Below, piece by piece: positions 1-64,000 of a DNA stretch of 64,000 nt. The stretch is from NCBI GenBank assembly GCA_033439295.1, contig JAVTLE010000008.1, forward strand, positions 2,232,001 to 2,296,000, read 5' to 3'. Each line of letters starts with the position of its first letter. Positions within the stretch are counted from its first letter, which is position 1. A model generated the notes under the pieces. That model did not search any database and was not told where the DNA came from. It saw only the letters and a program-made list of their open reading frames with translations. This DNA is from Deuterostichococcus epilithicus. Lineage: Eukaryota; Chlorophyta; Trebouxiophyceae; Prasiolales; Stichococcaceae. The translations under genes were made by a program, and so were the position numbers.

Positions 1-1372
1 CGACGCTCGTCGCCGTGTTCGGCGTTGACCGCTTTGGCCGCCGCGCGCTGCTGCTGGAGGCTGGCCTGCAAATGTTTGTGGCCGAGGTCCTGGTCGCCAT
101 TCTGCTGGGTGCGCAGCTTGCACCTGTGCCACCTTTGCACTCATATGATTTTTATAGACGTTGTCGTTTTTGCCTCCGACTGGCATCCTGCAGGACCGCA
201 GGCTATTGAGCCGCCCTGACGCTGCCACCCACTGCACCCGCCTCCCATTTCGCGAGTCGAAAAACTTGCTCCATCGCATACATGCAAGCCGCTGTCATGC
301 TGACCTTCAGCCCTGACCCGCATGTGCCGCAGGCCGCTACTTTGCGGACAGTGCAAAGCTGCCAAACGCCGTGGCCGTCGGCGTCATCGTGCTGATCTGC
401 TTCTTCATCTCCTCCTTCGCCTGGAGCTGGGGTCCGTTAGGGTGGCTGGTGCCGTCGGAGATTCACCCGCTGGAGACGCGGTCAGCCGGCCAGGGCATCA
501 ACGTTGCCGTCAACCTGGCTTTCACGTTCCTCATCGGCCAGTCGTTCCTCAGCATGCTCTGCGCAATGGTATGGCCGAACCTGCCTGGACCACACTGTGC
601 TGGTCTGACGCATGCCGCAGCATGTTGCATGGGATGCGCCAAAGACCTCCTGTCCAGCATGGGCTGCAATACTGTACAGTGCCCTTCATCTATGTCCTTA
701 CCATCCGTGCAGGAGTACGGCGTGTTCATCTTTTTCGCTTCCTGGGTGAGATCTGCAATCGTTTTGAAAATGAATCGATTAACGTTCAAACTAATTAAAA
801 ATAGAGTAAACATTGTAACAAATGGGTCACCTAGGGTTTGTCAGCGCTTTGTGATGGTGTCCAGGTGGTTATCATGACCGGGTTTACATATTTGTTCATC
901 CCGGAGACCAAGGGCCTGCTGATCGAGGACGTGCACGAGGTGTTTGCCGCGCACTGGTTCTGGAAACGCATCGGCGCCGTCGCGCATCACAAGGTGTGCT
1001 GCATGGCGGTTCCCCTTCCACAGAGCGTCAGCTCGAGCGCAGCGCTTGCTCCGTCTCGAGCCGCGTCAGTCCTTCAGCCTGGTTCGTGTCTGCGTGCAAG
1101 CGACAGCAACCGGTTCTGCAGCGTCCGAGCGGCCGCGGTGGAGCAAGTGCAGATTCGCGCCTCACCACAAACCCCGCCGGCACTTCTCCTGTTCCCCCTC
1201 GAGTGCGTGACCCTGATGGATCAGAACCAGCGAAAGAGCCTTACGATCTCTGTGCCTGCTGCAGGACATTGAGGGCCGCCCCAGCATGATCGGAGAGGTT
1301 GATGTGCTGCGAGCCGCCGCCGAGAGCGCTGGCGCGCCACGCAAGCGGAGCTCGTTCAGCGACAAGGTCTGA
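1..1372 (+). CDS. Hexose/H+ symporter (sugar transporter, MFS), 3' part
   Basis: This is the C-terminal half of a HUP/STP-type proton-coupled monosaccharide transporter, which imports hexoses across the plasma membrane. The exons read: about 1-108 (VDRFGRR, the conserved D-R-x-G-R-R loop), 333-570 (membrane helices with [21 protein letters not shown], the canonical P-S-E-x-x-P-L-E-x-R-S block, then [10 protein letters not shown]), 713-746, 863-991 (last helix, then PETKG and a cytosolic [10 protein letters not shown] segment) and a final exon from 1269 ending in SSFSDKV and TGA at 1370-1372. Splice junctions are GT-AG and keep frame. The sugar-porter signature PETKG and the H-W-F-W tail are as in Chlorella HUP proteins. 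The start lies outside the window. It converges on the guanylate kinase gene. Confidence 0.93.
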
Positions 1373-2430
1373 CCTGGCGCGCACCTGCCCGCTGTGCCGG
1401 GCTCGATACACCCGACGAGGGGAAGCGTCACAGACCAGCAGTGATGCGAGACGGCTTCCGGGCGGTGGCAGCAGCAGTGCGGCGGTCAGCCGCTGGTCAG
1501 GCAGCTGCGGCGGTCCGCGCACAGCGCAGTGAGACAGAGTGAGACGAGGACAGGCGTAATGGCCTCTGCAGTCGCTCGAGAGGGCCCATCCGGACGACCA
1601 GTGGATTTTGATATGGCTTCTTTTCTGGCCGCCGGCATGCTATGCATCCGGCCGGCGATGGCAACCGACAATTGCACGGCGGCGCGCTTCCGAGCGCGCT
1701 GCACATATGCAATAGACTGTCATCGTGATTTCTGCTTGACATCAAGGATTTTGCGTAGGTAGATATGGGATCCTGGCAGTGGATCCTGCAGTGCTTCTGA
1801 CTAAGTGTGTGAGCGTTAGTGCACACATGGGGCAGCGTGCGGCAGCATGTGTGGCTGCAGTTACTCTAACAGTGCAAGTCCTGTTTGCAAGAAGGTAGTG
1901 ATTGAGAACAGTGTTGGAAAATGTGACGGTTCAGCCGTGTCTGTGCAACTTCGCAGCTGCTTTTACCAAAGGTAGCTGCAGCAACCGTGCAGCATCTCGC
2001 CGCTTACTGGGCCCGCTTATGTTGCCCTTGTGAATCCACGTCTCCGAAACACAAGACCACACTCATCGAACGCCCCTCAGTAATGCGATGCATCAAACGG
2101 TCGGGACCCTGCGAAACCGTGAAGTCCAGAAACCAGGCACTGCTGCGCTGCATATCATGCGGTCAGTCCTTGATGGCTCATAGGACTGCCTCTGAAGGTC
2201 GGTGCGCTGGCGTTTCAATCACCCTAACTGTCTCTCCCTCTCGCTCACTCGGCTGCCACAACAGTCCTCGTCACCTGCGCCCTGTCACCATGGTTGCTGT
2301 CCAACCCAGGCTTGTGACGCCCCCACCAATGTTTGAGCTTGTCGCCACCGCAGCCACTTTCATCCGCGACCGCTGCGGCGGCACACCATCTGCCACCCGC
2401 CGCCGAGCCCGAGTTCAATCAGCTTTCGGG
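1373..2430. other. Convergent intergenic region
   Basis: This is the space between the symporter stop and the end of the oppositely oriented guanylate kinase. It should hold both 3' UTRs. The open frames here are short and overlap on several strands. None shows a family motif or a start with a signal sequence, so I see no gene. Confidence 0.6.
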
Positions 2431-2435
2431 TTACA
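2431..2435 (-). terminator. TGTAA poly(A) signal of the guanylate kinase gene
   Basis: TTACA on the + strand reads TGTAA on the minus strand, about 95 nt beyond the guanylate kinase stop. TGTAA is the usual polyadenylation signal of green algae. The placement fits, but a 5-base motif can occur by chance. Confidence 0.45.
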
Positions 2436-2530
2436 GTAGCGCTGCGCGGGGGATGCTGCGCTTGCAGCAGGCGCCTGGATCACAGCAGCTCCCGGTGGGA
2501 TGTTCGAGGTGCTTCCATGAGGCGCCTGCG

Positions 2531-4713
2531 TCACAGCAGCGCACGGCGGGAGATGCGCCGCTTCTCCGCCGTCAGGATGGCCTCGATCTCCAGCACAGTC
2601 TCCTCCAGCCGTCCGTCCTGGTTAACAACAACTGCGAAGCAGCAGCGAAGACCTCCGTCGTCCACACCTCGCAACCTGGGCCATCTCTTGAACGTGTTCA
2701 GCTACCCGTCCAGCTTGACGACCAATGCGGCGGCGCAACATTTGGCTGATGCCAGCAGGACTAGCTGCGTGGGCAGCAGCAGGCTTGCAGCGGGGGGAGG
2801 AGAACAGCGCAACGAGCCGCCGCACGGGCTTTGGAATCGGGCTGGCGGGAGGGCAAGCTGCAGTGCAGGGGGCAGCGCAACAGCTGCCCATCAGTGAGTG
2901 TAGCATAGCCTCAAGGCATCTCCACGAGCAGCACGAGCAGCGCCAGCATAGACGTTTGCTGCTCACCGTAGTCGAATTCGGACATGCGCGCAGCCTCTGT
3001 CCGCGCCGTCTTCACCCTGGCCAGCATCGTGTCCTGCAGCAATCAGGTTTGGCGCATTTCTTCACGTGAGTTGAACCAGGCCCTGTGGTCTGTCTGACCA
3101 GTCACGCCCCTGTGCCCTGATCCAAGGCCTCACGCCGTGCTGCCGGTGATGCCGCTGCCAAAGTCGCTGCGCCAAAGCAGCGACCAATGCGCCAACAGAC
3201 TTAAGATCAGGCGATGGGTGGTGGTCACTGGACCCGCCAACGCACCATGTTTTCAGTCTTCCGTGCCACCAGCCGCTGCACGAGCTCCGCCTCGCTCTCC
3301 GCCACCTGTACGGCGCAGGGCGGACATCAGGACGCCAACCGGAGCCGCCCTCGTGCACTGGCAGGCAGCTTGCATCCGACTGGAAGAGCGCTGTGGTGAG
3401 TGCAGTAGCCGCCGCAGGAGGCCGCGGCACCCCACCTGCGCCACACGCCTGACAGGACTGCTGCAGCGCTCCAAACGCGCAGGCCCCGGCCCCATGCAAT
3501 GCCCGGGACAGCGGAGCAGGGGGCCCCAAGCTGCGCTGCAGCAGAATCAGCGAAGTCCCTCAAAAAGCAGCAAAATGCAAGCGGGGAGCGCACCAGGAAG
3601 ATGGACACCGCCTCAGGCATCATTGCTCGCACGGTGGCGGCGCCCTGCACATCGATGCGCAGCACCACGTCCGTGCTGTTGGCCAGCGCCTCCTCCACCT
3701 GCCGGAGTAATGAGAGGTGGCATTGGCGGGGACCAGCAGCAGCTGTGCGCTGATGACGTCTGCACACAACGTCCGTCAGCAAAAATGGCATCAACACACC
3801 GTCCTGATGAGCCGATTTAAACACGGTCCTGTGGCTGTCGACGCTGCGCGGCCACGATCACACTTTGGCAGACACCCCGGAGATGAACTCGGTGGACGAG
3901 AGCCAGCGTCTGACAAGCGCCTGTCCATGGCCGGCCCAGATGCCAAGCCCATTGGCGCCCGGCCGCACCTGCTGCCGCGGGATGCCCTTGTAATCGCCGT
4001 ACACGACTGCATGCTCCAGCAGTGCGTTGCCCTGAAGCCACTCCTCGAACTGCGTCTTGCTCACGAAGAAGTAGTCCACGCCGTGCTCCTCCCCATCCCG
4101 CTTCGGCCTGCGGTTGTGGGCAGGCTTTGGGCGCGTTTGGTGCAGCGTCCTGTGGATTGTGCCCAAGCCCGCTGGCAACATAGGTGGAAAGTTATGACCG
4201 CCGAGCAAGATGATCTGCCTATGGCCTATGATCTGTGCTTCCACGATCACGCAATGTGTGACGATTCAGTAACCTGGAAGTGGCTGTGATGACGAAGTGG
4301 ATGTCGGGCCGGCGGGCGCGCAGCCGATTGATGACGGCGTCCTTGCCGACGCCCGAGGGACCGGAGATGATGATTACCAGCGGCGGCGGCGGACTGAGCG
4401 TGGGCGAGGTGCTGAAGGAGCCCAGCCGCTCCTCGAGGTCGGACACCGCCGGGACTGCTGGCAGCTGCGTGAGCGGCAGGTCTGACGCCACCCTGCTGAG
4501 GGTCGCCGGCCCCTCGCCGGCGCTGCTAGACGGCCTGGTGAACACGCTCCTGCTGTGAGGCTGCAGCCTCTGTTTTCCCGATGAGCCGGTCAGGCAGCTG
4601 CGCTGCAACGCCGAGGTTTCGCACGCGGATTGCGACTGGGATGCGAGCCTGGCAAGCCTGGCGTGGCACAGGCGCTGCAGCTGTCGGAATACCAGATGGC
4701 TATGAAACAGCAT
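2531..4713 (-). CDS. Guanylate kinase, organelle-targeted plant type
   Basis: It phosphorylates GMP to GDP with ATP. The first exon (4713 to about 4272) has an Arg/Ser/Ala-rich, acid-poor N-terminus like an organellar transit peptide. Then come the P-loop [18 protein letters not shown] and HFVITATSR. The Asp in GVGKD, in place of Ser/Thr, is typical of the plant plastid/mitochondrial enzymes (rice V2 type). Exon 2 (4107-3969) carries the GMP-binding part: [35 protein letters not shown]. Exon 3 (about 3703-3593) has [15 protein letters not shown]; the next (about 3290-3240) has [17 protein letters not shown], then [22 protein letters not shown] (split at an exon end near 2966). The last exon has [13 protein letters not shown] and RRISRRALL, ending TGA at 2531-2533. 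All recognised GK blocks are present and in order. It is head to head with the DNAJC17-like gene. Confidence 0.93.
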
Positions 4714-5156
4714 TGCTCGTCTGCCGAGTTTAGGCTAGCGGGCTAACGCGAAAACCGATTCTGGCAGGCGCAATGAGGCGCGCGCAGATCTGGGCAAAAT
4801 GCACACGAGGTGCAGCAGGCCTTGCTTAGCTGCCACTTTCTCAACTTCTACTTTCAACCGTCTAGGCAGCTGATCAGATTACTGAGCTTGAGCGGCAGTG
4901 GCTATCACACGTGGTTGGCTGTACGTTGCACCTGCCCACGGACCCAATTCGAGGCTGTTCGCAAGCCAGAGCTTCATCTGTCAGACCGGTGCATCGCCAG
5001 GGTGGACACATCCAGCTGCAGGGCCACTACGCTGCTGCAACTCCAATACTACGCCGAGGTGCCTGCCGAGGCCCGCACCCAGCTGCTATCCCAGCTGCGC
5101 AGCCACGGGCTGCGTGCAGGCGCCGGCCGGCTCGCTGACATCGCGCCTGGGCCAGC
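4714..5156. promoter_or_regulatory. Shared 5' region of guanylate kinase and DNAJC17-like genes
   Basis: These 443 bases separate two divergent start codons and must contain both 5' UTRs and promoters. I see no clear TATA box. The + strand open frames starting at 4810 and 4898 have no recognisable domain. Confidence 0.5.
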
Positions 5157-8002
5157 ATGGCGGATTGGAATGACGCGCTTAATGCATATGAGGTCCTGGG
5201 CCTGGCCCAGGGCCCCAGGGCGACGGACGCCGAGATCGGCAAGGTATGCCGCAATGCTCAGCTGCCGATGTGCCCTGCTGCCGCTGCCGGTTCCCTCAGC
5301 CAAGCAGTCATCCTCTCTGTGCCCCAGCGCCTCAGAGTGCAGAACCACAAGAGCACAAATGCCTCCCCATTGCATGCCCATTGCCGCTCACGTCTCGTGC
5401 CATGCAACATGAGCAGGCATACCGCTCAGCGGCACTGCGCCACCATCCGGACAAGAACAAAGGCGATCCTGAGGGCGCCAAGAAGGCGTTCCAGCTCGCC
5501 AAGGACGCGCGGGACCTGCTGCAGGACGCCAAAGCGCGCGCTGCGCTGAATGCGCTGCTGCAGTGAGCAACTCGGCTTTGTGTCTTGCTCATGCCTTGCA
5601 TTGAGAATCTGCAACATGGCGGTGGCGTCCAGCCTGCTGCAGCATAAAGCCCGAGTGCCGAGGCACTGTACGGCGGGAGTTAGACTGCAGCTGCAGCAGT
5701 GTGCATGACTCCTTTTCCTTTTGGCTGCCACTCTCGTGGGGCCAGAGGCAAGCTGCAATGGCAACGCGCCGCCCTGGAGGGACATGACTGCCGCATCACA
5801 TGTCAACCAGATGCCCTGCCTGCACTCGCGCTCGCGGGCTGCTCACCCCGACTCACAATCTGGCACGCACAGGGCGCAGGCGACGCGGGACGCAAAGTTT
5901 GCAAACCAGGACGCCAAGCGGCGCAAGATGCGGGAAAAACTGGAGCGAGACGAGGCTGCCGTCGCCAGTGGGCGTAATGAGGAAGCAGAGGCCCGCAGCC
6001 GGCTGCAGGTGCTTGGAAATGTCTGAACACATCTGCATGGAGTTTCCTGAAAACCCAACCCAGTAGTTCCAGTATCCTGAGGCAAGTGCTGTACGCCAAA
6101 ACGTTCGGCACGGTATGGGCGCAGAGGAGACGCAGGCCTGCAGCTGGCTGCAGGTGTGATACCATCACAACGGCTCAGTGCCGGAGGAATGTCATGCAAA
6201 CAATGTTGCTTCCTGTAGACGCTGCTGCACAGGGAGCCATGGAAGCGGCCGCCGGAGCTGCCCCTGCATCCAGCAGATGTCGGACCCTGTGTCTGCGCAC
6301 TTTTGGCGCCGCAGGCCCGCCCCATGTCGCCCGTCAGACTCCCTCATCTGCGTGCTCGCAGGGCGAGTTGGCGAGGCTGAAGCGGGAGGCGGCTGCACGC
6401 CGGGCGGCGGCAGCAGCAAAGCAGCAGGCAGTGCAGCCGGCAGCGGCGCCGGCTGCAGCGACTTCGTCAAACGGACACAAACCAGCTCCCGCTGCGGATG
6501 CGCCGCCGCCCATCACAGAGGACCTGCTGAGGACGCTGAAGGTGTCCTGGAGCATCAAGGTGGGCTTGCCGCCGTGGCTGAGCAGCTCACACCTTGGCGT
6601 CGCATGCTGCACGAGTGCGGCCGCACGTGCCGTTGCCTCGTGCAAATTCACATCAACGTGTCGTTGTGCATTTGGGTGTCCATCGCATTAAGCAACGTTC
6701 ATGATGCGATGCAATCGACGTGCGAGCGTCATTGCTGCGGGGCGCAAAACTCGCACGAGCATCTGACAACCCGAAGATCTCAGAGCTCAGGCATATACAT
6801 GCGCACTCGCAGGTGGGGGCATACACCTCGCAGCAGCTGCGCGACGCCTTCGTGGCGCACGGCGCCGTTGAGGACGTCATCCTGCGGCAGGCCAAGAAAA
6901 AGTCCAAGGGCTCCGCGCTGGTGGTCATGCGGACGCGCGCCGCCGCTGCTGCGGCGGCCGCGGCGGCGCACGGCAGTCCTGCCAACCCGCTGCTGGTGGT
7001 GCCATTCCTGAAGGCACGGGTTGCTGACTCCGACTTCAAAGAAAAACCTGCATGTTGTGGGTGCTGGAAGACGTGTGTGCTGCGGCTTCTGCCGGGCAGG
7101 GGTGCTATTTGATTGGACTGGCTGCCTCAGGCCCATCGCTGGCAGATGCTTCTCCAGCTTCTAGGGTGGGCCCAGGTTTCAGAATCGCGATGTCTTTGAA
7201 GACTCTTCTCAGGCCCAATCGAGTGTTTTGCCTTGCTGATGGCGTATCTGGTGATGGGCAGGTGCCAGTGGCTCCCGGTGACGGCGACAGCCCGGCAGCT
7301 GAGCCGGCGCAGCAGCCCACAGCGCAGCAGCCGCTCGCGGCGGCAGAAGCGGCCAGCGATCGGTTTCGACAGGCTGATCCTGCAGCGGCGCCAGGTCCGG
7401 CTGGTGGCATCTCGTATGGCGGCAGCAGCTCGTCTGGCGCCCCCGCACCTGCGCAAGCAGCGCCGCTGTTCCCGGTCGACACCTCAGCGGCCACGCCCGG
7501 TAGCCAGAACGGGTGGCCGGCGCCCTGGCCGCACGAGCCGCTGTTCCCCAGCTTTGCTGCAGATGGCGGGGCAGCCTCTGCTGCGACGGCGGCGGCGCAG
7601 CAGCAGCAGCGCCACGCGCCGCTGCCGGCGGCTTCCAGCTTCCGGCCTCCCCCCGGGGGCTTCCCCGTCGGCGGCTTTGGCAGGGCAGGACCGCTGCTCG
7701 GCGGCCCTGCAGCAAATGGTAGCACGGCGAGCGCGCAACAGCGCAGCAGTGAAGCGCTACCGGGTGACACGGCAGCTGCCGCGCCGGCGTCAGCGGTGGC
7801 CGACGGCGGAGGCATTGGCGTCCAGCAGCAGCCGTCGCCGGCGGTGCAGGGAGCGAGCAGTGCAGCGCATGCAGATGCAAAGGTGTCGGCCCAGGGAAGA
7901 CCTGAGACGCCCGCCCAGGCAGAGCTGCGGCGCGCAGCCGAGCGGGCACGGCTGATCGCTCAGATGGAGGCTGAAGACGAAGCTGAGGATGGCGGTGCTT
8001 AA
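5157..8002 (+). CDS. DNAJC17-like J-domain protein with RRM
   Basis: This looks like a spliceosome-associated J-domain co-chaperone of the DNAJC17/Cwf23 family. Exon 1 (5157-5244) encodes MADWNDALNAYEVLGL, helix I of the J domain. Exon 2 (about 5417-5563) has AYRSAALRHHPDKNKGDP with the essential HPD triad, then FQLAKDARDLL. Exon 3 (about 5875-6008) is a charged coiled coil (DAKRRKMREKLERDE). Exon 4 (6361-6560) continues this and ends LLRTLKVSWSIK, the first strand of the RRM. Exon 5 (about 6811-7016) has GAYTSQQLRDAFVAHGAVEDVIL and NPLLVVPFLKA, matching the DNAJC17 RRM, but with a run of about ten Ala. A last exon from 7261 adds about 245 low-complexity residues (Ala, Gln, Pro, Gly) and ends RARLIAQMEAEDEAEDGGA with TAA at 8000-8002. 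The tail is much longer than in animal DNAJC17, and its exact borders are inferred. Confidence 0.87.
5981..6159 (+). repeat. Exon 3' end and its echo in the next intron (DNAJC17-like gene)
   Basis: The last 28 bases of exon 3 plus its donor (5981-6014) are partly repeated at 6126-6159. Both copies contain GGCTGCAGGTG and the same AGGCC..GCAGC spacing. The second copy sits in the intron about 145 nt downstream and has decayed. Confidence 0.5.
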
Positions 8003-8371
8003 TGAGGGCGGATGCATGCCTAGCTGCATGCCACTTGACAGACAAGTTCATCATATTATGGCATTCATATGCCTGTGTAAACGCCGTCAGACACATTGCC
8101 AGGGCAAGGGCACACGTCGGCAGTACTTCCGCAGCGAAGACTTGCGATGCGTCTCCGTTGAATGCATGCCCATTCCGAGAAGGTGCGAGCGTCGCTGCCG
8201 GAGGCAAATTATACTGCGGCAACTTCCTGTCGAGGGGATGTGCCACCACGTGGTGCGCTGTGCATGTTCTGATCCCCAGACGGGCGCAAGACAGCTCATT
8301 TCTGTTCTGCTCAGTGCCGGCGACACCCGTTATTCAAACGGAGGGTGTTGTGGCCCGCCAAATCTGCCACC
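8003..8371. other. Intergenic region between DNAJC17-like and amine oxidase genes
   Basis: This is a short tandem interval holding the 3' UTR of the upstream gene and the promoter/5' UTR of the amine oxidase. I see no further gene in it. Confidence 0.5.
8076..8080 (+). terminator. TGTAA poly(A) signal of the DNAJC17-like gene
   Basis: TGTAA occurs 74 nt after the TAA stop, a suitable distance for green-algal 3' end formation. Confidence 0.45.
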
Positions 8372-11300
8372 ATGAGAGCCAGGGTGCCGTCCTGGCCGTC
8401 CAAGGCGGCATTTTGTGTTGTTCTCCTCGGCCTTCTTGGGTGCGTGTCGGCCGCCGAAGCGTGTAGGCGCGGCATCGAGTGCTGTCAAAATCAAAGGAGC
8501 CGAATTTTATTGAATCATGCCTGCTGACTGTTCTGATGCAGGCTATCGCAGTCCGCGCCGGCTGCAGGCGGCAAAGGTACGCCATTTCACCCCTTAAATG
8601 AGCCGTGTACCATAAAGGCGACCATGCGCGCTGATGCTTCCTCTACTTCATGTGCCTGCCAAGTACATCTATTAGATACGATAGTTAACGCCATTGCAGT
8701 GCCCAACGATTGTGCAGGCACGAACGGTGGGGCGCTGCCGCGTCGGCACCGTCTACAGCATCTGGTGGCGACAGCCGGCGGCGCCAGCGCTCGCAAGGCC
8801 AGCCTGCGGCGGCTGCAGCAGGCAGGGCCCCCGACGACGGTGGCGGCGGCGACTGCCACCGCCAACCAGTTCGGCCCCCCTGGAACGCCGGGGGCGGCCT
8901 CGCCCGCCGCCGCTGACAGCTGATTCGAGCAGTGCCCCACGCCGGACCCTGTGCAGAGCATCAATGTTGCAAACCCACCAAAGACCTTCATTTTCAACCA
9001 GTGAGTCGGACTTCCCCGCTCATCAGCTCGCTTCATCCTCTTGACACAGCCACGCCAGCAGGGATCGGATGAACTCAAGTCGTGTTTATTCAAGGCACAT
9101 GAACCAACATGCACGCAACAAGGTAAGACGAACCAGCAAATGCAATCTGCACAGCTGGAGCTTTTTTGTTCTACCGGCATGACCGGCATTGCTGATCTGC
9201 AGGCTGAACACTGCTGAGGTCACCGCCATCCAGGCTCGAGCGGTGCGCCTGCCCAATAATTCGTCATCTGTGCGGCCTTCGTCTAATGCATCCTGGATGA
9301 GTGGCATGCTGTCTCCTCTCAGCTGCATCATCTATGACGAGCATTGAGCCCTGAATGTGCATTTGCTGTGCTATCTGCAGATCACCGTGTTGGGCCTCTT
9401 CCAGGGTGCCGGCACCCCCCGGGTGCGGCTGCGTCGACGATCTCATGTGCAGACTTGGGTTGCCATCTGACGCATGCATGCAGCGCTGCCTGCAGCCCAT
9501 GCCGATTTGAGTGACGGCACAGAAGCGAACCAAATAGTGCCAGCTGCACAAATGGCAAAGCTGGCATATTGGCTCACAGCGATGGCATGCTACCCTGGGC
9601 AGCAAGCATCCCTGCCACCCCGGCTGCTGCCAGCCAAACCACTGAACGCCGCATTCCCTGCCGGCCGTGCAGCCCACCGACGACTGGCTGGCGGTCGTCG
9701 ACTTCCTGCAGCCACCCAAGGCGGAGGCGCTGGCATTCCTGGACGGCTCCGGTCCCAAACCGCTGCGGTACGGCCGCATCACCGTCGTGCGCGGCAGCGC
9801 AAACCCGCCCGACTGCATGGACTACCAGGTGACCTCTCAGGAATTCGAAGCTAGCTTGGCTCGAACCTACCTTGGCTATCGGCAAAGGTCTGAGTGACAG
9901 ACCTTGAGGAGTGGAAGATTCGATGCGGTTTTGCACCTGCTTCTGCCGCGCTGCGTAGCGCGTGGGACAGCAGCGCAAGAACACTGTGGTGCACAGTCGT
10001 GTTGCGGCTAAATGCGGCCAGCAGGTCGGACGGCCAATGTGCCACACGAACTGGAGGCCGCACAGCATGATACATGCAACTCAGTAGGAACAGCTCCACT
10101 CTCTGGAATGCTCATGCCTCATGCCTCATGCTGTCGTGCATTCTAGTGAACAGGTGGGCCCGGTGGAGACGCTGCTGGGGCAGTCCAATGTCAGTGCATT
10201 TGCAGAGCCGCTGACGCGGCCGGGGCAGGTGCCGTGGATCAAGCACCCGCAGTCCAGCAACTGGCTGCAAACCCCTGTCGCACCGGTGAGCAGTTGGCTT
10301 TCTGGCTGCATTGTTTATCGAGTTAGTGCCGGCGCATCTGCAGGACAAGGGAAACGAGGCGTCCTGCATTGGGGCCGGATTGCAGCTCCTGGTTCGACAC
10401 TGTCCAGATGCAGAGGATGCACATCGTGCAAGATGCAACGAAACAATATGCCAGCCCTGCCCCCTGGTTTCCTGCTTACGACCGTCGTGTGCTGTTGCAA
10501 GCTGTCGGTCTGGTGTGATTGTAACCTGCTGACCGTCCCCCGATGATCCTGCCTACAGGCGGCATTTGCCCTGCGTGGCATCTTCCGCAACTTCACAGGC
10601 TCCAATCTGTGCTACGGCTATCCAGCCTCCAACCCCGCCAGCACCGAATGCGCCAGCGGAGCCTTCTACTTTCTGCCCTCTCCCGCTCTGACCAACAGCG
10701 CCACGCAGCGCCTGACGGCAATCCGCTTCTTCCTGGCATCCCTCGGTGGTGATGTGAGCATTGTTGTGTATCACCCTGTGGAGCTTGATCCATTGCACCC
10801 GACAACAAAGTCGGCATCTGCCCCCGGTGCCAGTGCATAATCCGCAGAGAACCTGCTGTCTGCAGTCGATGATGAGCTTGATGTCACCATGAGGAGGTTG
10901 CCATGTGCCTGTCATCGTTTGGCGGCGCAAAGAGCGGATGTGTGCAGCTGTCGCCGCGCAAGACCCATGATGTCATGTGTATGCCACCCCAGGAGTCCAA
11001 CCTCTTCAATGTGCCAATCACCTTCCAAGTGGACGAGTCGGCACTAAACATCTCTCAGTGGCGAGCTTTCAACTTCGTCTATTGCAATCAGGTGCAGCTC
11101 CAGCAAGTTTTAATGTCATGTCTAATGTTGCCTTGCCAGGCTTAGGCCAGGAAGCGGAAGAGCCTCGCCCTGACACAGCTTCATCATGTCTTGTTGACCA
11201 CCATGCAGCTGCAGCAGGTCATGTGCTCTCGATAAGAGGGCGTCAACAAGTCTTTCTGAGAGCCCATATGCACCATTGCTGCAGGGCCCCTACAGCACCG

Positions 11301-14300
11301 CCGCCGAGCTGGCGGCTGCCTTTGCAGGCGGCCACATGAGCTACTGCGTCCTGCCGCAACCCATCGGGCCGAACAACGACATCAGCTGGTCGCTTACCAC
11401 GCCGTTCGACCCGCTAGCGAATGCCACCGCCACTGCGGCCGACGCCATCCCGAACAGCGGCCTGCAGGGGCAGGTGCTCACCTCCCCTGCTGCCCTCAAG
11501 CCGGGTTTTCTTTTTCTTTTTTGCTTCAATCGATGCAAGCTGACATCTTGGAGCCTTGGGTAATGCACCGTCGCTACGAGCGGGCAGCACGCAGCAATGA
11601 GCATCTGATTTTCCGGTCCGCCGATCCGCAGGATGTGGGGACGCTGTCGGGCGGCCTCAACACCAGGGCCTCCTGCCGCTCGTACATGCCGCAAGGTTCC
11701 CGAGTCAGCGTCACACCCTCGGCGACCAGTGCGTCTTGAAGCCTGATAATAAACCGTGCACGCTTCTGATCCATGCTCTCGAATGTTCATGCGCGCCTTG
11801 CGCGCTGCGCCCTAATAAGAAGTTGACATTAGAAGTTGACATCTGAGCTTGAACCCATCTGGGCGGTCCACTCCAAGCGCCGGCGTGAGGCTCCATAAGT
11901 GCCCTTCTGAGCTGCCAGCGGTGCTGCCACACCGAAGTCTGTCGCCCGCTCTACAGTTCCTGATGCAAGAGCAACTGATCGTCCAAATGTCATATGAAGC
12001 GAGTACTACCTGGCAGGCACCGGAACCCAATTCAACTGGCTGGAGTGGTCGGGCCATGTGGCAGTGGATGCTGTGCGGGGGCTGTCGTTGCACGACATCC
12101 GCTTCCGCGGGCAGCGCATCCTGTACGAGATGGCCACGCAAGAGATGTACGTCAGCTACAACGGCTGGGGCGGTGCGTCAAATTCTCGCTGCTTCCTCGA
12201 GTGGCTCTCGTTAGCACAACGCACCTGGACAGGTGCGATGTCAGCTGCAGCGGCTGGGGCAGTACGCCGTTATCTTTTGAACCGCACGAACAATCAGCAG
12301 CACCGTCAGGCACATGCACTGTGGTGGGGGGTGCAGCGCCAATTCTTCAAAGCTCGAAAATCACACCTGCTATTCAACCTCAACGAAGGCTTGGCACGGC
12401 TGCTTCGCAAGCTCTGATCAGTCGCACTTCAGGATCAAGATTCAAGCACACCTTGCTGAGAAGTAGTCAATTCCTGTGCGCATATGCTACTGTGTTTGCC
12501 ATGCTGATTGCGACTAAGTGCAGGCATGTGTATTGGCCCAGGCAGAGCAGTGCGATGGCATTTTGCTGCACCGCAAGCGACAGCCACTGCATGTTGCAAG
12601 TGCAGGCGCGGGCCAGACCTACTTCTTCGACAGTGCGTATGGCATCGGCATCAACTTTGGGCCGCTGCAAGTCGGGCAGGTACTGACGGCCCTGCCTGCC
12701 TTGCGCCTGGCAGCTTCTGCTGTCGGCACTTTCTTTGCAGCTTTGGATGGCGCAGGCACTCACGCAATGCTGATGTCTTGGAGTCGCGCAGCAGCACAGC
12801 TCTAGATTAACACCTCCGCCAGGCATGCCTGCTGTGCCCGAAGCCACCACCGTCCGGCCGGTGCTTGCCTGCAACCTCCAGTGCCCACGACGCAGAGGCA
12901 TCAAGCACAGGTGTGCGCTGAGAGCAACCCGGATGTGCCGGAAACCCTGAAATCCGGTCATGCCCTCCGGCCCCGGGCAGGACTGCCCCAATCACGCCCT
13001 CTTCGTGGACGTGGCGGCGGCGCTGGATGCGGGCACCACGGGCGCAGTGCCCGCCTCCCTGTGCATCTTCGAGGACGACCGCTCGGAGACCGCATGGCGC
13101 CACCGCAGCACCGGTGCGCACAGCCCGGCTGCAAATCTGTTGCTTCTTTCAGTGATGATGCCTCCCGGCCTGTGGCTGGACGCGCTGCAGAGCTGTGCAC
13201 CCTTGTGCCACTGGTGCTCGGAGTGCGCTGCAGGCAGGCATGGCTCAGCCGCATGCTTCCTGAGGGGTCAGACACTAGGGGTGACCATAACCCGTCTCTT
13301 GCTGAATGCATGTCCGGCGATTGGCTTATGGTACCCGACCTCTCCTCGGCAGGGTCAGACTTGCTGCCGGAGCTGCTGGCAAGCAGCAACAGAATGTGTC
13401 TCATCAACTGAGTTGGAATGTCACACCACCCTGCACAGGTGGAAACGGCGGCACAAACTCTGCGCGGTCAGTGGAGCTGGTTGTCAGGGCCATCGCCACC
13501 GTCAGCAATTACGACTACCAGTTTGACATCCGGTGAGACTGGGGCTGCGGGCCTGTGCTGCATGGCTGCTGGTCATCTTCTTGTCAGGGCGCCAGATGGA
13601 GGCGCGGCGGGGTTTACGAGCGTAGCAAAAGGGCGGTGTGCTTGCCTTCCGGCACATGTTCGGGAGAGCAGAGAATCACGGTGTTTGTGAGCAGCGCTGA
13701 CGAGATTGACAAACCATCTGCTTGAGCGCTGCATGCTGTGTGCAAGCCAGACGCTTAAATTCTTCCGCTTGATATTTTCCACGGCCGCAATCTTGCAGCT
13801 TCCGTTTGGACGGCAGCATCGGGGCTGGCGTCGTTGCCGGCGGGTACATGGAAACCCAATTCTGGGAGTACCCTCAGACGAATGGCGACCTGCCCTTTGG
13901 CACGGTAGTGCAGCGCAACGTCTTGGCCAGCCTCCACGACCACATTTCAGGCAAATGCGGGTTCGCACAGATCCTCCTGCAGTCGACCGAAAGTTTCTTT
14001 GGAAGGCCGCGATACCGGCAGGGTGTCAGGTGGCAAGGCTGCTGGCTCATGCACCGTGCTGCCGGGTGCGCAGGCTGGAAGGTGGACATCGATGTGCTGG
14101 GCATCAACAACACTTTCGCCAAGGAGGTGCCTTCTACCCCTCCTCCACTTATTATTATTGCCGCTGGTGGTTTGCATGAGAAGCCCCATGGGAAGCCGCA
14201 TCCTGGTGCCAAATTGCCTCGCTGCTCAGAGACGCCGCGCCTGCCTGTGGCTGCCCCATATCTGACACGCTGCTCGAGTCCGATGGTTGCATTGCAGGTC

Positions 14301-16352
14301 GTGAGGGCCGGCTCGTACGCTGATGCGATCACCCAAGGCGGGAAGAGCGTCGCCCGCCCGGGTCAGGCGGCCAGCGTGGCTCCGCGCCAGCCCAACTGGC
14401 TCGCTGGTACGTGCCTGTCTTCAAGGGCGTCGTTTGCATGGATTGCAATGGGACACAGTCACTACAACAACGTCAACAGCCACATAAGTTGCGCTTTGTG
14501 GACGGACTGCCGCCTGCTTGGAGGTTGGACCCCTTGCATGATCAGGTCTTCTGCCGTAAGCAAATGTTCGCGCCCTCAACACCGACTGCGCAGGCGCCCC
14601 CGACATCATCAAGTACCTCGAGACGCAGCAGCCGCCGCAGGAGGTCGGCCTGCAGCTGAACCTCAGCGAGCCGGGCGTGTGGCAGTTCCTGTCCAACGAG
14701 CGCAACTCCTGGGGCCTGCGCCGCGGCTACACCATCGGGCCCCAAGGCACGCCGCTCAGCATCTGCGGGGCGCCCGGGCGACGCTCCACACACAACCTGG
14801 CTCTTGTGGCCTGATGACAGAGCCAGACGCCGCATGGAGTAAGCAGAGATGCTGGCAAAGCCATGCAGAGAGTCATGCACGGATGGTCAGGCAGATTGCT
14901 GTGGGTGGGCGCAGCCTTACACATTACAATTAGGCCGCCTTGCCGTCAACAAACGCCTGCTTTCTGCAGGCTACCCGGCGAGGCAGCTGCTGCCCGACAA
15001 CCACCCCCTGCTTGGCGCAGCAGCATGGACCAAGGTACGGCTTCACCATTGGCAGAGGTTTCAGGCTTGCATAGCCTGGTCAACAGCAGTTGTTAGCTGT
15101 TGGCCTCTGGTAGCTTGCGCCAACGGGCTCGTTTGCTGGCGGTGGCTTGGCTTCGTGGGCCACTACAGATTTACCCCCCGGGTTTCGCAATGCTGTGTGA
15201 TGGCTGTAAAGAGCGCAGCTGCATGGTGGAGCTGGCGCTGGTCGTCAGCGGCGTCTGCCCGGCCAGCCCGCATGCTGGCGAGCACAGCTACACAGCGAGC
15301 AGCGTCTCAGATCATCGTTTCATCTGTTTCACTTTGCCCACCCAGTACGACCTGGCGGTGACGGTGCACCACGATAACGAATCCGCCAATAGCGCCTCTC
15401 GCTACGATGTGTACGTGCCGCAGCGGCCCTACGTCTCCCTTGACGACTTTATCAACGGTGCGCCGTGCCTGTCACCTGAATCGTAGCATTCGGTTCTTCA
15501 CCTGGCATGCCGCATCAACTGCGTATTTGAAGGTGATGCACGGCGGCCATATGGCCGCTTGCGGCGGCGGGGCGTAAATCAGACTGCACACTGTTTAGCG
15601 GGCCCGTAAGAGTCATGCAGCAGGCATCGCCTGTCTGTCGCTGATGATCACACCATGCGTGTGCGAGATCCCTTGCACCAGTCCCGAGGACGCTGTGAAG
15701 ATGGATCCAGTCTCACGGCACATGACAAGTGTCGATGTCCACCGCCTGTGCAACATCATGCACTGTTATGAGCAGCCGCTGTTGCTGCAACTCGATGCAG
15801 GCGAGTCCATCAACAAACAGGACCTGGTGGGGTGGGTGCAAGTCGGCGTGCAGCATGTACCGCGCTCTGAGGACATCCCCATCGGTGAGCGGCTTTGGTC
15901 TTTACATTGTCGCAGTGTTTGCCGAGACATCTCTGCCTACTCTGCAGCAGCTGGCACACCGAGTGATGCATGCGGCAGCAGGCCCGATGGCCGAGGCATG
16001 TCAGCAGGGCATCTACTACCGATAAGTTTCAAGGACGGCCAGCATGCTGTGGCAGAGGTGCTGCCGCCAATGCAGCCCGCCCCTTCCGCCAATCTGCTGC
16101 TATCCGTCTGCATTCCCAATGACATCAAGGTCTGCTAATAATGCAGCCAACTCCTGTTTCTTTCCGGCCACTGCAGTGGAGAACTTCGGATCGTCCTTCA
16201 TGATCCGCCCCTGGAACTACTTCAACCAGCTGGCAAGCCGCATCGTGTATGAACCCCCGATTGCCAATGTCGCGGAGTGCGGTGCGCCGCTGCAGGGTAT
16301 CGTCAATGGCTACTCGCAGCCGGCAGCAGCGACTGCCGACGCCCAGGGCTGA
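8372..16352 (+). CDS. Copper/TPQ amine oxidase, secreted, animal AOC-like
   Basis: It oxidises primary amines to aldehydes, H2O2 and NH3. The ATG at 8372 has CCACC before it and gives a clear signal peptide (KAAFCVVLLGLLGCVSAAEA). N-terminal domains: LQPPKAEALAFLDGSGPKPL near 9690, ALRGIFRNFTGSNLCYGYP near 10570, MSYCVLPQPIGPNNDISWSL near 11337, WLEWSGHVAVDAVRGLSLHD and FRGQRILYEMATQEMYVSY to 12171. Catalytic domain: TYFFDSAYGIGINFGPLQVG (12617-12677), then DCPNHALFVDV with the base Asp, NYDYQFD (about 13510-13530) with the tyrosine that becomes topaquinone, and LASLHDH (two copper His). Further on come SWGLRRGYTIG, QHVPRSEDIP with the third copper His (about 15850), and SSFMIRPWNYFNQL. It ends TGA at 16350-16352. 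The active site looks complete. The order follows animal AOC1/AOC3 more than plant enzymes. The exon structure between 8577 and 9200 is unresolved: a TGA at 8921-8923 must be intronic or the frame changes there. Confidence 0.92.
12146..12268 (+). repeat. Exon 3' end and its echo in the next intron (amine oxidase)
   Basis: The exon end and donor at 12146-12179 (GTCAGCTACAACGGCTGGGG, then CGGTGCGTC) recur at about 12234-12268 as GTCAGCTGCAGCGGCTGGGG followed by CAGTACGCC. The offset is 90 nt and the second copy lies in the intron. Confidence 0.6.
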
Positions 16353-16957
16353 TATGACAGAGTTGCAACCTGCAGTCTGAGGTCGGTATCACAGGCTGCA
16401 CCGCGCGCACAATGACCAAATATCATGTCAGTGGCGGGCGGCGGCGGCAATTTTGTGTATTGGCAGCAGTAGAGCGGAGGGCTTGCTCAAATGATTCCTC
16501 TCGGACACAAGTCATAGATGTTCAACTGTTTGCACCATACGTTGATTAAGTTGTTGATTGCGCCCGCTGCATTTCAGCCGGCGTCGAGGTTGGCCGTGGT
16601 TGCATCATTGGCAGTAGGCGGTTGCCACACACCGATGTGGTAATGGCGGCTCCACATTGGAACCCACCTACACATAACCTCAGGAACTAGTGTGTCTGTC
16701 CTGGTAGTAACACTTGCCAGCAAGGAATATATATCATCATCCGGCTATACATACTAATAACATGGTAAATCATCCGGCCCCAACATGTTAGATCTACATG
16801 CTGCTGAAGTAGTGTTGCTCGGCTGTAAACTGCTCAACAGACATTGCCTGACTGGCATTGCAAGAGTGAAACTGGCGTCCCGCCGCCATGCCGCAAGGTG
16901 TCCCATCAGTGACTCCATTCACTGTTGTGCCGATTTGCATGCCCGAGACCGGTACTA
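16353..16957. other. Region downstream of the amine oxidase
   Basis: This probably holds the amine oxidase 3' UTR; a TGTAA lies at 16824-16828. The sequence is less GC-rich than the exons, and I see no gene. Confidence 0.5.
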
Positions 16958-17052
16958 TCAAAGCTGCGTGAAGCAGACGCCAATGTCGACGTCGCAAATT
17001 TTGCTGCCACAGCAGTCCAGCGACTGGGTGCAGCGAGGTCCGGTGGCGGCAT
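16958..17052 (-). other. Possible terminal exon of a Cys-rich secreted protein
   Basis: On the minus strand an acceptor-like TTTGTAG ends at 17053. It is followed by a 95-nt open stretch reading DAATGPRCTQSLDCCGSKIC then DVDIGVCFTQL and TGA at 16958-16960. The pattern C-x5-C-C-x4-C-x6-C resembles small disulfide-rich (knottin-like) modules. It may be the last exon of the Pro-rich secreted gene that starts at 18478, or of a separate gene. I could not find the exons in between, so this is tentative. Confidence 0.3.
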
Positions 17053-17813
17053 CTACAAATGCAGTCGCCAAAATGACTTTCATTCTTGCTGCCATAGGCA
17101 CTGAACCGCACATGGACTCTGTGCTGTATGTGACACAACCCGCAGATAGCACGAGTGGCTAGGAACGTCAACCAGCAGCTGGACATGCACTCTTTACAAA
17201 TTTGGACACCATCGGGTCGTGGGAGGCTGAGAGCAAGGAACGGCATTGTCACGGCCACAGCGAGCCTGAGCCTGCGCACCTGTGACGCAGCAGACGCTGG
17301 TGCTGCAGGCTGCAGGGTCCTGCAGCAGGCGTCATAAGCAGGCTGATCATCGTGCAACAGAGCCTGCACAGCCCACAGAATGCAGACCAAATTGCAGCGC
17401 ATGATGCAGACTCTCATGGGATCACATGATTGGCATGATCACCTGGTGGTTGCAGGCACAGTCTGCAATCGACAGATCCAACACTGGTTTACTGGCGGGT
17501 GCATTTTTTCGGCAATGCAGCCGTAAATTAGATCACAACTGTGCACACATCTCACTGCCGCACAAGACAGGGAGCCTGCTCTCCGGATCTGCAGGGTGAC
17601 CCTTACCTACTCCAACAGACTCGTCACTCCCGTACAGGCACGTACTGATAGAGCTGCACGGGCTCTGGAACTGCGGATAGCGGACTCCAAGTCAATGCTT
17701 CTGCACTGGGCAATCATGAGATCACTGGGTGCGCTCACAGTCAGTGGACACGGGGCACACCCATAATGCAGGCTGCCATTCTGGGGTTGCTGACAACAGA
17801 AAAGCAGGTCAAC

Positions 17814-18478
17814 TCAGCTGGCATGCAAGTTGGATAGTACCACCACTTGCATGTGCCACAAGCTGTGATGAATAGGTGGTTTCGTCGACTCCAGCCGCAC
17901 CGGATGATCGCCGGTCACAGGAGCAGGTCCAGAGGTGGGCGGAGGCCGGGGCGGAGGTGACTGGGGCGGCGGCGGCGGGGACGGAGAAGGCGGTGAGCCG
18001 CCGGGTCCCTTCAGGGGCACATTGCCGGCTGCGGCGGCGGAGGTGCCTGGCGCTTTTTGCCCTATAGCAAGTGCGGCAGTGAAGGGTTTCGAAATGATGT
18101 CGTCATTCGTGCTCACACATCCGTCTCACATCCATCATCCTCATCACACCAGTGGCGCCGCAGCATCCTGTCCTGAGATCAGTCAGGCTAAAGAAGTCGG
18201 GTGATGAGCTGTCGCTCACAACAGGAGTCACCAGTAGGCTTGGCATCATTGCATCATGACTGTAGAGCACTGTCGTTTCTTCACACGATCACGTCGACTT
18301 GTCGCAGCCAGAGTACGAGTACGTAGGCTCAGGTTTCAGTAACTGTGTGCAGCACAAACGGAGATGGATTGTGTACACGTAGACCCACGCTGAGACGCGT
18401 TTCGGACGGACCTGCGTAGCATCCAAAACAGAGAGCGAGCACCACTAGAATGATCAGAGCGCCGCCGCTTCTCGCCAT
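17814..18478 (-). CDS. Small secreted proline-rich protein
   Basis: The ATG at 18478 opens a short exon encoding a typical signal peptide (ARSGGALIILVVLALCFGCYAG). A donor GCAG/GTCCGT near 18409 and an acceptor CTATAG near 18066 join it in frame (phase 1) to a second exon. That exon reads QKAPGTSAAAAGNVPLKGPG, then a PPSPSPPPPPQSPPPRPPP stretch like extensin or pherophorin rods, then VTGDHPVRLESTKPPIHH, ending TGA at 17814-17816. The product would be about 104 residues, presumably a wall or matrix protein. The frame-compatible join and the signal peptide support it. The 3' part after about 17880 is uncertain and more exons may follow further down. Confidence 0.45.
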
Positions 18479-18502
18479 GATGGAGTTGCTGCTGTGCTCG
18501 CA

Positions 18503-18510
18503 TTTATATT
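18503..18510 (-). promoter_or_regulatory. TATA-like box of the Pro-rich gene
   Basis: The minus strand reads CCAATATAAATGC here, 25-32 nt before the proposed start codon. This would imply a very short 5' UTR. Confidence 0.35.
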
Positions 18511-19003
18511 GGCGGAATAAACGACGGTTTGGGAACGCGGAGGAGAGGAAGCCCAGTAGTGGTAGATCTGCTGTCATCCTATGCAACAGAGCCACCTGGC
18601 AGCAACATGAGTGTGGTTCAGCAGCCGCCTGAACGAAGGCCAAGACGATCTCGTGTCTGCCCAGAATTCACCGTTCAGCCGAGCGTCTCCACTACCTACA
18701 CCTAGTTCGCCGACCACACAGCGCTGGTCGATTGCTTCGAAAGCTGCGACAACAATATTCCCACTGGATCGTTCAGCAGAATAACGTTCGAAACCTTCTT
18801 GCTGAACATGCGTCGTGCAGCAAATATTCCAACAGCGGCAGAACACCAACGATCGCATTGCCGGTGCGCCAACTGCTGCAGTACGTGTGAGCGACAACGC
18901 CCCTTGCAGCTGTCTCTGACGAGCCTTGTCACGTGTTAATCAACTTCGAATGTAACAGCTTGTTTGCGGAGCCGCGGGGCCACGGAGACGCAGGTTCGTT
19001 GCG
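18511..19003. other. Intergenic region between TRM1 3' end and the Pro-rich gene
   Basis: Both flanking genes run on the minus strand, so this holds the TRM1 3' UTR and the upstream region of the Pro-rich gene. No further gene is visible. Confidence 0.45.
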
Positions 19004-22000
19004 TCACACTGCCGGCTGCAGCGCTGGCGCGGCCGGGACCGCCGAGGCCTGCGGACGCTGCTCTGCCGCACCGCTGTCGGCCGCATCCTGCTGACTGGCC
19101 GCCGTGCCATTGACTGCTGCTGTGCTTTCGGCGCCGCCCGCTGATGCCGCGGCGTCATGGGCTGCCGTTGCAGCTCGCTCGGCTGCCTCTGCACTGCCGG
19201 GTGTGGCCTCCTGCAGAACCAAACAGTCGAGCCCATGACCGGGATATGAGGGAGCCGCTGTGGAGGTGCTCTGTAGTCGACCCGCTGCGCATCAGAGCTG
19301 TATGAGCAGGCCGAGGACATTGTGCGTTGGCGCCGGCAGGCTGCTGGGAGTAGGCCTTGAAGGCCATGAACGACACAGCAACATGCACGGAACCATCAGT
19401 AGTGCAGTACCTTCGTGGTCCGCCCGTGCTTGGGCTTGGGGCCCCAGTTCTTCTCGGGGTTGGGCAAGTACCGCGCGACCTGCAGCATCAGCAGGAGGAC
19501 TGCTGTTCACGGAGCGCCCTGCGTCGCAGGCTGACGTGTGTTTCGGGAACATGGCAGGCAACGACCGAAGGCTGTGCAGTCGCCTTCGGGGCAGCTGCTT
19601 CAGAGGACGCATGGATGCTGATCTGCCGACGCAGAGCCTCAGTATCAGCACCGCACACTAGAGTCTTGCAGCAATGTTACCCCAGTTAAAGCAGCTCCAG
19701 AGACATCTGATGAGCACCTTGTCGTTGGGCGCTCGGTGCAGGGCGGACACCGCGCGCGCAAAGTTGACCTTGAGCGATGGCTCCACCGCCAGGATCTTGG
19801 CGGCGTACGACGCCGGGTCCTGGACATCAAGCATTGTCAGGTCGTGAGTTTTCACAACGCGAGATGAATGCACAAGCTGTTTTGGTGGGTTGAGCGGACA
19901 CCCTGCGCGACGTTCTTGCCTTGGCGTGTCGTTCTTGGGAGCAAACGCCTGTCCATCAGGCTGCAGCAGTGCAAGGCCTGCACAACAGGTCGAGCGCGAG
20001 ACGGGCGGCTAGGGAGTCCTTGTCAGATCGACTGCGCCGAGGGTTGCCAAATCCACCGGCAGGCGCCCGGTGCAGCTCGTGCCCCAGACCCCCCGCCACT
20101 AGGGGTCACGAACCCGCGCCCATCGACCCAATGCTAGGCAGCGCTCAGATATGTCCGCCCTCGCTTTGACAACGTGGCCTTAACCCCCGCAGTTTCTCTT
20201 GTGACACAACGAAACTTGCGACACCCAGACAACAAGTGCGTCTTGAGCATTGAGGGTATAGTGGCAGCCGCACCTGCGCCTTGACAGGGTGGTCGGCGAC
20301 CCAGGCGCGCATGACGTCCCAGATGACGTCCCACGGCGCATCCGTCTTGATGCCCAGCGGGTTGGCGTGCGTGCCGCTCACCCTGTAGCCTGCAAGAGCA
20401 CAAGGGTTTTCTAGGGTGCGAGTCCAGCCAGTTGCGAAAAGGCTGAAGCAAGGGCGGTTGCATTGACGCGACAGAGGCTAGCGGAGCACCCCGTCTTCAG
20501 CGCAGCAGCATGGCGGGCCAGCTGCCAGCCCCGTGCACGAGATACGACATGTCCTTGCAATGCAGGCGCTCAGCAGGCATATCTGCGTCATACAGACACC
20601 AGTCTCCTGTGCGATCCCAATGCCCAGGGGGGACCGGCAATCGTGTGTGTAGGCAACTTCTACAATACGCAATCCGGCAACCCCCACCCGGATCGACGAG
20701 CGCACAGTGGAAGGCGTCACGCTACAGCGGCGGCGTCGCCATGAGCATCGTTTCCCAGGTGAGTGCGCTCAAGTGGTCTGGACTTCTTCTTCGAGCGAGT
20801 GCACTCGAGTGGACTTCAAGAGCATCCCTTATAGTTCCTCACCGGCATTGACGAGCGCAGACCGGAAGGTGTCATGCCGCGGCGGCGTCGCCTTGAGCGT
20901 CGCGCTGACCGAGTGCAGATCCAGGTATAGCGGGCAGTCTGGCAGCTCCTCTGCTGCGGACTGCAGCAGGCCGCGCACCCGGTCGAAGGCCGCATACTGC
21001 GACTTCCGCTCCTGGCACATGCACAAGAGTATGTGATATAGCAAGTTTTATACTGCGCTCTTCCGCGCTCTGGCGCTCTGCAGCATGCCGCAGACCCGGC
21101 CTCAGGCCGCATACTGCAGCTTGCCCGACAAACTCCTGCAGAATGGACCAAATGCCAGGGCTTCTGAGAGTGGCGTGCTGCTCTACAGGGCTCAGCAAGC
21201 GGCTGGCCCCCCAAAAGTGCAACTGATGAGCGCTCGGCCTTCGGCCCTCTGGCACTCGACCAGGGGCATGCTGACGGCCCGATGCGGGTACCATAGGCAA
21301 GGCTTCGACCAGGCCCCTATCGTCGTTTCATTTCACCAATCCGTGTTAATGTGGCGGCGCGCCCATGGAGGTCCAAGGTCGGAGGTGACCCAGTGCAGTC
21401 ACAGCAGCACACTTCACCTGAGAATGCAAACTTCATGCCCTGGATCTGTTTTTGTTGGTCGGCGGGGCGCTTGCCTGCATGGACGCCAGAATGGAGGGGA
21501 CCCAGGACGGGTCGTGCAGCGGCTCCACCCAGAAGGGGCCGCCCATCAGGAAGCCGGAGTCCGTGTGCGGGCAGCGCTGCGGCACCGAGGGCCCCGTGCC
21601 GGGGGTGAACTTGATGCTGTTGCCCTTGGCTTGCTGCGCGGCAGACAGGAGAGGGCAGTCGATCGGCTGAGAATGGTCTCTGCCACGTTGCCTCCGATAC
21701 GTGATGCTTCAGCTGAGGTGCTTGGAACCCATGGGCGAGTTGTGCGCTTTTGACTGTGGTGTACAGCAAGGAAGCAACTGTGCGGTGTGCAATGGCAGCG
21801 AGACCAGACTTCTAGCACTGCCACATTCGCAGCACTGCAAGAGGGGCCAGCAGCAACGCATGCCGTCGACAGGGCACATGCTTGCCTCCTTGCAGCACAC
21901 GCCGATCAAGTCTTGGCATGTATGCGGCAAGCCAATCGAGCTGCACAGTCAGCAGCGCCGGAATGTTGGGGTGCTAGGGGTTTGCAGCAGGCCGCAGATG

Positions 22001-24600
22001 CCTTTCAAGACGGCCTACTTGCGACCAGAAGATCTGCTTACAAGTGAAAGTTATCGAGGGTGGTCTAGATTGTGCACCTTGCGGCCGACGCGCTGGAAAT
22101 AGAAGGAGTCGCAGCCCTGGGACTGGAAGCAGTAGGCCAGCTTGGAGGGGGAGTCTTTGACCGCAGCTGCCGAGGTGTACACCCGCACAAACACCTGCGC
22201 ACATGCAAAACCCACTGACCGAATGTGCGAGGCTTCCAGGGTGACAGCACTGGTGTGTGGCAGCTCTGGTTGTCTCGGGCATCCTCTGGCAGCCAGATTG
22301 CCAGGCAACCGATGAAGACCAAGAGTGGCGGTCCCTCCGCCGAGGGCACGAACCCGACACAATCTCCAGCACACCCGCAAGCGGAAAGCCCCGACCCAGA
22401 CAGCGCCTCATGGGCATTTTCCCGTGAGCAGCGCCCTGGCCACGCACCCGGATGTAGAAGTCGATGCTGAGGCTGAGCACGGGCACAATGTGGCGCTTGT
22501 ACCGGTTGGCGTGCGACTCGATGGAGGCCAACAGGATGCGCAGCGCCATCTCGTGGCAGAAGGGCCGGTGCAGCGGGTATGCACCGTACTTGGCCCAGCA
22601 TGCTTCCCCGTTATTGCCGCACAGCACTGCGAAAGAGCCATGTGTAGGTTTGTAAAGAAGCAGGAATCGCCCTTCTGAGGACCGGCATCCAAGCCGTGGA
22701 ATGCACCGGCCATGTCAGTGATGGGCAGCACCCCTCCTGCGCAGCCTGCGTTGCTGCATGTCGGACAGACACGACGAGAAGAACAGAGAGTGCCTCACCG
22801 ATCATCTTGGTGACGGTGACTGCCTCACAATGAATGCAAGAGGAAAAGGAAAATCGCCGCACTGGCCACGCTGGTGGCAGTGATGAGCAGCAGGCCGCCT
22901 GCGCAGCCTGCGCTGCTGCATGCGCCACTGACTGCAAGTGGTGTTGCGAGGTGCCGCTCCGGCCACCACAGGTCGCGAAGCGGGATTCCGGACGCACCGG
23001 CCATGTCGGTGGCGGTGATGAGCAGCAGGCCGCCCTCGCTGACGGCCTGCACCGCGCTGTCCAGCAGCTGTGCCGGCGTGCCGTAGGGGTCCAGATCCAC
23101 TGCATCGTACGCCTGCCAAACACACATGGTAGCTTTCCATGACGCAGTGCAGACCAGCTACATTGCTATCACACATGTATTATGTACTTGCCAGCTGGAC
23201 AGCAGGTGCGTGGATCTTACGGATCCAGGTGCACCGCATTACACGCCGAGACGGTGCCAGTCACCCACTGACTGCAGGCGCCAGGCTGTCATGGCCATGA
23301 GCAGGTGCCCGCCGCGCCACAGTTCTTTGCACGCAGGCGGCCAACCCTGCGCGGCCAACACCTGGAGACTCATGTGTCCTGCCCGACTCACCCCGGCGTT
23401 CTGCATCATGACAATGCGGGCATCGCCCTGCTGCGGCCGCACTTTCGCCGCCGCGTCGCCGCCGTTGAATTCCACGTTCCGTTTCATGGCCTCCACGACC
23501 GAGGCGTCCAGGTCGTTGGCGTCCACGCGGCTGACGCCCTCGATTTCGGTCGCGTAGCGGATGGCGCGCAGGCCGGAAGCCGCCAACCCCTCCAGCACCC
23601 GCGCGCCCTTCTGTCGCGTGCGGAACAAGACAGGCAGTGTAGGCGGATGTTATAGCGGATGGCGGGAGTCGGCAGGACTGTCAGGAGGGACCACACGCAA
23701 TATTGAGGAGACAACACTGCCGGCTGATTGGGCTCAGGCCCCTGCGGCGTGGGCAGCGTCAGCGCGCGGGAAGCTGGTCTACAGGTTCGCAATACACTTT
23801 GTCGGAGACTCCTTGCATCTCTCCTCAACCCACCGGCTGGTCGGGCTCGGGCTCCTGCGGCGCGGGCATTGGCGGCGCGCCACGCGCACGGCCGCGCTTC
23901 TTTAGAGTCCCTGCCGCTAGCTCCGCTTCCCGCACGCCAATGAAGTGCCGCAGCACCGCCGTCGACAGGTCCCGGTTCACCACCTGTTGTATGCGATGCG
24001 AAGATCGTGTGCTGGCTCAGGGCATGCCGAAAAGTTGCGCTGGGATCATGCGCACAGGGCCACAGAGCATGCCGGACGGCGGCAGCCTCAGCATGACTGC
24101 TTGGATGGCATGAAGAAAGACCAACATGGAGCCTGCAGGTGATGCAGTTCGCCAACAGTGGAGCCTTCATCTGGCGGGGGCCAAGCTAATGCAGCATGAC
24201 AGCGACGTAGACGACCAACCTGCGCCGGATTGTAAAAGACGTCGTTACCCTTCTGCAGGATGGCGGCTTTGCCCTCCCGCAGCACTCTGTACCCCTCCGG
24301 CACAGCCCTGCAGACGCATTCGAGACGCCGTGTCGCCCAACAGCCACAGCCCAACGACTTGCACTGAGCACCGCACAGCGCCGCCGAAAGCGGGCTGAAA
24401 GCACTGTCTATGCCACAGTGCACGTCTTCCGCGCCTCCTGCGCTGCTGTGATGTGCAAAGACATGCCTGTGCGGATGCCGTATCATTGCAAAGGGGATGC
24501 GGACGTTCCGGCCGCAAACCGCTGGTCAGGAGGCCCACCTGTCGACCGGCATGTCCACCGCACCATCGGGCTGCGGGGGCGCTGTGCCAGCATCTGCCAT
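19004..24600 (-). CDS. TRM1: tRNA (guanine(26)-N2)-dimethyltransferase
   Basis: It makes N2,N2-dimethylguanosine at position 26 of tRNAs using SAM. The ATG at 24600 gives [20 protein letters not shown]. Donor AG/GTGGGC then joins in frame to [17 protein letters not shown] and NDVFYNP (24330-24240), the family N-terminus. Later exons: [15 protein letters not shown] (about 23970); [19 protein letters not shown] with the SAM loop, and [14 protein letters not shown] (23620-23400); [19 protein letters not shown] with the D-x-D-P-Y-G active site (about 23105); [19 protein letters not shown] (about 22570). Then [25 protein letters not shown] (about 21530); [20 protein letters not shown] (about 20890); [20 protein letters not shown] (about 20370); [36 protein letters not shown] (about 19470). 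The last exon is an Ala-rich tail ending TGA at 19004-19006. All TRM1 blocks are in order, spread over at least 13 exons. Confidence 0.94.
20961..21117 (-). repeat. Exon 5' part and its echo in the preceding intron (TRM1)
   Basis: The 40 bases 20961-21000 (coding for [12 protein letters not shown] on the minus strand) are repeated at 21078-21117 with about six differences. Both contain AGGCCGCATACTGC. The second copy lies in the intron upstream in the transcript, 117 nt away. Confidence 0.75.
22701..23036 (-). repeat. Two intronic echoes of the TRM1 active-site exon end
   Basis: The exon end coding for [13 protein letters not shown] (22999-23036) recurs at 22864-22900 and again at 22701-22737 inside the following intron. 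GTGATGAGCAGCAGGCCGCC is shared by the exon and the first echo. The two echoes also share TGCGCAGCCTGCGCTGCTGC (one change) at 22900-22919 and 22737-22756, so intron sequence was duplicated too. A weaker fourth copy may lie near 23285-23330. Confidence 0.75.
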
Positions 24601-25108
24601 GCCGCCGCAGAGCCTGCTGCCGAAGGAGCCAATTTCAGGCCTGTTTACCGCCCCCGCCGCCGCAGCCGCGCAGACCTGCCGCCGCAGCAGGCTCTGCAGC
24701 ACGTCGCCAGGCAGCAGCAGGGACGCCGCCCAGCCGAACGCGCTGCTGCGGCTGACGGTGCGGGCTAGGTGCCAGTAAGCGTTCAGCTTCTGCTGCTGTG
24801 CGGTTACGGTCCGCCGGCGCCGCAGGCAGGTTGAACAGCGGGTGCTGCTTTGCACGACCCTTCAACAGGAGACAGGGATCGGGACTCAGAATTGGAATTC
24901 CATGGGAAGTCTGTCGTCCGCTGATGGCCGAGCATGCGCGCAATCGAGCATAAAGTATGGTCACGAGGCATCCGGAGGATGCCTAGGCGGTGTGCAGCCT
25001 GGCAGCTGATGTGAGAGAGCCGCAAACACTTGCAGCGGCGACCACCTCCGATGAACGCTGAATGCTTGCCCTCTGACGCTGCTGTGTACTGCTCAGCTTG
25101 TACGCTTT
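24601..25108. other. 5' region of TRM1
   Basis: This holds the TRM1 promoter and the probable 3' UTR of the upstream minus-strand gene. Ala/Gln-rich open frames occur on both strands but match no family. Confidence 0.45.
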
Positions 25109-26034
25109 GCGTCACCTCGACGGCGACTTGCTCCGACGGTTGCCACCCTCGGCGAGGTCCTGCACGGCCTGCAGCCAGCAAGGGGAGACTGCGCTCCTTT
25201 CAGACCTTCGACTGGGCAAGTACAAGAATTGATGCCGGGCAGAGACGAACACCGGGGGTCATCGGATCCAACGCAGGGGGGCCAGTGGTGCAGTGGGAAA
25301 CGGTGATGGATTGGACGGTGCAGCTGTTCAGCATTTACACCCAGGGCACTCGGTATCTGACAGACATTGAACGAAACCCGAGCAACGCGGGCACACATTT
25401 CTGTCGGGACTATCTGTCGGGACGAGAGGCGCTGCTGCGTGCACTTGCTGACGGCTGCGGCACCGGCGGCGGCCTCTGTGGGGCAGGCCGACCGGGCGTG
25501 CAACGGTCAGGCAGCCGCGGCAGCCACCTGGAGAGATCGGAAGACGGCAACCCTGCGGCGAGCGGTGCCGAGGCGCCAGCCTCGAAGGCTTGGGGCGGCG
25601 TTGGCAAGCCGCCTGCTGTGTGTTGCGTCCCGTCTGCCGGGCGACTGCCCGCCGCCGCCGGGTGCAGTCGCTGGGACGACAAACTGGCAGCAGGCTTGGC
25701 TGTCGTCATGCGCGAGGGTGCCTTTGACGGGACGCGCGGTTTCAGGCTCCGCAGCGTCAGCACCTATGCAACAGGTGATGCAGCCTGGTGGAGCACACAG
25801 TTTTGCAGCCGCAGTGAGCGACCATGAGCCACCCTGAGCCCCTGCGGTGGCTGTCGATTGCGAGGCAGGGACCGCCATGGTGATTCATTCCCCTTGGGCC
25901 AGGCCCTTTCCATTGAGCACGCTCTCCCGCCTGTCCTTGCCTCCCTGCTCCAACTGAACAGGCTGCAACAAGCCAGCAATGCGACAACCGGGCCTCCATT
26001 TCCAATGCTATCTTCCCCGCGCCGGCCGCCCCAC
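25109..26034 (-). other. Possible 3' exons of the PDF-motif gene
   Basis: Minus-strand frames here look like low-complexity coding sequence (for example FEAGASAPLAAGLPSSDLSR near 25590). A terminal-exon-like AVQDLAEGGNRRSKSPSR follows an acceptor near 25164 and ends in TGA. I could not fix the splice pattern. A + strand frame at 25030-25827 competes with it, and neither matches a known family. Confidence 0.25.
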
Positions 26035-29000
26035 CTTATGCACCTCCGGCGGCGTCGTCTGCGAGTCCAGCCACAGGGCGCGCCGCCTGTCGGCCGAGTG
26101 CACGAAGTCCGGGTGGCGGCCGCCCAGTTGGCCCGCCGCCTTCGCGGGCCGCTGGTCCAGCCATGCGTCCGGGTCATCCAGGAACGCCGCCCACCGTGCG
26201 GCGCCGCGCTCCTCGGGGCTCAGCACCTTCACCGGCTGCATTGGCATGAGCGAAGTTCTGCTGTTTCTCCAGGCCAGCTACGGATTGACAGGATCTTCCG
26301 ATGTGCAACCACCCCTGGTAGCAATAGCCCCGTCGCACGGCGCCGCGCTCCGCCGGGCACAGCACCACCGGCCGCGCGGGATGGGAGCACAAGTTGGAAA
26401 CCATTATCCTTGCTGCACCGCGACACGCTTCCCTGAGCTGGCTGGCTTCCCTGGCTGTGTGACCCAGCGGAGCGTGCTGTTTGCAGCACTGGGACCGAAG
26501 CATTGGGGCCGGACTGCTTGCACGCGAACGGCTGCCCTGGCACTCGTGCAGCTGTCCCAGCAGGCTGCGCCAGAGCGCAGGCTGCCTCCGGGTAGGGACT
26601 AGAATCAAACCGACTGCAAAGGTGCAAAATATTCCTACACAGGGTATGCCCACCTGCCGGCTGCGGTCGGGCCGCGCGTCGATGGCCGCAACGGCAGCCG
26701 CCGCCCAGGCGGGCGCGTCCTCCAGCCACAGAGCGTCCCAGGAGTTGTGCTGGTGCCGGAAGTCGGGGAACGACGGCCGCTTCTTGGCGGAGCGGTGGTC
26801 GAAGTACTCGCCCGGGCGGCCCAGGAAGCGAAACCAGTCGTTGGCGGTGGGCCGCTCCGCGCGCCGCGTCGCCGCCTCGCTGCTGCCCCAGTCCTGTGCA
26901 GGAGCCAGCAGCGGGATGAGCCGTGCCAGAGGGACATCGAGGCATGGGGCAGAGGCGGCGTTGGTGGGGCCGCACACCGCGCCGCGGCGTCGCCTCCAAG
27001 CTGCTCCAGTCATGCGGGGGAGTGCCGCGTAGCTGACGGCACTCTGCAGGCTGGACACGGTCTGAGGGAGAGAGAATGAGCAGAATGGCCAGTGCGCAAA
27101 CCCTGAAGCAGCGCTGTGCACCAGCGCAATCCTGTTTCAATCAAGTGGCTCTGCTGGCCTGCCTCACCTCCTGCCACCGTTGCAGGGCGCCGTCTGCGCC
27201 GAGCCAGAGCGCCGCCCGCGTCTTGGTGTGCAGCACGTCCGGGTACCAGGGCGGCTTATAGCCCGCCGCTTTGAGTGTCCGGAAGTCCTGGTGCGCCGCC
27301 GGCCGCTCCTGGAAGCGCCGCAGCGCTGCCGCCGCCGCGGCAGCCGAGCGGGCGTGGGCGGAGGCTCCCACATCCGGCGCCGGAGGCGACTGCACGCCCA
27401 TTGCGCAATGGAAGGGTGACTTGCGACGCTCGACCGAGAATGTGGGCGCAGGAGGCGGGCTGCTCGGCAGGGATGCTCTCTGATGGCTGAATGCCATCCT
27501 GAAGGAGCAGGCGTGCACAAACATGCACCAGTCGGCACCGCATTGCACGGGGTGCGTGATCACCGGTGACCTACCATGCAGCGAATGACAGGGAAACCAC
27601 GGCTGAAGGGCAGGCCGCATTGCAACGCACCTTTGAGGCATGCACATCCCGATCCATTGCCGCCACCCGCCGCCGCACCCACGCCGGCGCGGCGCTCAGC
27701 ACGAGCCTGTCGGAAGGGTCGTGCTGGTGGCTGAAGTCGAAGCCGCCAGCTGCCCTGCCGCCAGCTGCCGCTGCCCTGGGGCTGCCGCCGCCGGCGGGAC
27801 GACCGCCGCCGTCATCGCACACGCTGCCGCCGGTCACATCGCCGACGCCGATCGGCGCGTCGTCAGGTGCCGCCGATCCATCGCTGGCTTCTGTGCTGCT
27901 GCTGCTGCTGCTCGTTGATGTGGCGGCGCCTGACGCCCGGGGACGGTGGTCCCAGTAGGTGTGCGCTGCGGCCAGGAAGCGGAACCACCCGGCAGCTAGC
28001 AGCGCCTCGCCGGACGCACCCTCGGGCCGCGCCTCCCACTACAGCAGGCAGGAGTTTTTGCTGCGCCGTTGTTCGAATGTATGATCGCACTTTCGACGGT
28101 GACAATGAAGAATCTGTCGCAACGTTGTCGTCGAGAAATGCGGGGCGTTGCCACTGCACCTGAGAATACTGCTCGGGGTTGCGCAGCCGTGCGGCCGCAG
28201 CTGCAGCCATCGCGTGCGCAGCATCCTCCCTGGGCCGCAGCACGCACGGCTGCAAGAGGTTCAAGAAGGAGTTTTGTCACGGAGCATACGCTGTTTCGCA
28301 CGGTAATCATGCCATGCGGTGCCTGCTATTGGCGCCCTCGCATGGCAAGAGACTCGACGCACACGACGTGCATGCAGTGCCATCTCGTCACCTTCTGCGC
28401 AGCACCGCCGCGACCGTCGATGTCCCCCACCGTCTGTGTCACCCACGCAGGAGCGCTGCTCAGCCACAGCGCATCCCGCGCGTCGTGCTGGTGCGTGAAG
28501 TCTGGCGCCGTTGCAACCTGCTTCCGCATGGCACACGAGGGCGCTGACCACCTCCCGGGATGGTGCCGACTGGTGTTTCGGCAGGTCTTGGCAGCGAGCG
28601 CCCAGTGTCAGCCTTTGAATAGAATACAAGTCACCTCGCCTGCCCATTTGCACGGCCCCCGCCAGCTGGTGGGTCTGCAGGCGGGTGTTGCAGCGCACCT
28701 GCTTTGATGTGCGGTGGTCCCAGTACTCTTGCGGCCGCGCTGCAAAGCGGAACCAATCGTTTGCGGTGGCCGCCGGAACCACCTGTCGTTGAAACGCGAC
28801 TCATGTAGCAGGCGTGTCGGGCAGCCTTGTCCAACTGAAAGTTTGAAAAGGCGCATGGCACAACAACATTACACAGCATGCATGACGGGTTGTGTACCCC
28901 CTGCACGAAGCTCACCTCGCCACCTGACTTGTCGGCTGACAGATGCCGGGGCCTCCTCGTCCCACTGGCGGCCTGAATGGGCCGCTGAGATTGCGCCGAG

Positions 29001-29200
29001 CTTGCGCGCCTGACAGTCTGGTACGTCCATACGCCGCCAGGCGGCTGCTGCGCCGTGAGCTGCCACCGGACCCTGCCGCCTGACGCTGCAAAAGAAGCTG
29101 CAGCCGCAGCAGGCTGACTGGAGGGACATACACAGTCTAGGGGACTGGCACAGCGGTCCGAGTGTCGCAGCTTGCTTGCCAGGCCGGGCAGTCTGCGCAT
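26035..29200 (-). CDS. OSB-like protein with five PDF motifs
   Basis: PDF motifs are about 50-residue single-stranded-DNA-binding modules of plant organellar OSB proteins (W-x-x-F-x-x-x-P-x-E-Y-W-D-x-R ... P-D-F-x-H ... A-L-W-L). I read five. Motif 1 (28760-28420): DWFRFAARPQEYWDHR, split by an intron, then APDFTHQHDARDALWL. Motif 2 (28010-27660): GWFRFLAAAHTYWDHR, a Ser/Gly-rich insert, then FDFSHQHDPSDRLVL. Motif 3 (27390-27200): FQERPAAHQDFRTLK, then PDVLHTKTRAALWL, degenerate. Motif 4 (26860-26655): DWFRFLGRPGEYFDHR, PDFRHQHNSWDALWLEDAPA. Motif 5 (26225-26035): FLDDPDAWLDQR, then HPDFVHS and ALWLDSQT. The ATG at 29200 gives MRRLPGLASKLRHSDRC, a good mitochondrial/plastid presequence. Plant OSBs carry an OB fold before the PDF motifs; I see none. 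The 3' end is open after 26035. It is head to head with CP12. Confidence 0.75.
26195..26376 (-). repeat. Exon 5' end and its echo in the preceding intron (PDF-motif gene)
   Basis: The start of the motif 5 exon (26195-26240, coding for PVKVLSPEERGAA) is repeated at 26331-26376 with about ten differences. Both share CGGCGCCGCGCTCC and the CCGG around the splice site. The echo sits in the intron upstream in the transcript, 136 nt away. Confidence 0.7.
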
Positions 29201-29669
29201 GACGGCTTGGTTGGCACCCTGGACTGTAGGGCAGTGGAAACTGTGCAGCGAAAGTAGCATCGCTGCAGCTGGGTCAGCCTAGACCATGTTTCGCTGAAAC
29301 ATGTCGAGACTATGACTCAGCGCGGCTGCTTCTGGCGCTAGAGTGTGCTGCAGCGTTTGCAGATGGCGGCACTGCCTGAAATGCTCAGCGGTGGCGAGCG
29401 CCGAAACTGCGTGGGCAACATCGAGCAGTCTTGTGTAACGAAAGTTTCGCAGCTGTTCAGGTGAATGAGCGACAACCTGGAGGTGCACCTCCTGTTCCAA
29501 CACCGAGCAATTTGGCGGGAGGAGACAGTAGCAGCAGCGGGACCGCTGCCGCAGCTGCTCGTAGCGTCCTGCTTATCGCAGGACTTGGAAAAAATCCGAC
29601 CACGGACTGGGCAGCGCGCAAAACAAGTGCAGCTGACCCTACACGCGGATCAAGCAGCAGTCAATCACC
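29201..29669. promoter_or_regulatory. Shared 5' region of the PDF-motif gene and CP12
   Basis: This is a 469-base interval between divergent start codons of two probable organelle-targeted proteins. It must include both promoters. I see no clear core element. Confidence 0.5.
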
Positions 29670-31657
29670 ATGGCGAGCGCTCTGGCGATGCGGACGACGA
29701 TGCCGGCGCGGTGCGCCCGGCCAGTTGCCAGGCCCAGCCTGCGGTCCAGGAGGGTCGTGGCGATGGCAGCTCCCCAGGTGGGCAAACTTCAAGCGTCTTT
29801 TGACGCATGCGTCGGGCTGAAGCTATATGATCCTATCGAACACGGCCGTTCGCCAGAATCGCGCGATGCAGTACAGCATTAGCTGGAGCATGGCCATGGC
29901 ATCGACCTCAGTAGCATCCCTCTACACAGGCGGTGTGCGGACACATGAGTTGCATATTATGCTTAGAAAGGCATCGTCTGAACCATGACCTCACGCTCGT
30001 GGACAAAGGCATGGGTCCCCTTGCACTCACGAGTCCTGGCACCGTGCCGGCAGCCAGATTCTGTGCGTGACCTGTCCAGCATCTCACCGCCATGTCGGCA
30101 ATGAGCCACATCTGAAAGTCATACATCATCCGCTGGTGCCTCGTATGTCAGGCCACGATGCATGCGCATGCTTGTCATGAGCCAGATTGCCATACACAGC
30201 GCCCGGCGGTGGCAGGGTCAGAGCCGCAAGCTGGGGCGCCAGCGACTGCTGCCAACAGCGGCGGCAGTGGTGATTGTTGGCAGCAGCAGGCCGCGGCACT
30301 GGCCGCTGCGACGTGCTGCAGAGGCGGCGGCGGCAGGGCTGGCGTGATCCTGCAGCTCCAGAGCAAAGGCTCATCCAAAACAGCTGCAGAGGATCAGCAT
30401 CGTTCTGGCATGAACAGCAAAGTGGTAACGATCATCGTTGTCCGCCTGTCGACCACAAGCGGTGAGACCATCCGGCGCTGGAAGTGGCCATGATGGAGGC
30501 ATCGCGAATCCTGGGAAACCCCTCCAAAGCCACGGCAGGATGCAAAAATAAGGATGAAACTCTCTCTCTCTCTCTGCTGAGTGCAGGCGGTGGACCAGTC
30601 CGAGCTGGAGGCGGCCATCAAGGAGGCAGAGGCGGTGTCGGCGAAGAGCAAGACCGCCCGCCAGCAGGCCGACGACCTTAGCAAGCAGAGCAACGTCGCC
30701 TGGGAGAAGGTGCAGCCTCCCCTTGTCCCCCCGCAGCCTCCGCGCCGCAGGCGCACACCCACTCGAGAAGTGCACGCTGTTGCGTGCGCACGGCGTCGAG
30801 TAGAGACCCGCCAGCCTGCATGTGCGTACCTGCCGCTGTGGCGCGTCGGGAACCTTGCAACCAACTTTCCCGCCATATTGTTGTCCATGCTGACCCTGGC
30901 GCGTCCGAGTCTCTGACCCGTTTTAGCTCTGCCGCAGGTTGAGGCTCTGAAGGCACAAGCACGTGACCCCAATGCGGTGAGGGATCTGTGCATGTTGTGC
31001 ATCATGTAATATTTGCATCATATGGCCGACCTCACTTGAGTCAGCTTTCCATTGGGACTGTAGCACACCGGCCGTGTGCACTTGCTGTATTGAGCTGCAG
31101 CAAGAGCGGCTGCAGCACCTGCTGCTACCAGCCCCTGCTGCGCTGCTTTGTGGCGTCTTCTGGCGTGCCGCGACAGCAGCGCCAAAACTGTGGGAGCGAC
31201 GCTGGAGGAGTGCAGTCTAGATTCGCCAGCCTTGATGATGGCAAAGAGCTCGCAGTTTCAGCGGTTCAATTGGTGTGTGCTGCAGACGTCCTCGGACCCG
31301 CTGGAGGACTTCTGCGCCGGCGACCCCTCCGCCGACGAGTGCAGGTGGGGGTTTGGGATAGGGACAGGGATGTGAGAGATGTGACCGTGCCATACTTCCT
31401 CCGCTCCATGGCAGAGTGTCTGGGCGGCGTGAGGAACAAAATGTTAGTTGCTCAAAGCGCTTAATCCGACTCTCGGCTTGCACACAGCAGCAAGCCGCAT
31501 AGATGGCCCAGCCCTGTGGCTGGCGCATTGGGTCGCCCGGGCAAGGCCGCAGTCTGTGGGTACCTGCAGCCGCAGCAGCACTTCCGGTCGTAACTTGTGC
31601 CCATTGATGCGCGCTCAGCTGTGGACGCTGCCTGTGTGCAGGGTCTACGAGGACTGA
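29670..31657 (+). CDS. CP12: CP12, Calvin-cycle regulatory protein
   Basis: CP12 is a small, largely disordered plastid protein that binds GAPDH and phosphoribulokinase in the dark under thioredoxin control. Exon 1 (29670-29777) is a plastid transit peptide, MASALAMRTTMPARCARPVA followed by an Arg/Ser stretch and VVAMAAPQ. Exon 2 (30587-30709) reads VDQSELEAAIKEAEAVSAKS and then SNVAWEKV, the counterpart of the family A-W-D-x-V-E-E-L core. Exon 3 (about 30939-30976) is EALKAQARDPNA. Exon 4 (about 31285-31343) has SDPLEDFCAGDPSADEC. Exon 5 ends RVYED with TGA at 31655-31657. The total is about 114 residues. The C-terminal cysteine pair for GAPDH binding is present; the N-terminal pair found in most plant and Chlamydomonas CP12 is absent. 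Exon phases all agree. Confidence 0.93.
30560..30575 (+). repeat. (CT)8 microsatellite in a CP12 intron
   Basis: This perfect CT run lies 11-27 nt before the exon 2 acceptor of CP12, so it forms part of the polypyrimidine tract. Changes in its length could affect splicing. Confidence 0.8.
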
Positions 31658-32722
31658 GAGCTGTGAGCCATGGGCTGAGCGCTGGCTGTTGGGAGGTTCG
31701 AGCCGCCTTTCAATGCTGTGCCGTGCGGCCGCTGTGACTGGCAGGCGGCGGCGCCGCTGTGGGGCTCTGTTGTGGAGCACTGCACCGCAGGCAGCGGTGT
31801 TATTGAATCACATGCCGACACTGCAGCCAGCTGTGGCGGTCTCTGATCGGTTTGCTCGCTGATTGATTATCCGTCAGGTGGCCACAACCCGATCCTTGCA
31901 GGTTTGGATACCGCACTGCGAGGTTATCAAAGTTTTGACGGGCATCTCATGACGCTGAAATGATCAACGAATTATCCTCAGATCCCTCCTCATACACCAG
32001 GCATTTTTTTGCACCTCCGCTGCGTCTCCGCCCACCCCCCTCATGCCGCCCTCAATGGGCAACTCTCAGAAAAGACTTTGGATAGGCAGCGGCTGCGCTG
32101 TCGGCAATGGCAAGCAGTGATACATTACAAGTTCTACATATCTCAAATCCTCTTCGAAAATCCTCTTCAAAATTAGCAATCATAGTCAGTCAGTAAACAG
32201 GCTGCTAGACCACCAGAGGTGGCAGGCAAGCCGACAATTGCGAGCATGAGTGCACCTAATCCGTGACACATCATTGAATAGAGGACCTGTCAAGACCACA
32301 TCACTGCAGACTGCAAACCCAACCTGCGAAGTCAATCTAAGGGACCACCTGTCAACTGCATAGCCTACAGGTCTTCTGCTGTTCTCACTGCTGGGTGGTT
32401 TCCGCCTGCGACTTTGACCACTGCGGACGCGCTGCTCACCCATATGTAAATGCCTCCCTCTCTCTCTCCCCTGCTGGGCCACTACGGTCTGCCGCTGAGG
32501 CCTATCTATGGCGCAGCAAATGTTGCCGCTACATTGCTTTAGCAACCCTGGTGTGCGTCCACCACACCAGCCGAAAGGTATGTTTTCACCGCCACAAGGA
32601 GATGCTCTGCGCATAGCCAAGCTACCTAGTCGCCCCCCACAGCGGACGCCGCAAGAAGCCCGAGGCAGCAGCGGTGCCGGCTGTGAGGCCGGCGAGCAGT
32701 CTGCCGTGGGTTCGGCGCGGCG
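31658..32722. other. Convergent intergenic region between CP12 and expansin 1
   Basis: It holds the 3' UTRs of both genes and is more AT-rich than its surroundings. The open frames (for example minus strand 32186-32620) have no recognisable motif. I see no gene. Confidence 0.55.
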
Positions 32723-35700
32723 TCAGCCGGAGGCGGCACACATCTTGAAGCCGAGGGCCTGGTTGCTGCTGAAGCAGATGGGCGAGCCGGTGCCGCCCAC
32801 CTTGATGCTCCCCTCTACGTACATCATGTCGCTCCGGTTCTACAAAGTGCAACAACAGGGGTCAGCACACTCACAAGAACAAGGCACCGCATCATGGACG
32901 CCCAGCGCCTGACTGTGCAGTCCTTGCCACAGGCAATCTTTACTAGAAGGACAGCATGCCGACTCCAAGTGCACAGGTTTGTTTTCCAGTTTTCCACGAC
33001 ACAGCGGGATGTGCCTGTGGGACCCTGGCAGCTGTGCGCGCGACGCAATAATGCAGTGGCAAGGCAGCAGCGCCACAGTCGGGCAAAAATAATGTTGCGC
33101 ACCTTGCGGTTGGCCATCAGGGCGCCGACCTGCTGACTGGGGTCAGCAAAGGTGGCCACCACCCCGTCTGCTGTCATGGTCACAGAGCTGGCCTGCATCC
33201 GCAGCAGTAGACAGGCTCATTAAGTTGGCAGAAGAAAACGAAAGCGCCCTGTCGTCATTGTCGCCATAGGAGCAGCACAGCGCCGCAGCGCCATCAGCAC
33301 GTCATGCACTTTGACAGAAAACACCCTGGAATCCAGTCGATGCAGCGGAAGTGCTGCCCTGGCGGACATGATCATCGCGCATGAGCGCACCGTCAGAATG
33401 GACTGGCTGTTGGCACGCAGCACCACGTTCGGCTGGACATCGGCCAGCGCGTACGCGATGGGCGAGCTGGCCTGCTGCTTGATTAGCACAGTGTGGGTGG
33501 TCGCCGCCGGGTCCAGGCAGGCGGCGTCGGCGGACACATCCAGTGGGACCGCGCTCACTGACAGCGGCGCTGCGGGCACAGCAAAGGTTCCGATCGGCGC
33601 CAGGCTTGTCATCAGGTTTACTATTTGCAAGCCGCTGGCAGCAGCGACATACACACCACACATGCAATGCGATGCACGCTGCAAAATCCGGGCTGCTGCC
33701 GTGCAACGGTGCTGCCATGAACCTGCAGCATCATACTAGCACAGCAGGGGCGACTCACCGCAGAAGAACTTCTGCGTTGTGGACTGCAGCGGAGGGTAGC
33801 ACTGCAGCGCGGCGTCCATGTTCCAGGAGAAGCCAACGCATGCCTTGCAGGCCGGCACGCTGCCGACTGTCATGTCATAGAACTGGCCGACGGGGCATGT
33901 CGGGTTGGAGCTGCCATACCGGGCGCTGCCGATGGCCTGGGATCCCGTCTGCATTGGATGAAGGAGACATCGAGTGAGCAAGTCAATGGCAGTTGGTCTG
34001 GCTTGATAAACGAGGGGCAGGGGATGCAGCAGCCCAGGCATCGCCCCGTCCTTGTGCCCGTGCTGAGATTGCAGCGGCAGATGTCTGCCAGCGCGGCGCC
34101 AGGGAGAGCCGGAAGGGAGAAAGGGGAGGGGGCTGCTGAGCAAAGCGCAAGACGAAGGCACAACACTCCGTGGCAGCCACCGCCCGGACGCACCCTGACA
34201 GACCCGCTGGAGGGGTCGAACTGGGTGGAGGTTGGCAGAATCGGCGTCAGTGCCAGCTGCTGCGCTGTGACGACATTTTCAGCGGTCACCTGCGCAGGCA
34301 ACCAGCACAGGACACTCTCACGGCTGCGACAGGACCCGTCTCGTGGGACAAGGCACGAGTCGCAGCAGAAAGTAGCAACTTGAGAGCAGCAGCGCTTGCT
34401 GATGAGTGTACGGCAGCCCTGCAAAGGCTGTCATTGACGACTTCAGCAATTCCTGCCATCACACGAAAGCTGCAGAGAACACGCACCACGCTGCTGGGCC
34501 CGATGAAACGGAAAGACAGCGGCAGCTTTGGCATCTGATTCATCTGCCAGGCCGCGCCGTACTGGCTCTGCAGCGGCGTGCCAGTGAAGTCCGATGCCGG
34601 CAGCGGCGTTGGCGCTGGGGTTGGCGCTGTTGTGGGCGATGGCACCTCCACGCTCTGGACTGGCATCGGAGTGGGCTGGGCCGTGGGCTGCGCTGTCGGC
34701 CGTGTCGTTGGCTGCGCCGTGGGCAGCTTTGTTGGCTGCCGCGTGGGCTGCGTCCTCAACGAGCTAGTGGGCCGCTTCTTCGTGGGCCGCTTCTTCGTGG
34801 GCCGCTTCTTCGTCGGCCGCTTCTTTGTCGGCCGCTTCTTGGTCGGCTTGCCGGCCAGCAGCCGGCGCCCTAAGACGGACTTGACGCTGGTGATTGCTGT
34901 GGCCAGCGGCGTTGTGGGCTTCGCCTCCACGACGGGTACAGCGTCCACCCACTCTGCCGCCGCGCGGCCGTTGGCAGGGGCTGAGCCGCGGACCTGCACC
35001 CCCTGCAGGGCACCGCTGCCGCCGACATCCTGAACGCAGCATGTGCGAAACTGCCGTGAGCCGCCTGCTGCACATGCATCTGCAGCGCATCGCAACAGGG
35101 TGGAGCGGCCGCAGCCGCTGTAGCCTGGCAAGCACAACAGCACGATGGCTAGGCCATGTACTTCACGCACTGCTCAACATGCAAGCAGCGCTGCTGCCGA
35201 CAGCAAGCGATAGGAAGCGCGGCCTCTTCATCAACAAGCGCACCATCACAGTGAATTTAAAAAAGCCGGAGCCGCTCTGGCCGTTCAGCACGTTCAGCTG
35301 CATGCTGGTCGGCGGCGCGCAGTCCACCGGCCGGTAGCGCATGTCGATGCGACCTTGCGAAAGGGGCGCCAGCTGCGGCACACAGGTTTTGTTGTAGTCA
35401 ATTGTCCGCCAGGCGTGTCGAGATGCTTGGGGCGACGCCGCACGGCGGCGTGCACGCTTGCGTCAGCATGCAGCTTACTGACTCGGTGCAAAGGCAGCGC
35501 GCATGAGGGGGTCTTTCAGGCGAGTCGATGTATCAAGGATGCTTTAGGGGTTGGCTCACCCGCGCAAAGGTTAGGGCCTGCATGTCCATGTGGTTGGCCT
35601 CGCACTCGGGGCAGCTGTCGGTGATGGTAACGATGACCGAGTTGTCTTCAGAGTTCGCATTGCACCGACCCTACACCCACGCAGCGCGCGGTGTCAGCTA

Positions 35701-36473
35701 CAGCCTGCTGCCCGCGTACTTCGATGGATGACACGCGCACAAACCAAGCAGGGCGCACCTCAAATGGCGACCCTGCCACAGTGTCCACGCACTGCACCTC
35801 GAAGCACTGCCTGCAAGGCGACAGGACCACTTGTCGATGGCAACCGTCAGAGCAGCAAAGATGGGATGCCCTATGCAGGTTGTCAGGCAACTACAGCGGC
35901 TGTGCGGCGGCAGCGCTTTCTCTCACCCGCAGCCGCGCAGGGGGCCTGCAATGTAGAACGGGTTTCTCGTGGACAGCGCGGCGGCACTCCAGTATGGCCA
36001 CTCGGACTTGTCCAGTAGGCCAAAGCCGCAGGAGCCCTGCAAAGCGATTTAGAGGCGCATTTTAGAGGGCATCAGCACCAGCACCAGCTGCATCAGCGGC
36101 ATTCCTGTGTTGCGCGAGGTTCGCGACAGCAGCACCATTGCCGCGAGGAGGCGTTGGTGTCGGCTGAAAGGCTAATATTAACTCGGCTGTGCCAATCAAT
36201 GTTTTGACGATACCGAGCAGGTGGTTTTGAAGCGTGTAACAAATTGTGTACGAGGGTGCATCACGCCACGGCACGCACCTCCAGCGTGCCCCAGCTAGGC
36301 TGCCAGGGGCTCTTGCCGTCATAGGAGGAGCCGTAGTTTGTCAAGATTTGCCCTTCGATCCAGGCACCCTGAGCGGCGGCCGGACGCGCGCTGGCGAGCA
36401 GCAGCAGTACACTTGCGGTGATCGCCAGCGGCGAACAAGCCTGCCTCAGCGGCTGCGGGCAGCGCCTCGTCAT
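32723..36473 (-). CDS. Expansin-like protein 1, with inserted KKRPT/PT linker and C-terminal extension
   Basis: Expansins loosen cell walls without hydrolysis. The start at 36473 (or 36500) gives a signal peptide (SPLAITASVLLLLASARPAAAQ), then GQILTNYGSSYDG. The double-psi barrel domain follows: GSCGFGLLDKSEWPYWSAAA (about 36030), GKCFEVQCVDT (about 35810), VIVTITDSCPECEANHMDMQ with the HxD-type Asp (about 35640-35580). Domain 2 begins VDMRYRPVDCAPPTSMQLNV and GSGFFKFTVM (about 35360-35250), then VGGSGALQGVQVRGSA and AEWVDAVPVV. It is interrupted by about 100 residues: five KKRPT repeats, a Pro-Thr run, and PAPTPLPA. It resumes QYGAAWQMNQMPKLPLSFRF (about 34560-34500). A C-terminal extension follows with a Cys-rich block (CPVGQFYDMTVGSVPACKAC, about 33910-33850) and beta-rich segments, ending GFKMCAASG and TGA at 32723-32725. 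The insertion and extension are not part of standard expansins. Confidence 0.85.
34768..34843 (-). repeat. 15-bp tandem repeat coding for (KKRPT)5
   Basis: Five near-identical 15-base units (+ strand GGGCCGCTTCTTCGT, with CGGCCGCTTCTTTGT variants) encode a strongly basic linker inside expansin domain 2. The next 100 bases encode a Pro-Thr run with a looser repeat. Confidence 0.9.
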
Positions 36474-38526
36474 CTGGAGCGGTGCAGGTGGCACCTGCAT
36501 GGGGGAAGAGACGCCATCAGTACTGACATGATGGTCTGACGGTCTGACGGGCGAAGCAATCAAGGTGTGCTTCAGTCCTGCGCTTGTTCTCGCCGCAGGG
36601 GGGTCGTTCAAACAGATGTGCACTGTCTAGGAAAACGAAAATCGCCTGAACTGACGCCCGTTGGCTCCGTGCTCGTCTGTTTGACCGCAGCGTGACCGGA
36701 CTACATGCACTTTTGCAAATGCTGGCTGGACCCAGCGGCGACGGACGTTCGCAAGGATTAGTTGCCTTTCACATTGATTGAACTGGGCTGAAGGCGCGTA
36801 TGCAGGTGTTGAGCGTGGGCTGATGAAAACACACATCAACTGTGACGTGCCGGCGTTGACGTGATGAAGGCCAAGTTCGAGGCGTGATGAAACAGGCCAG
36901 GCAGCACGTCGGCGGCCTGCGAAGGTGTCTTCACGCTAGTACAGAGAAGCGGCGCGAGCAGGAGTTGCTGCAGGGGCGGCTTCAAGGTCGGCGTGCGATG
37001 ATGATGATGACGCCCCGGTCTTGGCGGCGAAGATTGCCGCAGTTTCAGGCCGGGAACAGCTTTGCAGTGGGATAATCGGGGCCGACTTGCCTTGAGAGAG
37101 TGTGATGGTGCGCCAAGCACACGCGCAGCCGAAGTTGGGGTGGGGCGTCGTATGTTGTTGGTACTACGGAGAATGCGCGCCTTGCGTACGAGCGGGCCGA
37201 TGAGTAGGCCACCACCACCGTCAAACGTACAGCGCCGGGGAAAGATCCAAGCTTAGAGGACCTTGGCGAGTTCCCAGTGACAATATTGAGCTGGTCCCGT
37301 CGACAAGGACGGTCGAGGCGACGCTCAAAATCAGCCTGCTGCCGTAGGGCTCAACAGAGTGCGGCTGCAAGCGACTCTTGCAACAGAAAGGTCGGATGAC
37401 CGGGAGGAATTCCGGACGAGCCCGAGAAGGTTAAAATGAGACCAAGTGTGGGGCTGCGAAGTCACTCGGCAGGAGGATTACCTAATCTCGCAGGTTGCTC
37501 GCGCAGGTTCGCGCCGCAGAGCACACAAAGGCGTGTACATCCACCCGAGCGACTCGTGAATCCTCCTGGTCGCCAGCCCGGATACTAACTAGAGCACTCG
37601 CTTGGAATGACTGAGGTGGCACCGGGGCACTGGCGTTCACGCACTGCACCATGCACTGTAGAAAGAGAGCTCGTCCGGAGTGTAAGAGAGTACGCTAGCA
37701 GACTACTTGCATAACGTCGCGATGGCATGCACGAGCTGTGGGAGTCGCACAGATGGCAGGCTCTGAGACCAAGCCCCGCGGCCCCCTGCACAACGTCAGG
37801 CGGTCCGCGTGCACGCTGAGTACGCGGCCCCGCAATTGTCTCGCCGGCTTATAGATCACCACAACAACGCATCCAGTCGCCATCGCCCACTCCGGTCCTG
37901 CGTTCCGCCCCCTTTCCGGTCGTTGAGACCCCTCCTTCGGGACGAGCGCGCGGTGCACGTGCGTGACCTTTTTTTCCGTGGCCAATTGGCGTAACGACGC
38001 AACGGACATGCTCAGATAGCTGAAAGTGAAATTCAGCCCGACTCCGCTGCCACCACAGTAAGGCAACAGCTTTGCAGCTAGTGCGCGTCTTGGTCACGTG
38101 GATGGCGTGCCGTGACGCCCTGGGGGCAAAGGGGTTGCAAGACTAGTCGGGGAGTCGAGCATACCAGACTGACATTGCTGGTTGTGCAAAGGGTAGCAAG
38201 GTCCTGTCGGTGATCGGCAAGCGCCATGATGCCGCGATAGTGCTGTACCGGGTTCCAAGGTGTAAGCGTTTGCTGCCCATCCGTTGAGACCGGTGCGTCT
38301 TCCTGCATTGCAAACACCAGCGCATGGACCTCCATAAATGATGCGCGACCCCGCGTGTGAGCCGCTGGTCGCATGCCAGCAGCCGATACGTCGTGTGCCC
38401 GCCAAGTAACAAGCACGACAAGGCGCTCATTGCGCTCCGATTTCTGCGAGTACAGGACGGACTGGGAGACCACGCTTCTGAGACCCGCACGCAGTCTTTG
38501 CGGGTTTCCGGGCTGCAGCTCCAGAA
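36474..38526. promoter_or_regulatory. 2-kb divergent region between two expansin genes
   Basis: It lies between the two expansin start codons and should hold both promoters. At over 2 kb it is far longer than the other divergent gaps here. Minus-strand frames at 37695-38066 (123 codons) and 38078-38554 (158 codons) look like no known family, and their codon use is less GC-biased than in the real exons. An unrecognised gene or an old insertion is possible; I cannot show either. Confidence 0.45.
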
Positions 38527-41044
38527 ATGCGTCAATGGCAAGGTGGCATGGCAAACTTGGTGCTCCTGGCGGTGGCGTTCATCGTAAATCTAAGCGGCGG
38601 AGCCAGGGCTGCTGGCGGCACCTCGTCAATCGGAGCTCTGAGCGCTGACCGAAGATTCGCACAGACAGCAAGCTCAGGGTTGCCGCATGAAGGCACAGGG
38701 TCCTGGGCTGCCAGCAGGCGGACGCTGTTTGCGAATTCTGTAATACTGAGGCCGCCGCCCCGCAAGCGGCCGCCCCCGCGGGTGCGCCCTCCCCCGCGGC
38801 CGCCACGGCCGCCGCCGCGGCCTCAACGAATGCGNCCCCCACCCCGACCTCCGCCGCCGCCGAGGCCGCCACGGCTGCCGCCGAGGCCGCCACGGTTGCC
38901 GCCCCGGCCACACCGCGCGCGTCCCCCTCCGCGCCACCGGCCACCGCCACCGCGATCCCCAAGGCTCAGGCCCCCACCGCGCGTCCGCCCACCACCACGC
39001 AAGCGTCCACCGCCGCGCAGGAAGCGCCCTCCGCCGCCGCCCCCGGCGCAACAGCCCGGCAGGCAGTCGGTCCATGGCGAGGCGGTGCCGACGGGCGCGC
39101 CCACCCAGCAGCAGACAGCAGCAGACCCAGTCGTACTGAGTGATTGGGTTGCGGGCAAAGCCACCTTTTACGGCGAGGAGTACAACACCGTGGACGTGAG
39201 CAAATGCTTCCAACCCCTGCTGTGACCCTGTGATTGCAGGCCTTTCAGATCACTGAAAGCACTCCATTCCATTCTCTGCACTGGTCGTAGATCGGCAAAC
39301 TTCGATCGACTTCCCGATTGATGCGCAGGGCTCCTGTGGCTATGGGCTGCTGGACAGGGCAACCTGGCCCCATTGGAATGCCGTCGCTCTTTCGCCGCTC
39401 AACAGCTTCAGGAGTGCCGGCCCGCAGCAAGCGTGCGGGTGAGCCAAGCTCGATCTGTTGCGTGCCTGCTTGCACTTGAGGTAAGCTGTGTGGCTGGATC
39501 TCGACAGTGCCCATCGCAGGAGTGAGGAATCTGTCAACCCCCACGATGCACCTGCAGGATGTGTTTTGAGGTTCAGTGCACTGCAATCCCGCCATTCCAG
39601 GTGAGCGCTCATATGGGGAGTGTCAAATTTGTGACACCTGACGGCAGCAACCAGGCAGCACCTGAGTGGCACTGCTGCTTCGATGACCAGAGCGCCTGAG
39701 CGATGCCAAATCTTGGTGAGGCATGCACCATTATGGTGCGAATGTGTGCTGATTGAGAAGGGATTTGGCCGCCGCACATGCAGGATAGATGCGGCCCTGG
39801 CGCTGGCACAACGTCTGTCATTGCAACCGTCACCGACACCTGTCCAGAGTGTGAGGCGAATCACATCGACATGCAGGCGCACATGTTTGCCACGGTGAGT
39901 GCCGCTGCAGAACGCCAGCGGTTATTGCGCCGCCGTCTGTGGAGCACGAGCAATCATGGATGAATCAAAAGTAAGCTCAGTCCGGCTCGCCTCCGCAAAC
40001 GCCGTATGTGGCAGCCAGGGAGGCATAGCTGGACATACTGGAAGTATGCAGGCAACGCGACATTAGGCAACCCGGCTGCAAGAGTCCTAGATCCGAGCCG
40101 CCGTGCTGCCGCGCAGCTGGCGCCGCCGATGTCCGGCATCATCAGCATCCGCTACCGGCACGTGGCGTGCGCGCCGCCTGGAGGCATCCGTGTGGTAATC
40201 ACGGCCTACATGGGCCCTGAGCGATACCTGCGCGTCACTTTCCAGGTGCCGGCATTGCCGACAGCAGGCCAGCTGTGCCTGACCTGCAGGGCGAATCTGC
40301 ATGTGTAGCTGCTAGAAGATACCCATTGCATGACCCTGTGCCTTGGCTTTTGGGCAGCTGGCCTCCATTGCCAGGCGCCATGTTGTCTGGATGTCCTGCG
40401 CCAGCGCCTGATGGCGCAACACTGCCGAGACTCGACTTGCCGAGTGTGTTACTGAGCGCCAGCCCTTGCTATGATGCCGCAGAACGTGGCGGGCACGGCC
40501 ATGATACAGTCGGTACGCATGCGCGGCGCCGGCGACAGCCGCCTCGTGTACCTGGGCGGTGGCAGAAAGCAGGCGACGTCGAGGCTTGCGGCACGGCGCG
40601 GCCTGCTCAAGGTGGCGGGCAGCTCCGGCGACCCCGGCGGCACTGCTGGCACCGCCTTTGGCGGCCAGGCGTGCATCAACCAGTATGGGGCGGCCTGGTC
40701 CGTCAACAGCGCCCCTGCCTTCCCCATTGACCTGTTCCTCGTCAGCAGCGCCGGCACGGTGAGGCTGACACCCCTTGATCCACTTGCCATGCCACCACTT
40801 GCCGCCCATACTGTACCTGTCATTGCTGGTCTGCGCATGGAAGCCTGTGCATCTTGGGCTCGCATCAAGAAGACGCATGTGTGTCTTCTTGGACACACTC
40901 AATCCTGATTCTGTGCAAATGCTGCAATGCTGAGCAGGGTTGCCTGTTGGGACATTGCAGGTGACGCTGCTGGGTGCAATTCCCAGCTTGCAGACGGGCG
41001 CTCAGGGCGTCAGCTTCCAGACCAGCCAGCAATTCTCCAGTTAA
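38527..41044 (+). CDS. Expansin-like protein 2, with Arg/Pro-rich N-terminal region
   Basis: The start at 38527 (or ATG 38548, MANLVLLAVAFIVNLSGGARA) gives a signal peptide. A region of roughly 105 residues rich in RPPP/PPRPP follows (38748-39050), with one unknown base at 38835. Then WVAGKATFYGEEYNTVDVS opens the expansin barrel. Next exons: GSCGYGLLDRATWPHWNAVA (about 39330), a short exon CFEVQCTAIPPFQ (39559-39600), TTSVIATVTDTCPECEANHI then DMQAHMF (about 39810-39890), MSGIISIRYRHVACAPPGGI (about 40130-40190), MIQSVRMRGAGDSRLVYL (from about 40500). A 40-residue insert follows, then QYGAAWSVNSAPAFPIDLFL. The last exon reads VTLLGAIPSLQTGAQGVSFQ and ends TAA at 41042-41044. It is a paralogue of the gene across the divergent gap: same exon order, same insertion point in domain 2, but a different insert and no C-terminal extension. 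Confidence 0.85.
38748..39055 (+). repeat. Arg/Pro-rich low-complexity coding tract
   Basis: Imperfect repeats of PPR, RPPP and RLPPRPP units are encoded by C-rich triplets. Most of the tract is Pro and Arg. It separates the signal peptide from the expansin barrel and contains an ambiguous base, as expected where such sequence is hard to assemble. Confidence 0.85.
38835..38835. other. Ambiguous base in the Arg/Pro-rich tract
   Basis: A single N occurs in a C-rich coding tract. Others lie at 60416, 60431, 60438 and 61748, in the carrier gene. They mark places where the local reading is not fully certain. Confidence 0.95.
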
Positions 41045-41608
41045 TATGGTTGCAGCTCCTTGATATTGTTTGGTATATTATCAGATGACGCCAGCAGGTG
41101 ACAGTGGCAGCGGCAGCGGCAGCAGTAGGGAATGAAGAAGGCTTGTGACGGCTCCGAGGCAAAAGTTTGGGGGTGTTTGGGACTTTTGAAGTTTATCCAA
41201 CCGCGAGCGTGCTTCTTGACTTTTGCTTTTTATCCTTTCGTTCGGGGTGGTTACGATATGAATTTGGGTTGCGCATCCGTCACACTGCTTGGCTTGCCGG
41301 TTCCTTTGGATGAGGGCAGCCTCAAACAAACCTAACGTTGTGACTCGCACATGTTGATGGGCTATCAGCAGGTCATTTAACCGTATATTATGAATGAGCG
41401 GTGCTCACATTCGCTGTCAAGTCGTCCCAGCCCTATCCCCCCCATGTGCCTCACACACGCGCTGCAAATTCACAAAAATGCGACCCCTCTCTGATGCTCG
41501 CTGCCGGTCACTCTTTACCAACCTACTCGTGTTCAAAAGGTCTCTCGGTTCCAGAGCAGACGGCCTCCAGCGCATGCATGCCATGTTACACGGACGCTTT
41601 ACGGCAGG
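41045..41608. other. Intergenic region 3' of expansin 2
   Basis: This holds the 3' UTR of expansin 2 and that of the converging minus-strand unit. It is relatively AT-rich from 41045 to 41400. No gene is seen. Confidence 0.5.
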
Positions 41609-43033
41609 TCAAACGTTTGGAAATTCCACGGACGCCAGGCTGGAGGCTGACCCCGAGCGGCAAAGGCCGCCAACCCGTTGCTGGCTCGCCGCATCCCGCC
41701 GCACCACCGCAACCAGCCCGTGCAGCTGCTGAGGCGGCACCGCCGGCGAGGCCGCCTGAGGCAGTCCCACCGACGGGCGACCCTGCAGCAACCACTGCTG
41801 ACTTTCCGCCGCCGCAGTAGAGGCGGCCAGCAGTGCGGCTCCCTCGGCGGCGGCGCCGCCCAAGGCCGCAAAGTCCTCTGGTAGCGAGTGGCCGCGGGGC
41901 TCCAGGTCTCGCTGGCTGCCCGTTGCCCGCCTTGCCGCCGTTCCGTAGGGTGGCGTACGAAGCGCCTCGAGCGGAGGCAGCGCAGCGCTGCCGGCGTGGT
42001 CCTGCGAGAGCCGCATGGGTGTCAGGCGAGGCCCCGCCTCGCTGCTGCACTTGGCGAATGTGCCCGCTTCTGGCTGCATGCCTGCCCACTCGCACACAGC
42101 TGGGTGCTGCACACTCACAGCGCCGCGGATGCCTCGGCATCGTGTGTCTGCACACCGGTCACTTTGCCCCCTGCTGCACCCAAGCAGCTGCAGAAGTGTG
42201 CACAGCTGGCACACAGGCGGCCGCTCACCTGGCCAGGGCGTCGGCCGCGCTCGGCGCTGCCGCGCCGGCTGGGCGAGTGGCCGGCCGACCTGCGGCCAGA
42301 CGACTCCGCGGCAGCCGCTGGAGGACAGTGCACCAGGGAGGACAGGGCGCCGCTGGACCCCCAGCTGCGGCCTGCGGTGTGGGGGACGTGAAGCGGCATG
42401 AAGAAGCTTTTGCCAGGCACGTCTCAGACGCAACTACCCGCCTGCTCAAAGCCCCAACCGAGCCTGCAAGCTGCAGCGTCTGGGAGCGCCTCAAGCGCGG
42501 GCTGTTTGGATCCAGGGCAGGCGCGCGGCAGGTGGCGCAGGGCGCCGGGAGCGCATCGACTTTCAAACATCAGCTCAAGGCTCAAGGTCGTAGGTTTCGG
42601 ACGCGGCGAGGGCGGCGCACCGCGGAGGTGCATGTCGTCATGAGAGGGACTGCCGAAGAGGTTGACCGCCAAACCCTCCAGGTCCCAGTGACCGTCCGTG
42701 GCCAGCCGCCGCCTGCAAAGAGTCAGGACCAGAAGTTGCAGGAACGCACCAACGGCCGAGACATGCTGCAGCCCTCCTTTCCATCTGGTCTAGCGATTCC
42801 ATCTGGTCTAGCGATTCTAGCAAGGCTTGCACAAGGCCGCACAGCACACGAGCACCGACCGGCGTCCCGCTTCCCGGCTGCAGAGCAGCTGGGAACCGTG
42901 AGAAGGACTGGTACCTGGAGTAGGAGCGGGTGAGAGTGCTGCTGGCTGTGAAGCTGGTCTGCGGCGACGCCCGCTCCACAGCGCCGCCCGCCGCGAGCTC
43001 GCCTGAGCCGCTGTGCCGCGCCAGCGCCTGCAA
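41609..43033 (-). CDS. Low-complexity exons, probable C-terminal tail of the p24 protein
   Basis: Minus-strand exon-like blocks with good splice sites follow the last p24 exon. At 43030-42920, after TTTGCAG, comes ALARHSGSGELAAGG ending in TLTRSYSR. At 42720-42590, after TTTGCAG, comes RRLATDGHWDLEGLAVNLFG and SPSHDDMHLRGAPPSPRPKP. At about 42377-42232, after CACACCGCAG, comes an Ala/Arg/Pro-rich exon ending at a GTGAGC donor. From about 42010, after CTCTCGCAG, comes DHAGSAALPPLEALRTPPYG on to SSLASVEFPNV, with TGA at 41609-41611. Phases agree for the first two joins and can be made to agree for the last. No ATG precedes the first block, which favours continuation from the p24 gene over an independent gene. 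No family is recognised. A long + strand frame (41833-42933) competes but has no domain. Confidence 0.4.
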
Positions 43034-43252
43034 ACCGGGATAGCCAGGGCACCTCCTCAGATGATGTCACGGAAACTCCTCTGCGCGGGCGCACAGAGTG
43101 CACAGCAGGCGACCGCGTCACAGCTGTGGCCTTGGCCCTGTCGGCTCTGACTGCCCTCGTGCCTGCGGTGTGTGGGCAGGTATGCGGCAGTTCTGTTCCA
43201 GTATTCGCAGTGTGAAAAGAAGGAGTCGAGAGACAGAGCACGGCAGGTGCAC

Positions 43253-45396
43253 CTGCGCAGACATTCGGCGGCTGATGGTGCCGCTGTGGCGCCGGAAAAA
43301 GTACTGAATGACAAGCACCTGCGGCAGGAGGAAGAGGAGTGATGATAGGGTAGCATGGGCACCAAGCCCTGACGCCGCTATATCACGGAGTTGCCGCGAC
43401 GCTCGCTGCTGCTGCTGCTGCTGCTGATTCTGCGGCTGCTGCCGCTGCACTGCTGCCACCGCTGCCACTGTTGCGAATGTTGCGAACTTGCTGCTGTTGT
43501 TGCTGCTGCTGCTGCTGCCGCCGCTGTGGCTTGCCTGTTCAGCACGCTGCGGCCTAGGGCTGGCGCGCTCGCAGGTTTTCAGCAAGGAAGGTTCCATGAG
43601 CACTACTGGTTGGGGTGACCCCTACCTGCAGAAGGGAGGTGACCAGCAGTGCGGCCACCTCCGCCAGCGAGCAGTACAGCGTCCGCTGGTTGGTGCTCAG
43701 CTGCGCAGGAACGTTACATCTGCTGTCGATTCCAATTTCGGACACCAATTTTTGCTTTTCGCCAAGCATGCCTCAGTGGCCGCAGACATGCAACGGCAGC
43801 TGGGATGCCAGAATATAAGTGCACACGAACGAAGAGCCTCAACACGTGACATGCGAGTGACACAGGCCGGCTGACCGACAAAGCAAGGCAGGCAGCTGGG
43901 GGGCTCAAAGATCGGGTCCAGTCGCCGCACATTGGTCGCAAAGTGCCGGTCCAGTCGCTGGTGCATGGACCGTTGCTCCTGCTCCAGCACACGCAGCAGC
44001 TCCTGCGGATTTCGCAGATCTCACACCCCACGGCTTGCAGGGTCCAGGCTCCACGGCTTGCAGGGTCCAGACTCCACGGCTTGCAAGGTCGCGCAACCGC
44101 ATGGAGCAAGACACATGGCACAGGGCGCACAACGGCGGACGGAGCTGCAGCGACTGCCGGCCATTCCTCCGTGCACACACTGTCGCATCGCTGCCCGGCT
44201 GCGCGTCGTCGAGCTGACTGCGCTACTGGGCCGCGGGCGCACCTCCTGCCATGACTCAGCCGAAGCGCATCCAACTTCCACAACTTGAGTTCAAGTTTGA
44301 ACTTGGAGCGGTTGGTAGCAGAATAGCACCGACCTGGAGCCACATGACCTGCTCGCGGACTGGGTCCAGCTGCGACCGCAACTTTGCGCTGCCGCCCGCC
44401 GACAGCACCGCCGCCGCTGAATTGTCCCTGCGTGGTCACACATCGCGGTCTCAGGATGGCTGCTGCGGAAGCTAGACGGCCAGAACATGGCTGATGTCGC
44501 CACACCTCCGACCAAAACCACACCCTCCGACAAAGAACAGCGTGTGCTGGTCTGACATCTGAAGCGTGCGGCAGATCACAATCTAGCGATTTCTGCAAAA
44601 TTGGTGACAAGGCGCACCCCTCCTCGATGAGCGCCAGTTCCTGAACATCAACCAACAGCTGTCCCTCCCCGCGGTTGGTGAGACTGCGAACACAAGCGCA
44701 CTGGTCATGGTCAGCACCGCCTGGAAGCATGAGCCGGCTGGATGACACGAAGCGCCAGGTGCCAGCGCATGCGGGGCGACCCCAGGTGCCAGGGCATGCG
44801 GGGCAACCCCACGCATGGGGCCTCCGTGCAGCGGCGTCGGGGCAGAGGACCTCGTAACCGGATCGGCCAGCGGCTCACCACAGAGTGTAGCGTCCAAAGC
44901 CAGCTGCGGGCGCCGTGAGATTGGCGCGGCTGGGCAGCGAGCGCTGCTGCAGGATTTTGGCGCCAGTGGGGTCTGTGATGATGGCATCCAGCCAAGTGCC
45001 TGCCGCGCCGCCGCTGCCGCCGAATGCGCTGCCGGCGGCGGCGGGGTTTGTGATGCGCAGCGAGACCGAGAGCTGCAGAGGCTGTCCTTCCTCCACCAGT
45101 CCCGTCTGCGATCGAGGGCACTCCACCGAATGTTGCTCGTTTAGTATTGCAGGCTGTCTGTCTTCGGCGCCGCTGACGACGGCGCTTGGGTTGTCGCAAG
45201 TGAAAGGGAGGACATTTCCAAGCCTGGGCCAGTTTCGAGCAGGTGTGATTGAGATACGTCAGCGACTTACCGCGAGCAGCTCCGAGAAGACCTGCGAAAC
45301 GCACTGTTGGCTTTGCGGATGTACTGCGACCTTGGCGGCACGGCAGCTGCCACACAGCAGCAACAGCGTCAGCAGCAGCGGGTGCCAGCGCTGCAT
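43253..45396 (-). CDS. p24/TMED (emp24/GOLD) cargo receptor
   Basis: p24 proteins cycle between ER and Golgi as cargo receptors in COPI/COPII vesicles. The ATG at 45396 gives a signal peptide (QRWHPLLLTLLLLCGSCRA), then HPQSQQCVSQVFSELLA, with the first GOLD-domain Cys. After a GTAAGT donor, exon 2 (to about 44886) holds EGQPLQLSVSLRITNPAA, a Gly/Ala loop, LDAIITDPTGAKILQQRS and FGRYTLC; the Cys codon is split by the intron. Exon 3 (44677-44620) is LTNRGEGQLLVDVQELALIE. Exon 4 (about 44410-44340) is a coiled coil (SQLDPVREQVMWLQ). Exon 5 (about 44000-43920) is ELLRVLEQEQRSMHQRLDRH. Exon 6 (43709-43638) is LSTNQRTLYCSLAEVAALLV. The last recognised exon is LVIQYFFRRHSGTISRRMSA, with the transmembrane helix and the FF cytosolic signal. 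Phases match throughout. In most p24 proteins the chain ends a few residues later; here a tail seems to follow. Confidence 0.8.
43396..43530. repeat. (CTG)n-rich tract in a p24 intron
   Basis: Imperfect CTG/CCG triplets run through the intron between the last two p24 exons. On the minus strand they give a spurious poly-Gln frame (QQPQNQQQQQQQ). Confidence 0.7.
44027..44090. repeat. 22-23-bp minisatellite, about three copies
   Basis: The unit CCACGGCTTGCAGGGTCCAG recurs three times in a row with small changes, inside a p24 intron. Confidence 0.8.
44757..44815. repeat. 28-bp direct duplication in a p24 intron
   Basis: AGGTGCCAGCGCATGCGGGG and the following CGACCCC are repeated once as AGGTGCCAGGGCATGCGGGG plus CAACCCC, immediately adjacent. 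Confidence 0.75.
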
Positions 45397-46566
45397 CTGC
45401 TGTGCTCCGCAGGCCCCGTGGTGCCTGGAGGCGCCTCACAACACCGCGCCAGGCGCAGACATGGTAGCTGCGGACGTCATCGGCACTTGCTGCACCCGGC
45501 AGCCGCACGGCCAAGTCACTGAGACTATGTTCCGCAAGCTGCAGCCCGGATCAGGCCCACAAGCGAAACCCGCCGTCATCAACGTATGTAAGTGCGAGGG
45601 TTGTGCTGGCAGGCTTGTCTTGGAAAAAAGTGAACAAAGATCGATGCTGAACCTTGACCCGCTGAGGAATATGGCAAACCCAGTTTGCAGATGGCAAACC
45701 CATTTGCAGGTGGCCAAACGGACTCAGATGATTGCAGATTGCGCAGCCTGTCTGTTTACGGTTCCTCGCGAGCACTGCATATCGTGACAGCCAAAGTCAT
45801 GCGTACGTCACAACTTGAAGCAGACTCTCGGTGACCAGCGCAGCAATGTGTCCCTGTCGACAAGATCATAGCTCGTCGTGTTTGCGTTGTACGGTTCGCG
45901 AATTCCAGCCACCGTGAGTCTTTGACACCACCGACTACAGGGTGGCCTCGGCTCCTCGCTAAAACCCTGCCTTCTGGCGACTGGTGGAGTGGAGGCGGGT
46001 TCAGGGCGCTGGAGTGGTCATGCAAGACGGACGCATAGCTCTTTGTAAGATTGTCTATGCTGATCGTGATATCAAAGACCACGCCCATGCGGTCGCTGTT
46101 GATTGGCACCTACAGGGACAATCGCGGAGCCATTGCCCGCGGCATCGAGGCCGCTTCAGGACATTGTGCCGCTGAATAGCTGCCAGTGAGTATGTGCTGA
46201 AAGCTCTGCGCCGGTGCTGCTCTCCGCAGCCAGCTGCACCTGCAAGATGCACGATCTCTTGACGTGTTGAGTTGATGACATTATCTGTCAGACTGTCAGA
46301 CACGTCTTCGACCAGCTGTCTTGACCAAGTTCGCAACCTGCCAGCTGCCACATCCCGCCTGCCGCACTACCCAGCTGTTATAGACGGCCCTGTTGCCCCG
46401 GGGATCGCCCTCTGCAGACGGATAGACACATCTTCTGCGCCGATGCCAAGGCCGCTGCTGCAGAGATCTGCATAAAGCCCGGAAGCCCCCTATCCTGCCC
46501 AACCACGGGCGGGTGCTAATCCCGTATGGGAACGGTGGTCACTGGCAGCCTGATACATCCAGCAGT
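45397..46566. promoter_or_regulatory. Divergent region between p24 and O-acetylesterase genes
   Basis: This 1.17-kb interval lies between two start codons of secretory-pathway genes. A short direct repeat at about 45672-45720 (GCAGATGGCAAACCCA, then a decayed copy) is the only structure noticed. No coding sequence is recognised. Confidence 0.5.
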
Positions 46567-49500
46567 ATGATGGGGGGTGCAGGCCGGTCGCAGGCTGGCT
46601 GGGTAAGCTGCTGGTCGGCCGTTCTGTTGCTGCAGCTATGTGTGGCGGTCGCAGCCTCGGCCGGGTCTCGACCGGATTCCAGTAGAGTCCAGGTGGGCAA
46701 GACCGAAGACTTGCTTCTGCTCTCGGCGCCGTGTCACAGCCTGGCGTTTCCATGGTTGTATGGCGTCGCAGACGACAGGTGCACGCGGGCTTTATCATCA
46801 GTCATCCGCTGGGGGCCGGTAGCCCAGCGACGCCTGCTCTGGCTGATCCGTATGCGCAATGCGTGCATTGGTACAATGCTGCACCCAAGCGCTGATCGAG
46901 CAATGCTTCGCAGGCAGCAATTTTTGGTTGGGGTGGCCAAGGCACTCGGCGAGCATCGCAGTCGACCGGGCGGCAACTGCTGCAGGATGGCTCGGTCGGC
47001 TGCGAGCCTGGGTTCTTTCTGCAGTCCTCCGGCTGCCAGCAGTGCACCGACGGCAGGCTGCCCAGCAACTTCGGCATCTGCCCAGGTCAGCAGCACCTCT
47101 AGGCGCTGCCGCAGGGCATGAGCACGTGCACATCTGCAAGCATCCCTCGTAGACCGTGCATCGGCTTGTGTCTTTCGTGCATCGGCTTGTTCATTGCACA
47201 ACATCAATGATCGTGCACATATGTGGAAACTGACGACGCGGGCTGACTGACGCAGCTGCCGCAAATGCCCGCACGGCGGGGCAGGCCTCGCGTGGAATCC
47301 CTCCGCCAGACCAGCGGCCGTTTCTGCACAGCTTGTTCTCCAACAGAGTGGTGCTTGCACGCAACCGACGGGGTCTTGTGTTCGGCTACGCAACTCCCGG
47401 CACCAGCGTAACCGTGACTCTGCGGCGGCAGTCAACTGGCACGCAGGTGTGCATACCTCCATTGAGCGGTCGATTTTCCGTCGCGTGTAAATGGCTTCCT
47501 ACCTCAGGTACCGTGGGTCGCGAAAAATCTTGGGTAGGAAGATCCAGCCCGGACTTCACAAGTGCGCGACTCTGGCTGCCTGCAGATAAAGCAGGCGGTG
47601 GCGACGACCGACAGCAGTGGCCGCTGGAGCGTGCGCCTGGGGCTGCTCGGCAGCGGACTCGTGAGCAGTGGCCCGTTCACGTTGACGGCATCGCGACCTG
47701 GGTACACGCTCACCCGTCGGGATGTGCTGGTCGGCGAGGTGGGCGAACAGATCAGAGCGCATGTTGGCGCAGTTTGCAGCCTGCTGTTGACGGCCTTGCC
47801 ACGTGGCGAATCGCCTCTCCATACCCCGCCCTGTGCGTGACCTGTGAAGTCGCGTGCAAGCACTCTGCAGTGACAAACAGCGGGTGCTGCGCACCTGGCG
47901 CCTGGTGTCAGGCGCACTGAGCACCCGGGGAACCAACAGCGCAGCCGGGTCCAGCAGCCTATCTGCTGAGGCGGCGGGACCCCGCCACGCAGGTGTGGCT
48001 GGTCAGCGGCCAGTCCAACATGGTCTTTGCGCTGGGCGACATCATCACCGGCAGCGCCACCTTCAAGGCGCGGGCGCAAAGTGAGCTGAAGGCCGCCACA
48101 GACTCCAAAATCCGAACCTTCCAGGTGGGGAAGCAAGATCAGGAGATGCGGATAAGGGAGCCTCCCTGCCTGCGCGTGGCACATGCAACAAGATGCACGG
48201 CCGGCGGGTCGGCCATACCTTGCATTGCCTAGAGAGACATGGCTGCCGCCGTGCACTCGGCTGATCGGCAGCCGCCACTGATTGCTGCCCAGCAAGCTCT
48301 TTATTTTCTCTTTTTGATTGCGCACTGCAGGTGCCCCGCAACTTCAGCACGGCGGCGCAGACAAACGTGTACGGCTCATGGAATACAACCTCCCCCGGCG
48401 TCATGGAGCGCTTCTCTGCCATCGGCTACCTGCTGGCCAAGAAGCTGCGCTCCAAGATAAATGTGCGAGCGTGGTCTTTCGGAGCTCACACAAACTTGCA
48501 TTCAGGGCACGGCATCTGGGCGTTGCTGAATGTCAGATGATGGTTGCCTGCTGCCAATATTCACTGGCCAGCTGCGCGGGTTCCTTGATATCAGCCGGCT
48601 AGGCACAAGCCTACACATCATGCCAACAACCATGCTTCAGCTGGCAGCGAAAGCTGAACCAGCTTGCACTGCCATGCCGCACTTGGCACACCTGACGCGT
48701 GCGAAATGCTGTTGCACCGGCCTGCAAAGCCCCTCATACTGCAACCGCCTTCTTGCAGGTGCCCATTGGTATTCTGGAGAGCGACTTTGGCGGCACCTCC
48801 ATCACATCATGGCTGCCGCCTGAGACGCTGCAGGAGATTGGTGGCGTGCCACTGCAGGTGCGCCTGGAGATCGTTCACCTAACAACCCAGACCCCAGTGC
48901 CTTGGGACGTATGCTGCTGCTGGGTAACCCAGCTCCGTTCCGAAACAGCTCTTTGATAAATTGATCATGCCTGGAAAAGGGGAATTTCAGCGTTCATCCC
49001 TCCCGCAGGAGACGGACCCCACTCAGAACCTGTACAACGGGATGATCACCAACCTGGGCAAGGTGCGCATGCCTCCGTCCTGTCCTGTGCTGTGTAAATC
49101 CTTTCATCAGGATGCGGCTTGCGCAGCAGATGCATGAAAAGGCGGGGACCGGCGCCGCAGACACAGTTACCGCAACTCGAGCAACTCTTGTGTGTGCGCA
49201 GGACTTTGGGGGCTTTGACGTCAACGGCGTCGTGTGGTACCAGGGCGAGTCGGACGGTGGCCTCACTGCCAGCAACCCGCTGTACAGCATGTACCAGGTG
49301 GACGGTTGTTGGTTCGCTGCCGCTTGAGGCTGCCCCGTGAAGTTTCGACATGGTGCTCGCGGCTCCATGGGTTGGACTGCCATCAAGGCGATGTTCCTGA
49401 CTGTCTGTCAAGGCATGCTCCTTACTGCTGGCACGTTCGCCCATACAGGGGCTGCTGGAGGCGCTGCTGTCGACGTGGAGGACCACCTTCGGCTTCCCCA

Positions 49501-50997
49501 CGATGCCCTTCGTGATCGTGCAGCTCGCGGCGTTCATCCCCCGCTACGCCCAGAACAAGGACCCATTCCGGTCCAACCTGAACCACTGGCCGTTTGTGCG
49601 GGAAGCGCAGCGCCAGGTGCGCATCTCGCTGCGCGGCACGGCCGGCAACCCGCATCCGGTGGCACAGGCGGCTGCCTGTGCGCTTTGATGCCGCACTGCT
49701 GCAGCTTTCAACCACAAGAAGCCTTGTACACATCATACAGCCATGCAGTCCCAGATGCAGCATGCGCTGCAGCTGCAGCGCAGTAAGAGGCCATCATTGT
49801 CCGACTGTCAGCCAGTGCCTCACGACATCCGCACACCCTGCTGCAGGTGGCACTCACAGACCCCAATGCGTACCTGGCAACGGCTGTGGACGTTGGCAAC
49901 GACCACGTGAGTTGATGGCAACGTTTTGTGCACGCATGCTGCTGCAAGGTCGTGCGCCGCACTGGCTGTGGCATTCGATCCCGCCCATACATGATAGGCC
50001 CCCTGTTCAACGCAATTTGCTTGCTTTAAAGGAACGTGACTGGTAGAGGGAGTTGCACAGTGCTTCGAAGAGGCTAAACCATGCCTCAGACGTATCTGGC
50101 AGTGCCACAGTGCCAAGCGGTGCCTGCCAGTGCACCCCGGGAACATCTCGGATCACATGGATCACTCTTACGTGGTCTGTTGCAGGTCGTGCACCCTCCC
50201 AACAAGTTCGATGTGGCTCTCCGAGTAGCACGCCAAGTGTCCCACAACATCTACGGCTTCAGCGACATGCAGGGCGGCCCAACATACCGCAGTGCTGTCA
50301 GGTGATGGTCTGTCACCAGGGCACCAACGTCAAGCGTCGGCGAGCGTGATGTTGCCCCTCGACTTGCCTGCATCTCTAATGTGCACACAGACAACCGGTC
50401 TTGCTCCGAGCTCCGAGCTCGAGTTGATGCTCACACATGTCGGTGTGTTGGTCATGTGCAGGAATACGGGCGGCAGTGTGACGCTGAGCTTCGACGACAC
50501 CAGCAGCAAAATCGTTCTAGGCGTCAAGGACAACAGAACTGTGACCACCGTATCAAGGGTATCTGGTGCGCCGCCTTTCTATCCAGGAGTCGTTGTGCAA
50601 AGCCAGTCCTGGGCCAGACTACTGTGGCTATGTGCATCAGGCTTCCGGATTGTCGCCCCGCAGCCCACCCGCAGCACACGCTCAATTTCAGAGCTGAAAG
50701 TGGCAGTGCATGAGCCCGCTATATTTCGATACCAGCTCGGGCGCCTGCAAACATCCAACCACTGCTTCCTGCTGCGCAGGCACCGCGGCTACCTGCTTCC
50801 AGCTGAAAGACACCTCTGGTGCCTGGAGGAATGCCACGGCAGCGCTGCTGTCGGATAATCTGCGCATCAAAGTGGGCCCAGTGTCGGGGGTATCAGCGCC
50901 GTCTGGCGTGCGCTACGCTTGGTTTGACAGCTGGCCCAGGTGCAACGTGTACAGCAGCGCGCAGCTGCCGCTGGTGCCGTTTGCTGAGCCGCTGTAG
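46567..50997 (+). CDS. Sialate O-acetylesterase-like SGNH hydrolase, secreted
   Basis: This is a carbohydrate esterase of the SIAE/SASA type; in an alga the substrate is more likely an O-acetylated wall polysaccharide than sialic acid. The ATG at 46567 gives a signal peptide (WVSCWSAVLLLQLCVAVAAS). Exon 2 (46986-47091) is Cys-rich: GCEPGFFLQSSGCQQCTDGR. Exon 3 (from about 47255) gives PFLHSLFSNRVVLARNRRGL then VFGYATPGTSVTVTL, the beta-rich N-terminus of SIAE. Then DSSGRWSVRLGLLGSG (about 47600), TQVWLVSGQSNMVFALGDI (about 47980-48035) with the nucleophile Ser in SGQSNM, and GILESDFGGTSITSWLPPET (about 48768). Later blocks are DVNGVVWYQGESDGGL (about 49215-49265), TFGFPTMPFVIVQLAAF (49485 on) and VDVGNDHVVHPPNKFDVALR (49886-50222, split by an intron) with the catalytic His. 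The C-terminal exon ends AQLPLVPFAEPL and TGA at 50995-50997. The catalytic set looks complete. Confidence 0.9.
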
Positions 50998-51613
50998 GAG
51001 GATGGCTGGTGAAGGTAAACCACTGCAGCGTCGGCAGACGGCAGTCTTGTGTCAGCATCATGCTCGAGAGCAGCTTCTGGAACTTCAATGATTAGTGTGG
51101 GAGGCTCCCACTGGGAGCAGCGAGAGAACTCTCGGACGGTAGTGAGGGAGCTGTGGGGTCTGTGCGCTGCGGCGGCGCAATATCGCCACCGCCGGTAGAT
51201 ATGTTTGGCATTAGTGAATCTCGCATTATTCTAATTGCAATTGGAAGGTGTTCGATCTGCACGTTTTGTAGAGAATTTGAGTAGATTGTTGGGATTTAGG
51301 TGGTAGTAGGTGTGCGAATTTATCGATCCGTCCGCATCAGTGGACTGAGACAGAACCGTAGTCGAGAACACTTGAAATACTTCAAGCATTGGTTTTGAGG
51401 CTTTCGACACTTGAAATGGCTCGACACTCAATCGAAGGTATCAGTAAACCCTGAGATTTTTGCTCAACACTTATGCACTTCGCCCTGCACTAACGCCTTG
51501 GTAGTGCACGTGCGTGGTGCTGCTGAGTGGTACCTGAGTAGTACCACCATGCATCCAGAGGGCACAGGTGGATCCAAGTCCCTCGTGCCTGCGCACTCGG
51601 TCGCTCGATTCGA
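50998..51613. other. Convergent intergenic region
   Basis: It holds the 3' UTRs of the O-acetylesterase and of methyltransferase B. The part 51200-51460 is clearly AT-richer than the exons. No gene is seen. Confidence 0.55.
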
Positions 51614-54600
51614 TCAGGGCGTTAGCATGAACACATTGTTCATTGGTGACTGGAAGTGCGCCGTGATGTCTTCGAAGCCGCGGAAGTCAGCAGCGGCAGC
51701 CAACTCCCGTGCCTGCTCCTCCTGTAGTCAACATGATACCATCTTGCAGAGCCTGCAAACATCACACTACACCCCCCACCCCCCGCGCGCGCGTGCGCGC
51801 GCGCGAGCAGGGCGTACACAGCTCTGCAACTCGCAGGCAGGGCAGTGTCCGACTGTCTGCGGCTGAGAGGGTACCTACCTGGAAGCCGAGCGTGCCATAG
51901 CCCATGCCGCCCTCCTCACTCATGCCTGCGCAATATGTATGTGGCTTATGGTTTTTCCCTGCAGCGGACTAGAAAAAATCAAAGCAGCTACGAAAGGCGA
52001 CAATTCGAGACACGTGCTCGACGTCAATCTGCTAACGCTTCCAGAGCCGCACTGCTCTGCTTGCGTACTTTCAATCGATCTTTCTGGCGGCGGTGTTATG
52101 CTGAGCATAGCAGGTGCACGAGCAGGGTGCAACATGCCACAGGGCGGACATCGGCATGTCGGCAGGCCACAACCCATGGGGCTGGAATCCATCATGTCAA
52201 AAGTCACCTGACGGCAGGCAGCAGTGGCAGGAAAATCCGTAGAACATGGCACCCAACTCCGGCGCTTCGGCGATGTTGCGTGCTGGGGTCGGCAGCCCGC
52301 GAGGGTCATTGATGATGTAGCAGCCGGTGTCCTTGAGGGCCTGCGCCGGTGATGCGCATGACAGACGACACTGAGTGAAGCTAGTGCTCTGCACACCCGA
52401 ACCAATTGGGCAGGCTGTGTGACTGGAGAATCCGAACCCCAGTTGTTCAAGCTGCTACAAACAGCCCAAGCATGCAGCTAGCCTCGATGGATCTGAGGAA
52501 TTTGGTGTGCACTGCATGCCACACCGCCAGGTGCTCTGTTACATGAGCACAGCTCCACCGCATTGTGCCGTCTGCGGCTGTATTTACTCGACCTCCTGGG
52601 AAAATAAAGGGCCGCACCTTGCGGACGAGAGGCAGGACCTTGTCTGGGCGTGCCATGTCGTGAACCTGGGGTTGCGAGGGAACTGTCAGAAGTGATGCAG
52701 AAGACGCTTTGACATGGAAGGCTGGTCGGGCAACCCGATCAAATTCCGATCAGACCTCAAGAGACTCTGCAAAGGGAAGGGTATGGAAGGCCTGGGCTTG
52801 CCGCAGCGACCGAATGCATGGGCAACACTGCAAACTGCAAGCATCAAAGCCAACCTAAGCCTACTGCTGCAGAGCGAGGACCCCTCTATCACCGCATCAT
52901 GGGTGATGGCCAGCTCGTAGGTGGGGGCGTCAGGCAGGCCCTGCCCCGCCTCCAGTGGGTTGCGGAAGCTGATGTTCAGCCCCTCATACTCCGGCTCCCG
53001 CTTCCTGTGTGCGGCGTGCAGGAGCCGATTTGAACGAGAACCCTCCTGGCAGCCGCACACCACGCAGCCCGGCAATGTTGACCGAGCCCCGTGCAGATGT
53101 CGATGGAAGAGCTTTTTGCCGAGTCAACTCACACAGCGAGCATCACCAAGACGGGAGGCACACAGCTGATGCGGCACGGCCGTCGCGAATGTCAGAGCTC
53201 ACACGGGACAGGGAGAAGAGAGGCGGAGCAGAAGAAGAGGCAGACCGGGCATTGGCGGCATCCAGCGCCTTGGCCGAGATATCGTAGCCGGTGTACGTCG
53301 AGTTTGGGAACGCTCTTGCCAGCGTGAACAGCAGCTCGCCAGCCCTGTCCACCAGCAGATGATGCCAAGTCGATATAGTTGGAAGGTTCCATTCGCCATC
53401 ACATTCAAAGGGACACTATCAAGGCAGAGCATGTGCATGATTGCATGTAGGGTAGCGTGCTCATCACCATTAGTGCTGCGCTCCAAGGGATTATAGATGG
53501 CAGTAGGAGCAGCGCACATGTCCAGATTTGTGCATGGAATCTAGCAGCAAATTTACGAGGCCGCTGACAGCGTGAGCGTGTGCCTTGTCGGCTGCCGCTG
53601 CAAGCATGTTGCGAGAGATGCTCAGCGAATAGGTCATAGTATCAGATATCGCACCCACAGCCAACGTCGGCGACGGCGATGCCATCTTCCAGCTTGTCTT
53701 TCAGTCCCGGCACCGCGGCCAGGCGGTCGGCCACGAAATGACGCACCCACACACCCAGCGCCCTGTATGTACGGGTTTGCCACGCCATCAGAGGCAGAGT
53801 CCTGACGACGCATCAATCGATGTGTGTGCGACTAGGCAGCACACGGCAGCACAGCTTTGATGACGAATTCTGCATGCGGGTCTCCACAGCAGCAATGTCT
53901 TTGAAAGAGCTGATCCTGAGCTGAAAGCAGCACAGCCGGCAGTTGGTCGCAACGAGCATCCAAGACTGGGGCGCAATGGCAGGAAATCGGATACCAGGGA
54001 CACACCGGCAGGTCGCGCAGACAAATGCCTGGTCGCCCATGGCATCATATGTGAAGCCCCGCCCGGTGCGGAACGCCTCCTGCATCTTGCCCTTGCCGGC
54101 CATAATTTCTGGAATGAAGGCAAAGAACCCTGCAGAGCAGCACATGAAGTCATGCAACTGATGGCAACTGTGAGGCACACACTTGCATGCGAACTTCTCT
54201 TGCTGGACGTGCTGCCAGCGAACCGCGCATTGCTGTATGGATAGCACAACGACACTGGACAGTCGCTCTATGGAGCAACCAAACATTACTTCAAATACAT
54301 AGGATTGCTTGGCGGCTCAGAGCAGGTGCCAGAAGCGCCACGCACCACAGATCACGACCGCCCGCCGCCGGCCCACCTCCCATGAAGAATGGTGATGCAT
54401 CGGGTCCGTGCTCGTTGGCCAGCAGCCCCTCCTGCGCCTCGTTGAGCCAGAAAGCGTCCGCCTCCGCATTCGTAGACACAGACCCGGCACATGCCTGCGG
54501 CAGTTTAAGCGGCGCCGGCGTCAGCAGGTGCAGTGAGCCTATTGGGGTCTCATCTTTGTCGGGTGCCAGCGGCGCATCGGAGGCAATCAACGAACGGTTT

Positions 54601-55451
54601 CTAGACGTATGATGCAACGACGATGGCAATGTTGGCTGAATGTGTCAGACTATTGGCCTCCAGGGAATCTAGACGCAGCTGCCCGTGCATAGATTTTCTG
54701 ACGCAGTCAATGTGTGTGTCCACTCTGAGGTGGTCGTGCAAAGGTAAGATGAATCCTAAGCTCACGTAAAAGCACAAACCCAAACCCTTCAGGAAACTAG
54801 CACCCGTTTCTTGAGCTTGGCCCTCCAGGGAATTTGGACACGGCCACAGCGCACAGATTCTCTGCTCCGGAACGACCTGCACTCCTGCAGCCACTCAGCC
54901 AGACGCTTCCGGGATCATGTCCAGCAGCCTCGGCGCAAGTAAAGCTTTCGCTCTGCGCCGGAACCTGTCTACACACTACATAAAAGCGTGGCGGTGGCTA
55001 ACATGCCTATTGCAGACAGGGCTGGGTGTTGGGGCCAATTATGCGATATTTCCCCTCAGGTTCTCAGGGGTCAGCCACCTTCTGGAGGTTCCCATTCGCT
55101 TGCGAATACCTGTTCTTTAGGGTTTTTGATAACACAAAATATAGCTGCCACCGCAAGCCATCCAACGGGCGGTACCTGCTGATGCAACCACTCCCTCACG
55201 AAGCGCTCGTTGAGGTTGCAAGCTTCCGCGATGTCCGAGCTGGATGCTTTGCCGAGCTGCTTCATCTTGGCGTACATTCCGAGGGAGTCACCCAGCGCGA
55301 TCATGCTGCTGGACATGGCTCCAGACAAGTAGCTGAAGAGCTTCTGCTGCAGCAGCTCCGTCTCGGAAGGTGGCAGATTTTCATCAGCCACTGCTGCTAC
55401 TGCTGGCGCGCTGATTTTTGCTGCAGCAGCGGCTTCGGCAAGGGCTGCCAT
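51614..55451 (-). CDS. SAM-dependent methyltransferase with N-terminal winged helix, copy B
   Basis: This is a class I methyltransferase of the Rv2258c-like type; the substrate is unknown. The first exon (55451 to about 55174) encodes TELLQQKLFSYLSGAMSSSM, IALGDSLGMYAKMKQLG and CNLNERFVREWLHQQ, the winged-helix dimerisation domain. Next come FWLNEAQEGLLANEHGPDAS (about 54450), MQEAFRTGRGFTYDAMGDQA (about 54090) and EDGIAVADVGCGCD (about 53690-53645), SAM motif I. Then ELLFTLARAFPNSTYTGYDI (about 53300), LNISFRNPLEAGQGLPDAPT (about 52960), HDMARPDKVLPLVRK (about 52640) and YIINDPRGLPTPARNIAEAP with FYGFSCHCCLPSG (about 52320-52200). The end is MSEEGGMGYGTLGFQ (about 51925), then EEQARELAAAADFRGFED and SPMNNVFMLTP, with TGA at 51614-51616. 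It shares its exon order with copy A, so the pair arose by tandem duplication. Confidence 0.88.
51776..51810. repeat. C-run and (CG)n microsatellite in a methyltransferase intron
   Basis: A C-rich stretch runs into alternating CG with a GTG interruption. It lies in the intron before the last exon of copy B. Confidence 0.8.
54869..55199 (-). repeat. Possible echo of methyltransferase B exon 1 end, plus a second duplication
   Basis: The end of exon 1 and its donor (55169-55199, coding for EWLHQQ) resemble 54869-54900 in the following intron (GAGTGGCTGCAGGAGTGCAG and GTCGTTCC on the minus strand). The next bases, 54822-54871, also resemble 54655-54706, sharing GGC(C)CTCCAGGGAAT and GATT(T/C)TCTG. 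Similarity is about 70 percent, weaker than the other echoes. Confidence 0.4.
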
Positions 55452-55864
55452 CGTTGCCGCCAGGACAGGGCTGCTCTGGGCAAGTCACAACGTCAAACGC
55501 GATCCTCGCTTGAAAATGCAGAGGATTTGCGTGCGTTCGAGTTGGGCCGCGCTAGACAGTGTGTGCTCTCCTCAGCGATAACGCACATCCCATTGAACAT
55601 ATCGTGACATATGAGGTTTGACAACAGGCGAAACCTCAGGAGGCCACTTGGAGCAAGCTCACGAGAGCCGGACCAGGAAATCGTGGCCGACCTCCTTGCT
55701 GAGAATATGGAGTACTTGCTGCACCTCAGCCTGAAAGACGCCGCGGTCTCGGTTGGTGACCATCAGCCCAGATGATGCATCCATGGCGCACCAGGATTCC
55801 AGCTCGCAGCAGGGATGTTTGCTTCAACAGGCATGATGGCGAGGCTCTCGGCACCCAGCTGTGC
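55452..55864. other. Intergenic region between the two methyltransferase copies
   Basis: This is a 413-base tandem spacer that must hold the 3' UTR of copy A and the promoter of copy B. A fragment at about 55670-55760 has open frames on several strands but no motif. Confidence 0.5.
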
Positions 55865-58800
55865 ATCATGGTCGCAGGCGGTACACATTGTTCATCGGCG
55901 ACTCGAATGTGTCGATGACCTCAAAGCCACTGAACCCGGTGGCGGCGGCCAGCTCCCGCGCCTCCTTCTCCTGCGTGTGTGTCATTCGCCACCAGCTTTG
56001 CAAAGTCGCCAGCACAACCGATCCGAGCAAGCCAAATGCACAAGCTTTCAGACGGTATACAAGCGGGGAAGGGGGCGCGGGGGGTGCAGAACGGATACAG
56101 GCACAGCACCTGGAAGCCGAGCGCGCCGTATCCCAGACCGCCCTCCTCGGATAGGCCTGCAGACCAGGGGGCGCACCAGGCCAGAGTCAAGGCTGCTGCG
56201 GGTGAGGCTGCTGCTGGCGATGCGAGTCCAAGAGTTTGCATCCGTGACTGAGCAACGCTGCGCAATCAACAGATGATCACTTGGCTTGGACGCCCGCAGA
56301 CGAGAGCGGCAACCGCTGCATCCGAGACCGATGGCCGCCAGCAACGGCCACATCTGCCACAGCGTGCCGAACGGGACGACTGGCACAGGCAGAAGCTGCT
56401 GTTTTAACGCCCTATCTGCTCTTGCCTGACGGCAGGCACGCGTGGCAGGAGAAGCCGTAGTACAGCGATGCGCTGTCGGCATTCTCGGAAATGTTCTGCG
56501 CCGGCGTCGGTTTGCCTCGGGGGTCGTTGATGATATAGGAGCCAGAGGGCTTCAGCGCCTGCGCCCGATGCCACAGGCATGTGAAATCAGGGCAGTTGCA
56601 CCTGGCAGGCTTGCAACGCTACGGTGTCGCACATGCCGCCGTCCGTGGCTGCCTTGCAGCAGCGGCGACTGGGCATGGGTGAGGTAACTCGTGCAAAACT
56701 GATTGCGGCAGCCGAGGTTGCCTAGATGCACTTGACAGCACTCGGCTGTAGCCCAGAGCCAGTGCAGACTGCGCAGGAGCTGGAAAAGCCAGCGAGATTG
56801 GCCAGGAGCAGTGATTTGAGCCAATAAAGACATTTTTTGCGCGGGGCGCACCTTGCGGACCAGGGGCAGAACCTTGTCCGGGCGCGCCATGTCGTGCACC
56901 TGACATTCAAACATTCTGATGGTGGCATATTATGGAAAGTAGTGGAAGGACAACCTCGACCAGGCTAGGGACGGGAACACGCGTCTGTGCTCCTCAGCTT
57001 GCACAGCCAATGGACAGCTTGCTGACGGCCAGAGGCATGTGCAGCAGGCCACAATCTGCAACCCGACGAAAACTGTCAGAGGGGAACGAGGACAGGAGTG
57101 GCACCGCGTCCATGGTGATCACGAGGTCGTAGTGGGGGGCATCGGGCAGGCCCTGTCCTGCCTCCAGCGGGTTGCGGAAGCTAATGTCGAGGCCCCGATG
57201 CTCCGCCTCCTGCTTCCTGCAGCCGGTGCGAAGTACACTCTTCAAGACGGGGGGGAATCAGCATGGGCACAAGGGACCGGTTGGTACCACAACGCGCATT
57301 CGCACATGTGTGGGCGCCGCGTGTGAGACCACTTTACCAGGCAGTGAAGAAGGCAATATGCATTGACGTGTCATGTTCATGTTCAGCACGCCTTTGTTCA
57401 CAGCGACGAGAGGCTCTCACCGTGCGTCTGCGAGGGCGATCGACTTCTTGCTGATGTCGTATCCGTGGAAGCTGGATCGCGGGTACGCCTTTGCGAGCGT
57501 AAACAGCAGCTCGCCGGCCCTACGCAGCCAAGGGTTGGCCCATGATCAAGTGTACGTGCGAGCGTATGTTGTGGGGGCACGCATGAGATCAGCATGCGCA
57601 GGACGTGCCTAGTGAACCTCCGATGCGACAGCAGGATAGGTGCGGGTTCAAGCGCAAGGTCCGGAACAATGCGCACACCCGCAGCCCACGTCGGCGACGG
57701 TGATGCCGGCCTGCAGCTGCGCCGTCAGCCCCGGCAGAGTGTCCAGGCGCTTGACAAGAAAGTGCCGCACCCACACGCCCAGCGACCTGCAGGAGTGGCA
57801 TGTGTTTAGCTGGCGGAAGGTTACGAAGTCGCCTGGCACTGCGTTTCTATGGTGATGAACTGCTCACAAGCACAGCAGCAGCTGCTGGTTCACCAACTGC
57901 CAGGGCGACAGGTCCGCGGGGAACGCATGTGCAGCTCACGCCGCCAGACGCTGGCTCGGGCGCTGCAGTGCCCCCGACAAGAGCAAACATGTTCACGGCT
58001 CAGACTTGCTGTCGGCTCACCAGCCGCCTGCTGCACGCACTGCCACTGCGAGCTCTGTTCAGCGGCAAGCCTCGGGAGTACATTCAGAATTCGGAGGTGG
58101 CCGGTTGGGAGTGCGAACCTGCAGGTGGCGCAAGCGTTTGTGGTCCCCATGTCGTCATACCTGCGCAGGCAGCATGCATCCATGTGACATACCCTTGCTG
58201 CTCAGATGAACCGCGAAACGCGGCTTGAGATCCCCGAAATGCGGAGGAGCCCATGCAGGATAGATGTGAAACGAGGGGCCTGCAGAGCCGCAGCAGACGT
58301 TCAGGCTGTGTTTTGCTGCACGGAGGGCTGTCAGCATGGGGCGCACGTGAAGCCCTTGCCGGTGCGGAACGCCTCCAGCAGCTGGCCGTGCGTCGCCATC
58401 AGCTCCGGCACGTGCTGGAACAGGCCTGCGCGGGCAAGAAAGTGGTGTTGTCAACGAACCGTGCTGTGGAGTCCTGCGACTGCAGATGGGGTGCAAGAGT
58501 CTGCACAGCAGCCATGCACGGTGCACTCCAAAGGAGACGGCAGGCTGCAGCAAGAGCCCGGACCAGTGCCCTGGACCGCCTGTGCTGCTGACGCCGCAAC
58601 AGCACGGCCGCGGAAGAGGGCCAACACATCTGACGCATGGTTTGTGACAGGGCCGACATCGCACCGCCCATGAACAGCGGTGAGGCATTCGGTCCGTGCT
58701 CGTTGGCCAGCACCGCCTGCTGCGCCTCGTTCAGCCAGAAGCTGCCGGCCTCTGCGTCGGTCGACACCGTGCCGGCGCACGCCTGCGACGGAGGGTCGAG

Positions 58801-59194
58801 CTGCTGGACACGAGAATTTGACGCGGCGGCATGCGGCAGAAAGGGCCGCAACATGCAGGCCGAGGTCGCGAACCGCAGCTGCCTGTTGCTACAGATGCGA
58901 GCTATAACCTTTATTGGCGCCAACCTGCTGGTGCAGCCACTCGCGCACAAAGCGCTCATTCAATTTGCACGAATCTGCCAGCTGTGCGCTGGACGCTTTG
59001 CCGAGCGACTTGAGCCTGGTGAAAAGCCCCAGCGTGTCCCCCAAGGCTATGAGGCTGGACGTCATCGCGCCGCTCAGGCAACCAAAAAGCTTCTGCTGCA
59101 GCAGCTCCGCCTCTGACTTTTCTGGCTGCGGCGTTCCTGTTTTGCCGGGCGTAGTATTCGAGCCGGGGACCGCAGGCTCATTGATGGCCACCAT
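55865..59194 (-). CDS. SAM-dependent methyltransferase with N-terminal winged helix, copy A
   Basis: This is the upstream paralogue of the gene ending at 51614. The ATG at 59194 lies in ACCATGG, a good start context. Exon 1 has AELLQQKLFGCLSGAMTSSL, ALGDTLGLFTRLKSLGKASS and CKLNERFVREWLHQQ. Then FWLNEAQQAVLANEHGPNAS (about 58740), HVPELMATHGQLLEAFRTGK (about 58410), SPWQLVNQQLLLCL (about 57910) and VRHFLVKRLDTLPGL with GITVADVGCGC (about 57770-57680), SAM motif I. ELLFTLAKAYPRSSFHGYDI (about 57510), HRGLDISFRNPLEAGQGLPD (about 57200), HDMARPDKVLPLVRK (about 56890) and SYIINDPRGKPTPAQNISEN with YYGFSCHACLPSG (about 56555-56430) follow. The end is LSEEGGLGYGALGFQ (about 56150), then EKEARELAAATGFSGFEVID and SPMNNVYRLRP, with TGA at 55865-55867. 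It is head to head with the carrier gene. The substrate is unknown. Confidence 0.9.
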
Positions 59195-59853
59195 GGTTCC
59201 TCGGCGATGCAAATATTGAGTCGAATAATCTGTTGGAGCACTCCGCAGAGCGAAACGCGTCACTGTGGTTGATGACTGCAGTTCAAGGCAACGTGACAAC
59301 AGTCTGGACTCTGCAGCAGTGCTGGCGTAGGGAATAAAACCAGGATAAAACTACTCAAAAAAACTACTCAAATAGAGGTTTGCAATGTCAACCAAATAGT
59401 GGGAATGAGCAACCCGTGTGGGTTGGCTCATTTGATGGGGAGTCATGTCGGAGCACTCTGGTCCCGCTGAGTCACAGCCAGTCACGTTCGCGACAGGTGC
59501 GCACGGCATATTTCCTGTTTCAAAAAGCTATCCGTACTTGCTCGATAGACTCTCGCCATTGGCCGGCTCTGTGCGTGCACCTGCTCGGGCTTGTGAGCAC
59601 AGATCGCAGGTGAATCCATCGTATCCGACATTTGGGACGGGCCAACCGATGTGCGATTGACCTGAAACATCATAATTCGGTCGCTCAGATTACCCTTGGT
59701 AGGTGAGCAGCACAGTCTGAGCTCCGGCGCGATCCTCAGAAAACGCTGCGCAACTGGCATGCCAGCACTGGACAAAAACACCGGCGCAGCATTGATCAGG
59801 CAGCATCCGGTCGCAACCGTGTCGGCACTTTAGTTAGCTATCGTTCCTGCACC
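59195..59853. promoter_or_regulatory. Divergent region between methyltransferase A and the carrier gene
   Basis: This 659-base interval contains both 5' regions. A short AAAACTACTCAAA duplication lies near 59347-59371. No coding sequence is recognised. Confidence 0.5.
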
Positions 59854-62800
59854 ATGCGCTTGCCGCCATGGGCGCGGGCCGCGCATGAGCCTATGCGCTT
59901 TGAGCTGACCAGCGGCAGCGATGGGGGCGGCAATGGCAGCTGCAGCGGCAGCCTCCGCGTGGTGTCGGCACGGCACCGCGCGTCATCGACTGGCGGCATC
60001 ACGGGCGGCAGTGAGCCAGGGCATGCTGCCGCTGCCGCGCCATGCCGCTTTGCATCCATAACGCTGGGCTCGTGGCGGCACCGCCTGCCAAAGCTGAAGG
60101 AACGAGGGCCGACCTACGACCCATGGGATGCTCACACTGCCGAAGCGCCACGTGGCATCAGGCGGCGGGATGCTGACATTGTAGCGACGGCTTCAGCAGC
60201 GGTGGCCCCGCCTGGGGAGGCGCATGCTCCTGCGGCCGCCGCGGCAGCAGCACGACAGCCGCAACAGCAGCACTTTGGAGCACACCCTGAGGCGGAGCCT
60301 CAAGTGGGTGTATCCCCGCCGCAGCATGTTGCCGCGGCGCTCTCGCCGGGCGGCAGCCTCGCCGACTCCGATGGCGGCCGGCGGCAGCAGACGCAGGCCG
60401 GCGGGCTGGGCAAGCNGCAGGGCCTGCCGCNGTGGCTNGCGCAGCGGCTGCCGCGGCTGCCGGGCGGGCCAGAGCTGCGCAACAGCCTGCCGCTGTGGCT
60501 GGTGCTGTCGCCGCCGGGCGCGCCTGACAAGCGCCGCCTCATGACGGTGCAGGACTTCTTCAAGTACGCGGAGGACGAGGGTGAGAATTTGAGAATCTCT
60601 CAAAACCAAACCACTTTTAGGGTTGCAAGCCCTGAGGCTCGAGAGCCTTGCTCTGACTGATCGGTCGGAGCCAGTAGTTCCTGCTCGAAGCTTGTGCCGC
60701 CCTGGCTGGCGCGCCGCCCCCCGCCATATAGTGCAGGTTCGCTTGGCGTTTCTTGCGACCTCATTACCGCCGTGCCGCTGGAATACCCTTCCTGATGGCA
60801 ATTCCCCCCTGTGGGCCCCGGCTTCGCCATGGAACTGGCCCCTGCCCTAGCACTCGCATCTCGCTGCATTCCCCCAATCGCACACCGCCGCTGCCGCGCA
60901 GGCGCCGGCTTCTTCAGGGAGCTGGACCGCGACGGCGACGGCCGCGTGGGGCCGGACGACATCAAAGCCGCGCTGCGGGCGCGCAACCTGCCGGAGCGCC
61001 TCGCGCACGACTTCATCCGCGAGGCACGCGGCGGCCGCTGGTGGTCCAGCTCCATCGAGTGAGGCGACTTTCCTCGGGCAGCTGGTCTCGTTTTCTCGGT
61101 TTCATGCTGACAGATCTTCGGCAAACCCGCTGCGGCGCAAGCCACCTGCTTGCCAATGTACAAACGACGGCCCCTGATGCTGCAAGCATGCGAGCTGTGC
61201 AAGCGCACTCGAAGCAGCTGCTCTCATGCCTGCCACGTGCAAGTCGACAGCCGCTGGTAAAGCCCGGATTTTTCGAGCTGGAAGACTATGGCAAATTCAC
61301 CCAACATTCACTGCTGACGCTCTGTGACATCTTGTTCAACAGCTGGGAGGACTTCCAGGCGATGGTGGAGGAGCGGGAGCCGAAGATGCTGCGCGCCTTC
61401 ACCGCGATGCAGGTCGACGCCTCCGGGCAGCTCAAGACCGGCCAGATCCAGAGTGCGTACGGCTGTCACGGCCGTGCCGTAGAGAGACATCGCAGCATGC
61501 CTGTGAGCGGCACACACACTTTTCGTATCTTGCCAGTCGCAGGAGGCCATCAAGGCTTGAGGTCAACAGTAGGATGGCAGTGTTGATACGAGGCGTCAGG
61601 CGTCACATCTTGCATGTACTCGCGAGAAGTTCAGACGCATGCGCACTCATTGCCGTGTGCTTTGCTTGCAGGCACACTGAGCCGGCTTGGAGTGTCGGCG
61701 ACGGAGGAGAACGCCAAAGCAATGATCAGGTGTGGCCCGACAGCGGANCACCCCCCGCCAGTGTTCTGCTTGCATTGCTGCTGGTCACCCAAGCCGGCTG
61801 TCGCCCCCGGCTGTGCGCACCTCGCATTCCGGGCCCTGCCTCAGGCCGTGCCTCAGCACGTGGCTCGACTTGCCTCGGGCTGCCCGTCAGGCAGCAGTGG
61901 AGCCCCCTGCGCAAGTGCGTCGCCTGTGCACCCGCAGGACTCTGGGCGGGCAGGACGATGGTGCCGTGAGTTATGGCCGCTTCCGCCGCTTCGCCATCCT
62001 GCTGCCGCAGGAGCGGCTGACAGTCATGGACCCGGGCCTCGCCTGGTTCGAGGCTGCCACCGTCATGCCCCTGGGTGCGGCGCTGTTGCCGGCTGAACGC
62101 CTCAGTGCCTGCGAGTTCGTCTCGACAACCTGGTGTCGGGGCCTGTTGGAGGCTGCATGGAGCCCTCAGCATGCCCCCCAGAAATAAACACGTCCAGCTG
62201 TTTGGTGGAAGGCAGCAGCTGGCGCGGCGTTGCAACCGCGCTGATGGCTGCGGCGGCCAGCAAAAACGACAGTGGCATGCGCACCAGCCGGCCTGCGCAC
62301 CGTCCGCTCCGCTAGGGCCTGCAGAACCCTGCGCCAAGGCGCTTTGCGCACCAGCTCATGACAGCATCACCACGAACCAAGGGCGGGCCATTTCGTGGCG
62401 CAGTGCCGCCGGCGGCGGCGCGGGCGCAGGCCGACGCCGGCGGCCCCAGCTACCTGGTGGTTCTCGCCAAGGCGGCGCTGGCCGGCGGCCTAGCTTCCAG
62501 CGCCTCCGTCCTGGCGCTGCACCCCATTGACACGCTCAAGACGCGGGTGCAGAGCACGCCCGGCGCCACCATCCGCGGCATCGCCGCCAGCGCGCCGGCC
62601 ATTGGCCTGCGCGGCCTCTACCGCGGCATCATCCCCGCCGTGGGCGGTGCGAGGGCGGCGCCTGTCATTGTAGACCCCTGCTTGGAGGTCCCGGTGTACG
62701 TGTCCTGGGAACCTCGTGCTCGGCGAGGAGTGCAGCGAATGCAGCGGCGACTCTGGCACTGTGGGACATTTGATGGGCTGAGCTCCCTATTCTAGCCTGC

Positions 62801-64000
62801 AAAAGCGAGTGCTAGTTCAGTAGGACTTGGGTCGTGCATCTGCCCCCAGGGGATGCAAACCTCGGGTTGGCCGCATGCACCTCACTGATGGGCCGCATGC
62901 GCAGGCTCTTTCGTGAGCCACGGCGCGAGGACCCTGTCGTACGAGGCCGCTGCGACGGGCCTGGGGCGGGTGCTCGGCGGCGCCGCCGAGCTGCAGGTGT
63001 GCGCCTGTGGCCTGCGCAGACGTCGCCAACGGTTTCACGGTCAAGGGGTTCATGGATGTAATGGAATCTCTCGCGCATCTGTGCAAGCAGCGCCTCTGTG
63101 CAAGCAGACATAGCCGTAAATCAAACGATTGTGCACCCATCCCCAGGCCCCGTGTCACATGTCGCCCGCAGGTACAGGGCATCGCCAGCGGCGCGGGCAC
63201 CGTCATCGGTACCTGCATCCGCATCCCCTGCGAGGTCCTCAAGCAGCGGCTGCAGGTGGGCTGCTCTGGCCCGCCTTTGTTACAGTCTTCTTGTTGACAT
63301 TGCAATTGCTGCAAAGATGCGATGGATCCAGCTTGTCCTTTTCATATCTTTCTCTCCCCCCTGCTATGCAAAGCAATCGAAGCCTTTCCTGGTCAGATAG
63401 CAGACAGTCCGACGACCCTTGCTGACATGTTTGGACAGGTCGGGCGGCACGGGAATGTGATCGAGGCGGCGCGGGCAGCGACGGCGGCGGACGGCGGCGG
63501 TCTGTTCCGCGGCACGGCGGCGCTGCTCAGCCGAGAGGTGCCCTTCTACGTTTTCGGTGAGTCAGCAGACCTTGCGGCACCGCTGACGGCGGCCACCTCG
63601 GCTGCCATGCGCGGTCCTGTAGGGCTGTCCGAAGGATGCAAAGGTCCCTTGAATCCCCCTAATCCTTGGTCATCAGGGCGGCTGCTCGCTTGTCGGGTGC
63701 GCCCTTAGTGCCGCGGTCCTGCCAGACAGCCAGCCAGCAAGCATGAGAGGCCTGGGCAGTGGCCGTTGCTCGGATACTCTCTGAACGCATCCCTTGCACT
63801 GCAGGCATGGTGGGGTATCAGCAGCTGAAGAAGGTCGCCAACGGTGGGCATCGCAGTGCTGCGGCCAGCGTGCCGACTTCCACTGCCCACGGCATCTTGG
63901 CGGCCTGCACTGGGCCGCTGCGTGCCTACTGTGCCAGCCAGCTTGCTGGCAGGTCTTCATGTCCACCTGGCATGCCCGGACTTCTGATCCAACAACTCCA
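59854..64000 (+). CDS. EF-hand mitochondrial-type carrier, SAMTL-like, 5' part
   Basis: It is a member of the SLC25 family closest to the plant SAM transporter-like protein (Arabidopsis At2g35800); its substrate is unproven. Exon 1 (59854-60582) has a long Ala/Gln/Gly-rich N-terminus with three unknown bases, then SLPLWLVLSPPG and MTVQDFFKYAEDEG. Exon 2 (from 60901) has FFRELDRDGDGRVGPDDIKA, a good EF-hand loop. Then WEDFQAMVEEREPKMLRAFT with VDASGQLKTGQIQ (about 61348-61451), a degenerate loop; LGVSATEENAKAMI (about 61690); SYGRFRRFAILLPQERLTVM and WFEAATVMPL (about 61970-62070). The carrier part starts AALAGGLASSASVLALHPID then TLKTRVQ (about 62475-62551), the repeat 1 signature, and LYRGIIPAVGG. 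Next are SHGARTLSYEAAATGLGRVL, IRIPCEVLKQRLQ (about 63219-63255), GLFRGTAALLSREVPFYVFG (about 63500-63555) and MVGYQQLKKVANG (63806 on). The third repeat lies beyond the window. Confidence 0.9.

Follow-up and report, generated by a model that had tools for sequence, protein, structure and literature searches.

Introns in the 64-kb stretch of DNA analysed here (the window), apparently nuclear DNA of a green alga, contain decayed, same-strand copies of their own exon edges, and these copies, which we call echoes, are real and lie far above chance. A clear same-strand copy was found in eight of 107 curated introns, compared with approximately 0.01 expected from mismatched intron-exon pairs and none in reverse complement. 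After correction of one exon start, the echo introns number nine, five with donor-side and four with acceptor-side copies (Table 1); that is, approximately one in 12 introns in the window carries a decayed short exon-edge copy.

Detection of exon-edge echoes

Exon and intron edges are those of gene models predicted without transcript support. From 133 predicted introns, 107 were retained for the counts. Introns were joined where the gene finder had placed two pseudo-exons in TRM1, a 3-nt exon in CP12 and, at 6154, the zero-length exon as which it read the DNAJC17 copy; one methyltransferase exon start was shifted, and uncertain gene ends were omitted. The comparison of own exon edges with mismatched pairs returned a same-strand excess across the 107 window introns: own-edge scores of at least 30 occurred in five introns on the donor side and three on the acceptor side (0.000 and 0.011 expected from mismatched pairs), and in none on either side of the introns' own reverse complements. 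The ninth echo, in the PDF-motif gene (26839/26959), first fell inside a predicted exon; the exon start was moved to 26892/26893 after the echo had been noticed, raising the count from eight to nine, and its intron is treated as ordinary in both the 107-intron chance test and the intron-length test. Under strict scoring, the nine echo introns reached z values of at least 4.9, compared with 3.1 for the next intron, and looser scoring separated them less (2.5 to 5.7, with 2.6 for the best other intron). An annotation-free scan for ungapped repeats (threshold 19, spacing 12–700 nt), run with 17 stretches masked by hand, most of them tandem repeats or sequence of low complexity, yielded 13 repeats spaced 51–162 nt apart, all of them direct; 11 rows are echoes and two are other local repeats.

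A sequence-only reading of the window had placed echoes in TRM1, the PDF-motif gene, the amine oxidase and the DNAJC17-like gene, and all four hold at the positions it gave. Its further pair in methyltransferase B (55169/54869) has a best local score of 18, which is at chance level, and the best donor-side own-edge match of that intron sits elsewhere (p 0.227). The CP12 echo, two of the TRM1 introns and the second PDF-gene intron are additions to that reading. Pfam supplies domains only, with no hit for the PDF-motif gene; the names DNAJC17, SAM carrier and PDF-motif gene, in part those of the sequence-only reading, are assumed labels.

Under strict scoring, the other 98 introns showed no shift relative to mismatched pairs: z averaged 0.04 ± 0.10 on the donor side and 0.09 ± 0.11 on the acceptor side, with four acceptor-side values above 2.5 (1.45 expected). 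Looser scoring gave −0.12 ± 0.10 (donor) and 0.20 ± 0.10 (acceptor), and its donor-side reverse-complement control also stood at 0.18 ± 0.11. A general excess of older, weaker echoes was not found among these 98 introns. A local same-strand process that adds exon-border sequence to introns is upheld; with no clear background of older echoes, its earlier description as habitual is overstated. No intronic repeat family, the mark of introner elements, appeared among the best 70 direct pairs listed for the window.

Table 1. Sources and intronic copies in the window (identities are copy against source).
Feature	Position	Strand	Description
TRM1 source	20837..20902	-	last 60 nt of exon 21011-20843 + 6 nt intron; TRM domain
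TRM1 donor-side copy	20682..20750	-	in intron 20842-20390; 55/66 identical
TRM1 source	20949..21014	-	first 63 nt of exon 21011-20843 + 3 nt intron
TRM1 acceptor-side copy	21068..21138	-	in intron 21474-21012; 54/64 identical
TRM1 source	22993..23050	-	last 53 nt of exon 23112-22998 + 5 nt intron
TRM1 copy 1, donor-side	22858..22916	-	in intron 22997-22627; 48/58 identical
TRM1 copy 2	22703..22760	-	second intronic copy of 22993..23050
TRM1 source	23833..23880	-	last 47 nt of exon 23983-23834 + 1 nt intron
TRM1 donor-side copy	23720..23767	-	in intron 23833-23611; 39/48 identical
DNAJC17-like source	5969..6011	+	last 40 nt of exon 5873-6008 + 3 nt intron; DnaJ and RRM domains
DNAJC17-like donor-side copy	6116..6156	+	in intron 6009-6361; 34/41 identical; ends donor-like CAG/GTGTGA (slash, junction)
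Cu amine oxidase source	12151..12177	+	last 22 nt of exon 12017-12172 + 5 nt intron; Cu_amine_oxid domain
Cu amine oxidase donor-side copy	12240..12266	+	in intron 12173-12605; 23/27 identical; shortest echo
PDF-motif gene source	26199..26239	-	first 37 nt of exon 26235-26035 + 4 nt intron
PDF-motif acceptor-side copy	26338..26375	-	in intron 26653-26236; 34/38 identical; AG lost
PDF-motif source 2	26839..26904	-	start of exon re-set to 26893 + 11-12 nt intron
PDF-motif acceptor-side copy 2	26959..27022	-	in intron 27167-26894; 50/64 identical; AG lost
CP12 source	30584..30628	+	first 42 nt of exon 30587-30709 + 3 nt intron; CP12 domain
CP12 acceptor-side copy	30456..30501	+	in intron preceding exon 30587; 38/44 identical; AG lost
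Mitochondrial-carrier gene weaker copy	60814..60841	+	of exon start 60901-60928; 22/28 identical
Expansin-like gene 1 weaker copy	35170..35202	-	of exon start 35027-34994; 26/33 identical

Anatomy and decay of the copies

Copies lie 89–155 nt from their sources, a tighter range than the 90–300 nt of the sequence-only reading, and the copied patch of 27–66 nt consists of 22–63 nt of exon and only 1–12 nt of intron. All nine strong sources contain the junction and end at most 12 nt past it; between source and copy lies a spacer of 53–104 nt that is not detectably duplicated, and exon sequence makes up 0.25–0.51 of the spacing in all nine (a quarter to a half). Donor-side copies end 109–339 nt before the acceptor (n=5), and TRM1 copy 2 ends 76 nt before it; none abuts the acceptor. 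A possible weaker acceptor-side echo, with a spacing of approximately 147, was also seen in TRM1 intron 9.

Copies differ from their sources by 16%, with a highest identity of 91% (31/34), and divergence is alike across the nine echoes (chi2 2.9, 8 df, p 0.94). Mismatch frequencies at the three codon positions are 0.188, 0.169 and 0.133 (409 exonic columns); the base and codon counts cover the exonic columns of the nine strong cases, excluding the two weak cases and TRM1 copy 2. Because mismatches are spread about evenly across codon positions, the copies decay as non-coding DNA, and the coding constraint that would mark an alternative exon duplication was not seen by codon position. The donor GT is kept in five of six donor-side copies (TRM1 copy 2 included) and the acceptor AG is lost in five of six acceptor-side copies (the two weak ones included). 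The TRM1 copy at 21068..21138 retains a CTGCAG acceptor that scores 7.6, compared with 3.1 for the exon's own.

Echo introns are also longer, with a median of 425 nt versus 219 nt for the others (8 versus 99 introns; Mann-Whitney p 4e-5). Their approximately twofold greater length fits the earlier suggestion that echoes lengthen introns. The route it proposed, a moved active splice site, does not emerge from the data: use of the echo site would retain 89–155 nt, a multiple of three only once in nine (in TRM1 intron 5, where the frame also stays open), and would meet in-frame stops in six of nine.

Candidate origins of the echoes

The account that we favour, tentatively and at a little under an even chance, is that a single local event gave rise to each echo, now decayed, by copying a junction-straddling patch in direct orientation through break repair or template switching, with selection as a filter. 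Two routes would copy a patch of 27–66 nt across the exon/intron junction without inverting it and without duplicating the 53–104 nt between the copies: a staggered break spanning the junction, with fill-in of both sides and filler DNA at the join, or a double template switch in repair or replication. The exon's own splice site would stay intact or be carried within the patch, so that the messenger would be unchanged, the extra DNA would become intron and the intron would grow; the spare copy would then decay as non-coding DNA, and selection would retain events that leave a working splice site. We infer that break repair caused the events, that selection filtered them and that they fall within a limited stretch of the past. 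The excess of copies, their exclusively direct orientation, narrow spacing, similar divergence and non-coding decay, the lack of detectable duplication on the intron side and the longer host introns support this proposal, for which the Daphnia neointrons with direct repeats from staggered breaks offer a precedent (PMC4202315). Against it, spacers of 53–104 nt seem long for filler, and random filler on the acceptor side would also need to supply a branch point. Random straddling breaks should moreover often carry 20–40 nt of intron, and none was seen; part of this anchoring at the junction can be put down to selection and to intronic duplicates being hard to see. Inserts made during repair can also be inverse, of the snap-back type (PMC5730883), whereas all echoes here are direct.

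The echoes could instead be plain tandem duplications of approximately 90–155 nt across a splice site, in which conservation of the exon keeps one half recognisable while the intron half has decayed in source and copy alike. Repair is well known to yield small tandem duplications (PMC8355091; PMC5730883), and they would account for the contact with the junction, the longer introns and the direct orientation, the repeat scan having returned 13 direct and 0 inverted pairs. At the measured divergence, however, and given equal rates, the intron half should be visible, and it is not. The summed intron-side extension score was 11.5 over eight events, with 6.9 ± 2.6 expected from 26 cross pairs, whereas tandem duplications simulated at 0.2 changes per site gave sums of 134–171 (160 at 0.19), on the assumption of equal rates of change in intron and echo; a sum near 12 required approximately 0.6 changes per site, three times the echo divergence. 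No duplicated intron was detected beyond the splice site, although at equal rates it should still be visible in a tandem duplication as old as the echoes, which makes plain tandem duplication improbable.

Other comparisons of the flanks bear on the same point. Unanchored comparison with middle scoring gave p 0.25–0.95 for eight of the nine strong cases and TRM1 copy 2 (PDF intron 6 excluded). Strict scoring gave p 0.013 for TRM1 intron 5, by way of a CATGCAGC stretch common to both copies, and the anchored intron-side test was borderline for TRM1 intron 3 (p 0.050). In TRM1, copy 2 resembles copy 1 more than it does the exon (51/58 identical to 22859-22922, barring a 6-nt gap), yet the stretches that follow these two intronic copies do not match (p 0.55; p 0.95 unanchored). 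Among the weak cases, the flanks gave p 0.025 for the mitochondrial carrier (strict scoring only) and p 0.003–0.045 for expansin-like gene 1, where the compared stretch is the upstream exon. When exon, spacer and intron pieces were compared all against all, six of 66 comparisons fell at p<0.03 (approximately two expected), three of them exon against exon; at p<0.03, the spacers of eight of the nine strong cases had no match in the neighbouring exons or elsewhere in the intron, and the PDF intron 6 spacer resembled the upstream exon end (p 0.005). An exon share confined to 0.25–0.51, when it should be evenly spread, also speaks against plain tandem duplication. The echoes are thus probably not plain tandem duplications, a reading to which we assign an unlikely but appreciable place. 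The methyltransferase A/B paralogues were tried as a clock and rejected, with fourfold sites saturated (67/131 different) and introns not clearly alignable.

Older tandem duplications, in which only the exon-like part stayed similar, whether through repeated gene conversion from the exon or because the echo serves in splicing, are more doubtful still. Homology would then stop at the junction once the introns had diverged, as observed, and most donor-side copies do keep their GT; the absence of a codon-position pattern and the loss of AG from most acceptor-side copies argue the other way, and conversion tracts of 27–66 nt at 16% divergence seem unlikely.

We give little credence to the echoes as functional alternative or poison exons. 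The gene finder did take two TRM1 copies, which have both splice sites, as mini-exons of 36 and 30 nt (copy 1 being the 36-nt one), and the echo donor of TRM1 intron 5 would keep an open frame. Their even decay across codon positions, together with echo-site use that would keep the frame once and meet stops six times in nine, points away from function, and TRM1 without its two mini-exons covers the TRM profile nearly end to end (positions 5 to 376 of 376).

That introns were gained through tandem duplication of exon sequence with an AGGT is very improbable. A weak similarity on both sides is seen in intron 5 of expansin-like gene 1, the pre-acceptor stretch of PDF intron 6 resembles the upstream exon end (p 0.005), and the stretch after the TRM1 intron 9 echo resembles the start of the next exon (p 0.005). 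In the nine strong cases, however, the copy is interior to the intron instead of standing at the far end, seven of the nine show no echo of the other exon at p<0.03, and the PDF gene's own coding repeats could explain PDF intron 6.

A similarly slight chance attaches to unspliced messenger precursors copied by an error-prone, adenine-biased step and reinserted beside the splice site, which would be an RNA-templated route to longer introns. The leads are sources that hold the junction with the first intron bases, similar divergence among echoes, none of which exceeds 91% identity, and a bias among changed bases: source A's changed in 23 of 65 cases compared with 44 of 344 for other bases (Fisher p 3e-5) and five of 39 for T's (A against T, p 0.013). 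This base-change test was picked after inspection of the data, and TRM1 intron 8 lacks the bias (one of nine A's changed), both of which count against it.

Chance or low-complexity similarity, despite GC-rich DNA and a methyltransferase pair (55169/54869) of just this kind, has virtually no standing and is refuted for the nine strong cases, which have no inverted or mismatched-pair equivalents.

Relation to known systems and significance

Neointrons in Daphnia carry direct repeats of 4–12 bp from staggered double-strand breaks at the opposite end of the new intron, and internal breaks have been proposed to enlarge young introns (PMC4202315). The echoes likewise place a direct repeat of the adjacent exon end inside an intron with other sequence between the copies, but they are 27–66 nt long and sit within long introns, away from the ends, on the donor or the acceptor side. 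Like small tandem duplications at overhang breaks, they are local, direct and below approximately 100 bp; unlike them, their copies are non-adjacent, with a spacer that is not detectably duplicated (PMC8355091; PMC5730883). Polymerase-theta templated insertions are similarly short and copied from within 250 bp of the break, whereas the echoes are only direct and anchored at splice junctions (PMC5730883). In intron gain by tandem genomic duplication, duplicated exon sequence also lands in an intron, although the echo copy is not at the intron end (PMC3443670). Direct repeats near intron borders share orientation and proximity to splice sites with the echoes, but are shorter (4–30 bp, mean 11.4 bp) and lie at or near both borders (PMC11782384). 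Titles and abstract openings yielded no earlier description of exon-edge copies in algal introns; the available parts of two algal genome papers (PMC3446292; PMC12633428) do not mention them. A search for relatives gave no match for TRM1 in viral contigs, and 42 matched stretches, none a relative, for a pattern of part of the amine oxidase in genome contigs.

Mobile elements are usually held responsible for the growth of introns. If exon-edge copies are a recurrent source of algal intron DNA, they would represent a growth route without a mobile element and with a readable signature; any annotated genome could be scored for it, and its decay would give a date. A specific test of which repair step acts follows from the anchoring at the junction together with the missing duplication on the intron side. 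In this window, the echoes point to introns having been lengthened through local copying.

Exon-edge echoes against chance

The window, presumably chlorophyte nuclear DNA, has a G+C content of about 61% (56–69% in 2-kb steps), and its gene models, predicted with a small gene finder trained on the window itself, contain numerous short introns with GTGCG- or GTGAG-like donors and TGCAG-like acceptors. Pfam was run on ten predicted proteins or pieces (expansin-like gene 2 and methyltransferase B being left out) and gave a match in nine; the scan of the PDF-motif gene was without match. Searches with TRM1 against viral contigs and with part of the amine oxidase against genome contigs turned up no relative.

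The sequence-only reading had proposed that exon edges of at least four genes, and probably a fifth, recur in decayed form inside the adjoining intron. Echoes are termed donor-side if they copy the upstream exon's end and acceptor-side if they copy the downstream exon's start. To gauge chance similarity, the 60 nt of exon bordering each intron on either side were compared with that intron (107 curated introns in all), and so were the corresponding edges from unrelated genes. A same-strand excess emerged: own pairs scoring at least 30 numbered eight (five donor-side, three acceptor-side) versus roughly 0.01 expected from mismatched pairs (0.000 and 0.011, respectively), and own reverse complements gave none on either side. 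The presumed fifth gene, methyltransferase B, fell away, its similarity being at chance level. After one exon start of the PDF-motif gene was corrected, an intron of that gene became the ninth case, and under strict scoring nine introns then reached z values of at least 4.9, with the next best at 3.1; under looser scoring, they are less cleanly set apart from the rest. An annotation-free search for ungapped repeats (threshold 19; spacings 12–700 nt) yielded 13 direct and no inverted repeats, all spaced within 51–162 nt and comprising 11 echo pairs, one intergenic 51-nt repeat, and one near 60400. In the parts of the literature covered by our search, with the Chlorella variabilis genome paper outside its scope, no earlier description of algal introns carrying copies of exon edges was found.

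Features of the window, with Pfam matches and side observations
Feature	Position	Observation
Intergenic local repeat	2430-2563	Period ~51 nt
DNAJC17-like gene		DnaJ and RRM domains
DNAJC17-like echo	6116-6156	Ends CAG/GTG; gene finder made a zero-length exon, resembling a recursive splice site
Amine oxidase gene		Cu amine oxidase domain
TRM1		TRM domain (396 bits, profile 5-376 of 376, two exon-like echoes omitted from protein)
TRM1 acceptor-side copy	21068-21138	Acceptor score 7.6 vs 3.1 for exon presumed used
PDF-motif gene, corrected exon start	before 26893	Acceptor CTGCACAG
CP12 gene		CP12 domain
Expansin-like gene 1	34671-34850	PTKKR repeat run, then proline/threonine-rich linker; Pfam PT disordered repeat
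Expansin-like gene 1, intron 5	35030-35243	Weakly resembles the exon on either side (start of exon 6 at 35202-35170; exon 5 near 35158-35035); possibly an old tandem-duplication intron
Methyltransferase tandem pair	51614-59194, - strand	~4.2 kb apart; 70% identity over 347 aligned residues; 67/131 fourfold sites differ
Mitochondrial-carrier gene	60445-63987	Predicted N-terminal part with EF-hand-like stretch (EF-hand_6, 26.9 bits, over cut-off); two further EF-hand models under own cut-offs
Other Pfam matches		Expansin-like, SASA esterase, methyltransferase, mitochondrial carrier, sugar transporter

Anatomy and decay of the copies

The nine strong sources (i.e., the exon-edge patches copied) are 27–66 nt long, with 22–63 nt of exon and 1–12 nt of intron; 53–104 nt separate them from their copies, and junction-end spacing is 89–155 nt. 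Five cases are donor-side and four acceptor-side, and two weaker acceptor-side echoes were located in the mitochondrial-carrier gene and expansin-like gene 1. Of the nine, four fall within the 12 introns of TRM1, versus five in 95 introns elsewhere (Fisher p 0.009); one TRM1 intron contains two copies, the second more similar to the first (51/58) than to the exon. Median intron length is 425 nt with an echo (n = 8) versus 219 nt in the others (n = 99, still including the PDF intron recognised later). At the homologous place, GT is kept in five of six donor-side copies (TRM1 copy 2 counted) and AG in one of six acceptor-side copies (the two weak ones counted). By computation, splicing at echo sites would retain 89–155 nt, a multiple of three in one of nine cases, with in-frame stops in six.

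Across the nine events, 67 of 409 exonic columns differ between copy and source (16.4%, with 12 gaps), at mismatch frequencies of 0.188, 0.169, and 0.133 for codon positions 1, 2, and 3; as we read these alignments, the copies would have decayed without coding constraint and their exons hardly changed. Because divergence is similar among events (chi2 2.9, 8 df), identity peaks at 91% (31/34), and the remaining 98 introns hold no clear background of older echoes, the data suggest that echo-making was confined to a limited period, although nine events are few for such a claim.

Routes to an echo

The copy-spacer-copy layout, in which every copy is direct and no more than about 155 nt away, is consistent with a filled staggered break or a double template switch, which we put forward tentatively, at a little short of an even chance, as the origin of the echoes. 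A staggered break repaired with filler would leave direct copies flanking an unrelated spacer, and a double template switch would be an alternative route to the same layout. Selection could account for only junction-straddling events being visible: copies wholly in exons would harm the protein, those wholly in introns would decay on both sides and be hard to detect, and straddling copies would leave a working splice site beside a conserved exon. The constantly small intron share is poorly accounted for by selection.

Plain tandem duplication, in which exon end and intron start are doubled as one block, is unlikely, since the intron parts of such a block should still match. Extension past the splice consensus summed to 11.5 over eight events (versus 6.9 ± 2.6 in cross pairs), far under the 134–171 of duplications simulated at 0.2 changes per site, and an unanchored comparison of intron flanks likewise gave no convincing duplicated flank in strong cases. 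Flank matches were borderline in TRM1 intron 3 (p 0.050, anchored test), confined to strict scoring in the weak mitochondrial-carrier case (p 0.025), and, in expansin-like gene 1 (p 0.003–0.045), obtained with a compared stretch that is the upstream exon. The simulations presuppose equal change rates in intron and echo, the methyltransferase pair being saturated as a clock; given such rates, the echoes are probably not plain tandem duplications. A sum near 12 requires about three times the echo divergence in simulation. Older duplications whose exon-like part stayed similar seem quite improbable.

Base bias in the copies

Coding-strand source bases changed in the copies at 23/65 for A, 21/145 for C, 18/160 for G, and 5/39 for T, the A count being identical under four alignment scorings. 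A and T change frequencies differ (p 0.013, in a test picked post hoc after data inspection), and a model in which changes follow the base composition of introns (A 0.192, T 0.224) predicts 11.8 A changes versus the 23 seen; TRM1 intron 8 is without the bias (1/9 A's changed). If upheld in a larger sample, the A bias would suggest that the copying was strand-specific and possibly templated by RNA.
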